In this document: in pieces, positions 1 to 64,000 of the stretch
How positions within the stretch are numbered: the stretch's first letter is position 1
Layout of the letters: each line of letters starts with the position of its first letter
Source: Erythrobacter donghaensis
GTDB taxonomy: Bacteria; Pseudomonadota; Alphaproteobacteria; Sphingomonadales; Sphingomonadaceae
Assembly (NCBI RefSeq): GCF_002155425.1
Contig: NZ_MUYG01000010.1
Span: 1 to 64,000, forward strand
Reading direction: 5' to 3'
DNA: 64,000 nt
Notes under the pieces: generated by a model
What the model saw: only the letters and a program-made list of their open reading frames with translations
Databases searched by the model: none
What the model was told of the DNA's origin: nothing
Position numbers and translations under genes: made by a program

Positions 1-1
1 C

Positions 2-85
2 CCGCTGCTCGACGATCCGGTCACGAGCGGCAGCGATGCGTCGGTGCTGGGCCTGACCACACCGCCGACAGGGGGAGGGAAGTGA
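2..85 (+). CDS. C-terminal fragment of an upstream protein (truncated by window edge)
   Basis: An open frame runs from the window edge to a TGA just before the CHAT gene. It encodes 27 residues ending in LGLTTPPTGGGK. The low-complexity Gly/Ser/Thr/Pro tail and the one-base gap to the next ATG suggest a real gene end in the same operon. The family cannot be seen. CHAT/CHASE2/FecR neighbourhoods in related bacteria often carry a two-partner-secretion haemagglutinin-like protein here, so that is a guess from context only. Confidence 0.5.
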   Translation, partial: PLLDDPVTSGSDASVLGLTTPPTGGGK

Positions 86-86
86 C

Positions 87-3000
87 ATGATGCACCACCG
101 TGCTCTCACTGCCGTCGCCGCGCTGCTTGGCCTCGCCACGCTCGGCCTTGCCGCACCGAGTCTGGCGGGCAGCGCCGAAAGCACCGTCAGCCTCAGCCTC
201 AGGGACTCGTTCCCGATCGGATCCAACGGGTTGTGCGAGGCACAGATCCTCCCGCCCGAACCGGGGGCGGGGCTGTTCGACCGGCGTTATGCGGTGATCT
301 GCCGCGATTCCGCAGCGCCCGTCGGCACGCTGTGGGTGACGAGGGACTCAGGCGGCGAGGCCATGCCCGAACGTTTCGTCGGTGCCGGGGCCGAATGCCG
401 CCAAACCGCTCCGCCGGCATCGCTGCCGGGGCTGACCACCATCGACCGGCGCAATTGCGCCCGCGCAGGGAGCGTGCTGCGCACCGATCTGCTGGTCGCC
501 TCGCGCGGCAACCGCACCTATGCCGCATCGGGCCTCACTGCCTATGCCAAGGCGCTGGAACTGGGGATCGCCTCGCTCGCCAGCGACGAGGTCGTACCCG
601 GCACGGTCGAAATCCCGCTTACCAGCACCACAGATGCGCTCGCCTTTGCGCGCCAGCAGGCCGAGGCGATCGCCGCCGATCAGGCGCTGGCCGAGGCCTA
701 TCGCCGCTCGAACGCGGGCAATTTTGCCGAGGCGTCGGAATTCTTCGCCGCCTCCGCCGCCGCGCTCGCCGGGACGGGCGCAGCCGAAGCGCAGCTCAAC
801 GAAGCGCTCCAGCAATCCAATCTCGGCAATTTCGCCGAGGCACGGCGGTTGTTTGCGCTGAGCCGCCCGCTGGCCGGATCGAGCCCGCTGCTCGCCCGGC
901 TCCAGCGCAATTACGAAGGCCTCGACGCGCTCAACCAGCGCCAGCCGGGCCGCGCGCTGGCGCTGCTCGACACCCCGCTGGCGAGCGAATTTGCCGATGG
1001 CGATGCGCTGCGCAATCTCGCGATCGGCCCCGCGCTGGCCGGACAGCTGGCGAGCGAGAGCGGGCGGATCACCGGCGAATATTCGCTCAGCCTCACCCCG
1101 CTCGAACGCGCGCGGCTGCTCGATGGGCAGCACGCCTATGTCAAGGCGACGGCGCTGCGGCAGGCGGGCCGCGCCGCCGAGGCCGAGGGCTTCCTGCGCG
1201 CCGCCGAAGCCGCTTTCGGCGAAGTGCGCGGCGGGCGCGTGGTCTCGGTCGCGTGGCTGCGCGCGCAGGTGCTGGGCGAACTCGCCGAGGTGGCCGAGCG
1301 CGCCGGCGCTCTCGGCGAGGCCGAGGGGCTGCATCAGTCGGCCATCGCGCTGCTTGCAGCGACCTATCCCGGCACCCCGGCGTTCGGCTCTGCGCAGGCG
1401 CAGCTGGCCGGCTTCTACGCCCGCGCCGGACGGCGGGACGAGGCGCTGGCGCTTTATCGCGGCGTGGTGAGCGAGGCCAAGGGCCGGGCGCTTCCCTCGC
1501 TACGCGGCGTCATGACGCCCTATTTCGCGCTGCTGACACCGACTGGCACTGGCGATGCCGCTGCCGCCGCCGATGTCTTCGCCGCCAGCCAGCTGCTCCA
1601 GCGCCCCGGCCTTGCCCAGACGCAGGCGGCGCTTGCGCGGGAGCTTTCCGAAGGCACCGACGAAGCCGCACAACTGTTCCGCACTGCCACCAATCTCGGG
1701 CGCGGGGTCGAACAGTTGCGGCTCTCGCTGCTCGAACTCGAGAGCCTGCCCGAAGCTGACAGCCGTCAGGCCACCCTGATCGCCGAGCGGCGCACCCGGC
1801 TGGAGCAATTGCAGCAGCAGCAGGCCGAGGTGTTGACGCGCCTTGCCGCCTATCCCCGCTACCGCGCGGTCAGCGGCGAGGGGATTGCGCTGCCCGAATT
1901 GCAGGCGATCCTGATGCCGGGCGAGGCCTATGTGAAGCTGGTGACGCTGGAGCGCGAGGCCTATGTCGTCCACGCCACCCGCGATGCTGCGCAGGTGTGG
2001 CGCGCCGATGCGACGCCGCAGCAACTCGATGCGCTGGTCACCCAGATCCGCGACAGCATCGCGGTGGTCGAAGGCGGGCAGGTGCTGACCTATCCCTTCG
2101 ACATCGCCGCTGCGCGCGAGCTTTATGTCCGCCTGTTCACCCCGGTCGCGGAGACCCTGCCCAAGGCGCGCCATATCGTGTTCGAGCCCGATGGCGCGCT
2201 GCTGAAGCTGCCGATCAACCTCTTGGTGACCGACGATGCCAGCGTTGCCGCTTACAACGAACGGATGAAGGCCAAGGGCGCTGACGAATATGATTTCCGC
2301 GGCACCCGCTGGCTCGGACGCGAGACCGAGGTCAGCACCGCGGTCGCCGCCGCCGCTTTCCGCGACGTGCGCGCCGCGCGGCCATCTGACGGCAAGCGCG
2401 CCTATCTCGGCCTTGGCGAGAACGCCCCGATCGGCACCGCTTCGCCAGGCGCGGCGCGCACCCGTGCGGCGCTTGAGGCGGGCGAGAAATGCGTCTGGTC
2501 GCCCAATATCTGGGCCAACCCGGTCAAGGCCGACGAACTGCGCGAAGCCGCCGCGCGCTTCCCAGGCACGGCCCGCGTGCTGACCGGCGCGGATTTCACC
2601 GACAGCGCGGTGGAGGCGCTGCCCGACCTCGCCGAATATCGCATCCTGCACTTTGCCACCCATGGTCTGGTGACAGCGCCGCAGCCCGAATGCCCGCCGC
2701 GCCCGGCGCTGCTGACCAGCTTCGATGCGAGCGCGGGTTCCGACGGCCTGCTCAGCTTTGCCGAGATCTTCGACCTCAGGATCGATGCCGATCTCGTGAT
2801 CCTTTCGGCCTGCGATACCGCCGGCACCGCCACCGTGGGGGCGACCCGCGAGGCGGGGGTGACCAGCGGCGGCGAATTCGCGCTCGACGGGCTGGTGCGC
2901 GCCTTCGTGGGGGCGGGCGGGCGAACGGTGCTGGCGAGCCACTGGCCGGTGCCCGATGATTTCGACGCGACCGGGCGACTGGTCTCGGGCCTGTTTGCTG

Positions 3001-3134
3001 CCGACGGGCGCAGCACAGCGGAGGCCCTGCGCGCCTCGCAAACAGCCTTGATGGATGACGCCCAGACCTCGCACCCGTTCTACTGGTCGGCCTTTGCGGT
3101 GGTGGGCGACGGTGCGGCCAAGCTGGCGCGCTGA
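87..3134 (+). CDS. TPR-CHAT domain protein (caspase-like peptidase family)
   Basis: 1015 residues with a Sec-type signal peptide near residues 1-27. A long alpha-helical TPR-like region follows (about 190-560, with repeated A-x-x-F-A-E-A patterns), then a C-terminal CHAT domain (about 690-1010). The CHAT catalytic pair is visible: His859 in HFATHG and Cys909 in LSACDTA. CHAT proteins are caspase/separase-related cysteine peptidases, often fused to TPRs that recognise partners. Here the signal peptide points to the periplasm or outside. The ATG is one base after the previous stop, and the cyclase gene starts 16 bases after this stop, so the genes look co-transcribed. The substrate is unknown; the adjacent FecR-like protein or the truncated upstream protein are candidates by position only. 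Confidence 0.9.
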   Translation: MMHHRALTAVAALLGLATLGLAAPSLAGSAESTVSLSLRDSFPIGSNGLCEAQILPPEPGAGLFDRRYAVICRDSAAPVGTLWVTRDSGGEAMPERFVGAGAECRQTAPPASLPGLTTIDRRNCARAGSVLRTDLLVASRGNRTYAASGLTAYAKALELGIASLASDEVVPGTVEIPLTSTTDALAFARQQAEAIAADQALAEAYRRSNAGNFAEASEFFAASAAALAGTGAAEAQLNEALQQSNLGNFAEARRLFALSRPLAGSSPLLARLQRNYEGLDALNQRQPGRALALLDTPLASEFADGDALRNLAIGPALAGQLASESGRITGEYSLSLTPLERARLLDGQHAYVKATALRQAGRAAEAEGFLRAAEAAFGEVRGGRVVSVAWLRAQVLGELAEVAERAGALGEAEGLHQSAIALLAATYPGTPAFGSAQAQLAGFYARAGRRDEALALYRGVVSEAKGRALPSLRGVMTPYFALLTPTGTGDAAAAADVFAASQLLQRPGLAQTQAALARELSEGTDEAAQLFRTATNLGRGVEQLRLSLLELESLPEADSRQATLIAERRTRLEQLQQQQAEVLTRLAAYPRYRAVSGEGIALPELQAILMPGEAYVKLVTLEREAYVVHATRDAAQVWRADATPQQLDALVTQIRDSIAVVEGGQVLTYPFDIAAARELYVRLFTPVAETLPKARHIVFEPDGALLKLPINLLVTDDASVAAYNERMKAKGADEYDFRGTRWLGRETEVSTAVAAAAFRDVRAARPSDGKRAYLGLGENAPIGTASPGAARTRAALEAGEKCVWSPNIWANPVKADELREAAARFPGTARVLTGADFTDSAVEALPDLAEYRILHFATHGLVTAPQPECPPRPALLTSFDASAGSDGLLSFAEIFDLRIDADLVILSACDTAGTATVGATREAGVTSGGEFALDGLVRAFVGAGGRTVLASHWPVPDDFDATGRLVSGLFAADGRSTAEALRASQTALMDDAQTSHPFYWSAFAVVGDGAAKLAR

Positions 3135-3150
3135 AGCGCTTCCCTGCACA

Positions 3151-5208
3151 ATGACTGATCCCCCTGCCCGCACAAAATCGCGCCTTAGCTGGGCGGCGCG
3201 TAGTTGGCGCAACCTGCGCGAGGCAGGCACGGTCCAGCTGGGCCTTACCGTCATGCTCGTTTGCGTGGCGCTGTTCATCGCGCGCTACAGCTGGGTACTG
3301 CCCGGCGGAACGGTGGCGACCCCGCTCACCAGCGAGGCCGAGCGCGCCTTCTACGACCTCAGGGCCTATTACGCCGCCGATCTGGTCGAGGAAGATCAGC
3401 GGGTGGTGCTGGTGGTCTATACCGACCAGACGCTGATCAAGGCGCGCAAACGCTCGCCGCTCGACCGGGGCTTGCTGGCCGAAGCGCTGCGCACGCTCGA
3501 CGCGATGGAGCCCAAGGCGATCGGGATCGACATCCTGTTCGATCAGCCGCAGGACGAGGATGACGAACTGATCGCCGCGCTGCGGGGCATGAAAACGCCC
3601 GTCGCGGTCGCCTATGCCGCCACCGCGACCAATCCCGACGACATCGAATACGAACAGCAGCAGTATCTCGAACAGTTCCTGGCGCGGCTGGAGGGCAGCA
3701 AGGCGCAGCCGGCGAGCATCCGGCTCGACAACACCTTCGGCGCGACCCGGGTGTGGCCCGACATCCGCCCCGGCATCCCGCCGCTCCTCGGCCGGGTGAT
3801 GCTCGCCGAGGCGGGGGAGCCCGCCACCACCTTTGCCGGCTACGAGGGCGCGATCGACTACCGGCGGCCCAAGTTCCAGGATCAGGTGTTGTTCCCGCCC
3901 GCCCAGATCGACCTTTTCGTCGACCCCGATCCGGAAATCCTGCCCTTCCTCACGGAGCAATTTGCGGGCAAATATATCCTGATCGGCGGCGATATCGTCG
4001 ACTATGACCGGGTCGAGACGACTTTCACCTCGATCAACGGTGAAGTGCCCGCCGGAATCTCGGTCCATGCCGAGATCATCGCTCAGATGCTCGACAACCG
4101 CGTGCTCAGGCCGATTCCGGGCTGGGTGCTGTGGGCGATGGCGGTGCTGGCGATCCTCGCCGCGATTCTGACCGCGCTGCTCGAATGGCCCGCGCGGCGG
4201 CTGGCGCTGCTGGGCATCGCGCAGCTGGTGATCTTTCAGGGCTTTCCACTGCTGTTGCAGCTTCGCAATGTCGACACCTACGGATTGCCCCCGTTCGGCT
4301 GGTTCATCGGGTGGGTGATCGTCTTCGCCGCCGTCACCACCACAGCGCGCGCATCGGGCGCGGTGCAGCGCAATTTCGCCACCGGGGCGCTGGGCAAATA
4401 CATCCCGCGCGACATCGCCCAGGCGATCATCGACAAGCCCGAGCTGCTGTCGCTGGGCGGGGAAAAGCGCGCGATCTTCGTGCTGTTCAGCGATCTTGAG
4501 GGCTTCACCAAGATGAGCCACGCGATCCCGCCGGAGATGGTGGCGAAGATTCTGAACCGCTACCTCGATACGCTCAGTCAGGTGGTGCTCGACCATGGCG
4601 GCGTGATCGACAAGTTCGTCGGCGATGCGGTGGTGGCCTTCTGGGGCGCGCCGATCAGCCGGCCCGACGATGGCGCGCGCGCCGCGCGGGCGGGCTATGC
4701 GATGTGGCAGGCGGGCGAGGCTTTCCGCCGCGAGGTGGCGGCGATGGACCCGGGCCTCCCGCCGATCGGCAAGACCCGCGTGGGCCTGCATTATGGCGAA
4801 GCGGTGATCGGCAATTTCGGCGGGGCGAACCGCATCCAGTACACCGCGCTGGGCGACTCGATGAACACCGCCGCGCGGCTCGAGGCGGCGAACAAGGCTT
4901 TGGATTCGAGCGTGATGGCGAGCCGCGAATTCGCCGAGGCTTCGGGGCTGGACTGGTGGCGGGCGATGGGGCGGGTGCGACTGCGCGGGCGGGCGCGGCC
5001 GGTCGAGCTGTTCGAGCCTGCGCCCGATTTCCCCGCCGAAGACCGCGCCGCACTGGGCGAGGCGAGTGTGTTGTCCGTCACCGACCGTGCTGCGGCAATG
5101 CGGCTAGTGAAAGGCGTGGCCGGGCGCCATCCCGATGATTCGGCGCTCGGCAATCTGGTACAGCGAATGCAGCAATTGGACGACGGAGGAACCTATGTTC
5201 TTGGCTAA
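3151..5208 (+). CDS. CHASE2-domain class III adenylate cyclase
   Basis: 685 residues. One N-terminal membrane helix (about 28-48) precedes a periplasmic CHASE2 sensor (about 50-310). Three membrane helices follow (about 322-400), then a cytoplasmic class III nucleotidyl cyclase domain (about 435-640). Metal-binding aspartates are Asp448 (FSDLEGF) and Asp492 (VGDAVVAFWG). The Lys in VIDKFVGD, the Thr-bearing YTALGD stretch and the Asn/Arg in NTAARLE fit an adenylate rather than guanylate cyclase. I chose the ATG at 3151 because the longer frame would run back inside the CHAT gene. The likely role is to make cAMP in response to an extracytoplasmic signal. The 3' end overlaps the next gene by 14 bases. 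A cAMP-phosphodiesterase-like gene and a cNMP-binding oxidoreductase lie within 17 kb. Confidence 0.92.
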   Translation: MTDPPARTKSRLSWAARSWRNLREAGTVQLGLTVMLVCVALFIARYSWVLPGGTVATPLTSEAERAFYDLRAYYAADLVEEDQRVVLVVYTDQTLIKARKRSPLDRGLLAEALRTLDAMEPKAIGIDILFDQPQDEDDELIAALRGMKTPVAVAYAATATNPDDIEYEQQQYLEQFLARLEGSKAQPASIRLDNTFGATRVWPDIRPGIPPLLGRVMLAEAGEPATTFAGYEGAIDYRRPKFQDQVLFPPAQIDLFVDPDPEILPFLTEQFAGKYILIGGDIVDYDRVETTFTSINGEVPAGISVHAEIIAQMLDNRVLRPIPGWVLWAMAVLAILAAILTALLEWPARRLALLGIAQLVIFQGFPLLLQLRNVDTYGLPPFGWFIGWVIVFAAVTTTARASGAVQRNFATGALGKYIPRDIAQAIIDKPELLSLGGEKRAIFVLFSDLEGFTKMSHAIPPEMVAKILNRYLDTLSQVVLDHGGVIDKFVGDAVVAFWGAPISRPDDGARAARAGYAMWQAGEAFRREVAAMDPGLPPIGKTRVGLHYGEAVIGNFGGANRIQYTALGDSMNTAARLEAANKALDSSVMASREFAEASGLDWWRAMGRVRLRGRARPVELFEPAPDFPAEDRAALGEASVLSVTDRAAAMRLVKGVAGRHPDDSALGNLVQRMQQLDDGGTYVLG

Positions 5209-5941
5209 GACGACGAAGCGGCTGGCACGGTTTGCGATCACGGCGGCGGCGCTGGCGCTGCCGGTAGCGGCCATGGCGGGGGTGGTGGTGAAGTCCACCG
5301 GGCCTTCCTCGAGCAAATTCCCGGTCGGCACCAAGCTTGATGACAATGCCACGATCACGCTCAAGGGCGGGGACGTGGTGACCGTGCTGACGGCAGAGGG
5401 CACCCGCGTCATCAAGGGCGCAGGCACCTTCCGCGTGGGCGACCGCCCGCAGGTCGCCGCCGACCGCTTCGCCTCCCTCACCCGCAAGCGCGCCGCCACC
5501 CGCGTGCGCACCGGGGCCGTGCGCGGCGAGAACGATGCGACCGTCACTAACCCCAGCCTGTGGTACACCGACGTCACCCGCTCGGGCACGATCTGCCTCT
5601 ATGACCTCGCCACGGTGCGCCTGTGGCGGCCCGGCACGCTGGGCATCAGCACCTACCGGATCGCCGATCATGAGGGCGCGAGCCAGTCCGAAGTGACCTT
5701 CGACGACATCTACAATGTCGCCACCATCGACCCGGCGCGCCTGCCGATCACCGAAGGCGGGCACTACATGATCTCCGCCCCCGATGGCACCGTGACCGCC
5801 GAAGTCACCTTCGTATCGCTGGGCGAGGATTACGCCGCGCCCGATGCCCTTGCCGAGGCGCTGATCGCCAAGGGCTGCACCGTCCAGCTCGAAGCGCTCG
5901 CCTCCAGCCTCGAAGCCTCGGCCGAGGCGGGCGGCGATTGA
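5195..5941 (+). CDS. FecR-like exported protein
   Basis: 248 residues with a clear signal peptide (KRLARFAITAAALALPVAAMA), so periplasmic or exported. The early part (about 30-90) has the beta-rich FecR-type pattern seen in proteins that follow CHASE2 cyclases: short strands around KFPVGTKLDDNATITLKGGD and VIKGAGTFRVG. The remainder (about 100-245) has two cysteines, and the C-terminus is Ala/Glu rich. No anti-sigma transmembrane helix is present, so it is not a classical FecR. The start is set by an AGGAGG-like site 8 bases upstream, and it overlaps the cyclase stop by 14 bases, implying translational coupling. It may act as the extracytoplasmic partner or cargo of the CHAT/CHASE2 proteins. 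Family assignment is moderate; function is unknown. Confidence 0.7.
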   Translation: MFLAKTTKRLARFAITAAALALPVAAMAGVVVKSTGPSSSKFPVGTKLDDNATITLKGGDVVTVLTAEGTRVIKGAGTFRVGDRPQVAADRFASLTRKRAATRVRTGAVRGENDATVTNPSLWYTDVTRSGTICLYDLATVRLWRPGTLGISTYRIADHEGASQSEVTFDDIYNVATIDPARLPITEGGHYMISAPDGTVTAEVTFVSLGEDYAAPDALAEALIAKGCTVQLEALASSLEASAEAGGD

Positions 5942-6122
5942 CGTGATTGGCGGTTGCATCCCGCCGCGACAATTGGGACAAGAGGTGCGGGGCTGGCCAA
6001 CGGGAGGACTCGGCCCCACGCTGCAGGCAGGCTGACGCAGCGTTACAAGCATCGCGCGGGGGCGCGGTGCTAGCATGGGCTGCCGGTCCGGTATCGGCAG
6101 CGCACATCTCGGGGGGGATGGG

Positions 6123-7508
6123 ATGACGGGACATTGGGTGGAGGCCATCGCACAGCGGGCACTGCGACCCGTGGCGCTTCGCGTCGCCGCCGTGCTGGCG
6201 CTGGCCGCGCTCTACCCCGTCTCGACCGCGATCGGAAACGGAACCTATGAAGGCGTGGCGAGCTGCGCGGGTTCGACCTGCCATGGCCGGGCTGAGGGCA
6301 ATGGCGCGGTGGTGCGGCAGGACGAAATCGCCACCTGGCAGGAGCCGTCCTCGCCCTCCGGTGCCCATTCCCGCGCCTATGCCGTGCTCGGCGGGCGGCG
6401 CGGCCAGCAGATCGCGGCGAGCCTCGGGCTCGGCAATGCGCAGAGCGCGCCCGCCTGCCTCGGCTGCCATGCGACCAATGCGCCGCAGGGCCAGCGCGGG
6501 GCGAAGTTTACGCTGACCGACGGCGTGGGCTGCGAAAGCTGTCACGGAGCGAGCGGCGGCACCTGGCTTGCCGAACATTACGCGCTGCCTGCCACTCACG
6601 CCTCCAACGTCGCAGCGGGGCTGACGCCGCTCGACAATCCACGCGCGCGGGCGAATGTGTGCCTGGATTGCCATTACGGATCGAGCAAGCCGGGGCAGTT
6701 CGTCACCCATGCAATGATGGCGGCGGGGCATCCGCGCGTGTCTTTCGAGCTCGACCTGTTCAGCGCATTGCAGCAGCACCATCAGATCGATGGCGATTAC
6801 ACCGCGAGGAAAGGCGTGCCCGATGGCGTGCGGCTGTGGGCGGTGGGGCAGGCCGAGGCGGTGCGCCGCTCGACCAGCCTCTTCGCCCAGCCGCGCTTCG
6901 CCTATGAGGGCGCGTTTCCGCAGTTCTACTTCCTCGATTGCCATTCGTGCCACCGCACCATCACCGACGGGCCGCAGCGCAAGCTGACTTTCGAGACCAA
7001 CCCCGGCCGCCCGATCCCCTTCGGCAACCCGCCCTTCAATGATGAGAACATCATCATGCTCTCCGCCGTGGCGGGCGCGCTGGTGCCGGGCGAGGCCGAG
7101 GCCTTCCGCACCGCCGCGCGCGATTTCCACAAGGCGATGGGGGCCGGGCCGGAGCAGACGCGCGCCGCCGCGCAGGCGCTTTCGGGCCGCGCGGGCGCGC
7201 TGTCGGAAGCGCTTTCGGGCCGGGCCTATGGCAATGCCGACGCCTTCCGTGTCATCGCGATCATCGCGGGCGAGGCGACCGCCCCACGTTTCACCGACTA
7301 CGCCGGATCGGTGCAGGCGGTGATGGCGATCGACACGCTGCTCAATGCGCTGGTGCGCGAAGGCCGGGTGACGCAGGGCGCCGCCGCCGGGATCAGGGGC
7401 GATATCGCCCGCGCCTACAAGGCGGTGGAGGAGCCCAATGCCTACCGCCCTTCCGCTTTTCGCGCCGCGCTGAAATCGGCGGCGGGCGCGATCGGCAGGC
7501 TGCAATAG
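6123..7508 (+). CDS. Exported pentaheme c-type cytochrome (cytochrome c554-like)
   Basis: 461 residues with an N-terminal hydrophobic segment (about 20-36) acting as signal peptide. Haem-attachment motifs are C112-LGC-H, C137-ESC-H, C180-LDC-H and C273-HSC-H, all CX2CH, plus an unusual CX4CH at 48-54 (CAGSTCH). Several isolated histidines, as in QQHHQ and NYHK-like contexts, could be distal ligands. This is the arrangement of the cytochrome c554 family: a periplasmic multihaem electron carrier. An in-frame ATG also exists at 6075, but the one at 6123 lies just after a G-rich tract that could serve as ribosome-binding site. The next gene begins two bases after the stop. It is likely the periplasmic shuttle of the redox locus. 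Confidence 0.85.
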   Translation: MTGHWVEAIAQRALRPVALRVAAVLALAALYPVSTAIGNGTYEGVASCAGSTCHGRAEGNGAVVRQDEIATWQEPSSPSGAHSRAYAVLGGRRGQQIAASLGLGNAQSAPACLGCHATNAPQGQRGAKFTLTDGVGCESCHGASGGTWLAEHYALPATHASNVAAGLTPLDNPRARANVCLDCHYGSSKPGQFVTHAMMAAGHPRVSFELDLFSALQQHHQIDGDYTARKGVPDGVRLWAVGQAEAVRRSTSLFAQPRFAYEGAFPQFYFLDCHSCHRTITDGPQRKLTFETNPGRPIPFGNPPFNDENIIMLSAVAGALVPGEAEAFRTAARDFHKAMGAGPEQTRAAAQALSGRAGALSEALSGRAYGNADAFRVIAIIAGEATAPRFTDYAGSVQAVMAIDTLLNALVREGRVTQGAAAGIRGDIARAYKAVEEPNAYRPSAFRAALKSAAGAIGRLQ

Positions 7509-7510
7509 GG

Positions 7511-9469
7511 ATGCGCCGGGGGGGAACATTCTGGATTGCGGCGAGCGCGCTGGTTCTCGCCTCCTGCGGGGGTGGGGGGAGCGGCTCGGGCAGTCCCGGT
7601 GGCGGCACCGGAGGCGGTGGGCCAACCCCGACGCCCACACCGCCGCCTGCCGGACAGGTGTTCAGCGTCCCTGCCGCCGAGAGCCTGTCTTCCGCCGAGG
7701 TCGGCACAGTCGTCGCGCAGGCTGCTGCCGAGGCGCGGGCGCGCGGGGCGGCGGCGACGATCGCGGTCACTGACCGGGTCGGCAATATCCTCGCCGTCTT
7801 CGCCATGCCCGGCGCTGCCCCGCTGGCCCGCATCCCCGCCGCACCCGATGGCACCGCGCGCGATGTGCAGGGGCTCGATGTGCCGAGCGCCGGGGCCGCC
7901 ATCGCCAAGGCGATCACGGGCGCCTATCTGTCGAGCGGCGGCAATGCCTTCTCCAGCCGCACCGCCAGCATGATCGTACAGGAGCACTTCCCGCCCGCAC
8001 CGACCACCGCGGGGCTCGAAAGCGGCCCGCTGTTCGGGGTGCAGTTCAGCCAGCTGCCCTGTTCCGATCTCGCCGCCCGCGCGAGCGACGGGCTGATCGG
8101 GCCGAAGCGCTCGCCGCTCGGCCTCGCGGCGGACCCGGGGGGTTTCCCGCTCTACAAGAACGGCGTCGTGGTCGGCGGGGTGGGGGTGATCGCCGACGGG
8201 GTCTACGGGCTCGACACCAATGTGCTCGATCGCGACAATGACGTGGATGAGGCCATCGCGCTCGCCGGGACGCTGGGGTTCGAAGCGCCGGTCAGCATCC
8301 GCGCCAACCGCATCACCGCTGATGGCACGAGCCTGCGCTACACCGACATCGACTATAATCAGCTCACCGCCGCCCCCGGCGCAAGCTTCGCCGCCACCGC
8401 AGGCGCGCTGGTGCCGGTGATCGGCTATTACAGCGGCGCGGGGCCGCAGGCGGGGAGCGCCTATGGCACCGAGGCCTCGGGCATCCGCGCCTCGACCGCC
8501 GCGGAGTTCGCCAACCGCGACGCCTTCGTGCTGTCGAACGGGGCAGGCGCGAACCGCTTCCCGGTGCGCAGCGGCACCGATGCGGGCGACATCGCCGCCC
8601 CGCTGACGGCGGCCGAGGCGCGCGCGATCCTCGAGGAAGCCTTTACCGTGATGAGCCGCGCGCGCGCGCAAATCCGCCAGCCATTGGACAGCCGCGCGCA
8701 GGTGACGATCAGCCTCGTCGATACGCGGGGGGCCGTGCTCGGCCTCGTCCGCTCCCCCGATGCTCCGATCTTCGGAATCGACGTGAGCCTGCAGAAGGCG
8801 CGCACCGCCAATTTCTTCTCCGCGCCTTTCGCTGCCGCCGAGCTTTCAGCAGCGGGCGGCGAAGTGCCCGAATTCGTCACCCGCGCCCGCGCGTTTCTCG
8901 GCGATCCCAATGCGCTGACGGGGGCCTTCGCCTTTTCCGACCGGGCGGGGGGCAACCTGTCGCGGCCCTATTTTCCCGATGGCGAGGTGGGCCGCCCCAA
9001 TGGCCCGCTGTCGCGCCCGATCGCGCAGTTCAACCCCTTCTCGACCGGGCTGCAATCGGCGCTGGTGCTGGGCAATCTCGGCCAGCATCTCGCCTTCGTC
9101 ACCGGGCAGAGCGCGGCGGACACCCCGCGCGCCTGCACCAGCCTGCCGGGCGCGGGGGGCGGCAATCCCCGGCTGGCGAACGGCATCCAGATCTTTCCGG
9201 GATCGGTCCCGGTCTATCGCGGCGGGCAGCTGGTGGGCGGCATCGGCGTGTCGGGCGACGGGATCGATCAGGACGACATGATCAGCTTCCTCGGCCTCCA
9301 CAATGCCGGCGTCCGGCTGGGCGGCGGGCTGGGCAATGCGCCCGCAGACCGCCGTGCCGACCGCATCGTGGTCGATGTCGCGGGCCGGCAGGTGCGGCTG
9401 CGCTACGTCAATTGCCCCTTCGCGCCGTTCCTCGACACGGCGGCGCAAAACGTGTGCGAGGGGCTGTAG
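7511..9469 (+). CDS. Lipoprotein with two GlcG/HbpS (DUF336)-like haem-binding domains
   Basis: 652 residues. The start has a lipobox, LVLAS followed by Cys19, then a Gly-rich and Thr-Pro linker (20-48), so it is a lipid-anchored, surface- or periplasm-facing protein. Two related halves follow. Each begins with the GlcG/HbpS pattern of an A/V-x-D-x-x-G-x-x-L/V strand (TDRVGNILAVF near 88 and VDTRGAVLGLVR near 405). Each ends with a GG(I/V)GV-S/I-GDG-type motif (GGVGVIADG near 222 and GGIGVSGDG near 580). HbpS-type domains bind haem or small organic molecules. Cysteines at about 183, 541 and 636 could form disulfides. The gene sits between two cytochrome genes and the next gene starts on the following base. 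The specific role is inferred: a haem or redox accessory subunit. Confidence 0.75.
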   Translation: MRRGGTFWIAASALVLASCGGGGSGSGSPGGGTGGGGPTPTPTPPPAGQVFSVPAAESLSSAEVGTVVAQAAAEARARGAAATIAVTDRVGNILAVFAMPGAAPLARIPAAPDGTARDVQGLDVPSAGAAIAKAITGAYLSSGGNAFSSRTASMIVQEHFPPAPTTAGLESGPLFGVQFSQLPCSDLAARASDGLIGPKRSPLGLAADPGGFPLYKNGVVVGGVGVIADGVYGLDTNVLDRDNDVDEAIALAGTLGFEAPVSIRANRITADGTSLRYTDIDYNQLTAAPGASFAATAGALVPVIGYYSGAGPQAGSAYGTEASGIRASTAAEFANRDAFVLSNGAGANRFPVRSGTDAGDIAAPLTAAEARAILEEAFTVMSRARAQIRQPLDSRAQVTISLVDTRGAVLGLVRSPDAPIFGIDVSLQKARTANFFSAPFAAAELSAAGGEVPEFVTRARAFLGDPNALTGAFAFSDRAGGNLSRPYFPDGEVGRPNGPLSRPIAQFNPFSTGLQSALVLGNLGQHLAFVTGQSAADTPRACTSLPGAGGGNPRLANGIQIFPGSVPVYRGGQLVGGIGVSGDGIDQDDMISFLGLHNAGVRLGGGLGNAPADRRADRIVVDVAGRQVRLRYVNCPFAPFLDTAAQNVCEGL

Positions 9470-11332
9470 ATGGGCCCGCTGCTCCCCGTGCTGCTGCTGC
9501 TTCAGGGCGCTCCGCCCGATGAGGTGTCCCCGCCCCCCCCGCCGCCGCCGGGTGAGGAAACGCCGCCCCCCGCACAGGATTGGGAGCAGGACACGCCCCC
9601 CGTCGATCCCGCCATCATCGAAGGCCGCCAGCGCCCCGGCTACACCGCGCCGCTGCCCGAGCGGATCGAGCAGCGCAACGAAGGTGCTGTGCGCGCGCCG
9701 CCGCCCGAAGCCTTCCCGACCGATCAGCTCCCCATCCCCGACCGCTGGCGGCTGATCGAGAGCCTCGGTCTGGTGAAGGAAAACCTGTTCGATCCCTATA
9801 ACCAGAACACCTACAAGGGCGACCGCCCGATCAACCGCGCCAAGGTGCCATGGCTGCCGATCACGGGGGACGACTGGTTCTTCGTCGCCAACCTCGTCAG
9901 CGACACAGTCTACGAACCGCGCACCTTCCCGATACCTGTCGGCGTGCAGACCACCGAAGATCCCGACCGCAACGACGTGTTCGGGAACGATTTCAGCCAG
10001 GTTTTCAGCCAGACCTTCATCGCCGGTTTCGCTCTGCTGAAGGGTTCGACCACCTTCAAGCCGCCCACGATCGAATACCGCGTCACGCTGGCCTACAACG
10101 TCAACTATGTCGACGTGCCCGAGCGCCGGGTGCTGTTCGTGGAGCCCTCGCGCGACAGCGAGCGGCTCGACCATTTCCTCGGCGTGCAGGAAGCTTTCGT
10201 AGATTACCACTTCAGCCAGTTCGACACAGACCGCTTCGACTTCATCTCGATCCGTGTCGGCATCCAGCCGTTCCAGTCGGACTTCCGCGGCTTCCTGTTC
10301 AACGACCAGCAATTGGGCATCCGCCTGTTCGGATCGCGCGACAACAACCGCTTCCAGTTCAACCTCGGCGCCTTCTGGCGGCTGGAGAAGGACACCAATT
10401 CGGGCCTCAACTCGGTGGTGAAGAGCCCGCGCGATGACTTTGTTTTTGTTGCCAATGCCTATCGGCAGGACTTCCTGATCCCGGCGCTCACCAGCCAGTT
10501 CACCGTGGTCTACAACATGAACCGCGAGGCCGACGATATCGAGATCGACGACAACGGTTTCCCGGTGCGCCCGGCCTTGCTCGGCACGCTGAGGGGCCGC
10601 GAATATGACGTGGTCTATCTGGGCTACAACGCCGACGGGCGGGTCGGGCGGGTCAATCTGACAGGTTCGTTCTATTGGGCGCTGGGCGAGGACCGAAACA
10701 GCTTCTTCACCGACCGTCCGGCCAACATCAACGCGCAGTTCGCCGCGCTGGAAGCGAGCTACGACCGCGACTGGATGCGCTTCCGCCTTTCCGCCGCCTA
10801 TGCCAGCGGGGACAGCGACCCCTATGACGACACTGAAGGCGGGTTCGACGCGATCTTCGAAAACCCGGTCTTTGCGGGCGCGGACACCTCCTACTGGATC
10901 CGTCAGACCATCCCCTTTGCGGGCGGCGGCCGCGCGGTGGCGGTGAACGGGCGCAACGGCATCCTCAATTCGCTGCGCTCCTCGAAGGAGCAGGGGCAGA
11001 GCAATTTCAACAATCCGGGGCTGATGCTGGTGGGGGTGGGCGCGGATTTCGACCTGACGCCGCAGCTGCGCCTGTCGGCCAATGCCAACCACCTTTGGTT
11101 CGAGAACACCGCGACGCTTCAGGTGCTGCGCAACGAAGGCTCGATCCCGCGCGAGATCGGCTTCGACCTTTCCGCCGCGGCGATCTGGCGGCCCAAGGCG
11201 AACCAGAACCTCGTCTTCCGCCTTTCCGCCGCAGCGCTGGTGGCGGGCGACGGATTTCAGGACCTGTTTGCGACCCGCGGCGGCGGGCAGGAATTCGTCT
11301 CGATCCTCGCCAATGTGGTGCTGACCTACTGA
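9470..11332 (+). CDS. Outer-membrane beta-barrel protein of the cytochrome locus
   Basis: 620 residues. A short hydrophobic leader (residues 3-12) is followed by a strongly proline-rich stretch (about 18-45). From about 115 onward the sequence alternates aromatic and polar residues in many amphipathic strands and ends in a terminal aromatic residue (VVLTY), typical of outer-membrane barrels. It has no haem motif and no TonB box or plug pattern. The gene starts directly after the lipoprotein stop, and its TGA overlaps the ATG of the decaheme cytochrome gene. By analogy with porin-cytochrome conduits such as MtrB with MtrA/MtrC, it could hold a cytochrome across the outer membrane. I see no sequence identity to MtrB, so this is inference from context and architecture. 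Confidence 0.7.
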   Translation: MGPLLPVLLLLQGAPPDEVSPPPPPPPGEETPPPAQDWEQDTPPVDPAIIEGRQRPGYTAPLPERIEQRNEGAVRAPPPEAFPTDQLPIPDRWRLIESLGLVKENLFDPYNQNTYKGDRPINRAKVPWLPITGDDWFFVANLVSDTVYEPRTFPIPVGVQTTEDPDRNDVFGNDFSQVFSQTFIAGFALLKGSTTFKPPTIEYRVTLAYNVNYVDVPERRVLFVEPSRDSERLDHFLGVQEAFVDYHFSQFDTDRFDFISIRVGIQPFQSDFRGFLFNDQQLGIRLFGSRDNNRFQFNLGAFWRLEKDTNSGLNSVVKSPRDDFVFVANAYRQDFLIPALTSQFTVVYNMNREADDIEIDDNGFPVRPALLGTLRGREYDVVYLGYNADGRVGRVNLTGSFYWALGEDRNSFFTDRPANINAQFAALEASYDRDWMRFRLSAAYASGDSDPYDDTEGGFDAIFENPVFAGADTSYWIRQTIPFAGGGRAVAVNGRNGILNSLRSSKEQGQSNFNNPGLMLVGVGADFDLTPQLRLSANANHLWFENTATLQVLRNEGSIPREIGFDLSAAAIWRPKANQNLVFRLSAAALVAGDGFQDLFATRGGGQEFVSILANVVLTY

Positions 11333-14300
11333 TGCGCGCGCTGACCCACCCCTTCGCCCGTCACATCGCGCTGCTCGCCGCGGCGTTGGTGCTGGCGATC
11401 GGCCTCTTCGCAGGCACGCCGCAGGCGGCTGACAAGGAAAAGCCGGTCAAGCGCGACTACTCCGCGGTCTTCGCCCCGCCCGCGCCGCAGCGGCAGTCTG
11501 TGGCGGAGATGGATGCGAAGTCGGAAGGCTGCCTCACCTGCCACACCAAGTCCGACGCGCCGACCATGCACCTGACGCCCGCGGTGCGGCTGGGCTGCAC
11601 CGATTGCCACGGCGGCAACGCGAAGGTGCGAGGGGATTCCGAGCTGCCGCACGACCACCCCGACTATGTCGCCGCGCGCGATGCGGCGCATGTGCTGCCG
11701 AAATATCCGAACAGCTGGCACTTCCCGTCCTCGGCGAACCCCAAGCGGTCCTACGCTCTGCTCAACAAGGAATCGCCGGAGTTCGTGAAGTTCGTGAACC
11801 CCAGCGACTACCGCGTCGCGCGCGAGGCCTGCGGGTCGTGCCACATTCAGGCGATCGAGGCGGCGGAACGCTCGATCATGGCGACCGGCGCGATGCTGTG
11901 GGGCGGGGCGAGCTACAATAACGGCATCCTGCCCTACAAGAATTACCTCTTGGGCGAGGCCTATACCCGCGAGGGTCTGCCCGCCAAGCTGACCTCGCCG
12001 GGTGCGGGGCCGGGCGGAACGCTCTCGCCCCATCAGGTCGCGCGCGGGGTGCTGGCCGAGATGTATCCGCTGCCGACCTGGCACGTGATCCCGCCGGGCG
12101 ACGTGTTCCGCGTGTTCGAGCGCGGCGGGCGCACGATCAATTCGCAATTCCCCGAGATCGGCCTGCCCAACCCCTCAGGCGCGATCCAGCGGCTGGAGGA
12201 GCCGGGGCGGCCCGACCTGAAGCAGTCCAACCGCGGCCCCGGCACAGGCCTGCGCGTGGCGATCCCCGCGCTCAACATCCACAAGACCCGCCTCAACGAT
12301 CCCTTCACCTGGTTCATGGGGACGAACGATCAGCCGGGCGACTACCGCCATTCGGGCTGCGCGTCGTGCCACGTGGTCTACGCCAATGATCGCGAGCCGC
12401 GCCATTCGCTGACCTATGCGCAATTCGGTCGCGACGGGCAGACGATGACGCTCGACCCGACGATTGCGGGCAAGGTCGAGCATGAGGAGAAGGCGCATGG
12501 TCACGGCGCGGTCAAGCAGCCGGGTCATGAGGACCATTCCGACGACGGCGCACTGCGCACGGCCTCGGGCGAGGTGAAGGAAAAGGGCCATCCGCTCACC
12601 CACGTCTTCACCCGCGCGATCCCTACGGCGCAGTGCATGAACTGCCACATGCACCAGCCCAACATCTTCCTGAACAGCTTCCTCGGCTACACCATGTGGG
12701 ACTACGAAAGCGACGCGCCCTTCATGTGGCCCGAAAAGCAGAAATACCCCACCGCCGAGGAAGTCCGCGCCGTCACCGACCGCAACCCGGAGGGCGCCGC
12801 GCCCAAGGGCAAGTGGGCCGATCTCGATTTCCTGCGCAACGTCTATGACCTCAACCCCAAGCTCAAGGACACGCAGTTCGCCGACTATCACGGCCACGGC
12901 TGGAACTTCCGCGCGATCTTCAAGCGCGACCGCGAGGGCAATCTGCTCGATGCCGATGGCAAGGTCGTCGACCCCGACGATCCCGAGAAATGGCGCAAAG
13001 AGGGCGAGGGCAAGTTCGTCGAACCCGGCACCAACCCCGGCAAGGCGGTCCACCTGATGGACATCCACGCCGAAAAAGGGATGCAGTGCGCCGATTGCCA
13101 TTTCGAGCAGGACAGCCACGGCAACGGCCTCATCTATGGCGAGGTCGCCAACGCGATCGAGATCACCTGCAAGGATTGCCACGGCACGCCCGATGCCTAT
13201 CCCACGCTGCGTACCAGCGGCCCCGCCGCTCCGCCCGAAGGCCATGATCTCGCCCTGCTGCGCAACCCCGATGGCAAGCGCCGCTTCGAATGGCTGGAAG
13301 GCGCGGACGGCCGGCGCAGGCTGGTGCAGCGCTCAATCGTCGATCCCAGCCTTGAATGGGAGATGAGCCTCGTCAAGGATTCGGTCGACCCCGCCACGCC
13401 CGTCTTCAACGCCAAGGCCGCGCGAGCCAAGCTGATGAGCCGTTATGGCGCGGAAACGGGCAGTTTCGAATTCGGCACCGGCATCGCCGCTGACGATCGC
13501 GCGCACCGCGATCCCGAAATGGCATGCCACACCTGCCACCTGTCATGGACGACCTCGTGCGGCGGGTGCCACCTGCCGATCGAGGCCAACTGGAAGACCA
13601 AGAGTCACCGCTACGAAGGCGACGAGACGCGCAATTTCGCCACCTACAACCCGCAGGTCGCGCGCGACGAGATGTTCCAGCTGGGCAAGAGCCAGACCAC
13701 CAAGGGCAACCAGATCGCGCCCGTCAGGTCGTCCTCGGCGCTGGTGCTGTCCTCGACCAACATCAACCGCGAGCGGATCTATGTGCAGCAACCGCCGATC
13801 AGCGCGATCGGCTTTTCCTCGCAGGCCTTCGCGCCGCATTTCCCCCATACCGTGCGGCTGACCGAGACCAAGACCTGCACCGATTGCCACCTGTCGGCCA
13901 AGGACGACAACAACGCGATCATGGCGCAGCTGCTGCTGCTCGGCACCAATTACGTCAATTTCGTCGGCCTCAACGCATGGACCGGCCTCGAAGGCGGCTT
14001 TCAGGCCACTCGCGTGACCGAATATGACGAGCCGCAGGCGGTGATCGGCTCCTACCTCCAGCGCTATGCCTATCCCGACTACTGGAAGCTCCATGTCGAA
14101 CAGAACGACCGCGAGCTGAAGAACTGGGTGCGCGGCCAGACCTTCGACGAAAACCTCTCGGGCGAGACCAAGGCGTTCGAAGAATTCGCCAACGTCCACG
14201 AAGGCACTTCGGATCGCGTCGGCTGCCTGCAACTGCGCGGCGAATATATGTTCGTGGCCGAAGGCAAGGGTGGGTTCACCGCCTATGATGTCGCCAGCAT

Positions 14301-15414
14301 CGCCAACAAGGGCACCTCGGAACGCATCCTCAAGGGCCCGTTCTCCCCGCTGGGGCATGACACCAATGTGAAGACCAGCAACGCGACCTGCATGGCGCTG
14401 CCCACCAACCAGCCCATCGCGCCGACCCGCTCGACGCCCGAAATGCGCGAGCTCAATCAGGAGCAGGCCTTTCTGCCGATCTACAACTACGCTGTTGTCA
14501 CCGACAGCGAGGAGGGGCTGATCCTCGTCAACGTCAACACGCTGGCGGACGGGGAATTCCGCAACAACAAGCTGACCCGCAAGGTCTTCGCCGATGGTTC
14601 GACCGCGTGGAACCCGGACGGCGTGCTCACCGGCGCGCGGCATATCGTGCTGGCGGGCGAGGTCGCCTACATCACCGCTGCACGCGGGCTGGTGGTGGTC
14701 GATCTCGCCGATCCCGACCGGCCGAGGCTGGCGGCGGTGCGGCCCCTGCGCGATGCGCGGGCGAGCGCGGTGCAGTTCCGCTATCTGTGGGTGACGGATG
14801 CGGAAGGGGTGAAGCTGTTCGACGTCACCGCCTTGCGCGATCCGGTCGCATTGCCCGAAGGCACCGTGCCACTCGCGGACGCGCGGCGCATGTATATCGC
14901 GCGGACCTATGCCTATGTCGCCGCCAAGGGTGAGGGTCTGGTGATCCTCGACGTGAAGAACCCGCGCAGCCCGCGCGTCTTCCAGAAGGTGACGCTGGAC
15001 GGGGCGCTGAACGATGCCGAGGACGTCATCGTCGGCACCACCAATGCCTCGCTGTTCGCCTATGTCGCGGACGGACGCAATGGGATGAAGGTGCTGCAAC
15101 TCACCAGTCCCGACAGCCAGCGCAATTTCTACGGCTTCAGCCCCGCGCCGGTGCCCGAGCTGATCGCTTGGGCGAAGACGCCGTCGCCCGCCATTGCGCT
15201 CAGCAAAGGCCTCGACCGCGACCGTGCGGTGGACGAGACCGGGGGGCAGATGGCGGTGTTCGGGCGATTGGGCTCGCGGCCCTTTACGCGGGCGGAGATG
15301 GAGCGCCTGTTCATGACCCGCTCGGGCGTGCCGTGGAAGGTGAGCGACGAGATCGACATGCAGCGCTGGGTGGGCCTTCCGCCGGCCCAAAGGCAAAGGG
15401 CGGCGCGGAAGTAG
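11332..15414 (+). CDS. Decaheme c-type cytochrome fused to an LVIVD-repeat beta-propeller
   Basis: 1360 residues with a signal peptide (about 1-36, ending near TPQAA). Ten CX2CH motifs start at residues 67, 89, 167, 343, 435, 586, 613, 732, 743 and 849. From about 960 to 1265 there are at least five LVIVD-type blades, for example YMFVAEGKGGFTAYD, VAYITAARGLVVVDL and YAYVAAKGEGLVILDV, forming a predicted beta-propeller. LVIVD propellers are typical of secreted or surface proteins. The ATG overlaps the barrel gene stop (TGATG), implying tight coupling. It is likely the terminal haem protein of the conduit, periplasmic or surface-exposed, with the propeller for docking or substrate contact. The start at 11332 is preferred because the longer frame runs through the barrel gene. 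Confidence 0.88.
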   Translation: MRALTHPFARHIALLAAALVLAIGLFAGTPQAADKEKPVKRDYSAVFAPPAPQRQSVAEMDAKSEGCLTCHTKSDAPTMHLTPAVRLGCTDCHGGNAKVRGDSELPHDHPDYVAARDAAHVLPKYPNSWHFPSSANPKRSYALLNKESPEFVKFVNPSDYRVAREACGSCHIQAIEAAERSIMATGAMLWGGASYNNGILPYKNYLLGEAYTREGLPAKLTSPGAGPGGTLSPHQVARGVLAEMYPLPTWHVIPPGDVFRVFERGGRTINSQFPEIGLPNPSGAIQRLEEPGRPDLKQSNRGPGTGLRVAIPALNIHKTRLNDPFTWFMGTNDQPGDYRHSGCASCHVVYANDREPRHSLTYAQFGRDGQTMTLDPTIAGKVEHEEKAHGHGAVKQPGHEDHSDDGALRTASGEVKEKGHPLTHVFTRAIPTAQCMNCHMHQPNIFLNSFLGYTMWDYESDAPFMWPEKQKYPTAEEVRAVTDRNPEGAAPKGKWADLDFLRNVYDLNPKLKDTQFADYHGHGWNFRAIFKRDREGNLLDADGKVVDPDDPEKWRKEGEGKFVEPGTNPGKAVHLMDIHAEKGMQCADCHFEQDSHGNGLIYGEVANAIEITCKDCHGTPDAYPTLRTSGPAAPPEGHDLALLRNPDGKRRFEWLEGADGRRRLVQRSIVDPSLEWEMSLVKDSVDPATPVFNAKAARAKLMSRYGAETGSFEFGTGIAADDRAHRDPEMACHTCHLSWTTSCGGCHLPIEANWKTKSHRYEGDETRNFATYNPQVARDEMFQLGKSQTTKGNQIAPVRSSSALVLSSTNINRERIYVQQPPISAIGFSSQAFAPHFPHTVRLTETKTCTDCHLSAKDDNNAIMAQLLLLGTNYVNFVGLNAWTGLEGGFQATRVTEYDEPQAVIGSYLQRYAYPDYWKLHVEQNDRELKNWVRGQTFDENLSGETKAFEEFANVHEGTSDRVGCLQLRGEYMFVAEGKGGFTAYDVASIANKGTSERILKGPFSPLGHDTNVKTSNATCMALPTNQPIAPTRSTPEMRELNQEQAFLPIYNYAVVTDSEEGLILVNVNTLADGEFRNNKLTRKVFADGSTAWNPDGVLTGARHIVLAGEVAYITAARGLVVVDLADPDRPRLAAVRPLRDARASAVQFRYLWVTDAEGVKLFDVTALRDPVALPEGTVPLADARRMYIARTYAYVAAKGEGLVILDVKNPRSPRVFQKVTLDGALNDAEDVIVGTTNASLFAYVADGRNGMKVLQLTSPDSQRNFYGFSPAPVPELIAWAKTPSPAIALSKGLDRDRAVDETGGQMAVFGRLGSRPFTRAEMERLFMTRSGVPWKVSDEIDMQRWVGLPPAQRQRAARK

Positions 15415-15423
15415 AACTCCAAT

Positions 15424-15576
15424 CCGTCATGCTGAACTTGTTTCAGCATCCATCCAGTGGCGGGCTGGGTGCCGTCGGTGGAGGACCGGGGTTGCAGCCT
15501 AGGAGGCACCGCCACCCACCGGATCGAACACTGCGCTTTCGGCCCGATGGATGCTGAAACAAGTTCAGCATGACGG
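15424..15576. repeat. 153-bp element with perfect 31-bp terminal inverted repeats
   Basis: The arms at 15424-15454 and 15546-15576 are perfect reverse complements over 31 bases, separated by 91 bases. Each arm is itself a small hairpin: TGCTGAA and TTCAGCA around a 5-base loop. The element fills the gap between the convergent decaheme and phosphodiesterase genes. No transposase is present, so it resembles a REP/MITE-type dispersed repeat. It may also act as a two-way transcription barrier between the operons. From memory, similar TGCTGAACTTGTTTCAGCA units are scattered through sphingomonad genomes; I could not check copy number. Confidence 0.85.
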
Positions 15577-15591
15577 GGGCGGGGGGAACCC

Positions 15592-16473
15592 CTACTCTCT
15601 TTCCGCAAACATGCCCTTGATCATCTGTTGCAGCCCGGCGTGGAAGTGCGCCAGCACCTGCCAGTCGCCGACGCGTTCGTAGTGCGAGACCAGCGCCGTC
15701 CCATCCCAGCGGTGCAGTGCATAGGTCGGCTGTTCGGTGGTGATGAGCGCGCGATTATCGGGCACGTCCTTGTTGATCGGATTGAGATCCATCGCCACCA
15801 GCGGCGCGACCGAGGGGGTGACGCCGAGCGGTATGCCGGCAAAGCGCGTTGTGATCGGACGGTGGAGGTGCCCGCAATGGATCGCCTGAACCTGATGCTG
15901 ACCCTCCAGCACGTCGCGCAGCCTGACGATCCATGGCTCGTCCGGGGCGGGATCCATCCAGTCGATCCCGGCAACCACCGGGGGGTGATGCATGAAGATC
16001 AGCGTCGGCGTGTCCGGCGCCTCGGCCAGTCGGTCGGCCAGCCACGCGGCGCGCGCTGCGCAGAAGGCCCCGCCGTGGCGGCCATCCTCGAGCGTGTCGA
16101 GACAGATGATCCTGAGGCCCAGCGGTGCCTCGACCACATAGTGCAGAAAGCCGCCCTCGGCCGGGACGACCTGCGGGAAGGCCCCCAGCAGCCCGGCGCG
16201 GCTGTCGTGATTGCCGACCAGCGGCAGGATCGGGCAAGGGCAGTCGGCCAGCAGCGCGGCGGTCTTGGCGAAGCTTTCCGCATCGCCATGATCGGTGATG
16301 TCGCCAGAAAGCACCAGCATGTCCGGGCGATTGGGCCCCTCCAGCAGCCGGGCCAGCGTGGCGCGGAAGCGGATGAGGTTCAGCTCCTCGGGCTGCTCGT
16401 CAGGGGCAAAGCCCACGTGAATGTCGGTCATCTGCGCGATCAGCACCGCGCCGCCCGAAGACACTGCGTTCAT
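15592..16473 (-). CDS. CpdA-like metallophosphoesterase (putative cAMP phosphodiesterase)
   Basis: 293 residues with the full calcineurin-like metal set: Asp17 and His19 (TDIHVG), Asp58 (GDITDHG), Asn88-His89 (GNHD), His162 (MHHPP) and His202/His204 (GHLH). Length and motif spacing match CpdA/Icc 3',5'-cyclic-nucleotide phosphodiesterases. No signal peptide, so cytoplasmic. Its ATG overlaps the stop of the FHA-decaheme gene by four bases (ATGA), making it the last gene of that operon. A cyclic-nucleotide hydrolase co-transcribed with a cNMP-binding oxidoreductase would reset a cAMP signal. Substrate is inferred from family and context; other phosphoesters are possible. Confidence 0.85.
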   Translation of the reverse strand: MNAVSSGGAVLIAQMTDIHVGFAPDEQPEELNLIRFRATLARLLEGPNRPDMLVLSGDITDHGDAESFAKTAALLADCPCPILPLVGNHDSRAGLLGAFPQVVPAEGGFLHYVVEAPLGLRIICLDTLEDGRHGGAFCAARAAWLADRLAEAPDTPTLIFMHHPPVVAGIDWMDPAPDEPWIVRLRDVLEGQHQVQAIHCGHLHRPITTRFAGIPLGVTPSVAPLVAMDLNPINKDVPDNRALITTEQPTYALHRWDGTALVSHYERVGDWQVLAHFHAGLQQMIKGMFAERE

Positions 16474-18275
16474 GGTCTGGCCTTTGCGAGCTTGGCCGCG
16501 GCTGACTCCGACGTCGGCGGAGGCGGGGGCGGCTTGTAGTGGGGCGGTGCGCCCTTGGCGGACCACTGTCCGGCGGGCAGGTGATAGGCGTGGCACATCG
16601 CGCAGTCGCTCGGCACGATCTTCGCGGTCTTCACCGCGCTCGCGCCGAGGTGGCAGGTGCGGCAGGACTTCAGATCGGGCATAAGCAGATCGCTCGCCGC
16701 CTTGGAGGTCTCGGCGGCGTGGCAATCGCTGCATTTCTGCTTTGTGTGCGCTTCATGGTTGAAGAAGCTGGAGGTGAGGAAGCGGTCGGGCAGGTTGACG
16801 GGGACGAGATCGGCCTGCCCCGTCGGCCCGCGGGTGGGCAGGTGGCATTCGGTGCACACCCCGCCGGGGCCGAGCGCGTTCGACAGCCCGATATAGGCGC
16901 GGACCGGACGGCCAAAGTCCGCGCGATAGGGCGAGGCGCTGCCGATCTGGCCGGGCCGCTGGCGCGCAGGGCCGGCCGCCACGCGGGGGCGCGGGCCGCT
17001 GCTGATCCGCGCCAGATCCTCGGCCAGATCCTTCACATCGCCGTGGCGCAGCTTGCTGAAGCCGCCCACCGCTGTGCGCCCCGAGACGAGGCTGTGGCAC
17101 CCCTCGCACGCGTCCTCCATCTTCACCTCCCGGAACGACATGCGGTCCGGGGTGAGGACGTGGCAATCCTTGCAATCGAGGGGCTTGCCATATTGCCCGA
17201 GGCTGACCGCCATGCGCGCCGCTCCGCCGGTCCGGCTCATGTGGACATCGTGCGGGAACTTGAGGCCGCTGCGCTCGATCGGGCGGGTACCGGGGGCCGC
17301 GCGCACGGGCCCCGCCGCGCCGAAGCTGGCGTAATAGATCGGGCGCAGTTGCGGGTGGGCCTTGCCGAAATCATGCGCATTGGCGAGGTCGGTGTCGGTC
17401 AGGCGGGTATCGAGCTTCTCGTGACAATCGCCGCAAAAGGCCTCGCTGCCCGCCTGCGTGCGCACCGGGCCCTCGTGCTCGGAATGGCAGGCGACGCATC
17501 CGAGCGGGCCTTCCTTGCCGAGGCTCTCGCCAATCCGCCATTGCAGTGCATCGCCGGGGGAGAGCGGCGGGCTGCCCTTGGCGAGGCGCGGGCGCGCGGC
17601 GTGTTCGCCGATGTCCTTGTGGCAACTGACGCAGGTCTCGTCCTGCACGCTTTCGAAGGCGGCGACATGGCAGCTTTCGCAATTGTCGGCGAGGGTGTGG
17701 TGCTTCGAAGAAAGCTCCCCGCTCGACCACGCGCTGTCGAGCAGCACGGTGCCGGGGGTCTTGCCGGTGGGGTCAGGCTTGGCCGGGGTGCGCAGCAGGT
17801 GGCTCGTCACCGGGATGGCGAGCAGCAGCAGCAGGATCGCGCTGGAGAAGACCCAGCTCATCGCCCGCTTCGACGGCAGCACGCTGGCGAGCGCGAAGCC
17901 GCGCAACGCGTCGGTCTTGCCCTCCTCGGCGACGACTTGCCGGATCGTGATGCTGGTGGAGCCGTCACTCTCACGCGCCACCGCCAGACGCGCTGCGCCC
18001 AGCGCGATCTCGCCTCCGGTGCGCGGGTCGATGACGCCTTCGGTGACGACCCGCCCGTCGAGCCCGAAGCCGAGCGTGCCGAGCGCCTCTACCGAAAGCG
18101 TGCCGTCGGCGCGGGTGTCGATCCGCACATGGCGCTGCTCGACCGCGAGATCGGGCAGGTGAATGTCGTTCTCCGCCGCACGGCCGATGGTGAGGCTGGC
18201 CTGCTCCGCCACCCGGTCGCGCACGATCTCGCGCCCGGTGGCGGTGAAATCGATGGTGCGGATCAGGAATGCCAT
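16470..18275 (-). CDS. FHA-domain, membrane-anchored decaheme cytochrome
   Basis: 601 residues. A cytoplasmic FHA-like domain (about 25-105, GRAAENDIHLPD) is followed by a membrane helix (about 139-160) and a periplasmic region with ten CX2CH motifs (first at 199, 215, 260 and 281; the last are CSDCH, CRTCH and CAMCH). The FHA loop reads VEQRHV where canonical domains have S-R-x-H, so the phosphothreonine-contacting Ser and Arg are replaced and phosphopeptide binding is doubtful. The cytochrome part resembles cytochrome c3/c7-type multihaem chains. The start is six bases after the membrane cytochrome b gene. It probably moves electrons from the inner membrane into the periplasm. Coupling of an FHA domain to a multihaem chain is unusual. 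Confidence 0.88.
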   Translation of the reverse strand: MAFLIRTIDFTATGREIVRDRVAEQASLTIGRAAENDIHLPDLAVEQRHVRIDTRADGTLSVEALGTLGFGLDGRVVTEGVIDPRTGGEIALGAARLAVARESDGSTSITIRQVVAEEGKTDALRGFALASVLPSKRAMSWVFSSAILLLLLAIPVTSHLLRTPAKPDPTGKTPGTVLLDSAWSSGELSSKHHTLADNCESCHVAAFESVQDETCVSCHKDIGEHAARPRLAKGSPPLSPGDALQWRIGESLGKEGPLGCVACHSEHEGPVRTQAGSEAFCGDCHEKLDTRLTDTDLANAHDFGKAHPQLRPIYYASFGAAGPVRAAPGTRPIERSGLKFPHDVHMSRTGGAARMAVSLGQYGKPLDCKDCHVLTPDRMSFREVKMEDACEGCHSLVSGRTAVGGFSKLRHGDVKDLAEDLARISSGPRPRVAAGPARQRPGQIGSASPYRADFGRPVRAYIGLSNALGPGGVCTECHLPTRGPTGQADLVPVNLPDRFLTSSFFNHEAHTKQKCSDCHAAETSKAASDLLMPDLKSCRTCHLGASAVKTAKIVPSDCAMCHAYHLPAGQWSAKGAPPHYKPPPPPPTSESAAAKLAKARP

Positions 18276-18281
18276 CGCCGC

Positions 18282-19151
18282 CTACCAGTAGTAGAACACT
18301 GAGATGACATGCGCGGTCAGCGCGGCGATCAGGGCGATGGTGAGGGGGATGTGGACGAACAGCCACACCTCCAGCAGCGCGCGGATGCGCAGCTGCCCGC
18401 GAATTTGGTCGAGCTGGGCGAGACGCTTCTCCAGAAGAGGATAAACTCGCTCCATGCCCGGTTCATCGTCTTCAAGCTCTGTCAGAGCGTAGTGGGTTCG
18501 ACAGCTACCGTAAAAGTTGCCTGTGAGCCGACCGATCACGCCTAGCGAAAACGGGTCCTGATTCATTGCCGCAATCACCAAATCCGCATCCTCGCGCCCC
18601 AGCGGCTGCGCGGCGCTTTCGAGCTGGCGATCGATCGCAGTCAGCGCGTCCAGCATCTGCGCGCGGGTCATCTCCTTGCGGTTGGCGCTAAGGCTGGCGG
18701 GGAGGGTGGCGTAGACCGCCACGCCATAAATCCCCGTCGCGATCACCAGCAGCATCAGCACATAGGCGAGCGTGTGGACGTTCCAGCCGATCTGGAAGCC
18801 GGTGTGCAGCGTGCCGATCACGATCAGCGACAGGCCGAGATAGACATGGGCGCTGGTCCACGCCTTGAGGCTCCACGCACCCGGATTGATCCGCCGCTTC
18901 CTCACGCCCAGCAAGGACAGCCACAGGATCAGCAGCACACCGATGGTGCCGAGCGTATAGCCATACCACGTCCCGCCATTGGGGCGCGGCTGCTGGTCGA
19001 TCATCAGATAGCCCGCAATCGCCGCGCCCGAGAGCAGCAGCGCGATCCACAGCCAGCGGAAGCTGCGGTGCTTGAGAAAACTGACATGATCGGAATCGCG
19101 CCGCTTCTCGTCCTGCGTGAACCGCCCTGTGCCCCCCGCTTTCGTCGCCAT
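18282..19151 (-). CDS. Membrane b-type cytochrome-like protein
   Basis: 289 residues with about five membrane helices (about 33-52, 65-82, 99-118, 124-147 and 260-285). There is a charged central segment (about 155-255). Histidines within or near helices (His102, His116, His126, His267, His281) are suitable b-haem ligands. It carries no CXXCH. I do not recognise a named family; cytochrome b561-like or DsrM/NarI-like quinone-reactive subunits are the closest idea. Its ATG overlaps by one base the stop of the FAD-cNMP-ferredoxin gene, and the FHA-decaheme gene follows after six bases. It is likely the inner-membrane link between the cytoplasmic oxidoreductase or quinone pool and the periplasmic haem chain (inference). 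Confidence 0.7.
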   Translation of the reverse strand: MATKAGGTGRFTQDEKRRDSDHVSFLKHRSFRWLWIALLLSGAAIAGYLMIDQQPRPNGGTWYGYTLGTIGVLLILWLSLLGVRKRRINPGAWSLKAWTSAHVYLGLSLIVIGTLHTGFQIGWNVHTLAYVLMLLVIATGIYGVAVYATLPASLSANRKEMTRAQMLDALTAIDRQLESAAQPLGREDADLVIAAMNQDPFSLGVIGRLTGNFYGSCRTHYALTELEDDEPGMERVYPLLEKRLAQLDQIRGQLRIRALLEVWLFVHIPLTIALIAALTAHVISVFYYW

Positions 19152-21688
19152 CACTCGACGTCCTCGGTCAGCTTGGTGAAGGTCAGGAACTTGTCGGGGC
19201 TGACGCGGATCGCCGCGCCGGTCGGGCAGGCGCGCACGCAGGCCGGGCCGCCGTCGATGCCGGAGCACATGTCGCACTTGATCGCCTGCTTGGCCTTGGC
19301 CGCGCCCTCCTTCTCAGCCGCCTTCTTGCGCCACGAGTAGGACGCCTCGCCAGGCCCCGGCCCCTTGCCGAACAGCATCCATTGGAGCAGGCTGGGCTTC
19401 TTGGGCGGCTTGGCGTCCATCCGGATCACGCCGTAGGGGCAGTTGCGCTGGCAATTGCCGCAGCCGATGCAGGTCTCGTCGATGAAGACCTCGCCGTCGG
19501 GCCCGCGCTTGATTGCATTGGGTGGGCAGTCGGCCATGCAATGCGGGTGCTCGCAGTGGCGGCAGGATGTGGGCACGTGGAGGTGCGCGTAGGTCTTGCC
19601 CGCCTCGCGGTCGAGCCGCGAGAGCCCGTCATGGCTGTCCGCGCAAGCCTTTTCGCAATTGTCGCAGCCGATGCACAGCTTCTCGTCGATCAGGAGCACG
19701 TCGGTCGCCTCGCCGATGCCGTTGTCGACGAGGAACTGCGCGGTCTGCGAATACATGTCGACGACGCTGGAAAAGCTGTCCTTCTGCCCTTCGATAAAGG
19801 CATTGGTGGCGCGGCGCCCGGCCATGTCCTTCATCGCGCGTTCGCGCAGCGCCGGGTTCTTTTCCAGCAGATCGAGGAAGCCTTCGCCCGGCAGGCGGAT
19901 CACTTCTGCTTTGATCGCAGCCTTGACCGTCGCGGTGCGTGCGCTCCCGTCAATCACCGCCATTTCGCCGAAATAGCTCCCGGCAGGCAGGTAGGAGAGA
20001 AACACCGGGCGCTCGCCGATCTGCTTTTCGACGATCATCGACCCGCGCCGGATGATGAACACGTCCTTGTCGTCCGCGCCCTCGGTGACGACCACTTCGC
20101 CCGCGCGCTTTTCCTGAACCTGCGCGGCCTCGACCAGCGGAGCGACATCTTCGCGGGTGAGGCCCGATCCGAACATCTGCAGCAATTGCCGCTCGATCGA
20201 GATGCGCTGGATCGCCGCCTTGGCGGATGGCACCTGTGATTGCAGCTTCAACGCGGCAAGGCGCGAGATTTCGACCACGATGGTGTCTTCGGCGGCGCGG
20301 ATCGTCGCGCCGCGGCGGCGGCCCGAGATGAGCCCGACCTCGCCGAAGATCGAGCCGCTTTCGATGGGGATCGTGATCGAGGGATCGGCGGGATTGACCT
20401 CCACCGCCACCGATCCGCTGGCAATGCCGAACAGCGAGGAGCCGGGCGCGTTGCGCTCGAAAATCACTTCGCCCGCGCGGAAGAACTTCGCTTCGGAATC
20501 GAGCATGAATTCGCGCATCTGCAGCGGGTTCATGCCACCCAGGATCGACACGTTCGACCGCAGGAACTCGAGCCATTCCTCGGTGCTGCGCTGGCCCGGA
20601 AGCTCGGCGAACTTCGCCGCGATGATCGGCTCGTCTGCGGGCTTCAGATCGGTGTTGCCGTTGATGAACTCGATGACGTCGTGGCCCTGGTTCATGCAGT
20701 GCTTGATCAGCGGATAGCCCGCCAGCGCGCCGATCACGAAGATGCCGGGCGCGGTGCTCTCGAACACCGGGCTGAGGCGGGGGAAGGCGCCGCGATCCTC
20801 GCTGGTGAATTCGATCCCGCACTCTTCCACGAAAGCGCGTGGCGGGGCGGAGCCGATGCGGGCGATGATGCGGTCGCAGAGGATGCGGATTTCGCCGTCG
20901 CGGGTGGTGAGGGTGATGAAGCCCGGCTCGATCGCCTTGGTCTCGCTTTCGGTGCGGACCATCAGCTTGCCCGCCTCGTGATCGGCCATCAGGGCGCTGA
21001 CATTCGCCGCTTTGGCGGTCGGGAATTCGGTGCCGCGATTGAGGATCGAGACGGTGTTGCGCTGCGCCGGGTCTTCGGCGAGGCCGCGCGCGTTCTCGAT
21101 CCCTGCGTCCCCGGTGCCGACGATGACGATATGCTCGTCGACATATTCGGTGGGATCGTCGAGCTGATACTGCACATGCGGCAGGTCGGCGCCGGGGCAG
21201 CGCATCCGGTTGGGATTGCCCTGCGTGCCGATGGCGAGGATGACGTTTTCGGCCATCACCACCTCGCCATTGGTCAGCTCGATTGCATAGGGCGGGGCGT
21301 GGCGCTGCACTTCCTTGACGCTCTTGGTGCCATCGCGCGCGCGGGTTACGATCTGCTGCATCGAGCCGGGGATCGGATCGCCCGTGCCGCGGATCGCCTT
21401 GGCCTCGGCCATGTATTTGACGTTGACCTTGTGGCCCGCGATCTGCTCGTCCCACGTCCCGAGGATCGCCTCGCGCTTGCCCGCGTCGAAGTCGATGTCG
21501 CTGCGAAGCACCAGATTGCTGGGCGTCGCCATGACATGCTTGCCCTTCTGGTACTTGTAGATCGTGTCGGAGAGGTGATCGGTCTTTTCGAGCAGCACAT
21601 GGCTCAGCCCCAGCGCGGCGGCGCGTGCTGCGGCGCTGAGCCCGGCAGGCCCTGATCCGATAATGGCGACCTTGAACGTCTCGCCCAC
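19151..21688 (-). CDS. FAD oxidoreductase fused to two cNMP-binding domains and a 4Fe-4S ferredoxin module
   Basis: 845 residues from a GTG start with a GGGGAGG-like site just upstream. Residues 1-340: a thioredoxin-reductase-like flavoprotein with dinucleotide motifs GSGPAG (11-16) and GTGDAG (191-196) but no redox CXXC, so not a disulfide reductase. Residues about 390-505 and 510-630: two CRP-type cyclic-nucleotide-binding domains. Both keep the Glu (FGEVGL near 450, FGEMAV near 575) and Arg of the phosphate-binding cassette. Residues 670-845: four cysteine clusters (CIGCDNC, CRHCEHPHC, CIGCGNC, CDMC...CVRAC), enough for about four 4Fe-4S centres, as in DmsB/HybA-type subunits. Probably a cytoplasmic NAD(P)H-to-FeS electron-entry subunit gated by cAMP (inference). 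Confidence 0.9.
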   Translation of the reverse strand: MGETFKVAIIGSGPAGLSAAARAAALGLSHVLLEKTDHLSDTIYKYQKGKHVMATPSNLVLRSDIDFDAGKREAILGTWDEQIAGHKVNVKYMAEAKAIRGTGDPIPGSMQQIVTRARDGTKSVKEVQRHAPPYAIELTNGEVVMAENVILAIGTQGNPNRMRCPGADLPHVQYQLDDPTEYVDEHIVIVGTGDAGIENARGLAEDPAQRNTVSILNRGTEFPTAKAANVSALMADHEAGKLMVRTESETKAIEPGFITLTTRDGEIRILCDRIIARIGSAPPRAFVEECGIEFTSEDRGAFPRLSPVFESTAPGIFVIGALAGYPLIKHCMNQGHDVIEFINGNTDLKPADEPIIAAKFAELPGQRSTEEWLEFLRSNVSILGGMNPLQMREFMLDSEAKFFRAGEVIFERNAPGSSLFGIASGSVAVEVNPADPSITIPIESGSIFGEVGLISGRRRGATIRAAEDTIVVEISRLAALKLQSQVPSAKAAIQRISIERQLLQMFGSGLTREDVAPLVEAAQVQEKRAGEVVVTEGADDKDVFIIRRGSMIVEKQIGERPVFLSYLPAGSYFGEMAVIDGSARTATVKAAIKAEVIRLPGEGFLDLLEKNPALRERAMKDMAGRRATNAFIEGQKDSFSSVVDMYSQTAQFLVDNGIGEATDVLLIDEKLCIGCDNCEKACADSHDGLSRLDREAGKTYAHLHVPTSCRHCEHPHCMADCPPNAIKRGPDGEVFIDETCIGCGNCQRNCPYGVIRMDAKPPKKPSLLQWMLFGKGPGPGEASYSWRKKAAEKEGAAKAKQAIKCDMCSGIDGGPACVRACPTGAAIRVSPDKFLTFTKLTEDVE

Positions 21689-21800
21689 CGATCCTCCCCC
21701 CCCTCGGACAGATCGTTTTCCCGGTCTCCACCATACGCAAATCGGGGGCCGATGCCAGAGCGAATTGCCCCCCGCGCGGGGGCCTGCTAGCCCCTCGGCC

Positions 21801-22751
21801 ATGGGACACGGGGAACAGGCGCCTGCGGGCGGAGCATCGAAGGCGGGCTGGGTGCTGCTGGGGGCGGCGCTGCTGCTGGCGGCAGGCTCGATCGGTTACA
21901 ATGTCTACGAAGGGTCGCGCGGGGCCGCGCCGGCGGCAGAGGCTGCTGGCGGCGCGCCCGATATGGACGCGCTGCGCGCCGCGGCCGAGGCTTCGACGGA
22001 TGATGCCGGGCCGTGGGCCGATCTCGCCTTTGCCCACTTCAACGCAGGGCAATTCGACGAGGCCGCCGCCGCCTATCGCCGCGCGCTGGCCATCGCGCCC
22101 GAGGATGCGGTGCTGTGGTCGGCACTGGGCGAAACGCTGGTGCTGGCGAGCAAACGCGATCCGCTGCCCGCCGATGCGCTTGCCGCTTTCGAAAAAGCCA
22201 TCGCGCTCGATCCGCAAGATCCGCGCGCGCGCTATTTCCTCGCGGCCAAGAAGGACCTCGACAAGGATCACGAAGGCGCGATTGCCGCATGGCTCGATCT
22301 GCTCGCCGACAGCCCGCAAGGCGCGCCGTGGGAGGCCGATCTGGTGCGCACCATCGAGCAGGTCGGGCAGATGAACGACATCGCCGTGACGGAGCGCATC
22401 GCCAAGGCACAGGCCAGCCGCAAGCCCGCCCTGCTAGCGCCGGGATCGGGCAGCGTCGCGGGCGAGGCGGCCTCACCCGACGTGCGCGGGCCGAGCGCGG
22501 CCGAGGTCGCCGCGGCGGGCAGCATGAAGCCCAGCGAACAGCGCCAGATGGCCGAAGGCATGGTGGCTCAGCTTGAGGCGCGGCTTCAGAAGGAGCCGAA
22601 AAACCTCGATGGCTGGGTTATGCTGATGCGCAGCCGCATGACGCTGGGCGAACCGGCCAAGGCCAAGGCCGCGCTGGAAGCGGCGGTCAAGGCCAACCCG
22701 GCGGCAGCGGAAGAGCTGCGCGCGCAGGCAAAGGCGCTGGGCATCACCTGA
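21801..22751 (+). CDS. TPR membrane protein related to the CcmI/CycH cytochrome c biogenesis C-terminal module
   Basis: 316 residues. A short cytoplasmic N-terminus and one membrane helix (about 15-35) precede TPR repeats (about 50-170 and a final one at 255-315). A linker near 230-250 is rich in Gly, Ser and Ala. This is the layout of the periplasmic TPR domain of CcmI/CycH, which presents apocytochrome c to the CcmF/H ligase. I see no other ccm genes nearby, so a general TPR protein is also possible. It is divergent from the FAD-cNMP-ferredoxin gene with 112 bases between starts. The neighbouring multihaem cytochromes make a maturation role attractive. The ATG at 21801 is preferred over an in-frame one that overlaps the divergent gene. 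Confidence 0.7.
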   Translation: MGHGEQAPAGGASKAGWVLLGAALLLAAGSIGYNVYEGSRGAAPAAEAAGGAPDMDALRAAAEASTDDAGPWADLAFAHFNAGQFDEAAAAYRRALAIAPEDAVLWSALGETLVLASKRDPLPADALAAFEKAIALDPQDPRARYFLAAKKDLDKDHEGAIAAWLDLLADSPQGAPWEADLVRTIEQVGQMNDIAVTERIAKAQASRKPALLAPGSGSVAGEAASPDVRGPSAAEVAAAGSMKPSEQRQMAEGMVAQLEARLQKEPKNLDGWVMLMRSRMTLGEPAKAKAALEAAVKANPAAAEELRAQAKALGIT

Positions 22752-22771
22752 CGGCGCGCGTCAGGCAGCGA

Positions 22772-23101
22772 TCACTTGCGGCTTTTGCGCGCGGCGTAGC
22801 GCGCATCGCGCGCGGCCTTCTGCTCGGCTTCGGTGCGCTTGGGCTGTTCTGCCTTGAGCTTGTCAGCCTTGGCCTGCGCCCTCTTTTCGTCAGCGAGGCG
22901 TTGCTTTTCTTCGCGGGCTTCGCGCGCCTTGGCGGATTTGGCTGCCGCGATGGCGTCGCGCTCCACCTGCCGTGCGGCGCGCTCGGCGAGCTCGGCGGCG
23001 TCGGGCTGCGGCTTGGCTTTCAGCTTCGCAAGCGCCTTTTCCTTGGCCTGCATCGCCGATGCGGCCCTGTCCTCGAAGCTGGGTGCCTTGTAACCCTTCA
23101 T
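22772..23101 (-). CDS. Small Lys/Ala-rich cytoplasmic protein, DUF6481-like
   Basis: 109 residues, almost entirely predicted helix with long runs of Ala, Lys, Glu and Arg (AEQKAARDARYAARKSRK at the C-terminus). The N-terminal MKGYKAPSFEDRAASAMQAK is the recognisable signature of the DUF6481 family of alphaproteobacterial small proteins. No signal peptide or membrane segment. Highly charged coiled-coil character suggests a nucleic-acid- or membrane-associated protein, but function is unknown. It ends convergently with the CcmI-like gene, 20 bases apart. Confidence 0.75.
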   Translation of the reverse strand: MKGYKAPSFEDRAASAMQAKEKALAKLKAKPQPDAAELAERAARQVERDAIAAAKSAKAREAREEKQRLADEKRAQAKADKLKAEQPKRTEAEQKAARDARYAARKSRK

Positions 23102-23175
23102 GCGTAACCTTTCATTCAATGCGTGCCCCGCGCTGCTTCGAGGCAGCGCGGGCTTGGTGGTCTGTGAATTTGCGC

Positions 23176-23376
23176 TCAGCTTTGCCGGGCTGCGGCAAGA
23201 TGCGCCGCGCTCCATGCGCAGGATGCCGCAGCGCCCAATCCGATCTGGAAAGCGCTGATCCGGCTCGCAATGTCGGATGCCTCGGCAAACTGGCGCTTGC
23301 GCTGGCCTGGGCTTTCGGCGCCCGCAGCCCGCATCAACGCCGATTGGTGCGCGGCGTATTCGTGGTTGATATCCAT
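23176..23376 (-). CDS. Small hypothetical protein (66 aa)
   Basis: 66 residues starting MDINHEYAAHQSALMRAAGA, with a helical C-terminal half (ISAFQIGLGAAASCAWSAAHLAAARQS) that is moderately hydrophobic. The start ATG follows an AGGTCCTCAG stretch, a weak ribosome-binding site. The codon pattern is typical of the genome and differs from the shadow frames, so it is probably real. The family is not recognised. It is flanked on the same strand by two other small genes. Confidence 0.55.
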   Translation of the reverse strand: MDINHEYAAHQSALMRAAGAESPGQRKRQFAEASDIASRISAFQIGLGAAASCAWSAAHLAAARQS

Positions 23377-23429
23377 CTGAGGACCTTCTGTTGGGGGCCG
23401 ATGCCCCGCTGTTTCGTGCTGGTGCCCGA

Positions 23430-23582
23430 TCAATCGACCATCGCCGCCACCATCCCGCGCAGATCGCGGACGGAGAGGAAGGCGTAGGGTTCTTGCGGCA
23501 AGGTGTATTGGCGATGCTGCGGCAGTTTTGCGCGGATCGTCTGGGCGCGGTCAAAAATGGCGCCGGTCGTAATGAAGTTCAT
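23430..23582 (-). CDS. Small hypothetical protein (50 aa)
   Basis: A 50-residue reading frame: it starts MNFITTGAIFDRAQ, has a central LPQHRQYTLPQEPYAFLS and ends DLRGMVAAMVD. The amino-acid composition is protein-like (mixed hydrophobic and polar, few Arg runs) and unlike antisense frames in this genome. No signal peptide. A perfect 10-bp-stem hairpin lies 26 bases upstream of the ATG (23608-23630), in what would be its leader. The next small gene starts 53 bases downstream on the same strand, so the two may share a transcript. Function unknown. Confidence 0.5.
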   Translation of the reverse strand: MNFITTGAIFDRAQTIRAKLPQHRQYTLPQEPYAFLSVRDLRGMVAAMVD

Positions 23583-23607
23583 GTAGTCTCTGCAAATAAG
23601 TATAGAA

Positions 23608-23630
23608 CGCAGCGGGACAATCCCGCTGCG
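23608..23630 (-). promoter_or_regulatory. Perfect 10-bp-stem hairpin upstream of the 50-aa gene
   Basis: CGCAGCGGGA and TCCCGCTGCG pair perfectly around a 3-base loop. There is no T-run on either side that would make it an efficient terminator. On the minus strand it sits 26 bases before the ATG of the 50-aa gene, a position fitting a 5' leader stem or mRNA-stabilising structure. Confidence 0.5.
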
Positions 23631-23807
23631 GAGCCATGCTGCGTGAAAAGGAAATTGTGGCCGCCAAGGGGCGAATTCATGGCTGCGTGGCGATAACGCC
23701 GCGCTCAGGAACGCCGGAGGCGCCGATCAAATTCCGTCGCAAGCGACGTGAAGCAATGTTCAATTAGCGCATTATTCAAAAATTTCAAGTTAATTCGCCC
23801 CAGCGCT

Positions 23808-24860
23808 TCATCCCTTGCGGTTCTGGCGCACCAGTTCGGCAAGGCGGATGCTGGTTCCCGCGAGCCCCTTGCGAGCGTGATCCGCGCCCACTGAAAGCGC
23901 AGTCGCGGTCGCTTCGGCGAACAGCCGCCCGCCGACCGAAATGACCGTCGGATGTTCCGAGACCACCATGCGGCTGTGCTCGATGGTGGAGCGCAGCTGG
24001 TCGATGGTGTGCTGGCGTGGCATCGCGTCGGACAGGCCGATATCCACCGCATCGGGATGCTGCGCATTCAGCTGGTTGGTCAGCGCCTCCTCGCTTTCGG
24101 GGAAGGCCATGTCGACCTGCCAGCCCGCCGCCAGAAACTGGTCGGCCAGCAGCGCAGTGCCCAGCATGTGCTTCTCGCCCGGCGCGGTCGCCAGCAGGAT
24201 GCGGTAACGGCTGTTGCGGATCGATTGCGAGCAGGGGCTGTAACGCACCGCATGCCCCGCCAGTTGCAGCATGCTGAGGCCGATGGTGAGGTCGAGCTCG
24301 CTGCAATCGTCATTGAGCCAGGCATCCCCCAGCGCGCGCGCCGCGGGCTCGATCAGCAGCGACAGGATCGCAGCGCTCGTCCACCCCTGTTCGGCAAAGC
24401 CTGCGATCATCGTGTTGATCGCCAGATCATCGGTATTGAGCGCCAGTTCGACGAGGCGCGAGAGATGTTCGGCCACGGCGGGCGGGACAGGTGAGGGCCT
24501 GGCGGCCTCGCGCGGCATGTCGCCGCTGCGGCCATCGAGCAGCAAGTCCCAGTCCGAAAACAGCCGGGCGGCGGTCATGTGCTCGCTCAGCACTTCGATA
24601 TGCTGGTGGCGTCCATCGCGTTCGATCGAGGACCACAGCTGGGCCACGGCCTTGGGCGGGCCTTCGAGAGTCTGGAGGAAGCAGCCGTCTTCGAACAGCA
24701 GCATCCCGGTCACATCAAGGCTGCGGTTGCGCGCCCGCGCCTGGCTGGCGAGCACATCGAGATCGCTCGCACGCGGGGCGGCGGTGGCGATGCTCTTGTA
24801 GGTAAGGCAGGTGACCCATTCTGCCGAGTCGTGCGACTCCTGCGTGTCCTGCACCAGCAT
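23808..24860 (-). CDS. BLUF photoreceptor with C-terminal SCHIC/B12-binding-like domain (AppA-like)
   Basis: 350 residues. The N-terminal BLUF domain (about 15-110) keeps every flavin photocycle residue at the same positions as Rhodobacter AppA: Tyr21, Asn45, Gln63 and Trp104. The C-terminal part (about 210-345) has the cobalamin-binding fold pattern (RILLATAPGEKHMLG...DQFLAAGW) without the DxHxxG cobalt-ligand motif, as in the SCHIC haem/O2-sensing domain of AppA. In Rhodobacter, AppA antagonises the PpsR repressor according to blue light and oxygen. No ppsR or photosynthesis gene is nearby, so the target is unknown. The start ATG follows GGAGAGAG. A stand-alone cytoplasmic light/redox sensor is likely. 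Confidence 0.9.
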   Translation of the reverse strand: MLVQDTQESHDSAEWVTCLTYKSIATAAPRASDLDVLASQARARNRSLDVTGMLLFEDGCFLQTLEGPPKAVAQLWSSIERDGRHQHIEVLSEHMTAARLFSDWDLLLDGRSGDMPREAARPSPVPPAVAEHLSRLVELALNTDDLAINTMIAGFAEQGWTSAAILSLLIEPAARALGDAWLNDDCSELDLTIGLSMLQLAGHAVRYSPCSQSIRNSRYRILLATAPGEKHMLGTALLADQFLAAGWQVDMAFPESEEALTNQLNAQHPDAVDIGLSDAMPRQHTIDQLRSTIEHSRMVVSEHPTVISVGGRLFAEATATALSVGADHARKGLAGTSIRLAELVRQNRKG

Positions 24861-25070
24861 GTCTCTCTCTCCCAAGGGATGAGGACAAGCGGAAATCAAG
24901 GCGCAGCGGTGCTATGCCAAGCAGTCCGGCAGACGATCCCCATCCGCCCCAAATCTGTTCGCCCAGCGCTGTCCCCAAAACGGCGACGCCAGCCTGTGCA
25001 CACAGCTTCTGCCCCTAAGCGGCCAGCGTCAAGCGGGAATCCGTGGACTGGCCGAATCCGGGCCGCTTGA

Positions 25071-26426
25071 TCACACCACGCCGAAGGCCAGCATCGCGTC
25101 GGCGACCTTCTTGAAGCCCGCGATATTCGCGCCCTTCACATAGTCGATATAGCCGCCATCCTGCTTGCCATATTCCTCGCAGCGCTTGTGAATGCCGGCC
25201 ATGATGTCCTTGAGCATCTGCTGCAATTCCTCCTCCTTCCACGAGCGGCGTTCGGAGTTCTGGCTCATCTCGAGGCCCGAGACAGCGACGCCCCCGGCGT
25301 TCGAGGCCTTGCCCGGCGCGTAGAGGAGTTTCGCTTCCTTGAAGATATGCACACCTTCAAGGTCGGTCGGCATGTTTGCGCCCTCGCTCACCGCGATGCA
25401 GCCATTGTCGACGAGCTTCTTCGCATCATCGCCCAGCAATTCGTTCTGCGTCGCGCAGGGCAGGGCGACATCGCATTCGACGCCCCACGGGGTCTTGCCT
25501 TCGTGGAAGGTCGCCTTGGGGAAAGCCTCGACATATTCCTCGATCCGCCCGCGGCGATAGGTCTTGTGCTTCTTGACCCAGTCGATCTTCTCCTGATCGA
25601 TGCCGTCGGGGTCGTGGATAAAGCCGCCGCTGTCCGACAGGGTCAGCACCTTGCCGCCCATCTGCACGATTTTCTCGGCGGCATGGGTGGCGACATTGCC
25701 GCTGCCCGAGATCACCGCGGTCTTGCCTTCGAGGTCCTGATCCCTGGTCGCCAGCATGTTGGCGAGGAAATAGACCGCGCCATAGCCGGTTGCCTCGGTG
25801 CGGATCAGGCTGCCGCCCCATTCAAGCCCCTTGCCGGTCAGCACCCCGTTCCAGTGGTTGGTGATGCGCTTGTACTGGCCGAACATGTAGCCGATCTCGC
25901 GGCCGCCGACGCCGATGTCGCCTGCGGGCACATCGACATCGGGGCCGATGTGGCGGTACAGCTCGATCATGAAGGACTGGCAGAAGCGCATGATCTCGCG
26001 CACGCTCTTGCCCTTGGGGTTGAAGTTCGACCCGCCTTTGCCGCCGCCCATCGGCAGGCCGGTGAGCGCGTTCTTGAAGGTCTGTTCGAACGCGAGGAAC
26101 TTCAGCACGCTTTCGTTGACCGAGGAATGGAACCGGATGCCGCCCTTGTAGGGGCCGATCGCGTTGTTGTTCTGCACCCGCCAGCCGCGCTGAACGCGGA
26201 CATTGCCGTTGTCGTCTTCCCAGCAGACGCGGAAAGATACCACCCGGTCAGGCTCTGCGATGCGGCGCAGGATCTGGGCGGAGTGGTATTCCTCCTTGTC
26301 CTCGATGAAGTCGAAGATGTCCTCGGCCACTTCCTGCACGGCCTGCACGAATTCGGGCTGATGCGGATTGCGCTTCTTCACGCCCTCCATGAAGCCGTTC
26401 AAGTCGACGTGATCGGTCACTGCCAT
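25071..26426 (-). CDS. gdhA: NADP-specific glutamate dehydrogenase
   Basis: 451 residues, the usual length for hexameric bacterial GdhA. It catalyses reductive amination of 2-oxoglutarate with ammonia, in the cytoplasm. Visible signatures are GPYKGGIRFH (Lys94), the catalytic Lys130 region LPMGGGKGG, PAGDIGVGGREIGYMFGQY, and the nucleotide-binding GSGNVATHAAEK. The ATG follows GGGGGAGAAC. It is monocistronic, with 110 bases to the hemN stop upstream. Between its stop and the BLUF gene lie 210 bases with no gene and no convincing T-tailed terminator. Confidence 0.97.
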   Translation of the reverse strand: MAVTDHVDLNGFMEGVKKRNPHQPEFVQAVQEVAEDIFDFIEDKEEYHSAQILRRIAEPDRVVSFRVCWEDDNGNVRVQRGWRVQNNNAIGPYKGGIRFHSSVNESVLKFLAFEQTFKNALTGLPMGGGKGGSNFNPKGKSVREIMRFCQSFMIELYRHIGPDVDVPAGDIGVGGREIGYMFGQYKRITNHWNGVLTGKGLEWGGSLIRTEATGYGAVYFLANMLATRDQDLEGKTAVISGSGNVATHAAEKIVQMGGKVLTLSDSGGFIHDPDGIDQEKIDWVKKHKTYRRGRIEEYVEAFPKATFHEGKTPWGVECDVALPCATQNELLGDDAKKLVDNGCIAVSEGANMPTDLEGVHIFKEAKLLYAPGKASNAGGVAVSGLEMSQNSERRSWKEEELQQMLKDIMAGIHKRCEEYGKQDGGYIDYVKGANIAGFKKVADAMLAFGVV

Positions 26427-26536
26427 GATTGTTCTCCCCCTCCGCCAGCCTTATCCGCAAGGCTGGCCGGATGCTTGGCGTTTTGCGGCAGACTATCGGG
26501 ACAAAGCGCAATTCCTGCAAGCAGCGGGTGGGTGGA

Positions 26537-27847
26537 TCAGATTGCCGAGCTGAACTGGCGCGGGGCCGCAGCGCGGTAGGCGTCGAACACCGCAGCGATG
26601 CCGCGCGCATAGGGCAATCCGCCGGGCAGGATGGCGAGGCGCTCGCCGCTAAGTCCGGCGAGGCCGGCGGCGATGAAGGGGGCGATCCGATCCTCGGCCT
26701 CGGCCAGCAGGTCGGGCGCTAGGCGGGCCTCGCCATGGCACAGCAGCGCCTCGATCACCGCGCCGCGCGCCAGATCATCGGGCGAGCGGGCGATGCCGTG
26801 GTTGGCGCTCAGCCGCCCCTCGGCGGAAAGCTGGCGATAGCGGCCGGTGTGCTTCTCGTTTTGCGCGATAAGACCGGGAAAGCCGCTGATCGCGCTTGCG
26901 CCCATGCCGATCAGCACTTCGGCGGGATCGTCGGTGAAGCCCTGGAAATTGCGCCGCAACCGCCCTTCGCGGGTGGCGCGCGCCATGGGATCGTGCGGCA
27001 AGGCGAAGTGATCGAAGCCGATCGCGTCATAGCCTTTCGCCGTCAGCCGGGCATGGGCCTCCGCCGCCATGGAAAAGCGCGCTTCGGCGCCCGGCAGCGC
27101 AGCCTCGGGGATCATCGTCTGGCGCGGCACCAGATGCGGGACATGGGCATAGCCGAACACCGCCACCCGGTCCGCACCGAGCGTCGCGGTCATCTCGAGA
27201 CTGTCGGCGAGGTCGACCATGGTCTGGTGCGGCAGGCCATACATCAGATCGAAATTGAGCGAGGTCACCCCGGCGCTGCGCAGCCAGTCGACGCTGCGGC
27301 AGATCATCGCGGTGGGCTGTTCGCGCCCGATCGCCTTCTGGCAGTGCGGCGCGAAGGTCTGCACCCCCATGCTCGCGCGGGTGACGCCGATGCTGCCGAG
27401 CACCCGGCTCCATTCGGCGGTGAGGCTGCGCGGGTCGAGCTCGATCGACCATTCGGGCGCGTGGAGCGGGAAGTGGGCGTGGAGCGCATCGACCAGGGCG
27501 AGGAAGTCACCCGTCTCGATGGCATTGGGGCTGCCCCCGCCAAAGGCGATGCGCCGCACAAGGGCACCGGCGGGCAGCAGGCTGGCAACGGTCGCCAGCT
27601 CCTGATGCAGCGCGGCGAGATAGCTCTCCACCCGCGCGCGCTTGCCCGATTTGCCGGTGTTGCAGCCGCAATAGAAGCAGATCTGCTCGCAGAAGGGGAT
27701 GTGGAGATAAAGCGAGATATCGCCCGTCGCCCCGGCGATCGCCTGCTCGATGGTGCCTTCGGCCAGCGGGCCGAAATCGGCGGCGGTGGGGTAGCTGGTG
27801 TAACGCGGCACCGGCTTGGCGAGGAGGTTGGGGTGATAGGTCCACAT
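26537..27847 (-). CDS. hemN: Oxygen-independent coproporphyrinogen III dehydrogenase
   Basis: 436 residues of a radical-SAM enzyme that converts coproporphyrinogen III to protoporphyrinogen IX without oxygen, in the cytoplasm. The 4Fe-4S motif is Cys53-x3-Cys57-x2-Cys60 (PFCEQICFYCGC). N-terminal PRYTSYPTA and later GVQTF are HemN hallmarks. The start MWTYHP is the first plausible one; the longer frame overlaps the upstream gene. An FNR-like site lies 35 bases before the start codon, consistent with low-oxygen induction alongside the cbb3 genes, which need haem. Confidence 0.95.
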   Translation of the reverse strand: MWTYHPNLLAKPVPRYTSYPTAADFGPLAEGTIEQAIAGATGDISLYLHIPFCEQICFYCGCNTGKSGKRARVESYLAALHQELATVASLLPAGALVRRIAFGGGSPNAIETGDFLALVDALHAHFPLHAPEWSIELDPRSLTAEWSRVLGSIGVTRASMGVQTFAPHCQKAIGREQPTAMICRSVDWLRSAGVTSLNFDLMYGLPHQTMVDLADSLEMTATLGADRVAVFGYAHVPHLVPRQTMIPEAALPGAEARFSMAAEAHARLTAKGYDAIGFDHFALPHDPMARATREGRLRRNFQGFTDDPAEVLIGMGASAISGFPGLIAQNEKHTGRYRQLSAEGRLSANHGIARSPDDLARGAVIEALLCHGEARLAPDLLAEAEDRIAPFIAAGLAGLSGERLAILPGGLPYARGIAAVFDAYRAAAPRQFSSAI

Positions 27848-27881
27848 GAGGCGCTTAGAGAGCCTCGGGTGCCGCCCGTCT

Positions 27882-27895
27882 TTGCGCCAGATCAA
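27882..27895 (-). promoter_or_regulatory. FNR-like site upstream of hemN
   Basis: On the minus strand the site reads TTGATCTGGCGCAA. The left half-site is perfect and the right half matches three of five positions (CGCAA versus ATCAA) of the FNR consensus TTGAT-N4-ATCAA. It sits 35 bases before the hemN ATG and overlaps the stop of the preceding small gene. It is weaker than the two perfect boxes in this window. Confidence 0.55.
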
Positions 27896-28119
27896 TTCGT
27901 CCGTTTCGGACGCGAAGGATCGGACTTTTCGCGGCAGGTTCCGGCATGGCAGGCCTTGGGATGACAAGGCGCATCCTCGGGCGGGCTGCCGTCGCCGAGC
28001 GGAATCGTGATCGTGCCGCCATTGCACAGCCGCGCGGTGATCGTCCGCGCCTCGGCGGGGAGCGGGCCCACCAGCACTGGCACCAGCGCAGCGAGCGCAA
28101 GAAGTAGGGCGCGGTTCAT
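27892..28119 (-). CDS. Small exported cysteine-containing protein at the end of the cco cluster
   Basis: 75 residues. An N-terminal signal peptide (about 1-24, LLLALAALVPVLVGPLPAEA) is followed by a short mature part with three cysteines in DAPCHPKACHAGTC, and one earlier Cys (LCNGG). Its ATG overlaps the ccoS stop by four bases (ATGA), so it is translated from the cco operon. The CHPKACHAGTC stretch could bind a metal such as copper, but it is not a haem CXXCH motif. Family not recognised. The position suggests a role in cbb3 oxidase assembly or copper handling (inference). Confidence 0.7.
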   Translation of the reverse strand: MNRALLLALAALVPVLVGPLPAEARTITARLCNGGTITIPLGDGSPPEDAPCHPKACHAGTCREKSDPSRPKRTN

Positions 28120-28265
28120 GCCTCGTCCTCCTCGTCGATCAGAATGCGGTGCGCTGCGCCGTCCATGTCGTCATACTGGCCGTCCTTCATCGACCAGAAG
28201 AACGCCGCCAGCCCGAGCAGGCCCATGCCCAGCGCGATGGGGATGAGGATCGCAAGGCCGGTCAT
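28116..28265 (-). CDS. ccoS: Cbb3-type oxidase assembly protein CcoS
   Basis: 49 residues: one membrane helix (about 4-24, ILIPIALGMGLLGLAAFFWS) followed by the acidic tail typical of CcoS (KDGQYDDMDG...IDEEDEA). CcoS is needed for cofactor insertion into CcoN. It overlaps the ccoI stop at one end and the next small gene's start at the other by four bases each, showing a translationally coupled operon. Confidence 0.92.
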   Translation of the reverse strand: MTGLAILIPIALGMGLLGLAAFFWSMKDGQYDDMDGAAHRILIDEEDEA

Positions 28266-30382
28266 GGGTTCGCACTCCGCGCGAGCCGCAGCGAATTGGC
28301 GACCACCACCAGCGAACTCACCGACATGGCGACGGCGGCCACCAGCGGCGTGACGAGCCCTAACAGCGCCAGCGGCACAGCGAGCAGGTTGTAGAGGATC
28401 GAAAAGCCGAAATTCTCGCGCACGATCCGCATCGTGCGGCGGGCGACGCGCACTGCGAGCGCGACCGGCATCAACCCCTCGCCGATGAACACCGCGTCGG
28501 CGGCCTGCTGGCTGGCGTCGGACGCAGTGCCCGGCGCGATCGAGGCGTGGGCGGCGGCCAGCGCAGGGCCATCGTTCAGGCCATCGCCCACCATCAGCGG
28601 GCGGCGACCTTGCGCCTTCAGCGCTTCCAGCATCGCGAGTTTGGCCTGCGGGCTGGCCTCGGCCTGCGCTGTAAGCCCCAGCGCCTGCGCCACTGCCGCG
28701 ACCGGCGCGGCGCGGTCGCCGGAGAGGATGCTGGCCGCGATCCCCTCCTGTGCGAGCACGGCAAGCGTCGCGGCGGCATCGGCGCGCAGGGGGTCAGCGA
28801 AGGTGATGGTCTGGCGGGCGTCCCCGATCCGCAGGGTGGTGGCGAGCGCCGCGCTTGCCTCTGCGGGCCGCTCCAGCGCCACCTCGACCCCCTGCCAGCG
28901 CCCGGTCAGCCCCGCGCCGCTCACCTCGCGAAGGTCATCGATGGCGGCCGGCGTCACCCCCCCACGCAGCAGCGCGGCGGCAAGGCCCCGGCTCAGCGGA
29001 TGGCGGCTGGTCTGGGCGAGGCCGAGCGCGACGGCGCGTGCCTCCGGGTCGAGCCCGCTCACATCGGCGCGCGGTTCGCCGAGGGTCAGTGTGCCCGTCT
29101 TGTCGAACAGCGCGACATCGCATTCGGCGAGGCGTTCCAGCGCGCTGCCGTCCTTCACCAGCAGGCCCCGGCGCAGCAGCGCGCCGCTCGCCACCACCTG
29201 CGCGGCGGGCACCGCGAGGCCCATCGCGCAGGGGCAGGTGATGATCAGCACGGCAATCGCGATGGTAAGCGAAGTATGCCACCCCGCGCCCGCGATCATC
29301 CATCCGGCAAAGGCGATCAGCGCCAGCGTGTGCACCACCGGGGCATAAAGGCGGCTCGCGCGGTCGGCGATGCGGACATAGTGGCTGCGCGATTGCCCCG
29401 CCTCGTCCATCAGCCGGGCGATTTCGGCGAGGGCCGTGTCCTCGGCCACACGGGTGAGGCGCACCCGGATCGGGGCCGACAGGTTGATCGCCCCAGCGTG
29501 CACGACCGCCCCCGGCCCGACCGGTTCGGGCGCGCTTTCGCCGGTGAGCATGGCATTGTCGAGCGCGCTCGTGCCCTCCACCACCTCGCCATCGGCGGCG
29601 AGCGCCTCTCCGGCCGCGACCAGCACCATCATGCCGGGGTCGAGGTCTCTTGCTGCCACCCGGCGCGTGGAGCCATCGGGCGCAATCACGCTGGCGCTCT
29701 TGCCCATCCGCCCGAGCAGCGCGCCGATCCCGGCGCGTGTGCGGGTGCGCATCTCGGCATCCAGCGCGCGTCCGGCGAGCAGGAAGAACAGCAGCATCAC
29801 GGCAGAATCGAAAAAGGCGTGCGCGCCGCCGGTGATGGTCTCGTAGAGGCTGAGGCCCGTCGCCAGCAGCACGCCGATACTGATCGGCACATCCATGTTG
29901 GTGCGCCGGTGCTTGAGCGCCATCCATGCACTGGCGAAGAAGGGCCGGCCCGCATAGGCGATCACCGGCAGCGCGATCAGCGCCGACAGCCAGTGGAACA
30001 GCTCGCGCGTTGCCCCGTCCGCGCCCGACCAGACGCTGACCGAGAGCAGCATGACATTCATCATGCCGAAGCCCGCCACGCCGAGCGCGCGATTGAGGGT
30101 TTTGCGTTCCTTGCTGTCGTCACCCAGCGAATTATCCGCGACCGGCTGCGCCTCGAAGCCGAGGTTCAGCAGCGCGGCGGTCAGCGCGTCCTCGCCCAGC
30201 GCGGGATCGTGACGGATCGCGACGCGCTTGGCCGAAAAGTTCGCCCGCGCGGCGGCGATGCCGGGCAGCTTGGGCAATTCACGCTCGATCTTGCCGATGC
30301 ACCCGGCGCATTTCATGCCGGGCACGGTCAGCCGGGTGGTAGCGAGCGGGCGTTCCGCTTCGACGGCAACAGGGGCGTTCAC
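28262..30382 (-). CDS. ccoI: Copper-transporting P1B-type ATPase for cbb3 assembly
   Basis: 706 residues from a GTG that overlaps the ccoH stop (GTGA). The N-terminal heavy-metal-associated domain has GMKCAGC (Cys25, Cys28). Eight membrane helices follow, with the ion-path CPC motif (ITCPCAMGLAVP near 380), phosphorylation DKTGTLTLGEP near 425, and the hinge GDGLNDGPAL. CcoI/FixI exports copper across the inner membrane for the CuB site of CcoN. A C7 homopolymer lies within the gene (28957-28963). Confidence 0.95.
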   Translation of the reverse strand: MNAPVAVEAERPLATTRLTVPGMKCAGCIGKIERELPKLPGIAAARANFSAKRVAIRHDPALGEDALTAALLNLGFEAQPVADNSLGDDSKERKTLNRALGVAGFGMMNVMLLSVSVWSGADGATRELFHWLSALIALPVIAYAGRPFFASAWMALKHRRTNMDVPISIGVLLATGLSLYETITGGAHAFFDSAVMLLFFLLAGRALDAEMRTRTRAGIGALLGRMGKSASVIAPDGSTRRVAARDLDPGMMVLVAAGEALAADGEVVEGTSALDNAMLTGESAPEPVGPGAVVHAGAINLSAPIRVRLTRVAEDTALAEIARLMDEAGQSRSHYVRIADRASRLYAPVVHTLALIAFAGWMIAGAGWHTSLTIAIAVLIITCPCAMGLAVPAAQVVASGALLRRGLLVKDGSALERLAECDVALFDKTGTLTLGEPRADVSGLDPEARAVALGLAQTSRHPLSRGLAAALLRGGVTPAAIDDLREVSGAGLTGRWQGVEVALERPAEASAALATTLRIGDARQTITFADPLRADAAATLAVLAQEGIAASILSGDRAAPVAAVAQALGLTAQAEASPQAKLAMLEALKAQGRRPLMVGDGLNDGPALAAAHASIAPGTASDASQQAADAVFIGEGLMPVALAVRVARRTMRIVRENFGFSILYNLLAVPLALLGLVTPLVAAVAMSVSSLVVVANSLRLARSANP

Positions 30383-30837
30383 CGGAGTTCGGCCTCCCCG
30401 GCCCATTCCTGCGCGCCTGCGCGGATCGCGATGTGCAGCTGCCAGCGGCCCGGTGCGATCGCTTGGGTCGAGAGCCAACGGCCTTGACCTTCCGGCAGGA
30501 AACTGAGCGCAGCGGCCTCGCGCGCGCCGAGCGGGCGCTCGGCTGCGGCGGTGATGGCGGCGGCCTCGGGCACCGCGATGGTCTCGACCACCACGCGCCC
30601 ATCCGCGCGGCGATGCGGCACGGCCTGCCAGCCCAGCGCCTTCGAGGCCTCGGCCTTGGCGATCCAGCCGTTGTAGCTCTGGCTGGCGACATAGGAATTG
30701 TCGACCACCGTGCCGTGAAATCCGCCCACCGCGTTGTAGGCCATGAACAGGTTAACCGCGATCACCACGGCGAACCCGCCGACGAAGATGGCGGCCATGT
30801 GCCTGCCGGTGAAGGTGCTGGATTGGCTCGACATCAT
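30379..30837 (-). CDS. ccoH: Cbb3 oxidase assembly protein CcoH (FixH)
   Basis: 152 residues. One N-terminal membrane helix (about 15-38, HMAAIFVGGFAVVIAVNLFMAYNA) precedes a periplasmic FixH domain (about 40-150) with the family's YNGWIAKAEASKALGW stretch. FixH/CcoH stabilises the assembling cbb3 complex and works with the copper pump. Two adjacent ATGs are present; the first gives a four-base overlap with ccoG. The stop overlaps the ccoI GTG. Confidence 0.92.
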   Translation of the reverse strand: MMSSQSSTFTGRHMAAIFVGGFAVVIAVNLFMAYNAVGGFHGTVVDNSYVASQSYNGWIAKAEASKALGWQAVPHRRADGRVVVETIAVPEAAAITAAAERPLGAREAAALSFLPEGQGRWLSTQAIAPGRWQLHIAIRAGAQEWAGEAELR

Positions 30838-32381
30838 GGGTTCCCCGGCATGGCGAAGGTGGTTTCGGTGACATCCTGCTCGCGCTGTTCGTCGAGACTG
30901 GTGAGGCGGAAGGCGAAGGCGTTGGCGGTGACGCCGTCCGGCAGCAGGACATAGACGCGCAGCACCTCGGTCGCGTTGGCGGGCACGGTAACGACCTGCA
31001 CGCGCGCGGCGTTTTCCATGCTCACGCTCTCGGTCCACATCACCGCGCCTTGCGGCAACCCTTCGAGCGCGATTTCCATTGCGCGGGGGCGGGCTTCCAT
31101 GTTGCGCAGGCGCAGCGTGTAGGCGTTCCTGACCGAGCCGTCCTTCAGCAGCATGAAGGGCGGGTTGCGATCGGGTGAGACGGTGAGGTCGGTGTGGGTG
31201 CGGGTGCCGAGCGCGAAGAGCAGCCCTGCGCCCAGCCCGGCCCAGACGGTGAAATAGATCAAGGTGCGCGGGCGCAGCAGGGCTTTCCATGCCGGGGTCG
31301 GGGGCGCACCTGCAGCCTCGGCCTTGCACTGGTCGAGCGTGGCATAATCGATCAGCCCGCGCGGGCGGCCGACCTCTGCCATGACCTTGTCGCAGGCGTC
31401 GATGCACAGGCCGCAGGTGATGCAGCCGATCTGCTGGCCTTCGCGGATGTCGACCCCGGTGGGGCACACCGCGACGCACATGTTGCAGTCGATGCAGTCG
31501 CCATAGGCATCTGGGTTCTTCGCCGCCTTCTTGAGGCTGCCGCGCTGTTCGCCGCGCCAGTCCTTGTAGGTGACGATCAGGCTCTTTTCATCGAGCATCG
31601 CGGTCTGGATGCGCGGCCAGGGGCACATGTAGATGCACACCTGTTCGCGCATGAACCCGCCGAGCCAGAAGGTGGTGCCGGTGAGGATCGCGACCGTGGC
31701 ATAGGCGACCGGCGCGGCGTTGCCGGTCCAGAAGTCGCGGGTGAGCGTGGGGGCGTCGGCGAAATACATGATCCACGCGCCGCCGGTCCAGAAGGCGATT
31801 GCGAGATAGACCGCCCATTTGGCGCTGCGCCGCGCGATCTTGGACGCAGTCCACGGGGCCTTGTCCAAGCGGATGCGCGCGTTGCGGTCACCGTCGAAGA
31901 AGCGGTCGACGTGCTGGAACAGGTCGGTCCACACTGTCTGCGGGCAGGCATAGCCACACCACGCGCGGCCCACGGCTGAGGTGACGAGGAACAACCCGAT
32001 CCCCGCCATGATCAGCATCCCGGCGACAAAGTAGAACTCGTGCGGCCAGATCTCGATATCGAACATGTAGAAGCGGCGGTTGGCGAGATCGATCAGCACC
32101 GCCTGATCGGGCGCATAGGGCCCGCGATCCCAGCGGATCCATGGGGTGACATAGTAGATGCCCAGCGTCACGAGCATCACCAGCCACTTGAAGCGGCGGA
32201 AGGGCCCGTCGATCCGCTTGTTGTGGACCGTCTTGCCTTTCTCGTAGAGCGCGCTGCCCATGAAGCCCGCTTCGGGCTCGGGGGCGGGTTCTGGGGCGGC
32301 ATGCCCGAGCGCCTTGCCCCAGTCGCGCGCGCCGGAATCGGCGGGTGCGACGGGCGGGGCGGGGCGCTCGATCTCGTCCAT
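30834..32381 (-). CDS. ccoG: Cbb3 accessory iron-sulfur protein CcoG (RdxA/FixG)
   Basis: 515 residues. Several membrane helices occupy about 70-260, a double 4Fe-4S ferredoxin module lies near 290-330 (CIDCNMCVAVCPTG...CITCGLCIDACD), a further membrane helix near 375, and a C-terminal periplasmic beta-sandwich. CcoG is a membrane cupric reductase supporting copper delivery to cbb3 oxidase. I chose the ATG at 32381, one base after the ccoP stop, over an in-frame ATG 39 bases earlier that would overlap ccoP. Confidence 0.94.
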   Translation of the reverse strand: MDEIERPAPPVAPADSGARDWGKALGHAAPEPAPEPEAGFMGSALYEKGKTVHNKRIDGPFRRFKWLVMLVTLGIYYVTPWIRWDRGPYAPDQAVLIDLANRRFYMFDIEIWPHEFYFVAGMLIMAGIGLFLVTSAVGRAWCGYACPQTVWTDLFQHVDRFFDGDRNARIRLDKAPWTASKIARRSAKWAVYLAIAFWTGGAWIMYFADAPTLTRDFWTGNAAPVAYATVAILTGTTFWLGGFMREQVCIYMCPWPRIQTAMLDEKSLIVTYKDWRGEQRGSLKKAAKNPDAYGDCIDCNMCVAVCPTGVDIREGQQIGCITCGLCIDACDKVMAEVGRPRGLIDYATLDQCKAEAAGAPPTPAWKALLRPRTLIYFTVWAGLGAGLLFALGTRTHTDLTVSPDRNPPFMLLKDGSVRNAYTLRLRNMEARPRAMEIALEGLPQGAVMWTESVSMENAARVQVVTVPANATEVLRVYVLLPDGVTANAFAFRLTSLDEQREQDVTETTFAMPGNP

Positions 32382-32382
32382 G

Positions 32383-33309
32383 TCAGCCACCGGTGTTGGC
32401 CTTGGCTGCGGCGGCGACATCGCTCGCCGGATCGGCAGCGGGGGCGGGCGCGGGCTGCTGCCCGCCGCCGCGCGAGTGGACGTAAGCGGCGAGCATCTTG
32501 ATCGTCACCGGATCAAGCCTGCCCTGCCATGCGGGCATGACCCCGTGGCGGGGCGCAAGGATCTGCGCCTTCACCGCCGCCTCGGTGTCGCCGAACAGCC
32601 AGATCGCATCGCCCAGCGCAGGCGCGCCCATCGCCGAGGCACCTTCGCCGCCGGTGCCGTGGCAGGCAGCGCAATTGTCGGCGAAGAGCTGCGCGCCCGC
32701 CGCGCTCGAGCGGCCCTTGCCGCTCAGCGACAGGACATGGCCCGCCAGCGCGTCGACCTGCGCAGGCTCGAACATGCCCTGAAACGCCGGCATGTAGTTC
32801 GCCCGTGTGGCCTCGGCCCCTTCCCAGCGGATGCCGTGGGTCATGGTGTATTCGATGTCGGTCAGCGTGCCGCCCCAGATCCAGTCGTCGTCGTTGAGAT
32901 TGGGATATCCGGGCGATCCCGCCGCGCCCGCGCCGTGGCATTGCACGCAGTTGACCTTGAACGCCGCCGCGCCCCCGGCAATCGCAGCCTGCATCAGTTC
33001 GGGATCGGCGGGGAGCTTTTCGATATCGGTCGCGGCGATCCGTTCGACAACGCTCTGGCGGGCCATGTCGGCGGCGGTCATCTCATTGGCGAGATCGCCC
33101 CGGCTCGACCAGCCGAGCGTGCCCCTTGTGGCGCTCTCAACCATCGGCCAGGCGGGGTAGAGCACCACATAGACCGCTGCGAACAGGATCGTGGCATAGA
33201 AGGTGTAGAGCCACCAGCGCGGCAGGGGGGTGTTGAGCTCCTCGATCCCGTCCCATTCATGGCCGACGGTCTCGGTGCCGGTGGGCTCGTCAATTCGCTT
33301 ATTCGCCAT
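32383..33309 (-). CDS. ccoP: Cbb3 oxidase dihaem subunit CcoP
   Basis: 308 residues. A membrane helix near 34-53 anchors two periplasmic cytochrome c domains with haem motifs C121-VQC-H and C213-AAC-H. CcoP passes electrons from soluble cytochrome c or bc1 to CcoO/CcoN. The N-terminal EWDGIEELNTPLPRWW is the CcoP signature that binds the core. The C-terminal tail after about 285 is rich in Ala and Pro. It overlaps ccoQ by 11 bases. Confidence 0.96.
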   Translation of the reverse strand: MANKRIDEPTGTETVGHEWDGIEELNTPLPRWWLYTFYATILFAAVYVVLYPAWPMVESATRGTLGWSSRGDLANEMTAADMARQSVVERIAATDIEKLPADPELMQAAIAGGAAAFKVNCVQCHGAGAAGSPGYPNLNDDDWIWGGTLTDIEYTMTHGIRWEGAEATRANYMPAFQGMFEPAQVDALAGHVLSLSGKGRSSAAGAQLFADNCAACHGTGGEGASAMGAPALGDAIWLFGDTEAAVKAQILAPRHGVMPAWQGRLDPVTIKMLAAYVHSRGGGQQPAPAPAADPASDVAAAAKANTGG

Positions 33310-33463
33310 CGGTCTGGTCCTTGAAGATCGAGTGCTTGGCGGCGGCCACATGGGGCTTCGCGCCGGGGCGGAAGTGCCACAGGCACAGGGTCAGATAGAG
33401 CGCAGTGATCACCGCCAGCCCGTAGGAGTCGGCGAAGTGGCGCAGGGTTTCGTAAGCGGTCAT
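33299..33463 (-). CDS. ccoQ: Cbb3 oxidase small subunit CcoQ
   Basis: 54 residues: [13 protein letters not shown], one membrane helix (about 15-30, [16 protein letters not shown]), then a short basic tail typical of CcoQ ([20 protein letters not shown]). CcoQ stabilises CcoP in the complex. Its start overlaps the ccoO stop by four bases and its end overlaps ccoP by 11 bases, keeping the N-O-Q-P order. Confidence 0.9.
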
Positions 33464-34242
33464 CGGCCCTCACCCCCCTTGGTGAGCACTTCCTGCGCGG
33501 CAGCGCTGTTCACATCGACCAGCGTGCCGAGCATCTGGAGATAGGCGACCAGCGCATCCATCTCGGTCACGCGGGCGGGATCGCCGTCGAAGTCGCGGAT
33601 CTGCGCCTTGGGATAGCGCTCCGCCAGATCGCCCGCGTCGGCTTCTGGATCGGCCTGCGCCATCAGATCGGCCTCGGCCTGAGTGATGTCAGTGTCGGAA
33701 TAGGGCACGCCCACGCGGCGCAGCGCGGTCAGGTTCCCGGCCACATCCGCCACCTTCAGCGGCGTTTCGGCCAGAAAGCTGTATTTCGGCATGATGCTTT
33801 CAGGCACCACCGAGCGCGGCGACTTCAGGTGCTGTACGTGCCACGCATCCGAATAGCGCCCGCCGACGCGCGCGAGGTCAGGCCCGGTGCGCTTGCTGCC
33901 CCATTGGAAGGGGTGATCATACATGCTTTCCGCCGCGAGGCTGTAGTGGCCATAGCGTTCGACTTCGTCCCGGAAGGGCCGGATCATCTGGCTGTGGCAG
34001 GTGTAGCAGCCTTCGCGGATGTAGATGTCGCGCCCGGCCTGCTCGAGCGGGGTGTAGGGCCTCATGCCCTCGACCTTCTCGATCGTGTTGTCGATCCAGA
34101 ACAGCGGCGCGATCTCGACGATCCCGCCCACCGCCACCACCGCAAGGGTGGCGGCAGCCAGCAGGGTGACGTTCTTCTCGAGTTTCTTGTGGCTCTCGAA
34201 GACGCCAGAAGGCATGGGGGATTGGGGTGCATTCTTGCTCAT
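33460..34242 (-). CDS. ccoO: Cbb3 oxidase monohaem subunit CcoO
   Basis: 260 residues with one N-terminal membrane helix (about 25-48), then a periplasmic cytochrome c domain with C79-YTC-H in the family motif [15 protein letters not shown], and a distal Met in SIMPKY. CcoO hands electrons from CcoP to CcoN. It follows ccoN with 23 bases between stop and start. Confidence 0.96.
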
Positions 34243-34265
34243 GGCTGTGGTTCCCTGATGAGCGC

Positions 34266-35933
34266 TTATTCGGCGGGTTCGGGGGCGAGCGGACGGGCGA
34301 GCGGCCGGTCATTTGCGGCATCGTGCGCGGTGTCGCCCATCGCGGCTTCGGCGCGCTGGTGACCGGCGATGGTCATCCAGATATTGTAGGCCATGATCAC
34401 CGCCCCGCTGAGATACATCAGCCCGCCGACAGCGCGCAGAATGTACATCGGGTGGAGCGCCGCGACCGTGTCGACGAAGCTGTTCACCAGGTAGCCGTCG
34501 GCACCATACTCACGCCACATCAGGCCCTGCGTGATCCCGGCGACCCACATCGAGGAGGCGTAGAAAACGATCCCCAGCGTCGCGAGCCAGAAGTGCCAGT
34601 TGATCATCCGCAGGCTGTAGAGCCGCTCCTTCTGCCACAGGCGCGGCACGAGGTAGTAGACACAGGCGAAGGTGATCATCCCGTTCCACCCCAGCGCGCC
34701 CGAGTGCACGTGGCCGATCGTCCAGTCGGTGTAGTGCGACAGCGAGTTCACCGCCTTGATGCTCATCAGCGGGCCTTCGAAGGTGCTCATCCCGTAGAAG
34801 GCGAGGCTGAGCACCATCATGCGGATGATCGGATCGGTGCGGACCTTGTCCCACGCGCCGTTGAGCGTCATCAGCCCGTTGATCATCCCGCCCCAGCTGG
34901 GCATCCACAGCATCACCGAGAAGACCATGCCCAGCGTCTGCGCCCAGTCGGGCAGGGCGGTGTAGTGGAGGTGGTGCGGGCCGGCCCAGATGTAGAGGAA
35001 GATCAGCGACCAGAAGTGGATGATCGACAGGCGGTAGGAATAGACCGGCCGCCCGGCCTGCTTGGGCACGAAGTAATACATCATCGCGAGGAAGCCCGCG
35101 GTGAGGAAGAAGCCCACGGCGTTGTGGCCATACCACCACTGGGTCAGCGCATCCTGCACGCCTGCGAAGGCGGAATAGCTCTTGGCCCCCAGCAGGCTCA
35201 CCGGCATGGCGAGATTGTTGACCACGTGCAGCATCGCGATGGTGACGATGAAGGCGAGGTAGAACCAGTTGGCGACATAGATGTGCGGTTCGTGCCGCCG
35301 CAGGATCGTGCCGACGAACACGGCGAGATAGGCGAGCCACACCACCGTCAGCCACAGGTCGACATACCATTCGGGCTCGGCATATTCCTTGCCCTGGCTG
35401 ATGCCGAGCAGGTAGCCGGTCGCGGCGAGCACGATGAACAGCTGGTAGCCCCAGAACACGAAGCGCGCCATGCCGGGAAAGGCCAGCGTGGTGCGGCAGG
35501 TGCGCTGGACGACGTAGAAGCTCGTCGCCAGCAGCGCGTTGCCCCCGAAGGCGAAGATCACCGCGCTGGTGTGCAGCGGACGCACCCGGCCGAAGTTCAG
35601 ATAGGGCTCGAGGTTCAACTCGGGAAAGGCCAGCTGCGCGGCGATGAACACGCCCGCGAGCAGCCCGGCGAGGCCCCAGAACATCGTCGCGATCACGCCC
35701 CAGCGGATCACGTCATCGTCATAGCGGCTCGGCCCGGGAGGCATTTTGAAGATGCTTTGGGCCTTCGCCAGCGGATCATAGCTGGTCGCCGTAGCGATGA
35801 TCAGGATTACCGCGACCAGCGCCACGATCCCCATGTGGATGGCAAATCCGCTGTCCGGCGTCAGCGCGATAGCGGCAATGCTGGCGAGCAGGACAAGCGC
35901 CCAGACCCCCAGCCGTCTTACGACTGCTTCCAT
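34266..35933 (-). CDS. ccoN: Cbb3 oxidase catalytic subunit CcoN
   Basis: 555 residues, about 14 membrane helices. It is the proton-pumping, high-affinity O2-reducing core with low-spin haem b and a haem b3-CuB site. Recognisable blocks are [17 protein letters not shown], the CuB region [13 protein letters not shown], and [14 protein letters not shown]. The usual C-terminal [10 protein letters not shown] is also present. A perfect FNR box ends 56 bases before the ATG, so expression is induced at low oxygen. Confidence 0.97.
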
Positions 35934-35988
35934 GTTGAATTATCCCTTCCGTCCACCCGCTCGCTAGCGGGCCTCGGCTTTGCAGTTG

Positions 35989-36002
35989 TTGATCCAGATC
36001 AA
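35989..36002 (-). promoter_or_regulatory. Perfect FNR box upstream of ccoN
   Basis: TTGATCCAGATCAA matches the FNR/FnrL consensus TTGAT-N4-ATCAA at all ten specified positions. It lies 56-69 bases before the ccoN start and just after the fnrL stop. This placement fits a class II activating site for the cco operon. Confidence 0.92.
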
Positions 36003-36008
36003 ATTTGT

Positions 36009-36746
36009 TCAGTTTTCGGATGGAATGCTGCGCTCCCCGGGCCGTCCGGCGATCCGGGCGAGCGCTGAAACGTCGGACAGGCACACGCGCGAGCGGCCCT
36101 CGGTGGCCAGCAGCCCGGCCTCGCGCAGCTCGGTCAGCTGGCGGCTGACGGTCTCGATCGTGAGGCCGAGCGAATCGCCGATGTCGCGGCGGCTCATCGG
36201 CAGCGAGAAGGCGCAGGGTCCGGTGGAGCAATCCGCCAGCCGCTCGGCCATCGAGACGAGGAAATCGGCGATCCGCGCGGCGGCGGACTTGTGCCCCATC
36301 TGCATCATCCGCGTGCGGCTGCGATGGAGCGCCTGAAGCGAGCGCGTCAGCACAGTTCGCAGCACCGCCGGATCGTTCTGCGCGATGTCGAGAAAGCGGT
36401 CCGCCGGGAACACCACCAGATCGCAATCGGTGAGCGCCACCAGCCGGAAATCCCCGTCAGACTGGCGCAGCACCGAAATCACATCGCCGCCGAAATGGAA
36501 GGCCAGCACCTGCCGCGGCGGCCCGCCCGCACCCGGCTGGGCAGCAAGCTTGGCCGAGCCCTTCGCGAGGAACACCAGCCGATCCTCGTAAGGATCGGGC
36601 GGCAGAGCTTCGCCCTTGGCCAGATGCAGGCAATAGCCGACCTCGCACAGGCGATCGGCGGTCAGCGCCCCGCCCGTTCCCGGCGGCAGCGCTGCGCGGA
36701 ACGCTTCCATGCATTGCTGTCCGAAAGAGGTGCTGATGCTTGCCAT
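36009..36746 (-). CDS. fnrL: FNR/CRP-family low-oxygen regulator
   Basis: 245 residues: a CRP-like effector domain (about 30-150) and a C-terminal helix-turn-helix with Glu198, Ser201 and Arg202 (LTIETVSRQ), the recognition set for TTGAT half-sites. Cysteines are at 12, 34, 39 and 108. Cys108 (LTDCDLVVF) is where E. coli FNR has Cys122, but the N-terminal spacing (x21, then x4) differs from E. coli CX2CX5C, so how a 4Fe-4S cluster is held is unclear. The start at 36746 is favoured because the upstream alternative begins inside a perfect FNR box 38 bases away, implying autoregulation. It precedes ccoN in the same direction. Confidence 0.92.
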   Translation of the reverse strand: MASISTSFGQQCMEAFRAALPPGTGGALTADRLCEVGYCLHLAKGEALPPDPYEDRLVFLAKGSAKLAAQPGAGGPPRQVLAFHFGGDVISVLRQSDGDFRLVALTDCDLVVFPADRFLDIAQNDPAVLRTVLTRSLQALHRSRTRMMQMGHKSAAARIADFLVSMAERLADCSTGPCAFSLPMSRRDIGDSLGLTIETVSRQLTELREAGLLATEGRSRVCLSDVSALARIAGRPGERSIPSEN

Positions 36747-36783
36747 GATGAAAGCGCTTTGGGCGTGGGGAGCGCCAAGGTCT

Positions 36784-36797
36784 TTGATCCTGATCAA
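36784..36797. promoter_or_regulatory. Perfect FNR box between fnrL and ompW
   Basis: TTGATCCTGATCAA matches the FNR consensus fully and lies in the 148-base gap between divergent fnrL and ompW. It is 38 bases from the fnrL start and 98 bases from the ompW start. It could regulate fnrL (possibly repressing it) and activate ompW. FNR control of ompW is known in enterobacteria. Confidence 0.9.
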
Positions 36798-36894
36798 TGA
36801 GGCAGCCGGAGCCTGCGGGCTATCGGGCGGTCACAGGCAGCAACAACCCTGGGCCGCACGCGGCGGCCACTGCTGCCGATCAAGGACGGGAAAA

Positions 36895-37572
36895 ATGAAG
36901 ACTCTTGTGATGTTGAGCGGCGCGGCCCTGGCGCTGCTGGCTACGCCTGCGATGGCGCAGGAAGGGACCCGCGCGGGCGATGTTCAGGTGAAGCTGCTCG
37001 GCACCTATGTGGCGCCCGATGGCAAGATCACCGACATCAATGTGAACCTGCCGGGCCTGCCCGCGACCACCCAGACCAAGGCCAACGACAATGTCGTGCC
37101 GACGCTGGCGGTCGAATATTTCGTCACCAACAATGTCTCGATCGAGACGATTGCCGGGGTTACGCAGCATGATGTCGATGCCACCGCCGGGCTACCCGCT
37201 GGGGCCGAGCTGGTGTCCGACGCGCTGCTGCTGCCCGCGACGGTCACGGCGAAGTATCACTTCGACCTCGGCGGCGTGAAGCCCTATGTCGGCGCGGGCG
37301 CGGCCTATTTCATCTGGCTCAAGGACGATCCGGGCGCGGCGACCCTGCCGCTGGGGGTGACCGAGACCGACCTCTCGGACGAATTCGGCCTTGCACTGCA
37401 AGCCGGGTTCGATGTCCCACTGAACGATAAGGGCTTCGGCCTCAGCGTCGATGTGAAGCGCTATTTCATCGACACCACCGCACGCTGGTTCGTCGGCAAC
37501 ACGCTGGCGATCGAAACCGAGCACAAGCTTGATCCGTGGGTGATCAGCGCCGGGGTCAGCTATCGGTTCTGA
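36895..37572 (+). CDS. ompW: OmpW-family outer-membrane protein
   Basis: 225 residues. The signal peptide MKTLVMLSGAALALLATPAMA is followed by a small eight-strand barrel. OmpW landmarks include GDVQVKLLGTYVAPDG, an NNVSIETIAG strand, KPYVGAGAAYF and the C-terminal aromatic (GVSYRF). OmpW proteins form narrow hydrophobic channels in the outer membrane. The start is preceded by GGACGGG. A perfect FNR box lies 98 bases upstream, tying it to the low-oxygen regulon. A 38-bp palindrome follows the stop. Confidence 0.92.
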   Translation: MKTLVMLSGAALALLATPAMAQEGTRAGDVQVKLLGTYVAPDGKITDINVNLPGLPATTQTKANDNVVPTLAVEYFVTNNVSIETIAGVTQHDVDATAGLPAGAELVSDALLLPATVTAKYHFDLGGVKPYVGAGAAYFIWLKDDPGAATLPLGVTETDLSDEFGLALQAGFDVPLNDKGFGLSVDVKRYFIDTTARWFVGNTLAIETEHKLDPWVISAGVSYRF

Positions 37573-37593
37573 CCATTTCCTGCTGAAGAATGA

Positions 37594-37631
37594 CAAAATG
37601 GCAATGTTTCACGTGAAACATTGCCATTTTG
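37594..37631. other. 38-bp perfect palindrome containing a parS consensus site (also possible bidirectional terminator)
   Basis: The 38 bases are an exact palindrome with no spacer. The central 16 bases (37605-37620) read TGTTTCACGTGAAACA, matching the ParB-binding parS consensus TGTTNCACGTGAAACA at every position. The flanks extend the symmetry by 11 bases a side with an A4/T4 edge. It lies between convergent ompW and the DcaP porin gene, so it might also act as a weak two-way terminator, although four-T runs are short. parS sites usually cluster near the chromosome origin or on plasmids; no parAB gene is in this window. Confidence 0.75.
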
Positions 37632-37647
37632 GTTAAATGGGTTCGGG

Positions 37648-39066
37648 TCAGAAATTGTACTGCGTCGACACCTGCACCCGCTGGAGATTGCCGCTGCGCC
37701 CATCTTCCAGCGTCCGCTCCGCATACATCAGCTCCAGCCCGACATTGAGCGGCCCGACCGGAGTCCAGATCAGGTTGACGAAGGCGTTCCAGCTTTCATC
37801 GGTGACCTGATTGGTGGTGAGCCGCACGGGGTTGTCGGCCTTGAACCAGGCCCCTGCAAGGTTCGAACGCAGATTCGGCGCCCAGACATGGCGATAGGCG
37901 GCGAACCCCGAATAGGTGAAGATCGGATCGAGCGTCCCGTCGGGCCGGATCGCGGCATCGTTGACGATGTTGATCCCGATATAGCGCCCCAGCCCGTCGC
38001 CGGCGGTGGCCATGAAGCGCAGATCATCGCGCGGGCCGACCTTGAGCTTGCCCGACAGGCTCATGCCATAGCCCCATGCGGCATCGTCCACGCCCATCAG
38101 ATCGTCGGTCGAAACGTGCAACTGCCGCACGATCCCCGCCGCCGAAATCTGCCCCCAGTCGCCGCTCCAGTTGTAACGCCCGACGATGTCCGGGATCTGG
38201 TCGTCGCCGGGCGTGACCATCCCGCCGCTCGGGGTCGTCACCACGGTCTCGGGCTGCTCGACCGCGATCTGGAGCCCGCCCTTGGTATAACGGATCAGCG
38301 GCTGGCGATCGAACACCGTGCCCGGTGTCACTCCGATGAAGTCGAGCGAATCCGGCAGCGCGCCGACATTCTGGAAGGTCGACCAGCCTTGGCCGAAGGT
38401 CCAGTTGTCGTAATTGATCAGCGCCTGCCGGATACGTGGCACGAAGCTGTTCGACACTCGCTCGTTGCCGCCCTCGGTGACGTTGAAATCGAGCTCGATC
38501 AGCCCGCTCAGCTTGTGATCCGTGCCGACATTGGTTTCGGTCTTGAACAGGAACCGCGTCTGGCGGGCCGAGAAATCGGTGTCGAACCCGCTCGGTGCCC
38601 CGCCCACGGGAATGGCGGAGGGGAAGAGGAAATCGCGCAGGATCGAATTGCCCGGCAACTGCCCGCCGCTGGTGCGCTGGCTGGTCGCATCGAGCTTCAC
38701 ATAGCCGCCATAGGTGACGCGGGTTTTGCCCATTCTGAAGCCTTCGCCCGTAGGGATCGCGAAATCGACGAGCTTTTCCGACATCTCGGCCTGCCGGGTC
38801 GCGAGGGTGCGGGTGGTTTCCTGCGTGGCGTCAGCCTCGGCGCGCAGGGCCTGCTGCTCGGCGCGGATCGCGGCCAGCGCCTCGGCCTGCTGCTGCGCTT
38901 CGCCCTGATCGGCGTCGAGCCGGGCAATCAGCCCTTCTACCAGCCGCTCCAGCCGGTCGAGCCGCGCATCGACGCTCTGTTCCTGCGCCAGCACCGGCGC
39001 GGCGGTGAGCATGCTCGCGGCGAGCAGCGCGGTGCGCAGCGCGCGGGCCGTCCCTGTGTGAATCAT
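37648..39066 (-). CDS. DcaP-like trimeric outer-membrane porin
   Basis: 472 residues. The signal peptide (about 1-25) is followed by a periplasmic coiled coil (about 28-95, repeated LDRLERLVEGL and AEALAAIRAEQQ heptads) and a 16-strand-type barrel ending in Phe (STQYNF). This coiled-coil-plus-barrel layout is that of DcaP porins, which import small dicarboxylates and similar anions. It is divergent from acs (145 bases between starts), and the CrbS/CrbR-type regulators and an MFS carboxylate transporter follow, so it probably supplies organic acids to this module. A GGGAGG site precedes the ATG. Confidence 0.85.
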   Translation of the reverse strand: MIHTGTARALRTALLAASMLTAAPVLAQEQSVDARLDRLERLVEGLIARLDADQGEAQQQAEALAAIRAEQQALRAEADATQETTRTLATRQAEMSEKLVDFAIPTGEGFRMGKTRVTYGGYVKLDATSQRTSGGQLPGNSILRDFLFPSAIPVGGAPSGFDTDFSARQTRFLFKTETNVGTDHKLSGLIELDFNVTEGGNERVSNSFVPRIRQALINYDNWTFGQGWSTFQNVGALPDSLDFIGVTPGTVFDRQPLIRYTKGGLQIAVEQPETVVTTPSGGMVTPGDDQIPDIVGRYNWSGDWGQISAAGIVRQLHVSTDDLMGVDDAAWGYGMSLSGKLKVGPRDDLRFMATAGDGLGRYIGINIVNDAAIRPDGTLDPIFTYSGFAAYRHVWAPNLRSNLAGAWFKADNPVRLTTNQVTDESWNAFVNLIWTPVGPLNVGLELMYAERTLEDGRSGNLQRVQVSTQYNF

Positions 39067-39211
39067 GTGACCCTCCCATCCTCTCTTATCCCTGCCGAGA
39101 TTGCGCCTGAGCCTGCCCAAGCGACAGCTAGCGGATGGTCGTAAGACCTTTGTCTGAGGGTGCAGGGCTGGTAGCCTGATGTACAACGGGGTCAGAAAAG
39201 GGAGAGTCGAG

Positions 39212-41143
<1,932 letters not shown>

Positions 41144-41147
41144 GGCC

Positions 41148-41786
41148 ATGGCAGGGCGCATTGTCATTGCCGACGACCACCCGCTGTTCCGCAGCGCGCT
41201 CGCCCATGCGGTGGGGCGGGTGTGGCCCGAGGCTGCGATTATCGAGGCCAGCTCCGCCGCCGAGGCGCGCGCCGCACTGGCAGAGGGCGAGGCGGAGACG
41301 CTGCTGCTCGACCTGCACATGGCGGATTCCTCCGGCCTCCCCGTGCTGATGGACCTGCGGCAGGATTACCCGGCGCTGCCGATCGTGATCGTCTCGGCTT
41401 CCGAGGAGCCGCGCGTTGCGGCGGCAGCGGCGCAGCTGGGGGCGGCAGGCTTCATCCCCAAATCGGCGAGCCTCGAGGCGATACGCGAAGGGCTCGCCGC
41501 AGTGCGCGATGGCGATGCGTGGTTCCCGGAGAGCGGCGCAGGCGCGGACGACGATCTTGCCCGCATCGCCAGTCTCACCCCGGCCCAGCGGCGCATTCTG
41601 GGCGGGATAAGGCAAGGCCTGCTCAACAAGCAGATCGCCTATGAACTGTCGATCAGCGAGGCGACGGTGAAGGCGCATATCACCGCGATCCTGCGCAAGC
41701 TCGGGGTGGGCAGCCGGACGCAGGCGGTGCTGGTCGCCGCCAAGCTGGAGGTCGATCAGCCGGTGGCGGATTCTACTAGAGCCTGA
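41148..41786 (+). CDS. LuxR-family response regulator, CrbR/ErdR type
   Basis: 212 residues. Receiver domain (about 4-120) with acidic Asp9-Asp10, phosphoacceptor Asp55 (LLLDLHM) and a Lys near 105; DNA-binding LuxR HTH (about 145-205, LTPAQRRILGGIRQGLLNKQIAYELSI). Homologous regulators (CrbR, ErdR, AgmR) switch on acs and carboxylate or ethanol use when activated by an SLC5-linked kinase, which is encoded here convergently. It starts four bases after acs, an operon arrangement suggesting feedback. Its 3' end overlaps the kinase gene by 31 bases on the opposite strand. Confidence 0.9.
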   Translation: MAGRIVIADDHPLFRSALAHAVGRVWPEAAIIEASSAAEARAALAEGEAETLLLDLHMADSSGLPVLMDLRQDYPALPIVIVSASEEPRVAAAAAQLGAAGFIPKSASLEAIREGLAAVRDGDAWFPESGAGADDDLARIASLTPAQRRILGGIRQGLLNKQIAYELSISEATVKAHITAILRKLGVGSRTQAVLVAAKLEVDQPVADSTRA

Positions 41787-44700
41787 GGCCGGGCTGCGCG
41801 GCCCTGTGCCAGCGCGGTGGCGATCAGCGCGCGCAGGGCGGCGGGCGGAGCGGGCTTGATCAGCCGATGCGCGCTCATCCGCGCGGCGGCGGCTTCGGTT
41901 TCCTCGGAGCTTTCGGCGGTCAGCAGGATCACCGGCGGGCGCGCGCCCCAACCCTCGCACAGCGCCGCAAAAGCCGCGTCGCCGCGCGCGTCTCCGTCGA
42001 GGCGGTAGTCCATGATCGCGATGTCGGGCACGTCCGGCATGGCGGCGCGCGCTTCGGCAAGGCTGGCGGCGCAGGTGACCGTGAGGCCCCACTTGCCCAG
42101 CAGCGCGGCGGTCGCGGCGAGCACGGCGGGATCGTTGTCGATCACCAGCACGGAAGCTGCGCCCAACCCGCTGGCCGCGCGCGGCGGGACAGGTGCGGCA
42201 ACAGGAGCCGCGGCGCGGCGCAGCACAGGCAGGGCGAGCGCAAAGCGGCTGCCGCGATCAATCGTCGAGGTGGTCTCAATCTCCACCCCCAGCAGCCGCG
42301 CCGCGCGCCGGACGATGGCGAGGCCGAGGCCCAGCCCCTCGCGGTCGGTCGAGGCGCCGCGCTCGAACTCGCCGAAGATGCGCTCGATATCCTCGGGCGC
42401 GATCCCGCGTCCGGTATCGTGGATGCAGATTACCGCTGCATCGCCGCGCCGCCGCACCCCGATCAGGATGCCGCCGCGCGCGGTGTAGCGGACCGCGTTG
42501 CTCAGGAGGTTGCGCAAGACGGCGGTGAGCAGCGCGCGGTCGGCCATCACCCAGGCATTGGTCCGCGCGCGCCGCAGCCGCAGCCCCTTGGCCTGCGCCT
42601 GCAGCACGAATTCGCGCGCCACATCCTCGAACAGCTGATCAAGCGCGATCGGTTCGGGCACGGGCACCACCCCGCCGCTGTCGAGCTTGGAAATCTCCAG
42701 CAGCACCCGGATCAGGCGATCCGCCGCGACAATCGAGCCGTCGAGATCGGTCACCAGCCGCTTCAGCGTCGCTTGCCCGCTGACCTCCTCGCCCAGCGCT
42801 GAGGCGAACAGGCGCGCGGCGTTCAGGGGCTGGATCAGATCGTGGCTCGCGGCGGCGAGGAAGCGGGTCTTGGAGCGGGTCGCTTCGGCCAGCAAGGCGT
42901 TGGCTGCGCTGAGCTGGCGGGTGCGCTCGGCGACCTTCTCTTCCAGCGCCTGTTCGGCCCGGCGATCAGCGGTGATGTCGGTGTAGGAGGTGGTGTAACC
43001 ACCCCCCGGTGTGGGCGCGCCGACGATCCTGAGCACGCGGCCATCGTGCTGCACCCGCTCGATCCGGTGCTCGGTCCCGGCGCGCATATAGCCGAGGCGG
43101 CGCTCGACCTGCTCGGCGATGTCGGTCTCGGGCAGCTGGCTGCGTTCGAGGTTGAAGCGGATCAGATCGGCAATCGGCGTGCCGACCTGCACCAGCCGGT
43201 CGGGCAGGTCGAAGATCTGCTGATAGCGGCTGTTCCACGCCACCAGCCGCATCTCGCCATCGACCAGCGCAACGCCCTGATCGATGCTCTCGATCGCGGT
43301 CTGGAGCAGGTCGGCGGAGAAGTTGAGGCGGCGCTGCGTCTCGTCGAACATGGCGACGACTTCGGGCAGCGGGATGGGGTCGCCGCCCGCCCATGAGTGC
43401 ACCAGCATCCGGGCCGACGACGTGCCGATCACGCCCGAGATCATCCGCTCCGCCAGCTCCAGCACCGCCGCGCCGGCGGGATCGCCATTGCGCAGGTGCA
43501 GCGGGGCGAGCGCCGCGTCGGCCCGCTCGCGCCCGACGAACTGGCCGAGCAGCGCGCGCACGTCGCCCACGCGCTTGGCGGTGGCGCGGCGGGGCAGCTC
43601 GCCGGGCATGGGCGTGCCGACGAAGGCGGCGGCCTGCGCGGCATCGAGCAGCGAGGGTCGAATGATCGCCGAAACAAGCCAGTAGAGCGCAGCGTTGACG
43701 CCGAGGCTGAGGATCACGCCCGAAACCAGCGGATCGGGGTGAATGGCAAAGGGCGGGGCGGTGCCGCTGAGGGCAGGCCAGATCAGCAGCGCCAGCCACA
43801 GCGCAAAGCCGCTCGCCAGCCCGGCCAGCATGCCTGCGCGGTTGCCGTGCTGGCTCACCATGCCCAGCACCAGCCCCGGAGCGAATTGCGCTGCGGCGGC
43901 GAAGGCCAGCGTGCCGAGCCCGGCGAGATCAGTGATCCCGGCGAACCCGCGATAGACCGCATAGGCCGCGGCCAGCAGTGCGGCGATCGTCACCCGGCGG
44001 ATCAGCAGCAGGCGCTTTGCGATGCGGCTGCGGTCGCCCCGTCCGGCGAGCGCGCGGCGCAGCAGCAGCGGGGTGACGAGGTCATTGGTGATCATGATCG
44101 ACAGCGCCACGCTCGCCACCACGATCATGCCGGTCGCCGCCGATAAGCCGCCGAGGAACACCAGCACAGCGAGCGCGGTGTTGCCCGTCGCCAGCGGCAG
44201 GGCGAGCACGATGGTGTCGGGATCGGTGCCCGCCGGAAGCGCCGTCCGCGCCGCCAGCACCAGCGGCACGATCACCGCGGCCGTGGCTGCGAGATAGGCC
44301 GGGAATACCCAGCGCATCGCTCCGTCCGCGCGCTCGCCCGGCGCTTCGATGAAGGTCATGTGGAACTGGCGCGGCAGGCACAGGATCGCGGCGGCCGAGA
44401 TCGCGGTCAGCACAATGAAGCGCGCGTCGACCGGATCGGGAGCGAACAGCGCAGGCGGGGTGGCGGGGGCCGGGGCTTCGCCCGTCAGCAGCAGCCACAC
44501 GGCCAGTGCGCCCACTGCCAGCAGCGCGGCGAGCTTGACCAGCGCCTCGGCGGCGATGCTCAGCACAAGGCCCGCGTTCTCGCCCGCCCGGTCGGCGCGG
44601 CGCGATCCGAACAGGATGGCGAACAGCCCCATCAAGGCGGCGACGATCAGCACCAGCTCGTCGGTCGCCAGCTGCGCGCGCAGATCGGGCGCCATCAGCA

Positions 44701-45133
44701 GCAGCGTGGTGCCGACCGCATCGAGCTGCAGCGCCATGTAGGGCAGCGTGCCGAGACTGGCGATCACCGTCACCAGCGCGGCTATGCTCGCGCTCTTGCC
44801 GTAGCGGGCAGAGAGAAAGTCCGCGATCGAGGTCGAATGCTGCGCCTTGGCCTGCGCCAGAATCCGCCGCACGAGGCCAAAGCCCAGCGTGAAGACCAGG
44901 ATCGGCCCGAGATAGATCGGCAGGTAATCCATCCCTGCCGTGACCGCCGTTCCGACTCCGCCGAAGAACGTCCAGCTGGTGCAATAGACCGCTAGGCTGA
45001 GGCCGTAGATCGTGCCCGCGTGCCGCCTCAGCCAGCCCGAGCCGCTCTCAGGCCGCGCGTCGCGCCAGGCGGCGAGCCAGAACAATGCACCCAGATAGAT
45101 CATGGCGGCAATAAGCGCCGCGCCCAGCATCAT
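41756..45133 (-). CDS. SLC5-transporter-linked hybrid histidine kinase (CrbS/MxtR type)
   Basis: 1125 residues. The N-terminal 500 residues form a sodium:solute symporter-like domain of about 13 helices (start YGLSLAVYCTSWTFFGGVG). A PAS-like domain lies near 590-710. The kinase core has the H-box His near 763 (SHDLIQPLNA) and ATP-binding N, G1 and G2 motifs (NLLSNAVRYT, HDTGRGIA, GLGLGLAI). A C-terminal receiver follows (about 1000-1115) with Asp near 1042 (IMDYRLD). CrbS-family kinases sense acetate-type substrates and phosphorylate CrbR to induce acs. Here the cognate regulator and acs are directly next door. Confidence 0.92.
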   Translation of the reverse strand: MMLGAALIAAMIYLGALFWLAAWRDARPESGSGWLRRHAGTIYGLSLAVYCTSWTFFGGVGTAVTAGMDYLPIYLGPILVFTLGFGLVRRILAQAKAQHSTSIADFLSARYGKSASIAALVTVIASLGTLPYMALQLDAVGTTLLLMAPDLRAQLATDELVLIVAALMGLFAILFGSRRADRAGENAGLVLSIAAEALVKLAALLAVGALAVWLLLTGEAPAPATPPALFAPDPVDARFIVLTAISAAAILCLPRQFHMTFIEAPGERADGAMRWVFPAYLAATAAVIVPLVLAARTALPAGTDPDTIVLALPLATGNTALAVLVFLGGLSAATGMIVVASVALSIMITNDLVTPLLLRRALAGRGDRSRIAKRLLLIRRVTIAALLAAAYAVYRGFAGITDLAGLGTLAFAAAAQFAPGLVLGMVSQHGNRAGMLAGLASGFALWLALLIWPALSGTAPPFAIHPDPLVSGVILSLGVNAALYWLVSAIIRPSLLDAAQAAAFVGTPMPGELPRRATAKRVGDVRALLGQFVGRERADAALAPLHLRNGDPAGAAVLELAERMISGVIGTSSARMLVHSWAGGDPIPLPEVVAMFDETQRRLNFSADLLQTAIESIDQGVALVDGEMRLVAWNSRYQQIFDLPDRLVQVGTPIADLIRFNLERSQLPETDIAEQVERRLGYMRAGTEHRIERVQHDGRVLRIVGAPTPGGGYTTSYTDITADRRAEQALEEKVAERTRQLSAANALLAEATRSKTRFLAAASHDLIQPLNAARLFASALGEEVSGQATLKRLVTDLDGSIVAADRLIRVLLEISKLDSGGVVPVPEPIALDQLFEDVAREFVLQAQAKGLRLRRARTNAWVMADRALLTAVLRNLLSNAVRYTARGGILIGVRRRGDAAVICIHDTGRGIAPEDIERIFGEFERGASTDREGLGLGLAIVRRAARLLGVEIETTSTIDRGSRFALALPVLRRAAAPVAAPVPPRAASGLGAASVLVIDNDPAVLAATAALLGKWGLTVTCAASLAEARAAMPDVPDIAIMDYRLDGDARGDAAFAALCEGWGARPPVILLTAESSEETEAAAARMSAHRLIKPAPPAALRALIATALAQGRAARPQALVESATG

Positions 45134-45242
45134 GGCTCTGATCCCTCTCTCCCGCAGCCCAAGCTACTGCAAGCGGGGCACAAAGCAAAGGGGCGGCCAC
45201 CTTGCGGACACCGCCCCTCCTGCGACCCGTCAGGCGGGGGTA

Positions 45243-46913
45243 TCAGTCATCGATATTGCGGCGGAAGGTTTCGGGCAGGAACAGCAGCCCGATCACCACG
45301 GTGGCCGCGCAGATCGCCACCGGATACCACAACCCGAAGTAGATATTGCCCGTCGCTGCCACCATCGCGAAGGCCGTGGTCGGCAGGAAGCCGCCGAACC
45401 AGCCATTGCCGATGTGATAGGGCAGGCTCATCGCGGTGTAGCGGATGCGCGTGGGGAACAACTCCACCAGCAGCGCGGCAATGGGCCCGTAGACCATCGT
45501 CACCAGCAGCACCAGGTAGGTGAGAATGGCGATCACCACCGGGGTATTGATCGCATCGGGGTCGGCCTTGGCCGGGTAACCCGCCGCCGCCAGCGCGGCC
45601 TTCACCTCGTCCTGATAGCCAGCGATGGCGGCCTTGCGCTCGTCACCCGAAAGCTTGGCCGGGTCAGGAGCGACAAAGGTCTTCGCGCCCACCGTGATCT
45701 GCGCGATCGTTCCGGCGTCCGCTTCGACCTTGGCGTAGCTGACACCGCTCTTGGCGAGGAACGATTTGGCAATATCGCAGCTCTTGGCGTCGAACTTGTT
45801 CTTGCCGATCGGGTCGAACTGCACCGAGCAATCGGCGTCGTTTACGATGACGGTGACAGGGGCCGTGGCCTGCGCCTGCGCCAGCGCCGGATTGGCCGCT
45901 GCGGTCAGAGCATGGAAGGCCGGGAAGAACGTCATCGCCGCCAGCGCGCAGCCCGAAAGGATGATCGGCTTGCGCCCCACCCGGTCGGACAGCCAGCCGA
46001 AGAAGATGAAGAACGGCGTGCCGATGGCGAGCGCGACGGCGATCAGGATATTGGTCGTCGCGCCGTCCACCATCAGGACTTTTTCGAGAAAGAACAGCGC
46101 ATAGAACTGGCCGGTGTACCACACCACCGCCTGCCCCGCGACCGCGCCGAGCAGCGCGATCAGCGCGAACTTGCCGTTCTTCCAGTTGCCGAAAGCTTCC
46201 GAGATCGGTGCCTTGGAATTGGTGCCTTCCTCCTTCATCTTCTGGAAGACCGGGCTTTCCTGCAGCTGCATCCGGATCCACAGCGAAACGCCGAGCAGCA
46301 CTGCCGAGATCAGGAATGGCACGCGCCAGCCCCATTCCTTGAAGGCGTCCTCGCCGATCATGGTGCGCGTCCCGATCACCACCAGCAGCGCGGCGAACAG
46401 CCCGAGCGTGGCGGTCGTCTGGATGAAGCTGGTGTAGAGCCCGCGCTTGTTGTTGGGGGCGTGTTCGGCAACATAGGTCGCCGCTCCGCCATATTCGCCG
46501 CCGAGCGCAAGGCCCTGAAGCAGCCGCAGCACCACCAGCATGATCGGAGCAGCCACCCCGATGCTGGTGTAATTCGGCAGCAGCCCGACCGTGAAGGTCG
46601 CAAAGCCCATCAGGCCCATGGTGACGAGGAAGGTGTATTTGCGCCCCACCAGATCGCCCAGCCGGCCGAACACCAGCGCGCCGAAGGGCCGCACCGCGAA
46701 GCCCGCGGCAAAGGCGGCGAGCGCGAAGATGAAGCCGGTGGTCTCGTTCACCCCCGAGAAGAACTGCGCCGAAATGATCGTCGCCAGCAGCCCGTAGAGG
46801 TAGAAATCATACCATTCGAACACCGTGCCCAGCGACGAGGCCAGGATGACGCGCTTTTCCGTCCCCGTGACCTTGTGATGCTTGGGCAGGGCGTCATCAT
46901 ATGTCGTCGCCAT
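45243..46913 (-). CDS. MFS metabolite:H+ symporter with a large extra loop
   Basis: 556 residues of the MHS family: FEWYDFYLYG (33-42) at the start of helix 1, GRLGDLVGRK (83-92) between helices 2 and 3, and a helix-4/5 motif LQGLALGGEYGG. MHS transporters move mono- and dicarboxylates, osmolytes or aromatic acids. An extra segment at about 336-456 with Cys362 and Cys379 lies between predicted helices 8 and 9, facing the periplasm; the family usually has a loop of only about 15 residues there. The gene follows the acs regulators, so acetate or a similar acid is a sensible substrate guess. Confidence 0.88.
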   Translation of the reverse strand: MATTYDDALPKHHKVTGTEKRVILASSLGTVFEWYDFYLYGLLATIISAQFFSGVNETTGFIFALAAFAAGFAVRPFGALVFGRLGDLVGRKYTFLVTMGLMGFATFTVGLLPNYTSIGVAAPIMLVVLRLLQGLALGGEYGGAATYVAEHAPNNKRGLYTSFIQTTATLGLFAALLVVIGTRTMIGEDAFKEWGWRVPFLISAVLLGVSLWIRMQLQESPVFQKMKEEGTNSKAPISEAFGNWKNGKFALIALLGAVAGQAVVWYTGQFYALFFLEKVLMVDGATTNILIAVALAIGTPFFIFFGWLSDRVGRKPIILSGCALAAMTFFPAFHALTAAANPALAQAQATAPVTVIVNDADCSVQFDPIGKNKFDAKSCDIAKSFLAKSGVSYAKVEADAGTIAQITVGAKTFVAPDPAKLSGDERKAAIAGYQDEVKAALAAAGYPAKADPDAINTPVVIAILTYLVLLVTMVYGPIAALLVELFPTRIRYTAMSLPYHIGNGWFGGFLPTTAFAMVAATGNIYFGLWYPVAICAATVVIGLLFLPETFRRNIDD

Positions 46914-47038
46914 TGTCCGTCTCCCGCTTGTGCGCCCGATCCCCGGACCGGTCGCATCTGCGCCGATCGTGTCGAGGATGGCAACTTCGCGCGGAAAGGG
47001 AAGCGGCGAAAGCTAGACCTTGGTCGCAGACGGTATGG

Positions 47039-47473
47039 CTATTCCGCAGACGTGAAGGTGTAGCGCAGCGCCCCGGTCTCGATCACCAGCTGACGCCCGT
47101 CGAGCGTGGTAGTGTAGCGTTGGGCTTCGGAAAGGCGTGCGAGTTCGTCGCCGAAGCTCGGCTCGGGGCAGAGCATTTTCGTGCCTGCGACGGGGCCAAT
47201 CGCGATGCTGCCCGCGCCATTGGCGGGCTGGCCTGCAGTCCAGGTCGAGCGGCCGCGGTTGCAATCGAGCTGAAGCTGCATCTCGCCTGCGTCCATGAAG
47301 GCGATGGTATGGCGGCTTTGCAGCGCCGGGGTGAGCGTTGTGGTGCTGCCCGAGGTGTCGATCGCGACAAGCTGCCATTCGGTACCGGTCAGCGGGTGGG
47401 TGTCGGGCACGGTCACGCAGGCTCCGAGGGCAAGGGTGGCGGCGGTGGCGGCAAACACGGTGAGACGCTTCAT
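47039..47473 (-). CDS. META-domain (HslJ-like) lipoprotein
   Basis: 144 residues. The lipobox LALGA followed by Cys19 marks lipid anchoring. A META/HslJ domain (about 28-140) is recognisable from LTGTEWQLVAI, FMDAGEMQLQLDCNRGRSTW, TKMLCP and a closing L-V-I-x-T-G-x-L-x-Y-T-F. META proteins are beta-rich envelope proteins of uncertain function. Three in-frame ATGs occur together; I chose the last because GGGGA then has normal spacing. Confidence 0.82.
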   Translation of the reverse strand: MKRLTVFAATAATLALGACVTVPDTHPLTGTEWQLVAIDTSGSTTTLTPALQSRHTIAFMDAGEMQLQLDCNRGRSTWTAGQPANGAGSIAIGPVAGTKMLCPEPSFGDELARLSEAQRYTTTLDGRQLVIETGALRYTFTSAE

Positions 47474-47554
47474 CATCATTCCCCAAAAGTCAGCACGGGC
47501 CAGAAATAGCCCCTTCAGATGAACAGACGCAATCCGGCCACCAAACCGGGCATG

Positions 47555-47594
47555 AAAAAAAGCCGCCGGAGCGCGGGGCTCCGGCGGCTTTTTT
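47555..47594 (-). terminator. Bidirectional rho-independent terminator
   Basis: An 11-bp perfect stem (GCCGCCGGAGC with GCTCCGGCGGC) around a 5-base loop is flanked by A7 and T6. It works on both strands but lies just after the stop of the 99-aa gene on the minus strand. Confidence 0.93.
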
Positions 47595-47612
47595 ACAACC
47601 TTGCGGTGCCAA

Positions 47613-47912
47613 TCAGGCTTCGCGGGTGCCCGACAGCGGCATCGCGCCGAAGGCCCCGGCATTGACCGAACCGGTCAGCGTGTCGCCATCGATGGTCGCT
47701 TCGCAATCGAGCGTCATCGGCATCGGCACGACCATGTTCATCTGCCACTTGATGGTGTTGCCGTCGATAGTGCCATCCTTGATGTCCATCGAACCGAGGC
47801 TGCCAACCAGCGAGCCCGAGAAGCTGTCGCCATCGGGCACGACAGTCAGGGTGCCGGTCTGGTCGCCCATCGGGCTCTTGACGGTCGTTTTGTAGGTTCC
47901 TGCAACAGACAT
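47613..47912 (-). CDS. Small beta-rich protein (99 aa), lipocalin-like, function unknown
   Basis: 99 residues: MSVAGTYKTTVKSPMGDQ, then repeated strand-turn patterns (GTLTVVPDGDSFSGSL, GTIDGNTIKWQMNM, ATIDGDTLTGSVNAG). No signal peptide or membrane segment. This pattern of alternating polar turns and G-x-T strands is common in small sphingomonad proteins of unknown function; I do not recognise a named family. An AT-less gap precedes it and a strong terminator follows. Confidence 0.75.
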   Translation of the reverse strand: MSVAGTYKTTVKSPMGDQTGTLTVVPDGDSFSGSLVGSLGSMDIKDGTIDGNTIKWQMNMVVPMPMTLDCEATIDGDTLTGSVNAGAFGAMPLSGTREA

Positions 47913-48027
47913 ATTCCACTCCTCCAGAGGGTGCAGGCCTCGGGCGAGGCGGCACTTCAGGTTGCGTTATTTACACCGATGTCAACGCGCTTCAATGGTT
48001 TTTGAAGGCGTGCCACCTGTCGGTGGC

Positions 48028-48116
48028 GCTGACCTCCCGCCCCGCCTCCCCACCCGGCCACCAATGATACCATCATGATATGGTGGCCGGGTGGGGAGGC
48101 GGGGCGGGAGGTCAGC
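48028..48116. repeat. Perfect 36-bp inverted repeat with 17-base loop
   Basis: Arms 48028-48063 and 48081-48116 are exact reverse complements over 36 bases, about 80 percent G+C, around an AT-rich 17-base loop. Smaller hairpins lie on each side: 48012-48027 (GCCACC/GGTGGC) and 48118-48135 (GGTTCGC/GCGAACC). The element sits 32 bases after the M16 peptidase stop. It lacks a T-run, so it is either a very stable RNA 3' end or a mobile or REP-like element. Confidence 0.85.
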
Positions 48117-48147
48117 AGGTTCGCATCAGCGAACCCGCAAAGGCTCC

Positions 48148-51003
48148 TTATTCCCCTTCCATCTCGCGCTGCTCGATCGGCAGGCCGAGCGGTTCGAGCT
48201 GGCTGCGGACCTTGCTGGCATCGCCGACTACGACCCACACGAACTTGTCGGTGTCGATCGCCGCGCGGGCGACCGCGTCCAGCGCTTCGGCGGTCTGGTC
48301 GCGGTAGATGCTGGCGAGGGTTTCCTGATAATTGTCCGGACGTCCGAACAGGGCATTGCCCTGAAGCGCGCCGAGCACCGCGGGCGAGGTTTCGTAGCGG
48401 CCCGGCAGCGCGCCGATTTCGCTCGCCTTGTTGCGCTCCAGCTCTTCGGCGGTGACGCCCTTCACGGTGAGGAATTCCTCGGTCTCGCGGATCATTTCCG
48501 CGAGCGAATCCCCGGTGCGGTCAGCCTGCACGCCGCCCGAAATGCCGTAGACCACGGCATTCTCGCGCGCCTGTGCACCGCCGCGCACGCCGTAGCTCCA
48601 GCCCTTGGTCTCGCGCAGGTTCATGTTGAGCCGCGCGAGGAAGTTGCCGCCCAGCGAGTTGTTGGCGCTGCCGAAGGCGATGAACTCCGGGTCGCCCGCA
48701 TCGAGCGGGGTGATCTGCGCGCCGAAGATGAAGCTCTGCGGCGAGTTGGGACGGTTGACGAGGATGATCCGGTTGCCCTCGGCCGCCTGACTGGCGGTGA
48801 CGCTCTTGCTGCCCTTGGGGGTTGCCGGCGCGGTCCAGTTGCCGAAGGCGGTGTCGAGCGCGCTGACGACCTCGGCCAGCGGCTTGTCCGAGATCACGAA
48901 GACCTCGCCATTGTCGGGACGGATCCAGCTGTCCTTGAAGGCGATCAGATCGTCGCGGGTGATGCTGCTGACGCTCGCGACCGTGGTGATCGTGCCATAG
49001 GGCGTGCCCGCGCCGAAAAGTTCGGGCGTGAGCGTGCGCTGGGCGATGCCCTGCGGCGACTTCATCGCGCGGCGGATGCCGGTGATGGTCTGGCTGCGCA
49101 CCCGCTCAAGATCGGCCGGGTTGAAGGCCGGCTCGCGCATGATCTGGCGCAGCAGATCGAGGCTGGGCGCGAGGTTGGCCGACAGCGCGGCAAGCGTGAA
49201 GGTCGAACGGTCATCGCCGCCCCCGACCGAGACGCTGGCCCCCAGACGCTCGCTGGTTTCGGCGATGGCCTGCGCGCTGAGGTTCTTGGTGCCTTCGTCG
49301 AACAGCGCCATGGTCAGGCCTTCGAGGCCCGCCTTGCCCGCCGGATCGGCCGCGCCGCCGGCGTTGAAGCTCATCGCCACCCAGGTCGCGGGGACGGCGG
49401 TGCGCTGCACGTAGGTGACCTTCATCCCGTTGGCGAGGGTCGCGCGTTCCACATCGGGGAAGTCCAGCGCCGCGATGGTGTCGATCGGCGGCTTGGGGCG
49501 GACTTCGGAGACGGTGATCTCTTCAGCCGCCCGGTCGCGTTCGGAGGCATTGTCGCCCTCGGCCTTGACCGAGGCGGCTTCCTCGTAGGAGGCATCGCGC
49601 TCGCCCGGTTCGAGGATCACGGTCATCGCCGGACGGGTCATCCACTTGGCGAGCGCGGCCTGCACCTCGGCAGGGGTAAGCTTGGCGAGGGTTTCGAATT
49701 CGCGGGCGTAGAAGGCGGGGTCGCCGGTCAGCACTTCGCCCTCGGCCAGCGTCTGCGCCTTGCCGTTGAAGCCGCCGACCTGCTCCAGCCCGCGGATCGT
49801 GCGGGCGAGATTGCTGGTGACGGCGCGGCGCACTTCATCCTCGGTCGGGCCATTGGCGATCAGATCGGCGATCACCTCGTCCATCCGCTTTTCGAGCACG
49901 GCGATATCGACACCCGCCTTGGCGGTCGCCTCGACCTCGAGCATCCCGATGCGCTGGTAGGCGGAATTGCCCGCCGACACGCCGACCGCGAGTTGCTCGT
50001 CGCGCACCAGCACATTGTCGAGCCGGCTTGAGGCCAGCCCGCCGAGGATCGAGGCTCCGACATCGAGCGCGATGCGATCTTCGCCGGTCAGGCCCTGAAC
50101 CGGCCAGTAATGCGTGACGCTGGTCGCGGCGACCTGATCCTTGAAGGTCTTGCGCACCGGCTCCTTGAGGGTGGGGACTTCAGCCTGCGCGGGCGTGTTC
50201 ACGGGGCCGCGCGCGATGGCACCGAAATACTTCTCCACCAGCGGGCGGGCTTCGGCGGCGGAGATGTCGCCGGCCAGAACCAGCGTCGCGTTGTTGGGGC
50301 CGTAATTCTCGGTGAACCACGCCTTCACGTCCTCCATCGAGGCGGCGTCGAGATCGGCCATCGAGCCGATCGTCGAGTGGCGATAGGGGTGGCCTTCGGG
50401 GAACAGCGTCTTGAGCACTTCGTAATAGACGAGGCCGCCGGGCTGGTTGTCGCCCTGCCGCTTTTCGTTCTGCACCACGCCGCGCTGGTTATCGAGCTTG
50501 CCCTGCGTCACCGCGCCGAGCAGGTAGCCCATCCGGTCGCTTTCCAGCCACAGCGCGCGCTCGAGCGCGGGCTTGGGGACGGTCTGGAAGTAGTTGGTGC
50601 GGTCGAACCAGGTCGTGCCGTTGTAATCGGTCGCGCCCATTTCAGCGAGATACTGGAAGTAGTCCGCAGGCGCGTTTTCCGATCCGTTGAACATCAGGTG
50701 TTCGAACAGGTGGGCAAAGCCGGTCTGGCCCTTGGGCTCGTCCTTCGAGCCGACATTGTACCACACGGTGACATTGACCACCGGGGCCTTGCGATCCTCG
50801 TGCACCAGCACGGTGAGGCCATTGGCGAGCTCGAATTCCTCGTAGGGAATCTTCACCTGGCTGACGAGCGCTTCGAGATCGGCGGTTGCTTCCGGGGCGG
50901 CGGCGCTGTGTCCGGCATGGTTGTCGGCCAGCGCGGGGCTGAAGGGCACGGCAAGCGCAAGCGCGAGCGCCGAAAGGCTGGCGGCAGCAAAACGATGGGT
51001 CAT
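48148..51003 (-). CDS. M16-family zinc metallopeptidase (duplicated)
   Basis: 951 residues with a signal peptide (about 1-26, ending at LADNHA). The N-terminal half has the inverted zincin motif His98-x-x-Glu101-His102 (HLFEH), and the C-terminal half is a second M16 unit without that motif, as in two-domain pitrilysin-type proteases. A Glu/Ala-rich linker near 500 joins the halves. It probably degrades peptides in the periplasm. The next gene upstream, a penicillin-acylase-family hydrolase, starts the same transcription direction, with 47 bases between. Confidence 0.92.
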   Translation of the reverse strand: MTHRFAAASLSALALALAVPFSPALADNHAGHSAAAPEATADLEALVSQVKIPYEEFELANGLTVLVHEDRKAPVVNVTVWYNVGSKDEPKGQTGFAHLFEHLMFNGSENAPADYFQYLAEMGATDYNGTTWFDRTNYFQTVPKPALERALWLESDRMGYLLGAVTQGKLDNQRGVVQNEKRQGDNQPGGLVYYEVLKTLFPEGHPYRHSTIGSMADLDAASMEDVKAWFTENYGPNNATLVLAGDISAAEARPLVEKYFGAIARGPVNTPAQAEVPTLKEPVRKTFKDQVAATSVTHYWPVQGLTGEDRIALDVGASILGGLASSRLDNVLVRDEQLAVGVSAGNSAYQRIGMLEVEATAKAGVDIAVLEKRMDEVIADLIANGPTEDEVRRAVTSNLARTIRGLEQVGGFNGKAQTLAEGEVLTGDPAFYAREFETLAKLTPAEVQAALAKWMTRPAMTVILEPGERDASYEEAASVKAEGDNASERDRAAEEITVSEVRPKPPIDTIAALDFPDVERATLANGMKVTYVQRTAVPATWVAMSFNAGGAADPAGKAGLEGLTMALFDEGTKNLSAQAIAETSERLGASVSVGGGDDRSTFTLAALSANLAPSLDLLRQIMREPAFNPADLERVRSQTITGIRRAMKSPQGIAQRTLTPELFGAGTPYGTITTVASVSSITRDDLIAFKDSWIRPDNGEVFVISDKPLAEVVSALDTAFGNWTAPATPKGSKSVTASQAAEGNRIILVNRPNSPQSFIFGAQITPLDAGDPEFIAFGSANNSLGGNFLARLNMNLRETKGWSYGVRGGAQARENAVVYGISGGVQADRTGDSLAEMIRETEEFLTVKGVTAEELERNKASEIGALPGRYETSPAVLGALQGNALFGRPDNYQETLASIYRDQTAEALDAVARAAIDTDKFVWVVVGDASKVRSQLEPLGLPIEQREMEGE

Positions 51004-51050
51004 GGACGAAGGCTCCGATGGTCAAAATCTGGCGAAAACGGGCGCGCCGG

Positions 51051-53270
51051 TCAGCGCGGCCCTGTGGCGGTGGTGGTGGTAACGGTCCGGCGGCTGCTGG
51101 CTTTCGCCAGCAGATCATCGCGCCAGAAGTGCACCGGCTTCAGCTTGTGATCGACGAACAGCCGCATCTGGTCGGTGTAATGCGGACTGGCGGGCCGGGT
51201 GGTGGCCGCGCCGAAGGGCTGGATCGAGCGCGAGACGACCTTTTGCCCCGGCGACCATTCGATCCACATGATGAAGCTGTCGCCATGCTTGAGGCTGAGC
51301 CGCCCGTCCTCGGCCACGTCCCAGGTGGTCGAGGCGCGCAGCGTGTCCGAGCCGCCGTCCAATGGCAGGTCGACGTCGCCCTGCCGCAGCCGCAGCAACT
51401 CGCCCATCGGCGGGTCGAGCCGCCCGAAATGGGTCATCAGGTGGTCGGCGGCGGCTTGCAGCTTCTCCGCCACGTCGGGGAAAGGCTTGTTGTTGTAATC
51501 GGCGCCCATGAAGGGGAGGATCATCAACAAGGCGATCGAGTCCGCCTTGCCCTTGCCATCGGCGTTGAAATCCCAGCCGATCAGCAAGTCGCGCGCCTCG
51601 GCGAGTTCGCCATCGGCTTGCAGCGCTTCCAGCCCGTCGAACAGCCGGTCGACATAGCCCTGCCGCTCGTAGCCGGTGTCATACTTGATCGCCTCAAGCG
51701 TCGCCCGGTCGAGCACTCTGGCCTCGCTCAGCAGCTTGTAGGCGCGCCATGAACGGTTGGTCTGCTTCAATTCGATACCCATCACCGGCGCAAACGCGGC
51801 AGGATCGAGATCGCTCCCGGCCCCTGCGGCGGTGAAGGGCGTATTGTTGGAATTGTAGAGCCACCCGCTCGCCGGGTTCACTATCCGGGGCAGGGTCTTG
51901 TAGTCGACCGCCCCCTGCCAGATCAGGTCGGAGCGGTTGCCGGGCAGCACAGAACGCCAGTCCGCCTTCACGTCTTCAGGCCGATCCGGGATCGCGGCGT
52001 TGTAGACATAGGCGATGGTGCCGGTCTGGTCGGCATAGACGAAATTGGTCGAGGGGATGGCGAGGCGCGACAATTGCGCTTCCCACTCGGCAAAGCTGGT
52101 TGCCTTGTTGATGCGGTAATAGGCATCGAGCTGCTGCAATTCCCCGATCCCGCCATAGCGGATGGCGAAGGCGCCCTTGTCGTTCTTGATCACCGGGCCG
52201 TGCACGCTGCGCAGCACTTCCTTGCGGATCGGCAGCACCACAGGGCCCATCCTGACCGGCAGCGTCACCCATTCGCTTTCGAGGTCGCGCCACTGGCCGT
52301 CGAGCCTGTAGCGGGTGCCGCTCTCGTCCAGCTCCAGCTGGTAGACATCAATCATGTCCGGTGTGTTGACCGTGTTGGTCCAGCCGAGATGCTCGTTATG
52401 GCCGAGGAAGGGGAAGGGCGATCCGGGGAAGTTCGCGCCCGCAAAGTGCCAGCCCTCGCCGCTTTCGACGACGAGTTCGTACCACGCCACGCCGCCGCGC
52501 AGAGGCTGGTGCGAATTGGAGATCAGCGTCGTGACCCCGCCGCCCTTCTGCGGCGCGACCGCAAAGGCGTTGGAGCCGAGGCTTTCCGCATCCTCGCCCA
52601 GCGGGAGGACGAGGGTGCGCGCCTGCTTCGGCGCAGGTTCCGCGCCGGGCTCGGCCCCGGGCAAAGGCGGGCGCGGGAAGCCGGGGATGTCGGGGCCGTG
52701 TTCGCGCCGCAGCGGCTCGCCCGCCGCCAGCGGCCCGATCACCGCGTCGAGCCCGAAGAAGAACGGCTGGCGCAGCGCAAAGCCCGCCGCAACGTCGATC
52801 CCGGAGACCGGGAACAGGTTGCCAAGCTTGACCTCGCCCGGATGCTCCTCGGCATATTGGTTGAGCCCGGCGGCATAGGCTTCGAACAGAGCGCGGGTAT
52901 CGGCGGGGAGATTTGGATATTCGCGCTCCGCCGTGCCGCGCGCGTCGATCAGGTGGTAGACATAATCGACCTTCGCGCCGTCCTCTCCCGCAATCGCGCC
53001 ATAGCGCCCGCGCGCCATCGCGACGACATCCTGCAAGGTGAAGAAATCATCCTCGGCATGAGCGATGGCGACGCCATAGGCGGTGTCGGCATCGGTCTTG
53101 CCGTAGATATGCGGCACGCCGAATTCATCGCGAATGATCTCGGCGGTATAGGTGCGGGTGGGCGGGGAGGATGCGGCGCTGGCGGCAAAGGGCTCCCACG
53201 TGGCGAGCACGAGGAAGGCCAGCACAAGCACACCCAGCAGCGCAAAAGCGCCGCGCTTCACCCAGACCAT
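51051..53270 (-). CDS. Penicillin acylase (S45) family hydrolase
   Basis: 739 residues. An N-terminal membrane anchor or signal (about 8-30) precedes the alpha chain, and the autocatalytic processing site ESLG followed by Ser233-Asn (GSNAF) marks the Ntn-nucleophile of the beta chain. The N-terminal block RDEFGVPHIYG and the later HNEHLGWTNTVN are family landmarks. Members hydrolyse N-acyl amides such as beta-lactams, acyl-homoserine lactones or acyl amino acids; the true substrate cannot be told from sequence. The start at 53270 follows GGGAGAT. Confidence 0.9.
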   Translation of the reverse strand: MVWVKRGAFALLGVLVLAFLVLATWEPFAASAASSPPTRTYTAEIIRDEFGVPHIYGKTDADTAYGVAIAHAEDDFFTLQDVVAMARGRYGAIAGEDGAKVDYVYHLIDARGTAEREYPNLPADTRALFEAYAAGLNQYAEEHPGEVKLGNLFPVSGIDVAAGFALRQPFFFGLDAVIGPLAAGEPLRREHGPDIPGFPRPPLPGAEPGAEPAPKQARTLVLPLGEDAESLGSNAFAVAPQKGGGVTTLISNSHQPLRGGVAWYELVVESGEGWHFAGANFPGSPFPFLGHNEHLGWTNTVNTPDMIDVYQLELDESGTRYRLDGQWRDLESEWVTLPVRMGPVVLPIRKEVLRSVHGPVIKNDKGAFAIRYGGIGELQQLDAYYRINKATSFAEWEAQLSRLAIPSTNFVYADQTGTIAYVYNAAIPDRPEDVKADWRSVLPGNRSDLIWQGAVDYKTLPRIVNPASGWLYNSNNTPFTAAGAGSDLDPAAFAPVMGIELKQTNRSWRAYKLLSEARVLDRATLEAIKYDTGYERQGYVDRLFDGLEALQADGELAEARDLLIGWDFNADGKGKADSIALLMILPFMGADYNNKPFPDVAEKLQAAADHLMTHFGRLDPPMGELLRLRQGDVDLPLDGGSDTLRASTTWDVAEDGRLSLKHGDSFIMWIEWSPGQKVVSRSIQPFGAATTRPASPHYTDQMRLFVDHKLKPVHFWRDDLLAKASSRRTVTTTTATGPR

Positions 53271-53429
53271 GTCGGACGTATCTCCCAAATCGCGCGAGCC
53301 TTTCTTCGCGGCAGGGGCGCACAAGGTCAAGGCTTGCGAGGCGCGCGGCCCGCCCTCTTGCGATGTGCGCGGAGCGAACCCACCTAGCTCAGTAACACAC
53401 CTGCCGCATGGCTTTTTGTGGGGCGGAGA

Positions 53430-53460
53430 CTTGTGTTGCCATTGTGCAACACTATCTGCT
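53430..53460 (+). promoter_or_regulatory. Candidate sigma-32-type heat-shock promoter of clpB
   Basis: CTTG at 53430-53433, a 17-base spacer, then ACTATCTGCT (53451-53460). Alphaproteobacterial RpoH promoters have the form CTTG-N17-CYTATNTNNG, so most positions agree (first and last differ). It is 32 bases before the clpB ATG. A match on position and pattern, not a proven site. Confidence 0.45.
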
Positions 53461-53491
53461 GGGGGGTAACCTTTGGAGGGGTTAGACGATC

Positions 53492-56071
<2,580 letters not shown>

Positions 56072-56137
56072 ACGGGCGCGAGAGGCGCTTCCGCAGCTGC
56101 GCAAGATTGTAAGCTTGCGTCGTTCAATCCGATAAGC

Positions 56138-56173
56138 AGGGCGGTTTGTTGCGTGCAGACCGCCCTATCTTTT
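56138..56173 (+). terminator. Terminator after clpB
   Basis: An 8-bp stem AGGGCGGT with ACCGCCCT around a 13-base loop, followed by ATCTTTT, starts 67 bases after the clpB stop. The 363-base stretch 56072-56434 holds no gene; the rest is a leader for the TonB receptor with short C6 runs and no clear operator. Confidence 0.75.
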
Positions 56174-56434
56174 AACATTCGCAAAGCCACAAACTAACAA
56201 TGTTGCGGCTGACCCCCCGTAACGCCCCTGAATGTGGGATTAACGCAACACCCCCCGGAAAAGTGCGGGGTTGCGACAGGGCGCTTTGACATCAAACCTT
56301 CGCCATTGCACAAAACAGTCACTGCGGGGACTGACTTGGACAACCATTGAAGCGCTGGCCTTCCACATGGGGCAATTATGTGGCGGGCGGTGGTGGTTGT
56401 CTGGCGTTCTCCGGTTTGGGCAACTGGAGTGACC

Positions 56435-59400
56435 ATGAAGAAATTTCACAACACCTCGATGAAGGCTCTGGCCTACTCGGCTTCGGCCATCGCTTTCGTG
56501 ATCGCCGGGCCGGTCATGGCGCAGGATGCGGATGACCAGCCGGACGATGAAGAAGAGGAGCAGGTCGACGTTTCGACTGACGCTCAGGGTTCGACCCGGT
56601 CGGGCAGCATCACCGTCACCGGTTCGCGCATCGTGCGCGACACCTATTCGTCGATTTCGCCGCTGCAGGTGCTCACCACCGAGAACCAGCAGGCTGTCGG
56701 CGCCTTCGACCCTTCGCAGATCCTCCAGCGCTCGGAAGCTGCTGCCGGTCAGCAGATCGACGCGACCTTCCAGGGCTTCGTGCTCGACAACGGCCCGGGT
56801 TCGCAGACGCTGAACCTGCGTGGCCTCGGGGCCGACCGTAACCTGCTGCTAGTCAACGGCCGCCGCCTCTCGCCCGCGGGCGTGGAAGGTGCGCCGTCGA
56901 ACCCGTCGCTGAACCTGATCCCGGCCTCGCTGGTCGATCGCTACGACTTCCTGCTCGACGGTGCGTCGTCGGTCTACGGTTCGGACGCGGTTGCGGGCGT
57001 GGTCAACGTGATTCTGCGCAAGGACTTTGACGGTCTCGAAGTGCAGATGAACGGCAACCTCAACGAATATGGCGACGGCAACGATTTCACCGTCAGCGCT
57101 GCCTGGGGTTTCAACACCGACCGCGCCGTTTTCGGGATCGGGGCCGAATGGCGCCGGGTGGACGAGATCCGGCTCGACAGCCGTCCGTTCCTCGCGGGCT
57201 GTGACCGCCACATCGAAATCGACCAGAACGGTAACATCCTCACGCTCGACGTGCTGTCGAATGCGAACGTGCGCAACCGCAGCAACGGGACCATTGGCCT
57301 GCCGATTCAGGAGTGCAAGCCGCAGGCTGTCGGTGGTCGCATCCAGCTTTCGGGCGCTCCCGGCACCCGCTTCGGTGACGTGTTCTTCGATCCGGCCTCC
57401 TATGGCCGGACCCGCAACGGTCAGCCGATCACCGGCAACACCGGCGTTCCCGGCTTCTCGGACAACTTCAACGCGTTCAACGTGCCGATCGACGCCAATG
57501 GCGACGGCATCAATGACATCTTCCTCGTGGACTATGGTCAGGTCGACACGACCCAGACCTTCATTCCGCAGCAGGATTCCTACAACGTCTTCGCCTATGG
57601 TGAGTACACCATGCCGGGCGCAGCGAACATCACGCCCTATTTCGAAGCCGGCTACAGCCGCTTTGAAACCGCCACGCGGAACGGCCGTACCCCGCAGTTC
57701 TTCCCGTGGGTGCCGGCCGAAAATGCCTTCAACCCCTGTAACCAGGCGGCCGGCGGTGTTGACTGCCGTGCGCTCGACAACAACTTCCAGCAGATCCTGC
57801 CCGGCCAGCCCAATGCAGGGCGCGCAGGTCCGCTGGCTTCGGTGACTTCGCTCGCGGTTCGTCCGATTCCCTTCGTTCGCGGCGACCGCAACAACGTGGA
57901 AGTCGAGCAGGAGCAGTATCGTGGCGTGCTCGGCGTCCGCGGCGACCTGCCCTTCATCGGTTCGAGCTGGACTTTCGACGTCTCGGGTGTCTACTCGCGC
58001 TCGATCGGTAAGACCGTCCGTCGCGGTATTCGTGAGGACAAGCTCGCGCTTTCGCTCGGTATCGACCCGACGGCGGACTTCAACCCGACCGGCAGCCCGC
58101 CCAACACCTTCGACAATGATGGCGACGGCATCGCCGACGACTACATCAGCCTCCAGGTGAGCCCGATGCTGCTGGCGACCACCGGTGTTGCCGCTGGCAC
58201 GCCGTGCAACGGGGCCGGTCTGCGCAACCCGACCTTCGCGGCACCTGACCTGCTGGCGGGCTGTGTCCCGGTGAACCTGTTCGCACCGTCGCTCTACGGG
58301 ACGCCGGGGGCCGGGGGCACCGCCATCGGCGATTTCGCCTCCCAGGCGGAGCGTGATTACCTGTTCGGTGAGCGCAGCTTCAACACCGTCTACGAACAGA
58401 AGATCATCTCGGGCTACATCACCGGTGACCTGTTCGAACTGCCGGCTGGTCCGGTGGGCGTGGTGCTCGGTGGCGAATGGCGCGAAGACTCGATCGACTC
58501 GCAGCCGAACTTCGTGGCATCGAACGGCCTGTTCTGGGGCTTCTTCGCTGACGGCGGCGCGACCGGTTCCAAGTGGATCCGCGAACTCTACGGCGAAATC
58601 GATCTGCCGCTGTTGGCCGGTGAAACGCTGGTGGAAGAGCTGACGGTCAAGGCTGCGGGTCGTCTCACTGACGAGCAGTTCTACGGCACCAACGGCACCT
58701 TCTCGCTCGGCATGGGCTGGCGTCCGGTGGCTCCGCTGCTGATCAAGTTCAGCTACGGTACCTCGTTCCGTGCGCCGAACCTGCGTGAGAACTTCTTGAA
58801 GAGCCAGTCGGGCTTCGGGAACATCTTCGACCCCTGCGCGGTGCCCTCGGTAGCGTTCAGTGTGAACGGCTACAGCGCCGCAGACGACACCCGTGACCCG
58901 CAGATCCTCGAAAACTGCCGCCGTGAGGGTCGTGACCCGACCCGCGTCGGCACCGATCCGCTGCTCGGCAACTCGTTGCAGGCGAGCAGCGTGCAGGTCT
59001 TCAGCGGTGGTTCGCTCGACATCGATCCGGAAACCTCGCGCTCGATCACGACCGGCTTCGCGTTCGAAGAAGATTGGGCAAGCGGCTTCGAGTTTGCCTT
59101 CAACTTCAACTACTTCGACATCAAGTTGAAGGACTCGATCGTTGAGGCCGGCGGTGGCTTCATCGTGGACGACTGCTTCAGCCGTCTCGACGGTGGTCGC
59201 AGCCCGTTCTGCGATCGTATCACTGCCAGCGATCAGCAATCCGCGCGTTTCCTGATCAGCCAGGTGCAGGCGGCTTTCATCAACCTCGACGAAGAGTCGG
59301 TGCGTGGTATCGATATCAACACCACCTTCAGCTATCCGGTGATGATCGGTCAGGAAGAATTCGACCTGACGCTGAACCTAACTGCGAACCACCTGATCGA

Positions 59401-59947
59401 GCGGTCGACCACCACGCGCGATGCCAATGGCAACCGTCTGACCGACAACTTTGCGGGTCGGTTCTTCTTCCCGAGCTGGATTGGTCGTGCGACCTTCAAC
59501 ATCCGTTACAGCGACTTCCTGTTCACCTGGCAGACCCGCTATATCGGTGACGTGTCGCAGGATCCGGCTGGTGTCGACCCGTTCTCGGATGCTTTCGGTT
59601 TCGGTCCTGACGGGGTCGCGACTGGCTTTGTCTCCGACACCTGCCTCGGCAGCGGTTCGCGCAACCCGGCGGGCACGGCCAATGCCGGTCAGCTGAACGG
59701 TATCGTGCCGGGCGACAATGTGTTCTGCGCCGACGTTGGTTTTGCCAAGGAATACTTCGAACACACCGCCTCGATCCGCTGGGACAACGGCGACTTCCGC
59801 ATCATCGCGGGCGTCAACAACATCTTCAATGTCACCCCGCCGCGGGTCGACAGCTCGGAAGTGCTGGCGATCGGCAACACCCCGCTGGGTGGCGGTTACA
59901 ACCTTGATGGCCGCGAATACTTCGCTCAGCTGCTCTATCGCTTCTGA
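56435..59947 (+). CDS. TonB-dependent outer-membrane receptor
   Basis: 1170 residues. The signal peptide (about 1-30, ending PVMAQ) is followed by an acidic stretch, a TonB box/plug entry TGSRIVRDTY near 65, the plug (about 70-195: LNLRGLGADRNLLLVNGRRL, DGASSVYGSDAVAGVVNVI) and a large barrel ending in Phe. Eight or more cysteines in loops suggest disulfide-stabilised extracellular loops, as in peptide- or protein-type receptors. Codons favour CGT and GGT more than neighbouring genes, a mark of strong expression. An S9 peptidase gene follows 144 bases downstream, suggesting peptide uptake and breakdown. Confidence 0.95.
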   Translation: MKKFHNTSMKALAYSASAIAFVIAGPVMAQDADDQPDDEEEEQVDVSTDAQGSTRSGSITVTGSRIVRDTYSSISPLQVLTTENQQAVGAFDPSQILQRSEAAAGQQIDATFQGFVLDNGPGSQTLNLRGLGADRNLLLVNGRRLSPAGVEGAPSNPSLNLIPASLVDRYDFLLDGASSVYGSDAVAGVVNVILRKDFDGLEVQMNGNLNEYGDGNDFTVSAAWGFNTDRAVFGIGAEWRRVDEIRLDSRPFLAGCDRHIEIDQNGNILTLDVLSNANVRNRSNGTIGLPIQECKPQAVGGRIQLSGAPGTRFGDVFFDPASYGRTRNGQPITGNTGVPGFSDNFNAFNVPIDANGDGINDIFLVDYGQVDTTQTFIPQQDSYNVFAYGEYTMPGAANITPYFEAGYSRFETATRNGRTPQFFPWVPAENAFNPCNQAAGGVDCRALDNNFQQILPGQPNAGRAGPLASVTSLAVRPIPFVRGDRNNVEVEQEQYRGVLGVRGDLPFIGSSWTFDVSGVYSRSIGKTVRRGIREDKLALSLGIDPTADFNPTGSPPNTFDNDGDGIADDYISLQVSPMLLATTGVAAGTPCNGAGLRNPTFAAPDLLAGCVPVNLFAPSLYGTPGAGGTAIGDFASQAERDYLFGERSFNTVYEQKIISGYITGDLFELPAGPVGVVLGGEWREDSIDSQPNFVASNGLFWGFFADGGATGSKWIRELYGEIDLPLLAGETLVEELTVKAAGRLTDEQFYGTNGTFSLGMGWRPVAPLLIKFSYGTSFRAPNLRENFLKSQSGFGNIFDPCAVPSVAFSVNGYSAADDTRDPQILENCRREGRDPTRVGTDPLLGNSLQASSVQVFSGGSLDIDPETSRSITTGFAFEEDWASGFEFAFNFNYFDIKLKDSIVEAGGGFIVDDCFSRLDGGRSPFCDRITASDQQSARFLISQVQAAFINLDEESVRGIDINTTFSYPVMIGQEEFDLTLNLTANHLIERSTTTRDANGNRLTDNFAGRFFFPSWIGRATFNIRYSDFLFTWQTRYIGDVSQDPAGVDPFSDAFGFGPDGVATGFVSDTCLGSGSRNPAGTANAGQLNGIVPGDNVFCADVGFAKEYFEHTASIRWDNGDFRIIAGVNNIFNVTPPRVDSSEVLAIGNTPLGGGYNLDGREYFAQLLYRF

Positions 59948-59972
59948 TCGAAAATGGCCTGATTGACTGAAC

Positions 59973-60010
59973 AATGCGGCCTCCCGGCACCTGCCGAGAG
60001 GCCGCATTTT
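59973..60010 (+). terminator. Terminator after the TonB receptor gene
   Basis: An 11-bp stem AATGCGGCCTC with GAGGCCGCATT, extended by an inner CGGC/GCCG helix, is followed by four T. It starts 26 bases after the receptor stop, so the S9 gene probably has its own promoter. Confidence 0.85.
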
Positions 60011-60091
60011 CGTAAGTGGGCGGGGCTCTGGCCCCCTAGCCGCACCGGCTCCCGCCCAGTTTCTGCAATGACCTCGGGACAGGTACAGATC

Positions 60092-62086
60092 ATGAAACTT
60101 CTCAAGACCTCGCTCGCCGCCGCACTGATCGGTATTTCCTCGCTCGGCCTCGTCACCGCCGGCCCCGCGCCCAGTCAGGCGCAAGGCACCGTGCCGGTCG
60201 ATGTCTGGGCGCTGCGCGATGTCGTGAACGCGGTGCAGATTTCGCCCGATGGCAAGCACCTGCTGGTGCACAAGGTCGAAAGCAAGGACGGCGAATACCT
60301 CCTCGAAATCTACGAGACGAGCGATCTGTCAAAGCCACTGCGGCGGCTCAACGCCGATCCGATGGAGATCACCGCGGCCCAGTGGGTCAGCAACGACGTG
60401 ATTTTCGGCTCAGCCTGGCAGGTCAACCGCAAGACCGTGAAGGGTCCCGAGGAAGACGTGCGCGATTACCGCACCTATGCCTACAAGCTGTCGACCAACA
60501 AGTTCACCTCGATCGATGGCAATTTCGGCATCGTCAACCTACTGCCCGACGAGCCTGACCACGTGCTCGTGTCGACCGGCACGACGATTCCCGATGCGAC
60601 CGGAGTCGATCCCTATGCTTCGATCCGCCCGCGCTCCTATTATCGCTTCAACCTCAACACCGGCGCGCGCGAGCTGGTGCTGCGCGGTGGGGGCAAGATC
60701 CCCTTCGTGTCCACCTGGGACAACAAGGGCAACCCGCGCTTCACGCAGGTGCAGGACACCCAGGCCGGCAAGGTGATTTCCTATTACCGCAAGCCGGGTG
60801 ACGGCGACTGGACCAAGCTGATGGAGCTCGATCTCAACGATCCGGCCAACCTCTACCGGGTGCTGGGCGGGATCCACGGTATCGCCGGCTTCGATCCCGA
60901 TAACCCCAACCTCGGCTACATGATCGACAACCCTAATGGCGAGGACAAGGCCGGGCTCTACGAGTTCGACTTCGCGACCGGCCAGATCGGCAAGAAGCTG
61001 TTTCAGGACACTGACGCCGATGTCATGGGCATCCAGCTCCACTCGATCCCCGGCAACGACAAGCTTGTCGCGGCCCGCTATCCCGGCGCGCGGATGGAGC
61101 GGCACTGGTTCGACGAGGAGGAAAAGGCGCTGCACGAAGCGCTGGAGCAGCAGATCCCCTATTCGCACCAGCTGACGATCTCGAGCCGTTCGCTCGACGG
61201 CAAGTCGATGGTGGTGACGAATCGCGGGCCGCATGATCCGGGCTCGTTCTGGCTGGTCAAGGACGGCAAACTGGCCAAGCTCGGCAGCCGCAACCCGCTG
61301 GTCAATCCCGAACAGCTCGCCGATGTGAAATACATCCGCTACCCCGCGCGTGACGGGCTGATGATCCCGGCGTGGGTGACGGTGCCCAAGGGCAAGCCGC
61401 CGTTCCCGCTGATCGTCCAGCACAATGGCGGCCCACACGTCAACGGCATGGTCGGCTACGACGAATGGGGCCAGATGCTCGCCAATGCGGGCTACATGGT
61501 GCTGCACCCGGACAACCGCATCTCGGTCGGCTGGGGCCAGAAGCATTTCGACGCCGGCTATGGCGAGCATGGCGGCAAGATGCAGGACGACAAGGATGAC
61601 GGGGTCAAATACCTTGTCGAGCAAGGTCTGGTCGATCCCGAGCGGGTGGCCTTCTTCGGCTGGTCGTACGGTGGCTATGCCGCATTGGTCTCGCTGAGCC
61701 GGGACGAGCAGCTGTACCAATGCGCCGTTGCCGGCGCGGCGGTGGCTGATCCCGAAAAGCAGTACATGGGCCGCCGCAGCCCCGACCTCAAGGCGCTGGA
61801 CGAATGGTCCAAGCGGCGCGGGATGATCGGGGTGAACCCGATGAATGAAGTCAGCAAGGTCAACATTCCGCTGCTGATGATCCACGGCAACGTCGATCGC
61901 CGCGTGATGTATTACCACCTGAAGGACTATCAGAAGGCCTTCCAGGCGGCGGGCAAGACCGGCGAGTTCATCACGCTGGAAGGGGCTGATCACTTCTACA
62001 ACACGCTGATGTACAACCACCAGCAGCAGCTCTACACCAAGATGCTCGATTACCTCGCGAATGATTGCGGCCCCGGCGGGCTCTAA
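60092..62086 (+). CDS. S9-family (prolyl oligopeptidase-like) secreted peptidase
   Basis: 664 residues. A signal peptide (about 1-30) is followed by a beta-propeller (about 45-420) and an alpha/beta-hydrolase domain (about 430-660) with the catalytic triad Ser525 (GWSYGG), Asp602 (NVDRRV) and His634 (GADHFYN). It cleaves short peptides in the periplasm, a good partner for the preceding TonB receptor. The ATG at 60092 follows CAGGTACAGAT; the longer frame starts inside the terminator region. Confidence 0.92.
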   Translation: MKLLKTSLAAALIGISSLGLVTAGPAPSQAQGTVPVDVWALRDVVNAVQISPDGKHLLVHKVESKDGEYLLEIYETSDLSKPLRRLNADPMEITAAQWVSNDVIFGSAWQVNRKTVKGPEEDVRDYRTYAYKLSTNKFTSIDGNFGIVNLLPDEPDHVLVSTGTTIPDATGVDPYASIRPRSYYRFNLNTGARELVLRGGGKIPFVSTWDNKGNPRFTQVQDTQAGKVISYYRKPGDGDWTKLMELDLNDPANLYRVLGGIHGIAGFDPDNPNLGYMIDNPNGEDKAGLYEFDFATGQIGKKLFQDTDADVMGIQLHSIPGNDKLVAARYPGARMERHWFDEEEKALHEALEQQIPYSHQLTISSRSLDGKSMVVTNRGPHDPGSFWLVKDGKLAKLGSRNPLVNPEQLADVKYIRYPARDGLMIPAWVTVPKGKPPFPLIVQHNGGPHVNGMVGYDEWGQMLANAGYMVLHPDNRISVGWGQKHFDAGYGEHGGKMQDDKDDGVKYLVEQGLVDPERVAFFGWSYGGYAALVSLSRDEQLYQCAVAGAAVADPEKQYMGRRSPDLKALDEWSKRRGMIGVNPMNEVSKVNIPLLMIHGNVDRRVMYYHLKDYQKAFQAAGKTGEFITLEGADHFYNTLMYNHQQQLYTKMLDYLANDCGPGGL

Positions 62087-62110
62087 GCGGCGCGACAAGG
62101 ACCAAACACA

Positions 62111-62142
62111 AAGGGCGCGGCCAGCGATGGCCGCGCCCTTTT
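62111..62142 (+). terminator. Terminator after the S9 peptidase gene
   Basis: A 13-bp perfect stem AAGGGCGCGGCCA with TGGCCGCGCCCTT around a GCGA loop, followed by four T. It lies 24 bases after the stop and 27 bases before the convergent gene's stop, so it may serve both. Confidence 0.9.
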
Positions 62143-62169
62143 GCTTTGGAGCCCCGCCCCTTGCTGCGC

Positions 62170-62715
62170 CTATTGCAAGCGGCGGCCCTTGACGCCCTTC
62201 TGCCCGTTAATCCGCAGGAAATAGCTGCTGAGCGCCCCCTTCTTGATCTCGAGCGGCTGGCCGACCTTGGGCTTCATCAGCCGCGCGGGCATCTCGTCAA
62301 GCTGCCACTGCGCTCCTTCTTCGGTGACCAGCACATATTTGCCGCTGCTGGTGCGCACGCCGGTGATCGTGGTGTTGAGCGTGGTGAATTCCTCCGCCGC
62401 TTCGGGGTCGTCCTTGTCGCTCTTGCCGCCGAAAATGCCGAAATCGGGCAGGGCAAAGCCGAACAGCTTGCGCCGCGTCTCACGCACCTCCTCGCGGTCG
62501 ACCACCCGCACTTCGCCTTCGGTGCTGGCCGCCACGATCGAGGCGACGGCGGTGTCGAAACAGGCGAGCCGCTCGGCATCGTCGGTCTTGCCCTGACAGG
62601 CGCGCAGGGCGCTGACATAGGCGCTTTCGTCGGGCTTGTCCTCGGCATGGCCGGGCGCGGCGATGACGGCAGTCATCAGAGCGCAGGCGGCACCGGCGGC
62701 ACGGATCATGGTCAT
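62170..62715 (-). CDS. Exported protein with conserved Cys/Asp motif, function unknown
   Basis: 181 residues with a signal peptide (about 1-24, ending GHAED). The mature N-terminus has the C-x-x-x-x-x-D-D-A-E-R-L-A-C-F-D pattern, seen in many small proteobacterial periplasmic proteins including type VI-associated TagO/VasI-like ones; no type VI genes are nearby. The C-terminal half (about 115-178) is beta-rich. Two ATGs are in frame; the first has GGGAGAG at good spacing. It is 94 bases downstream of the sulfotransferase gene on the same strand. Confidence 0.7.
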   Translation of the reverse strand: MTMIRAAGAACALMTAVIAAPGHAEDKPDESAYVSALRACQGKTDDAERLACFDTAVASIVAASTEGEVRVVDREEVRETRRKLFGFALPDFGIFGGKSDKDDPEAAEEFTTLNTTITGVRTSSGKYVLVTEEGAQWQLDEMPARLMKPKVGQPLEIKKGALSSYFLRINGQKGVKGRRLQ

Positions 62716-62809
62716 GGCGCGTCTCTCCCTCGCAAGGCCGGTTGCAGCCTCGTCCTTCGCCTGTCTGATTACCGCCGCGCCGCCGCCAAGGCAATCGGTG
62801 CGGAGGCGA

Positions 62810-64000
62810 TCAGAGGTCGTAACCCATCCGTGTCGCCCAGGGCGCAAGGATCGGCATCACCGGGGCGAGCTGATCGGCATAGCGCCGCCAGCGACCCTTG
62901 GCGCGGGTGTAGAGCGGCTCGGAAATCTGCGCATAGCTTGCGGTGCGCACCCGGCCGCGGCTGCGCGCCGTGTCCTCATGCGCCAGCAGGCGGTCGTCCC
63001 AGTCAAGGCCGAGCCACTGCGTCAGCGGCTGCAATTCGCCGCGCGGGCCTTCGACCAGCCTCTCGTAGCGAACCGCATGGGCAGCGATCGGCAGCAGCGC
63101 ATTGGCCTGCGTCCACGCGCTGAACACCGCGTCGTAAGTGCGCGCGGCCTCTTCAAGATCGGTGAAGCTGCGCATTGCGTGGTTGAGCGTGAAGTTCGCC
63201 ATGAAACAGCTCAGCACCGCGTCGGCCGGGTGTCGCTCGGCAAGGATGAAGCGCGCGTTCGGGAACAGGCGGTGGATCAGCGGCGCACGGGCCATGTTGA
63301 GCGGGTGCTTGTCGATCAGCCAGCGCTGGCCGTCCCATCCATGCGCGGCGGCGCTGGCGAAATAGGTGTCGCGCAGGCTGCGGCACTGGTCGGCGGTCAG
63401 CGCGGCCAGATCGGCCTCACCGATCTGACGCTGAATGCCGGCGATCATCGGGCGCTCTTCCAGCACCTGCACGTCTGGCAGGCCCATCAGCATGGTGTCG
63501 AGCAGGGTCGTGCCCGAACGCGGGAAGCCGACGAGAAACACCGGATCGCGCTGGGCGGGATCGGGGGTGAGCTGCGGCGTCCAGCGCGCGGCCCAGTCGG
63601 CGCTCCAGCGGGCGCAATCGGCTTCCACGCTGGCGCGGTAACTCGGCCCGGACAGGGACGGGGCTTCGGCCATGGCGGCGGCGTTCATCGCGCTGAAGGC
63701 GGCAAAGGCGCGCGGGGCATCGCCAAGCCGTTCGGCGATGTTGCCGATCAGCGCCTCGCGCCGCATCGGGTGAATGGTCGGCGGGATCGCCTCGGCATGG
63801 CGCATTGCGTCTTCGAAACGCCCTTCGCGCTGGGCGAGCCAGGCGTGGAGGAAGGCGACCTCGGGCGGGCAGGCGGCAAGATCGAGGCCCGCGAGGAAGG
63901 CGGCCAGCGCCTCGGTGCGGTTGGTCGCTTCGTAAAGCCGCCCTAGTTCGAGATGGGATTCGCCGAATTCGGGCCAGCGCTGCACCGCAGCCTCGAGCAC
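62810..64000 (-). CDS. TPR-sulfotransferase (N-terminus beyond window)
   Basis: 396 residues visible and the frame stays open past the window edge. TPR helices occupy about the first 120 residues, followed by a sulfotransferase domain (about 150-395) with the PAPS 5'-phosphosulfate loop FPRSGTT, and a 3'-phosphate-binding stretch ERHPADAVLSCF. Such fusions transfer sulfuryl groups from PAPS to protein tyrosines, lipids or glycans; the acceptor here is unknown. The start codon is not in the window. Confidence 0.85.
   Translation of the reverse strand: MLEAAVQRWPEFGESHLELGRLYEATNRTEALAAFLAGLDLAACPPEVAFLHAWLAQREGRFEDAMRHAEAIPPTIHPMRREALIGNIAERLGDAPRAFAAFSAMNAAAMAEAPSLSGPSYRASVEADCARWSADWAARWTPQLTPDPAQRDPVFLVGFPRSGTTLLDTMLMGLPDVQVLEERPMIAGIQRQIGEADLAALTADQCRSLRDTYFASAAAHGWDGQRWLIDKHPLNMARAPLIHRLFPNARFILAERHPADAVLSCFMANFTLNHAMRSFTDLEEAARTYDAVFSAWTQANALLPIAAHAVRYERLVEGPRGELQPLTQWLGLDWDDRLLAHEDTARSRGRVRTASYAQISEPLYTRAKGRWRRYADQLAPVMPILAPWATRMGYDL

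Follow-up and report, generated by a model that had tools for sequence, protein, structure and literature searches.

The MtrCAB, MtoAB and PioAB systems combine multi-haem cytochromes, encoded beside the gene for an outer-membrane barrel, with an inner-membrane redox protein that feeds them, which in these systems is a quinol-oxidising tetrahaem. Cells usually control their respiratory chains by transcription or by the supply of substrate. Another system, PCC4, has been described as a putative porin–cytochrome complex type (Subgroup II; He et al. 2017, PMC5566968). As the main text of that paper presents it, PCC4 has a porin gene clustered with three multi-haem cytochrome genes and an inner-membrane protein of five helices that carries two WX3HX13H motifs and an SGXXG motif, and in Subgroup II a pfam13247 Fe-S gene lies directly upstream of the gene for that protein. 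Electrons are modelled there as running inward, to quinone. Iron-oxidising Zetaproteobacteria and a Hyphomicrobium were reported to have comparable clusters, and in Oceanospirillum the Fe-S and membrane genes are annotated as one gene (PMC5566968, main text).

The clustered barrel and cytochrome genes, the membrane protein with its motifs and the upstream Fe-S gene all recur in a gene set at positions 3151-21688 of the window, the 64,000-nucleotide stretch of Erythrobacter donghaensis DNA that we analysed. Its Fe-S part belongs to a larger FAD protein (PF13247, E 3.7e-10) whose gene precedes the cytochrome b gene in 74/74 loci; in two outgroup genomes (G444 and G328) the Fe-S and membrane proteins are fused in one frame. 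In its redox core the gene set is closely similar to the putative PCC4, a likeness drawn from the published description (PMC5566968, main text), and the claim of an earlier note on this DNA that no described system has this combination was overstated. The haem numbers differ, being 4, 5 and 10 in PCC4 as described and 5, 10 and 10 here, and we therefore do not file the gene set as a PCC4 member. The main text of the PCC4 paper makes no mention of cyclic nucleotides, cAMP, cyclases, FAD, ferredoxin, phosphoesterases, FHA, LVIVD or HbpS; measured against that text, what is new is the FAD and cNMP parts, the association with a phosphoesterase and cyclases, and the breadth of occurrence in sphingomonads. 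We propose, at a rough probability of 0.55, that the gene set encodes a periplasmic chain of multi-haem cytochromes that resembles PCC4, draws its electrons from NAD(P)H and is controlled directly by cAMP, with the path and gating that we infer below.

Gene content and conservation of the locus

By domain and motif matches, every element that the earlier note had named is present: a cyclase, an FAD–cNMP–ferredoxin protein, a phosphodiesterase-like protein, a cytochrome b, cytochromes with 5, 10 and 10 haems and a barrel. Two genes that it had omitted, for a secreted protein (5195-5941) and an HbpS-like double-domain protein (7511-9469), lie among them. On the minus strand, the gene for a protein with FAD, two cNMP domains and four [4Fe-4S] clusters (19151-21688; YpdA-like FAD/NAD(P)H module, Fer4) is followed by those for a b561-like, dihaem b-type membrane protein (18282-19151) and for the FHA-decahaem (16470-18275), in which an FHA domain and one membrane helix (136-165) precede ten CXXCH motifs. 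On the plus strand lie the genes for a C554-like pentahaem c-type cytochrome (about 6123-7508; four CXXCH and one CX4CH, Cytochrome_C554 7.9e-12), the HbpS-like protein (PF03928, E 1.5e-20, in two stretches), the barrel candidate and a large LVIVD-decahaem c-type cytochrome (11332-15414), which has a signal-like N terminus, ten CXXCH motifs and C-terminal LVIVD repeats (PF08309, E 5.2e-13). A neighbouring plus-strand gene for a CcmH/CycH-type TPR protein of cytochrome c maturation (21792-22751; PF23914, E 1.3e-14) is divergent from and upstream of the FAD gene in 54/74 loci.

Full-length relatives of the FAD protein, leaving out three short YpdA-like matches, were found in 75 of 296 Sphingomonadales genomes, and the LVIVD-decahaem was found in the identical 75, although this figure, like all co-occurrence figures given here, is inflated by shared descent. 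The two genes are more than 20 kb apart or on separate contigs in 34/77 genomes. Because the proteins occupy the same genomes even when their genes are unlinked, we regard them as parts of one system, as the earlier note had supposed. The order FAD–cytochrome b–FHA-decahaem is kept in 74/74 loci, and the order pentahaem–HbpS–barrel–decahaem in all 40 loci that have the four genes as well as in sampled unlinked copies, one of which (L149) had no HbpS-like gene that we could find. The number of haem motifs does not vary among the relatives counted, with ten CXXCH in 74/74 FHA-decahaems and in 39/39 LVIVD-decahaems and 4+1 motifs in 40/40 pentahaems; together with the preserved gene order, this argues that the gene set is not a chance grouping. 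The LVIVD-decahaem has relatives encoded in at least 593 matched stretches of species-level genomes, which makes the system a common one and not a curiosity.

The membrane protein, an inner-membrane protein of the PCC3/PCC4 type, has about five hydrophobic stretches and Pfam matches to b561 (E 7.7e-7) and Ferric_reduct (E 0.087) that both fall under the cut-off. Both of its WX3HX13H motifs are present in 75/75 sequences and in seven outgroup proteins, and its [S/T]GxxG columns hold Ser in 63 sequences, Thr in 12 and both glycines in 75/75. All 16 Fe-S cysteines of the FAD protein are likewise kept in 75/75. Family and motif thus support the earlier proposal that electrons are transferred at the inner membrane into periplasmic multi-haem cytochromes. 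The FHA domain of the FHA-decahaem keeps its Gly in 74/75 and its Arg and His in 75/75 sequences; a conserved Ser before the Arg-x-His position was not found in the alignment.

The cytochromes differ from those of the Mtr type, reaching only 17-22 bits against TIGR03508 (cut-off 192), and the feed proposed here, from NAD(P)H through FAD, Fe-S and haem b, is unlike that of MtrCAB, MtoAB and PioAB. Against the sequences of solved structures the three cytochromes gave weak, short matches only, and the structure predicted for residues 36-990 of the LVIVD-decahaem had unusable confidence (pLDDT 41.6, pTM 0.29). A role in ExtM-type selenite or tellurite reduction was considered and set aside, since the match spans 52 residues and scores 61 bits where the cut-off is 800. 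The HbpS-like protein has, behind its signal, a cysteine that looks like part of a lipobox. Of the 22 loci examined upstream of the pentahaem gene, 10 have an aldehyde dehydrogenase gene there and 8 have an acetolactate-synthase-like gene, a possible link to carbon pathways; in the window neither was seen at that place, which is taken by the cyclase and secreted-protein genes.

A candidate cAMP receptor at electron entry

In the FAD protein the pair of cNMP domains is located between the FAD and Fe-S modules, within one chain. Both domains have the phosphate-binding cassette of CRP/PKA-type cNMP domains. In the first, the Gly, Glu and Arg of the cassette are each kept in all 75 sequences, and in the second in 75, 74 and 75, respectively; in such domains the Glu contacts the ribose and the Arg the phosphate. 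A string describing the cAMP pocket occurs in three of the eight proteins of this genome with PF00027 matches, the FAD protein carrying it in both domains, and in 0/19 PF00027 matches of five genomes of the same genus that do not have the system; one further match in this genome (C3), which fits a loosened pattern with shorter spacing, was excluded from the count. It seems that cAMP, whose binding is predicted from these residues, acts as a direct switch on the entry enzyme.

A cNMP domain is likewise fused to an enzyme in the mycobacterial acetyltransferase Pat (NCBIfam NF058543), which is regulated by cAMP. Unlike in Pat, two cNMP domains are found here, and they lie inside a redox protein, between its FAD and Fe-S modules. 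By analogy, the fusion of cNMP domains to an enzyme suggests control directly by a nucleotide rather than through transcription.

Class III cyclases and a phosphoesterase accompany the system

The cyclase gene (3151-5208, plus strand) encodes a CHASE2-domain class III adenylate cyclase (PF05226, E 2.1e-24; PF00211, E 2.3e-12), one of two class III cyclases found in this genome. Its catalytic domain scores 47.3 bits against a PF00211 cut-off of 21.9, and the residues expected of class III enzymes, Asp450, Lys490, Asp494 and Asp571, are kept in 22-23 of 24 aligned rows; presumably these are the metal-binding Asp residues and the Lys/Asp pair for adenine. Orthologues scoring at least 400 bits occur in 66/75 genomes with the system and in 9/221 without it, the other nine system genomes falling below 400 bits and being counted as missing. 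Some class III cyclase was found in 78/78 system genomes, with non-orthologous enzymes sought by a profile of the window's cyclase that favours CHASE2 types. In at least 33 of the 78 genomes such a gene lies within 15 kb of the set, where uniform placement would give about 2, and for distances up to 30 kb the number rises to at least 59, with about 4 expected. In 17/78 no class III cyclase was listed within 35 kb on the same contig, and in six of those 17 none was listed on the contig of either gene.

We also sampled 201 genomes of the order, in which class III cyclases were present in 40/40 system genomes and 32/161 others, 11 of these 32 belonging to the same family. All 129 cyclase-negative genomes, 20 of them listed individually, were counted as lacking the system, since every system genome tested has a cyclase match. 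That only system genomes have class III cyclases was suggested by 0/20 among the first listed negatives (system-free genomes of the same family), but the count of 32/161 contradicts this, and only enrichment was kept. Nine CHASE2 cyclases near the locus, the window's and eight others, split into at least five groups with mutual identities of only 25-39%. Inheritance of a single pair therefore does not account for the association.

The secreted protein (5195-5941, plus strand) has a signal-like hydrophobic stretch at 10-36; it belongs to no known family and gave no match in a Pfam search, which leaves a FecR label without family support. Its relatives often adjoin cyclase genes in other loci. 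The cyclase, the secreted protein and sometimes a CHAT protein travel together and may form a separate cassette, and the cyclic-nucleotide link could then be apparent only, the cNMP domains being structural or binding another ligand. Cyclase orthologues do occur in the 9/221 genomes without the cytochromes, with the secreted protein alongside in one that we inspected (L157), and the clusters of 6/7 outgroup genomes have no phosphoesterase. This explanation nevertheless seems quite unlikely, given that both cNMP domains retain the residues for ligand contact, that different lineages have different CHASE2 cyclases near the set, that class III cyclases are so strongly enriched in system genomes and that a phosphoesterase accompanies the set.

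That calcineurin-like phosphoesterase (15592-16473, minus strand; Metallophos above cut-off) is SpdA/CpdA-like and a candidate cyclic-nucleotide phosphodiesterase, although its NCBIfam scores fall short for both SpdA (120.5 against a cut-off of 400) and CpdA (69 against 225). Its metal-binding motifs are kept in about 70 of 72 rows, and its gene adjoins that of the FHA-decahaem in 71/74 loci. In one genome (G105) it adjoins the decahaem even though module 1 is without it. Of seven outgroup genomes, just one (G544) was found to have it next to the set, so it is not essential. On these sequence comparisons, the cyclic-nucleotide link drawn in the earlier note holds up well, the cyclase and cytochrome genes doing the opposite of rarely co-occurring.

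The barrel as a probable substrate channel

The structure predicted for the barrel candidate (9470-11332, plus strand) has 18 strands at moderate confidence (pLDDT 66, pTM 0.69). A fold search with this model returned AlgE at Z up to 27.0 and Occ/OprD proteins at Z 22-26; MtrB was not among the fold matches listed, an absence that excludes nothing. AlgE/OprD-type channels have the fold in common with the model (Z 22-27, 18 strands), but the barrel gene here, unlike theirs, adjoins cytochrome genes, and its sequence matched no solved chain and no Pfam family. The barrel is most likely, on this model, a substrate channel that admits an acceptor and not a sheath for a haem wire.

The earlier note had electrons leaving through the barrel, and a genuine conduit across the envelope, with barrel and decahaem joined in a porin–cytochrome complex that gives electrons to extracellular acceptors, would fit the order pentahaem–HbpS–barrel–decahaem, preserved as it is in complete loci and unlinked copies, and the classing of a comparable set as a putative porin–cytochrome complex (PMC5566968, main text). 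MtoB and PioB barrels, however, have 24-32 and MtrB 28 transmembrane regions according to the same text, which puts MtrAB/MtoAB/PioAB barrels at 24-32 strands against the 18 of our moderate-confidence model. MtrB_PioB (PF11854) has no match in the genome, the barrel included, and no lipobox was seen in the cytochromes on inspection by eye. Since the barrel models as an AlgE/OprD-like channel, a haem wire across the outer membrane is unsupported, and we consider such a conduit rather unlikely.

Discussion

The sphingomonad gene set probably passes electrons from cellular NAD(P)H to large multi-haem proteins of the envelope. We infer a direction, a cytochrome order, an acceptor route, a ligand and a gate as follows. 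NAD(P)H would reduce the FAD module of the FAD/cNMP/Fe-S protein, from which electrons would run through its four [4Fe-4S] clusters to the two-haem membrane cytochrome b. From there they would reach first the decahaem that the FHA protein holds in the periplasm, next the pentahaem and last the LVIVD-decahaem, which is probably the terminal reductase, with the barrel as the channel that lets the acceptor in. With cAMP bound, the cNMP pair would open or close electron entry; CHASE2-type cyclases, often encoded nearby, would supply the cAMP and the phosphoesterase of the operon would remove it.

Electrons could instead flow inward from a donor oxidised in the periplasm or outside, for example Fe(II), Mn(II) or some organic compound, as in the published PCC4 model and in keeping with comparable clusters in iron-oxidising Zetaproteobacteria and a Hyphomicrobium (PMC5566968, main text). 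Here, however, a pyridine-nucleotide FAD module and the Fe-S protein share one chain, and reduction of NAD(P)+ by periplasmic cytochromes would presumably be uphill. Moreover, the named hosts include Sphingobium, Novosphingobium, Sphingomonas and Erythrobacter, which are known mostly as aerobic heterotrophs. We hold inward flow to be very unlikely and retain the outward, NAD(P)H-fed chain as our preferred reading.

A broader and more tentative reading, to which we give somewhat less than even odds, is that this is a respiratory-type chain that bypasses quinone, that its entry enzyme is a cAMP receptor gated by a local maker and remover of cAMP, and that class III cAMP signalling in sphingomonads exists in good part to serve this chain. 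Because the Fe-S protein here carries a fused FAD/pyridine-nucleotide module, the point at which electrons enter the unproven PCC4-type clusters becomes testable, and the barrel model calls into question the role of their barrels as electron conduits. If our reading is true, cAMP would act directly on the enzyme through which electrons enter a multi-haem chain. Regulation of this kind would be new in principle, and it would provide a definite target of cAMP across a large environmental group of bacteria.

Two modules form a conserved gene set

Open reading frames and family scans of the window recovered every gene named in the earlier note, each in the position given there. Module 1, on the reverse strand, comprises an FAD/two-cNMP/Fe-S protein (19151-21688), a b-type membrane protein (cytochrome b; 18282-19151), an FHA-decahaem (16470-18275) and a metallophosphoesterase (15592-16473). 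Convergent with it, on the forward strand, module 2 comprises a pentahaem cytochrome (6123-7508), an HbpS-like protein (7511-9469), a barrel (9470-11332) and an LVIVD-decahaem (11332-15414). Ahead of module 2 lie a TPR-CHAT protein, a CHASE2 adenylate cyclase (3151-5208) and a secreted protein without a known family, and the FAD gene has a divergent neighbour, a TPR gene of the CcmH/CycH type.

Full-length relatives of the FAD protein were found in 75 of 296 genomes of the Sphingomonadales (the search matched 78, of which three were left out as short YpdA-like matches of 79-83 bits from other families), and relatives of the LVIVD-decahaem were also found in 75 of 296. Comparison of the match lists for 78 genomes other than its own (74 of the order and 4 outside it) showed that the two genome sets were identical apart from a single mismatch, G445, in which the contig stops just past the barrel gene. 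Of the 77 genomes having both genes, 43 carry them on one contig and no more than 20 kb apart; in the remaining 34 they co-occur without such linkage, a few being 20-45 kb apart or separated by contig ends. The order and strand of the FAD, cytochrome b and FHA-decahaem genes were constant in all 74 fetched loci, and the phosphoesterase came next in 71. One locus without a phosphoesterase in module 1 (L061) is interrupted by a contig end, genome G105 has it adjoining the decahaem instead, and none was seen at the locus of G155 (L105). Of the 74 loci, 40 had module 2 inside the 20 kb stretch, with identical gene order in all 40 and a convergent arrangement in 39. The earlier note's view of the gene set as a unit is upheld by this shared distribution, also where the genes are unlinked, and the two modules form one system.

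Of 398 genomes sampled from the phylum, 15 gave a match to the FAD profile; the decahaem profile had matches in 11 genomes, each of which was one of these 15. The outgroup G653 carries a run in a single direction (FAD-cytochrome b-FHA-decahaem-pentahaem-HbpS-barrel-LVIVD-decahaem), and G645 has a similar run with its redox genes in one direction. The FAD, cytochrome b and FHA-decahaem genes occur without module 2 in G444, G328 and one G296 locus, whose contig stops shortly after; in G444 and G328 a single reading frame joins cytochrome b to FAD. A second FAD gene of G296 has no adjoining haem partner. A scan of named genomes yielded at least 594 matched stretches, at least 593 of them relatives, and the best 80 came from sphingomonads or proteobacterial assemblies. 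The gene set was also found on large plasmids, in 12 Sphingobium records; the annotation of the S. herbicidovorans plasmid contained no gene named cyclase within the 40 kb examined. The system seen in the earlier note is real and widely conserved.

The redox core resembles PCC4

The FAD protein has a module of the YpdA/Pyr_redox type, and its C terminus carries four four-cysteine Fe-S motifs, with all 16 cysteines invariant across 75 sequences. Because this pyridine-nucleotide module is fused to an Fe-S protein, we infer that electrons would travel from NAD(P)H outward. The FHA-decahaem has a single membrane helix between its FHA domain and haem part; in the FHA domain, a possible phosphothreonine binder, Gly, Arg and His are conserved, and the Ser usual in such domains is not.

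The earlier note had placed the barrel in an outer-membrane conduit. A model built from 55 sequences (pLDDT 66, pTM 0.69; mostly below pLDDT 50 up to about residue 119) has 18 strands and lends no support to this role. Foldseek and VIA-align gave AlgE as the top match (E 1.3e-16; Z up to 27.0; rmsd about 3 over about 360 residues), followed by Occ/OprD channels (Z 22-26). Searches found no sequence relatives of the barrel among solved chains or Pfam families, and no MtrB_PioB protein in its own genome. Barrels of the AlgE/OprD-like kind would be too narrow for a haem wire, so we read the modelled barrel as a probable substrate channel.

All 75 cytochrome b sequences, like seven outgroup proteins, have two WX3HX13H motifs; an [S/T]GxxG motif is also present. 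The main text of He et al. 2017 (PMC5566968) gives the WX3HX13H pair with an SGXXG-type motif as the signature of PCC3 and PCC4 inner-membrane proteins, and interprets it as two b haems. That paper describes PCC4 as a putative porin-cytochrome complex type in which a porin goes with three multi-haem cytochromes of the periplasm, bearing 4, 5 and 10 sites, and with an inner-membrane protein that has WX3HX13H twice. In Subgroup II the gene for this membrane protein has an Fe-S gene (pfam13247) upstream, the two being annotated in one case as a single gene (PMC5566968). The present set shares the porin, the WX3HX13H membrane protein and the Fe-S feature (PF13247, E 3.7e-10), but its cytochromes have 5, 10 and 10 haem sites, and we therefore call it PCC4-like rather than a PCC4 member. 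Electrons flow inward in the published model, whereas the present set suggests outward flow. Term searches of that main text returned no mention of a cyclic nucleotide, cAMP, a cyclase, FAD or ferredoxin; the Fe-S genes of PCC4 may also encode the extra domains seen in the present FAD protein. The earlier note knew of no described system with this combination. By its motifs and domains the redox core is a variant of a type already published as putative. Our literature search found no paper describing the cyclic-nucleotide part.

Neighbouring genes

Close to the cluster, at 26537-32420, lie a radical-SAM protein (HemN-like by eye), an E1-E2 cation ATPase and a FixG-like protein, which suggests a low-oxygen respiration neighbourhood. 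A BLUF blue-light sensor with a weak B12-binding/AppA-SCHIC-like match (23808-24899, reverse strand) lies just past the cluster, and near it is a gene that by eye is glutamate-dehydrogenase-like (25071-26426, reverse strand). One such family occurs in 5 of 22 clustered loci, and a similar protein adjoins the FHA-decahaem in G544, outside the order. Ahead of module 2, on the same strand, are an aldehyde dehydrogenase in 10 of 22 loci and an acetolactate-synthase-like gene in 8 of 22 (synthase/dehydrogenase upstream of the pentahaem gene in L240, L254, L257, L259, L262, L263, L275 and L278); these neighbours may hint at the metabolism that the system serves.

Cyclic nucleotides as a probable control

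The Glu and Arg that presumably contact the nucleotide are present in 75/75 sequences in cNMP domain 1, and in 74/75 and 75/75, respectively, in domain 2. The own genome has nine PF00027 hits in eight proteins. A pocket string of our own composition occurred in three of the eight, including both domains of the FAD protein, and in 0 of 19 PF00027 hits from five same-genus genomes without the system.

Class III cyclases were present in all 78 system genomes. At least 33 of the 78 had one no more than 15 kb from the FAD or decahaem gene (about 2.3 expected), and at least 59 had one within 30 kb (about 4.1 expected), the expectation being random placement in 3.3 Mb and the excess inflated by shared descent. 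Among 201 sampled genomes of the order, they occurred in 40/40 system genomes versus 32/161 others, with status taken from the FAD-protein search and genomes without a match counted as lacking the system. The co-occurrence of cyclase and cytochromes is borne out by orthologues of the window's own cyclase (at least 400 bits), found in 66/75 system genomes versus 9/221 others. Eight near-locus cyclases that are not its close relatives were all CHASE2 cyclases, although the profile of the window's cyclase used to find them biases towards this type. Together with the window's, they split into five or more groups that share 25-39% identity, and different CHASE2 cyclases have therefore ended up near one and the same set. 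Of the two class III cyclases in the own genome, one belongs to the window's cluster; the second (contig C7, about 288439-289547; L284) adjoins a cNMP protein with the cAMP-pocket string.

Among the matches listed, 17 of the 78 system genomes have no class III cyclase within 35 kb on the same contig, and only 1 of 7 outgroups has the phosphoesterase within the cluster; both observations speak against a cyclic-nucleotide link. The cyclase and adjoining secreted protein of the stretch 87-5941 are also paired in G141 (L157), a genome without the cytochromes. Several system loci have a CHAT protein with this pair, which may therefore constitute a signalling cassette of its own. Control by cyclic nucleotides, as the earlier note proposed, is probably right, given the conserved Glu and Arg and the cyclases in every system genome. 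What is new is the fusion of cNMP domains directly into the electron-entry enzyme, and the association of this enzyme with a phosphoesterase and CHASE2 cyclases.
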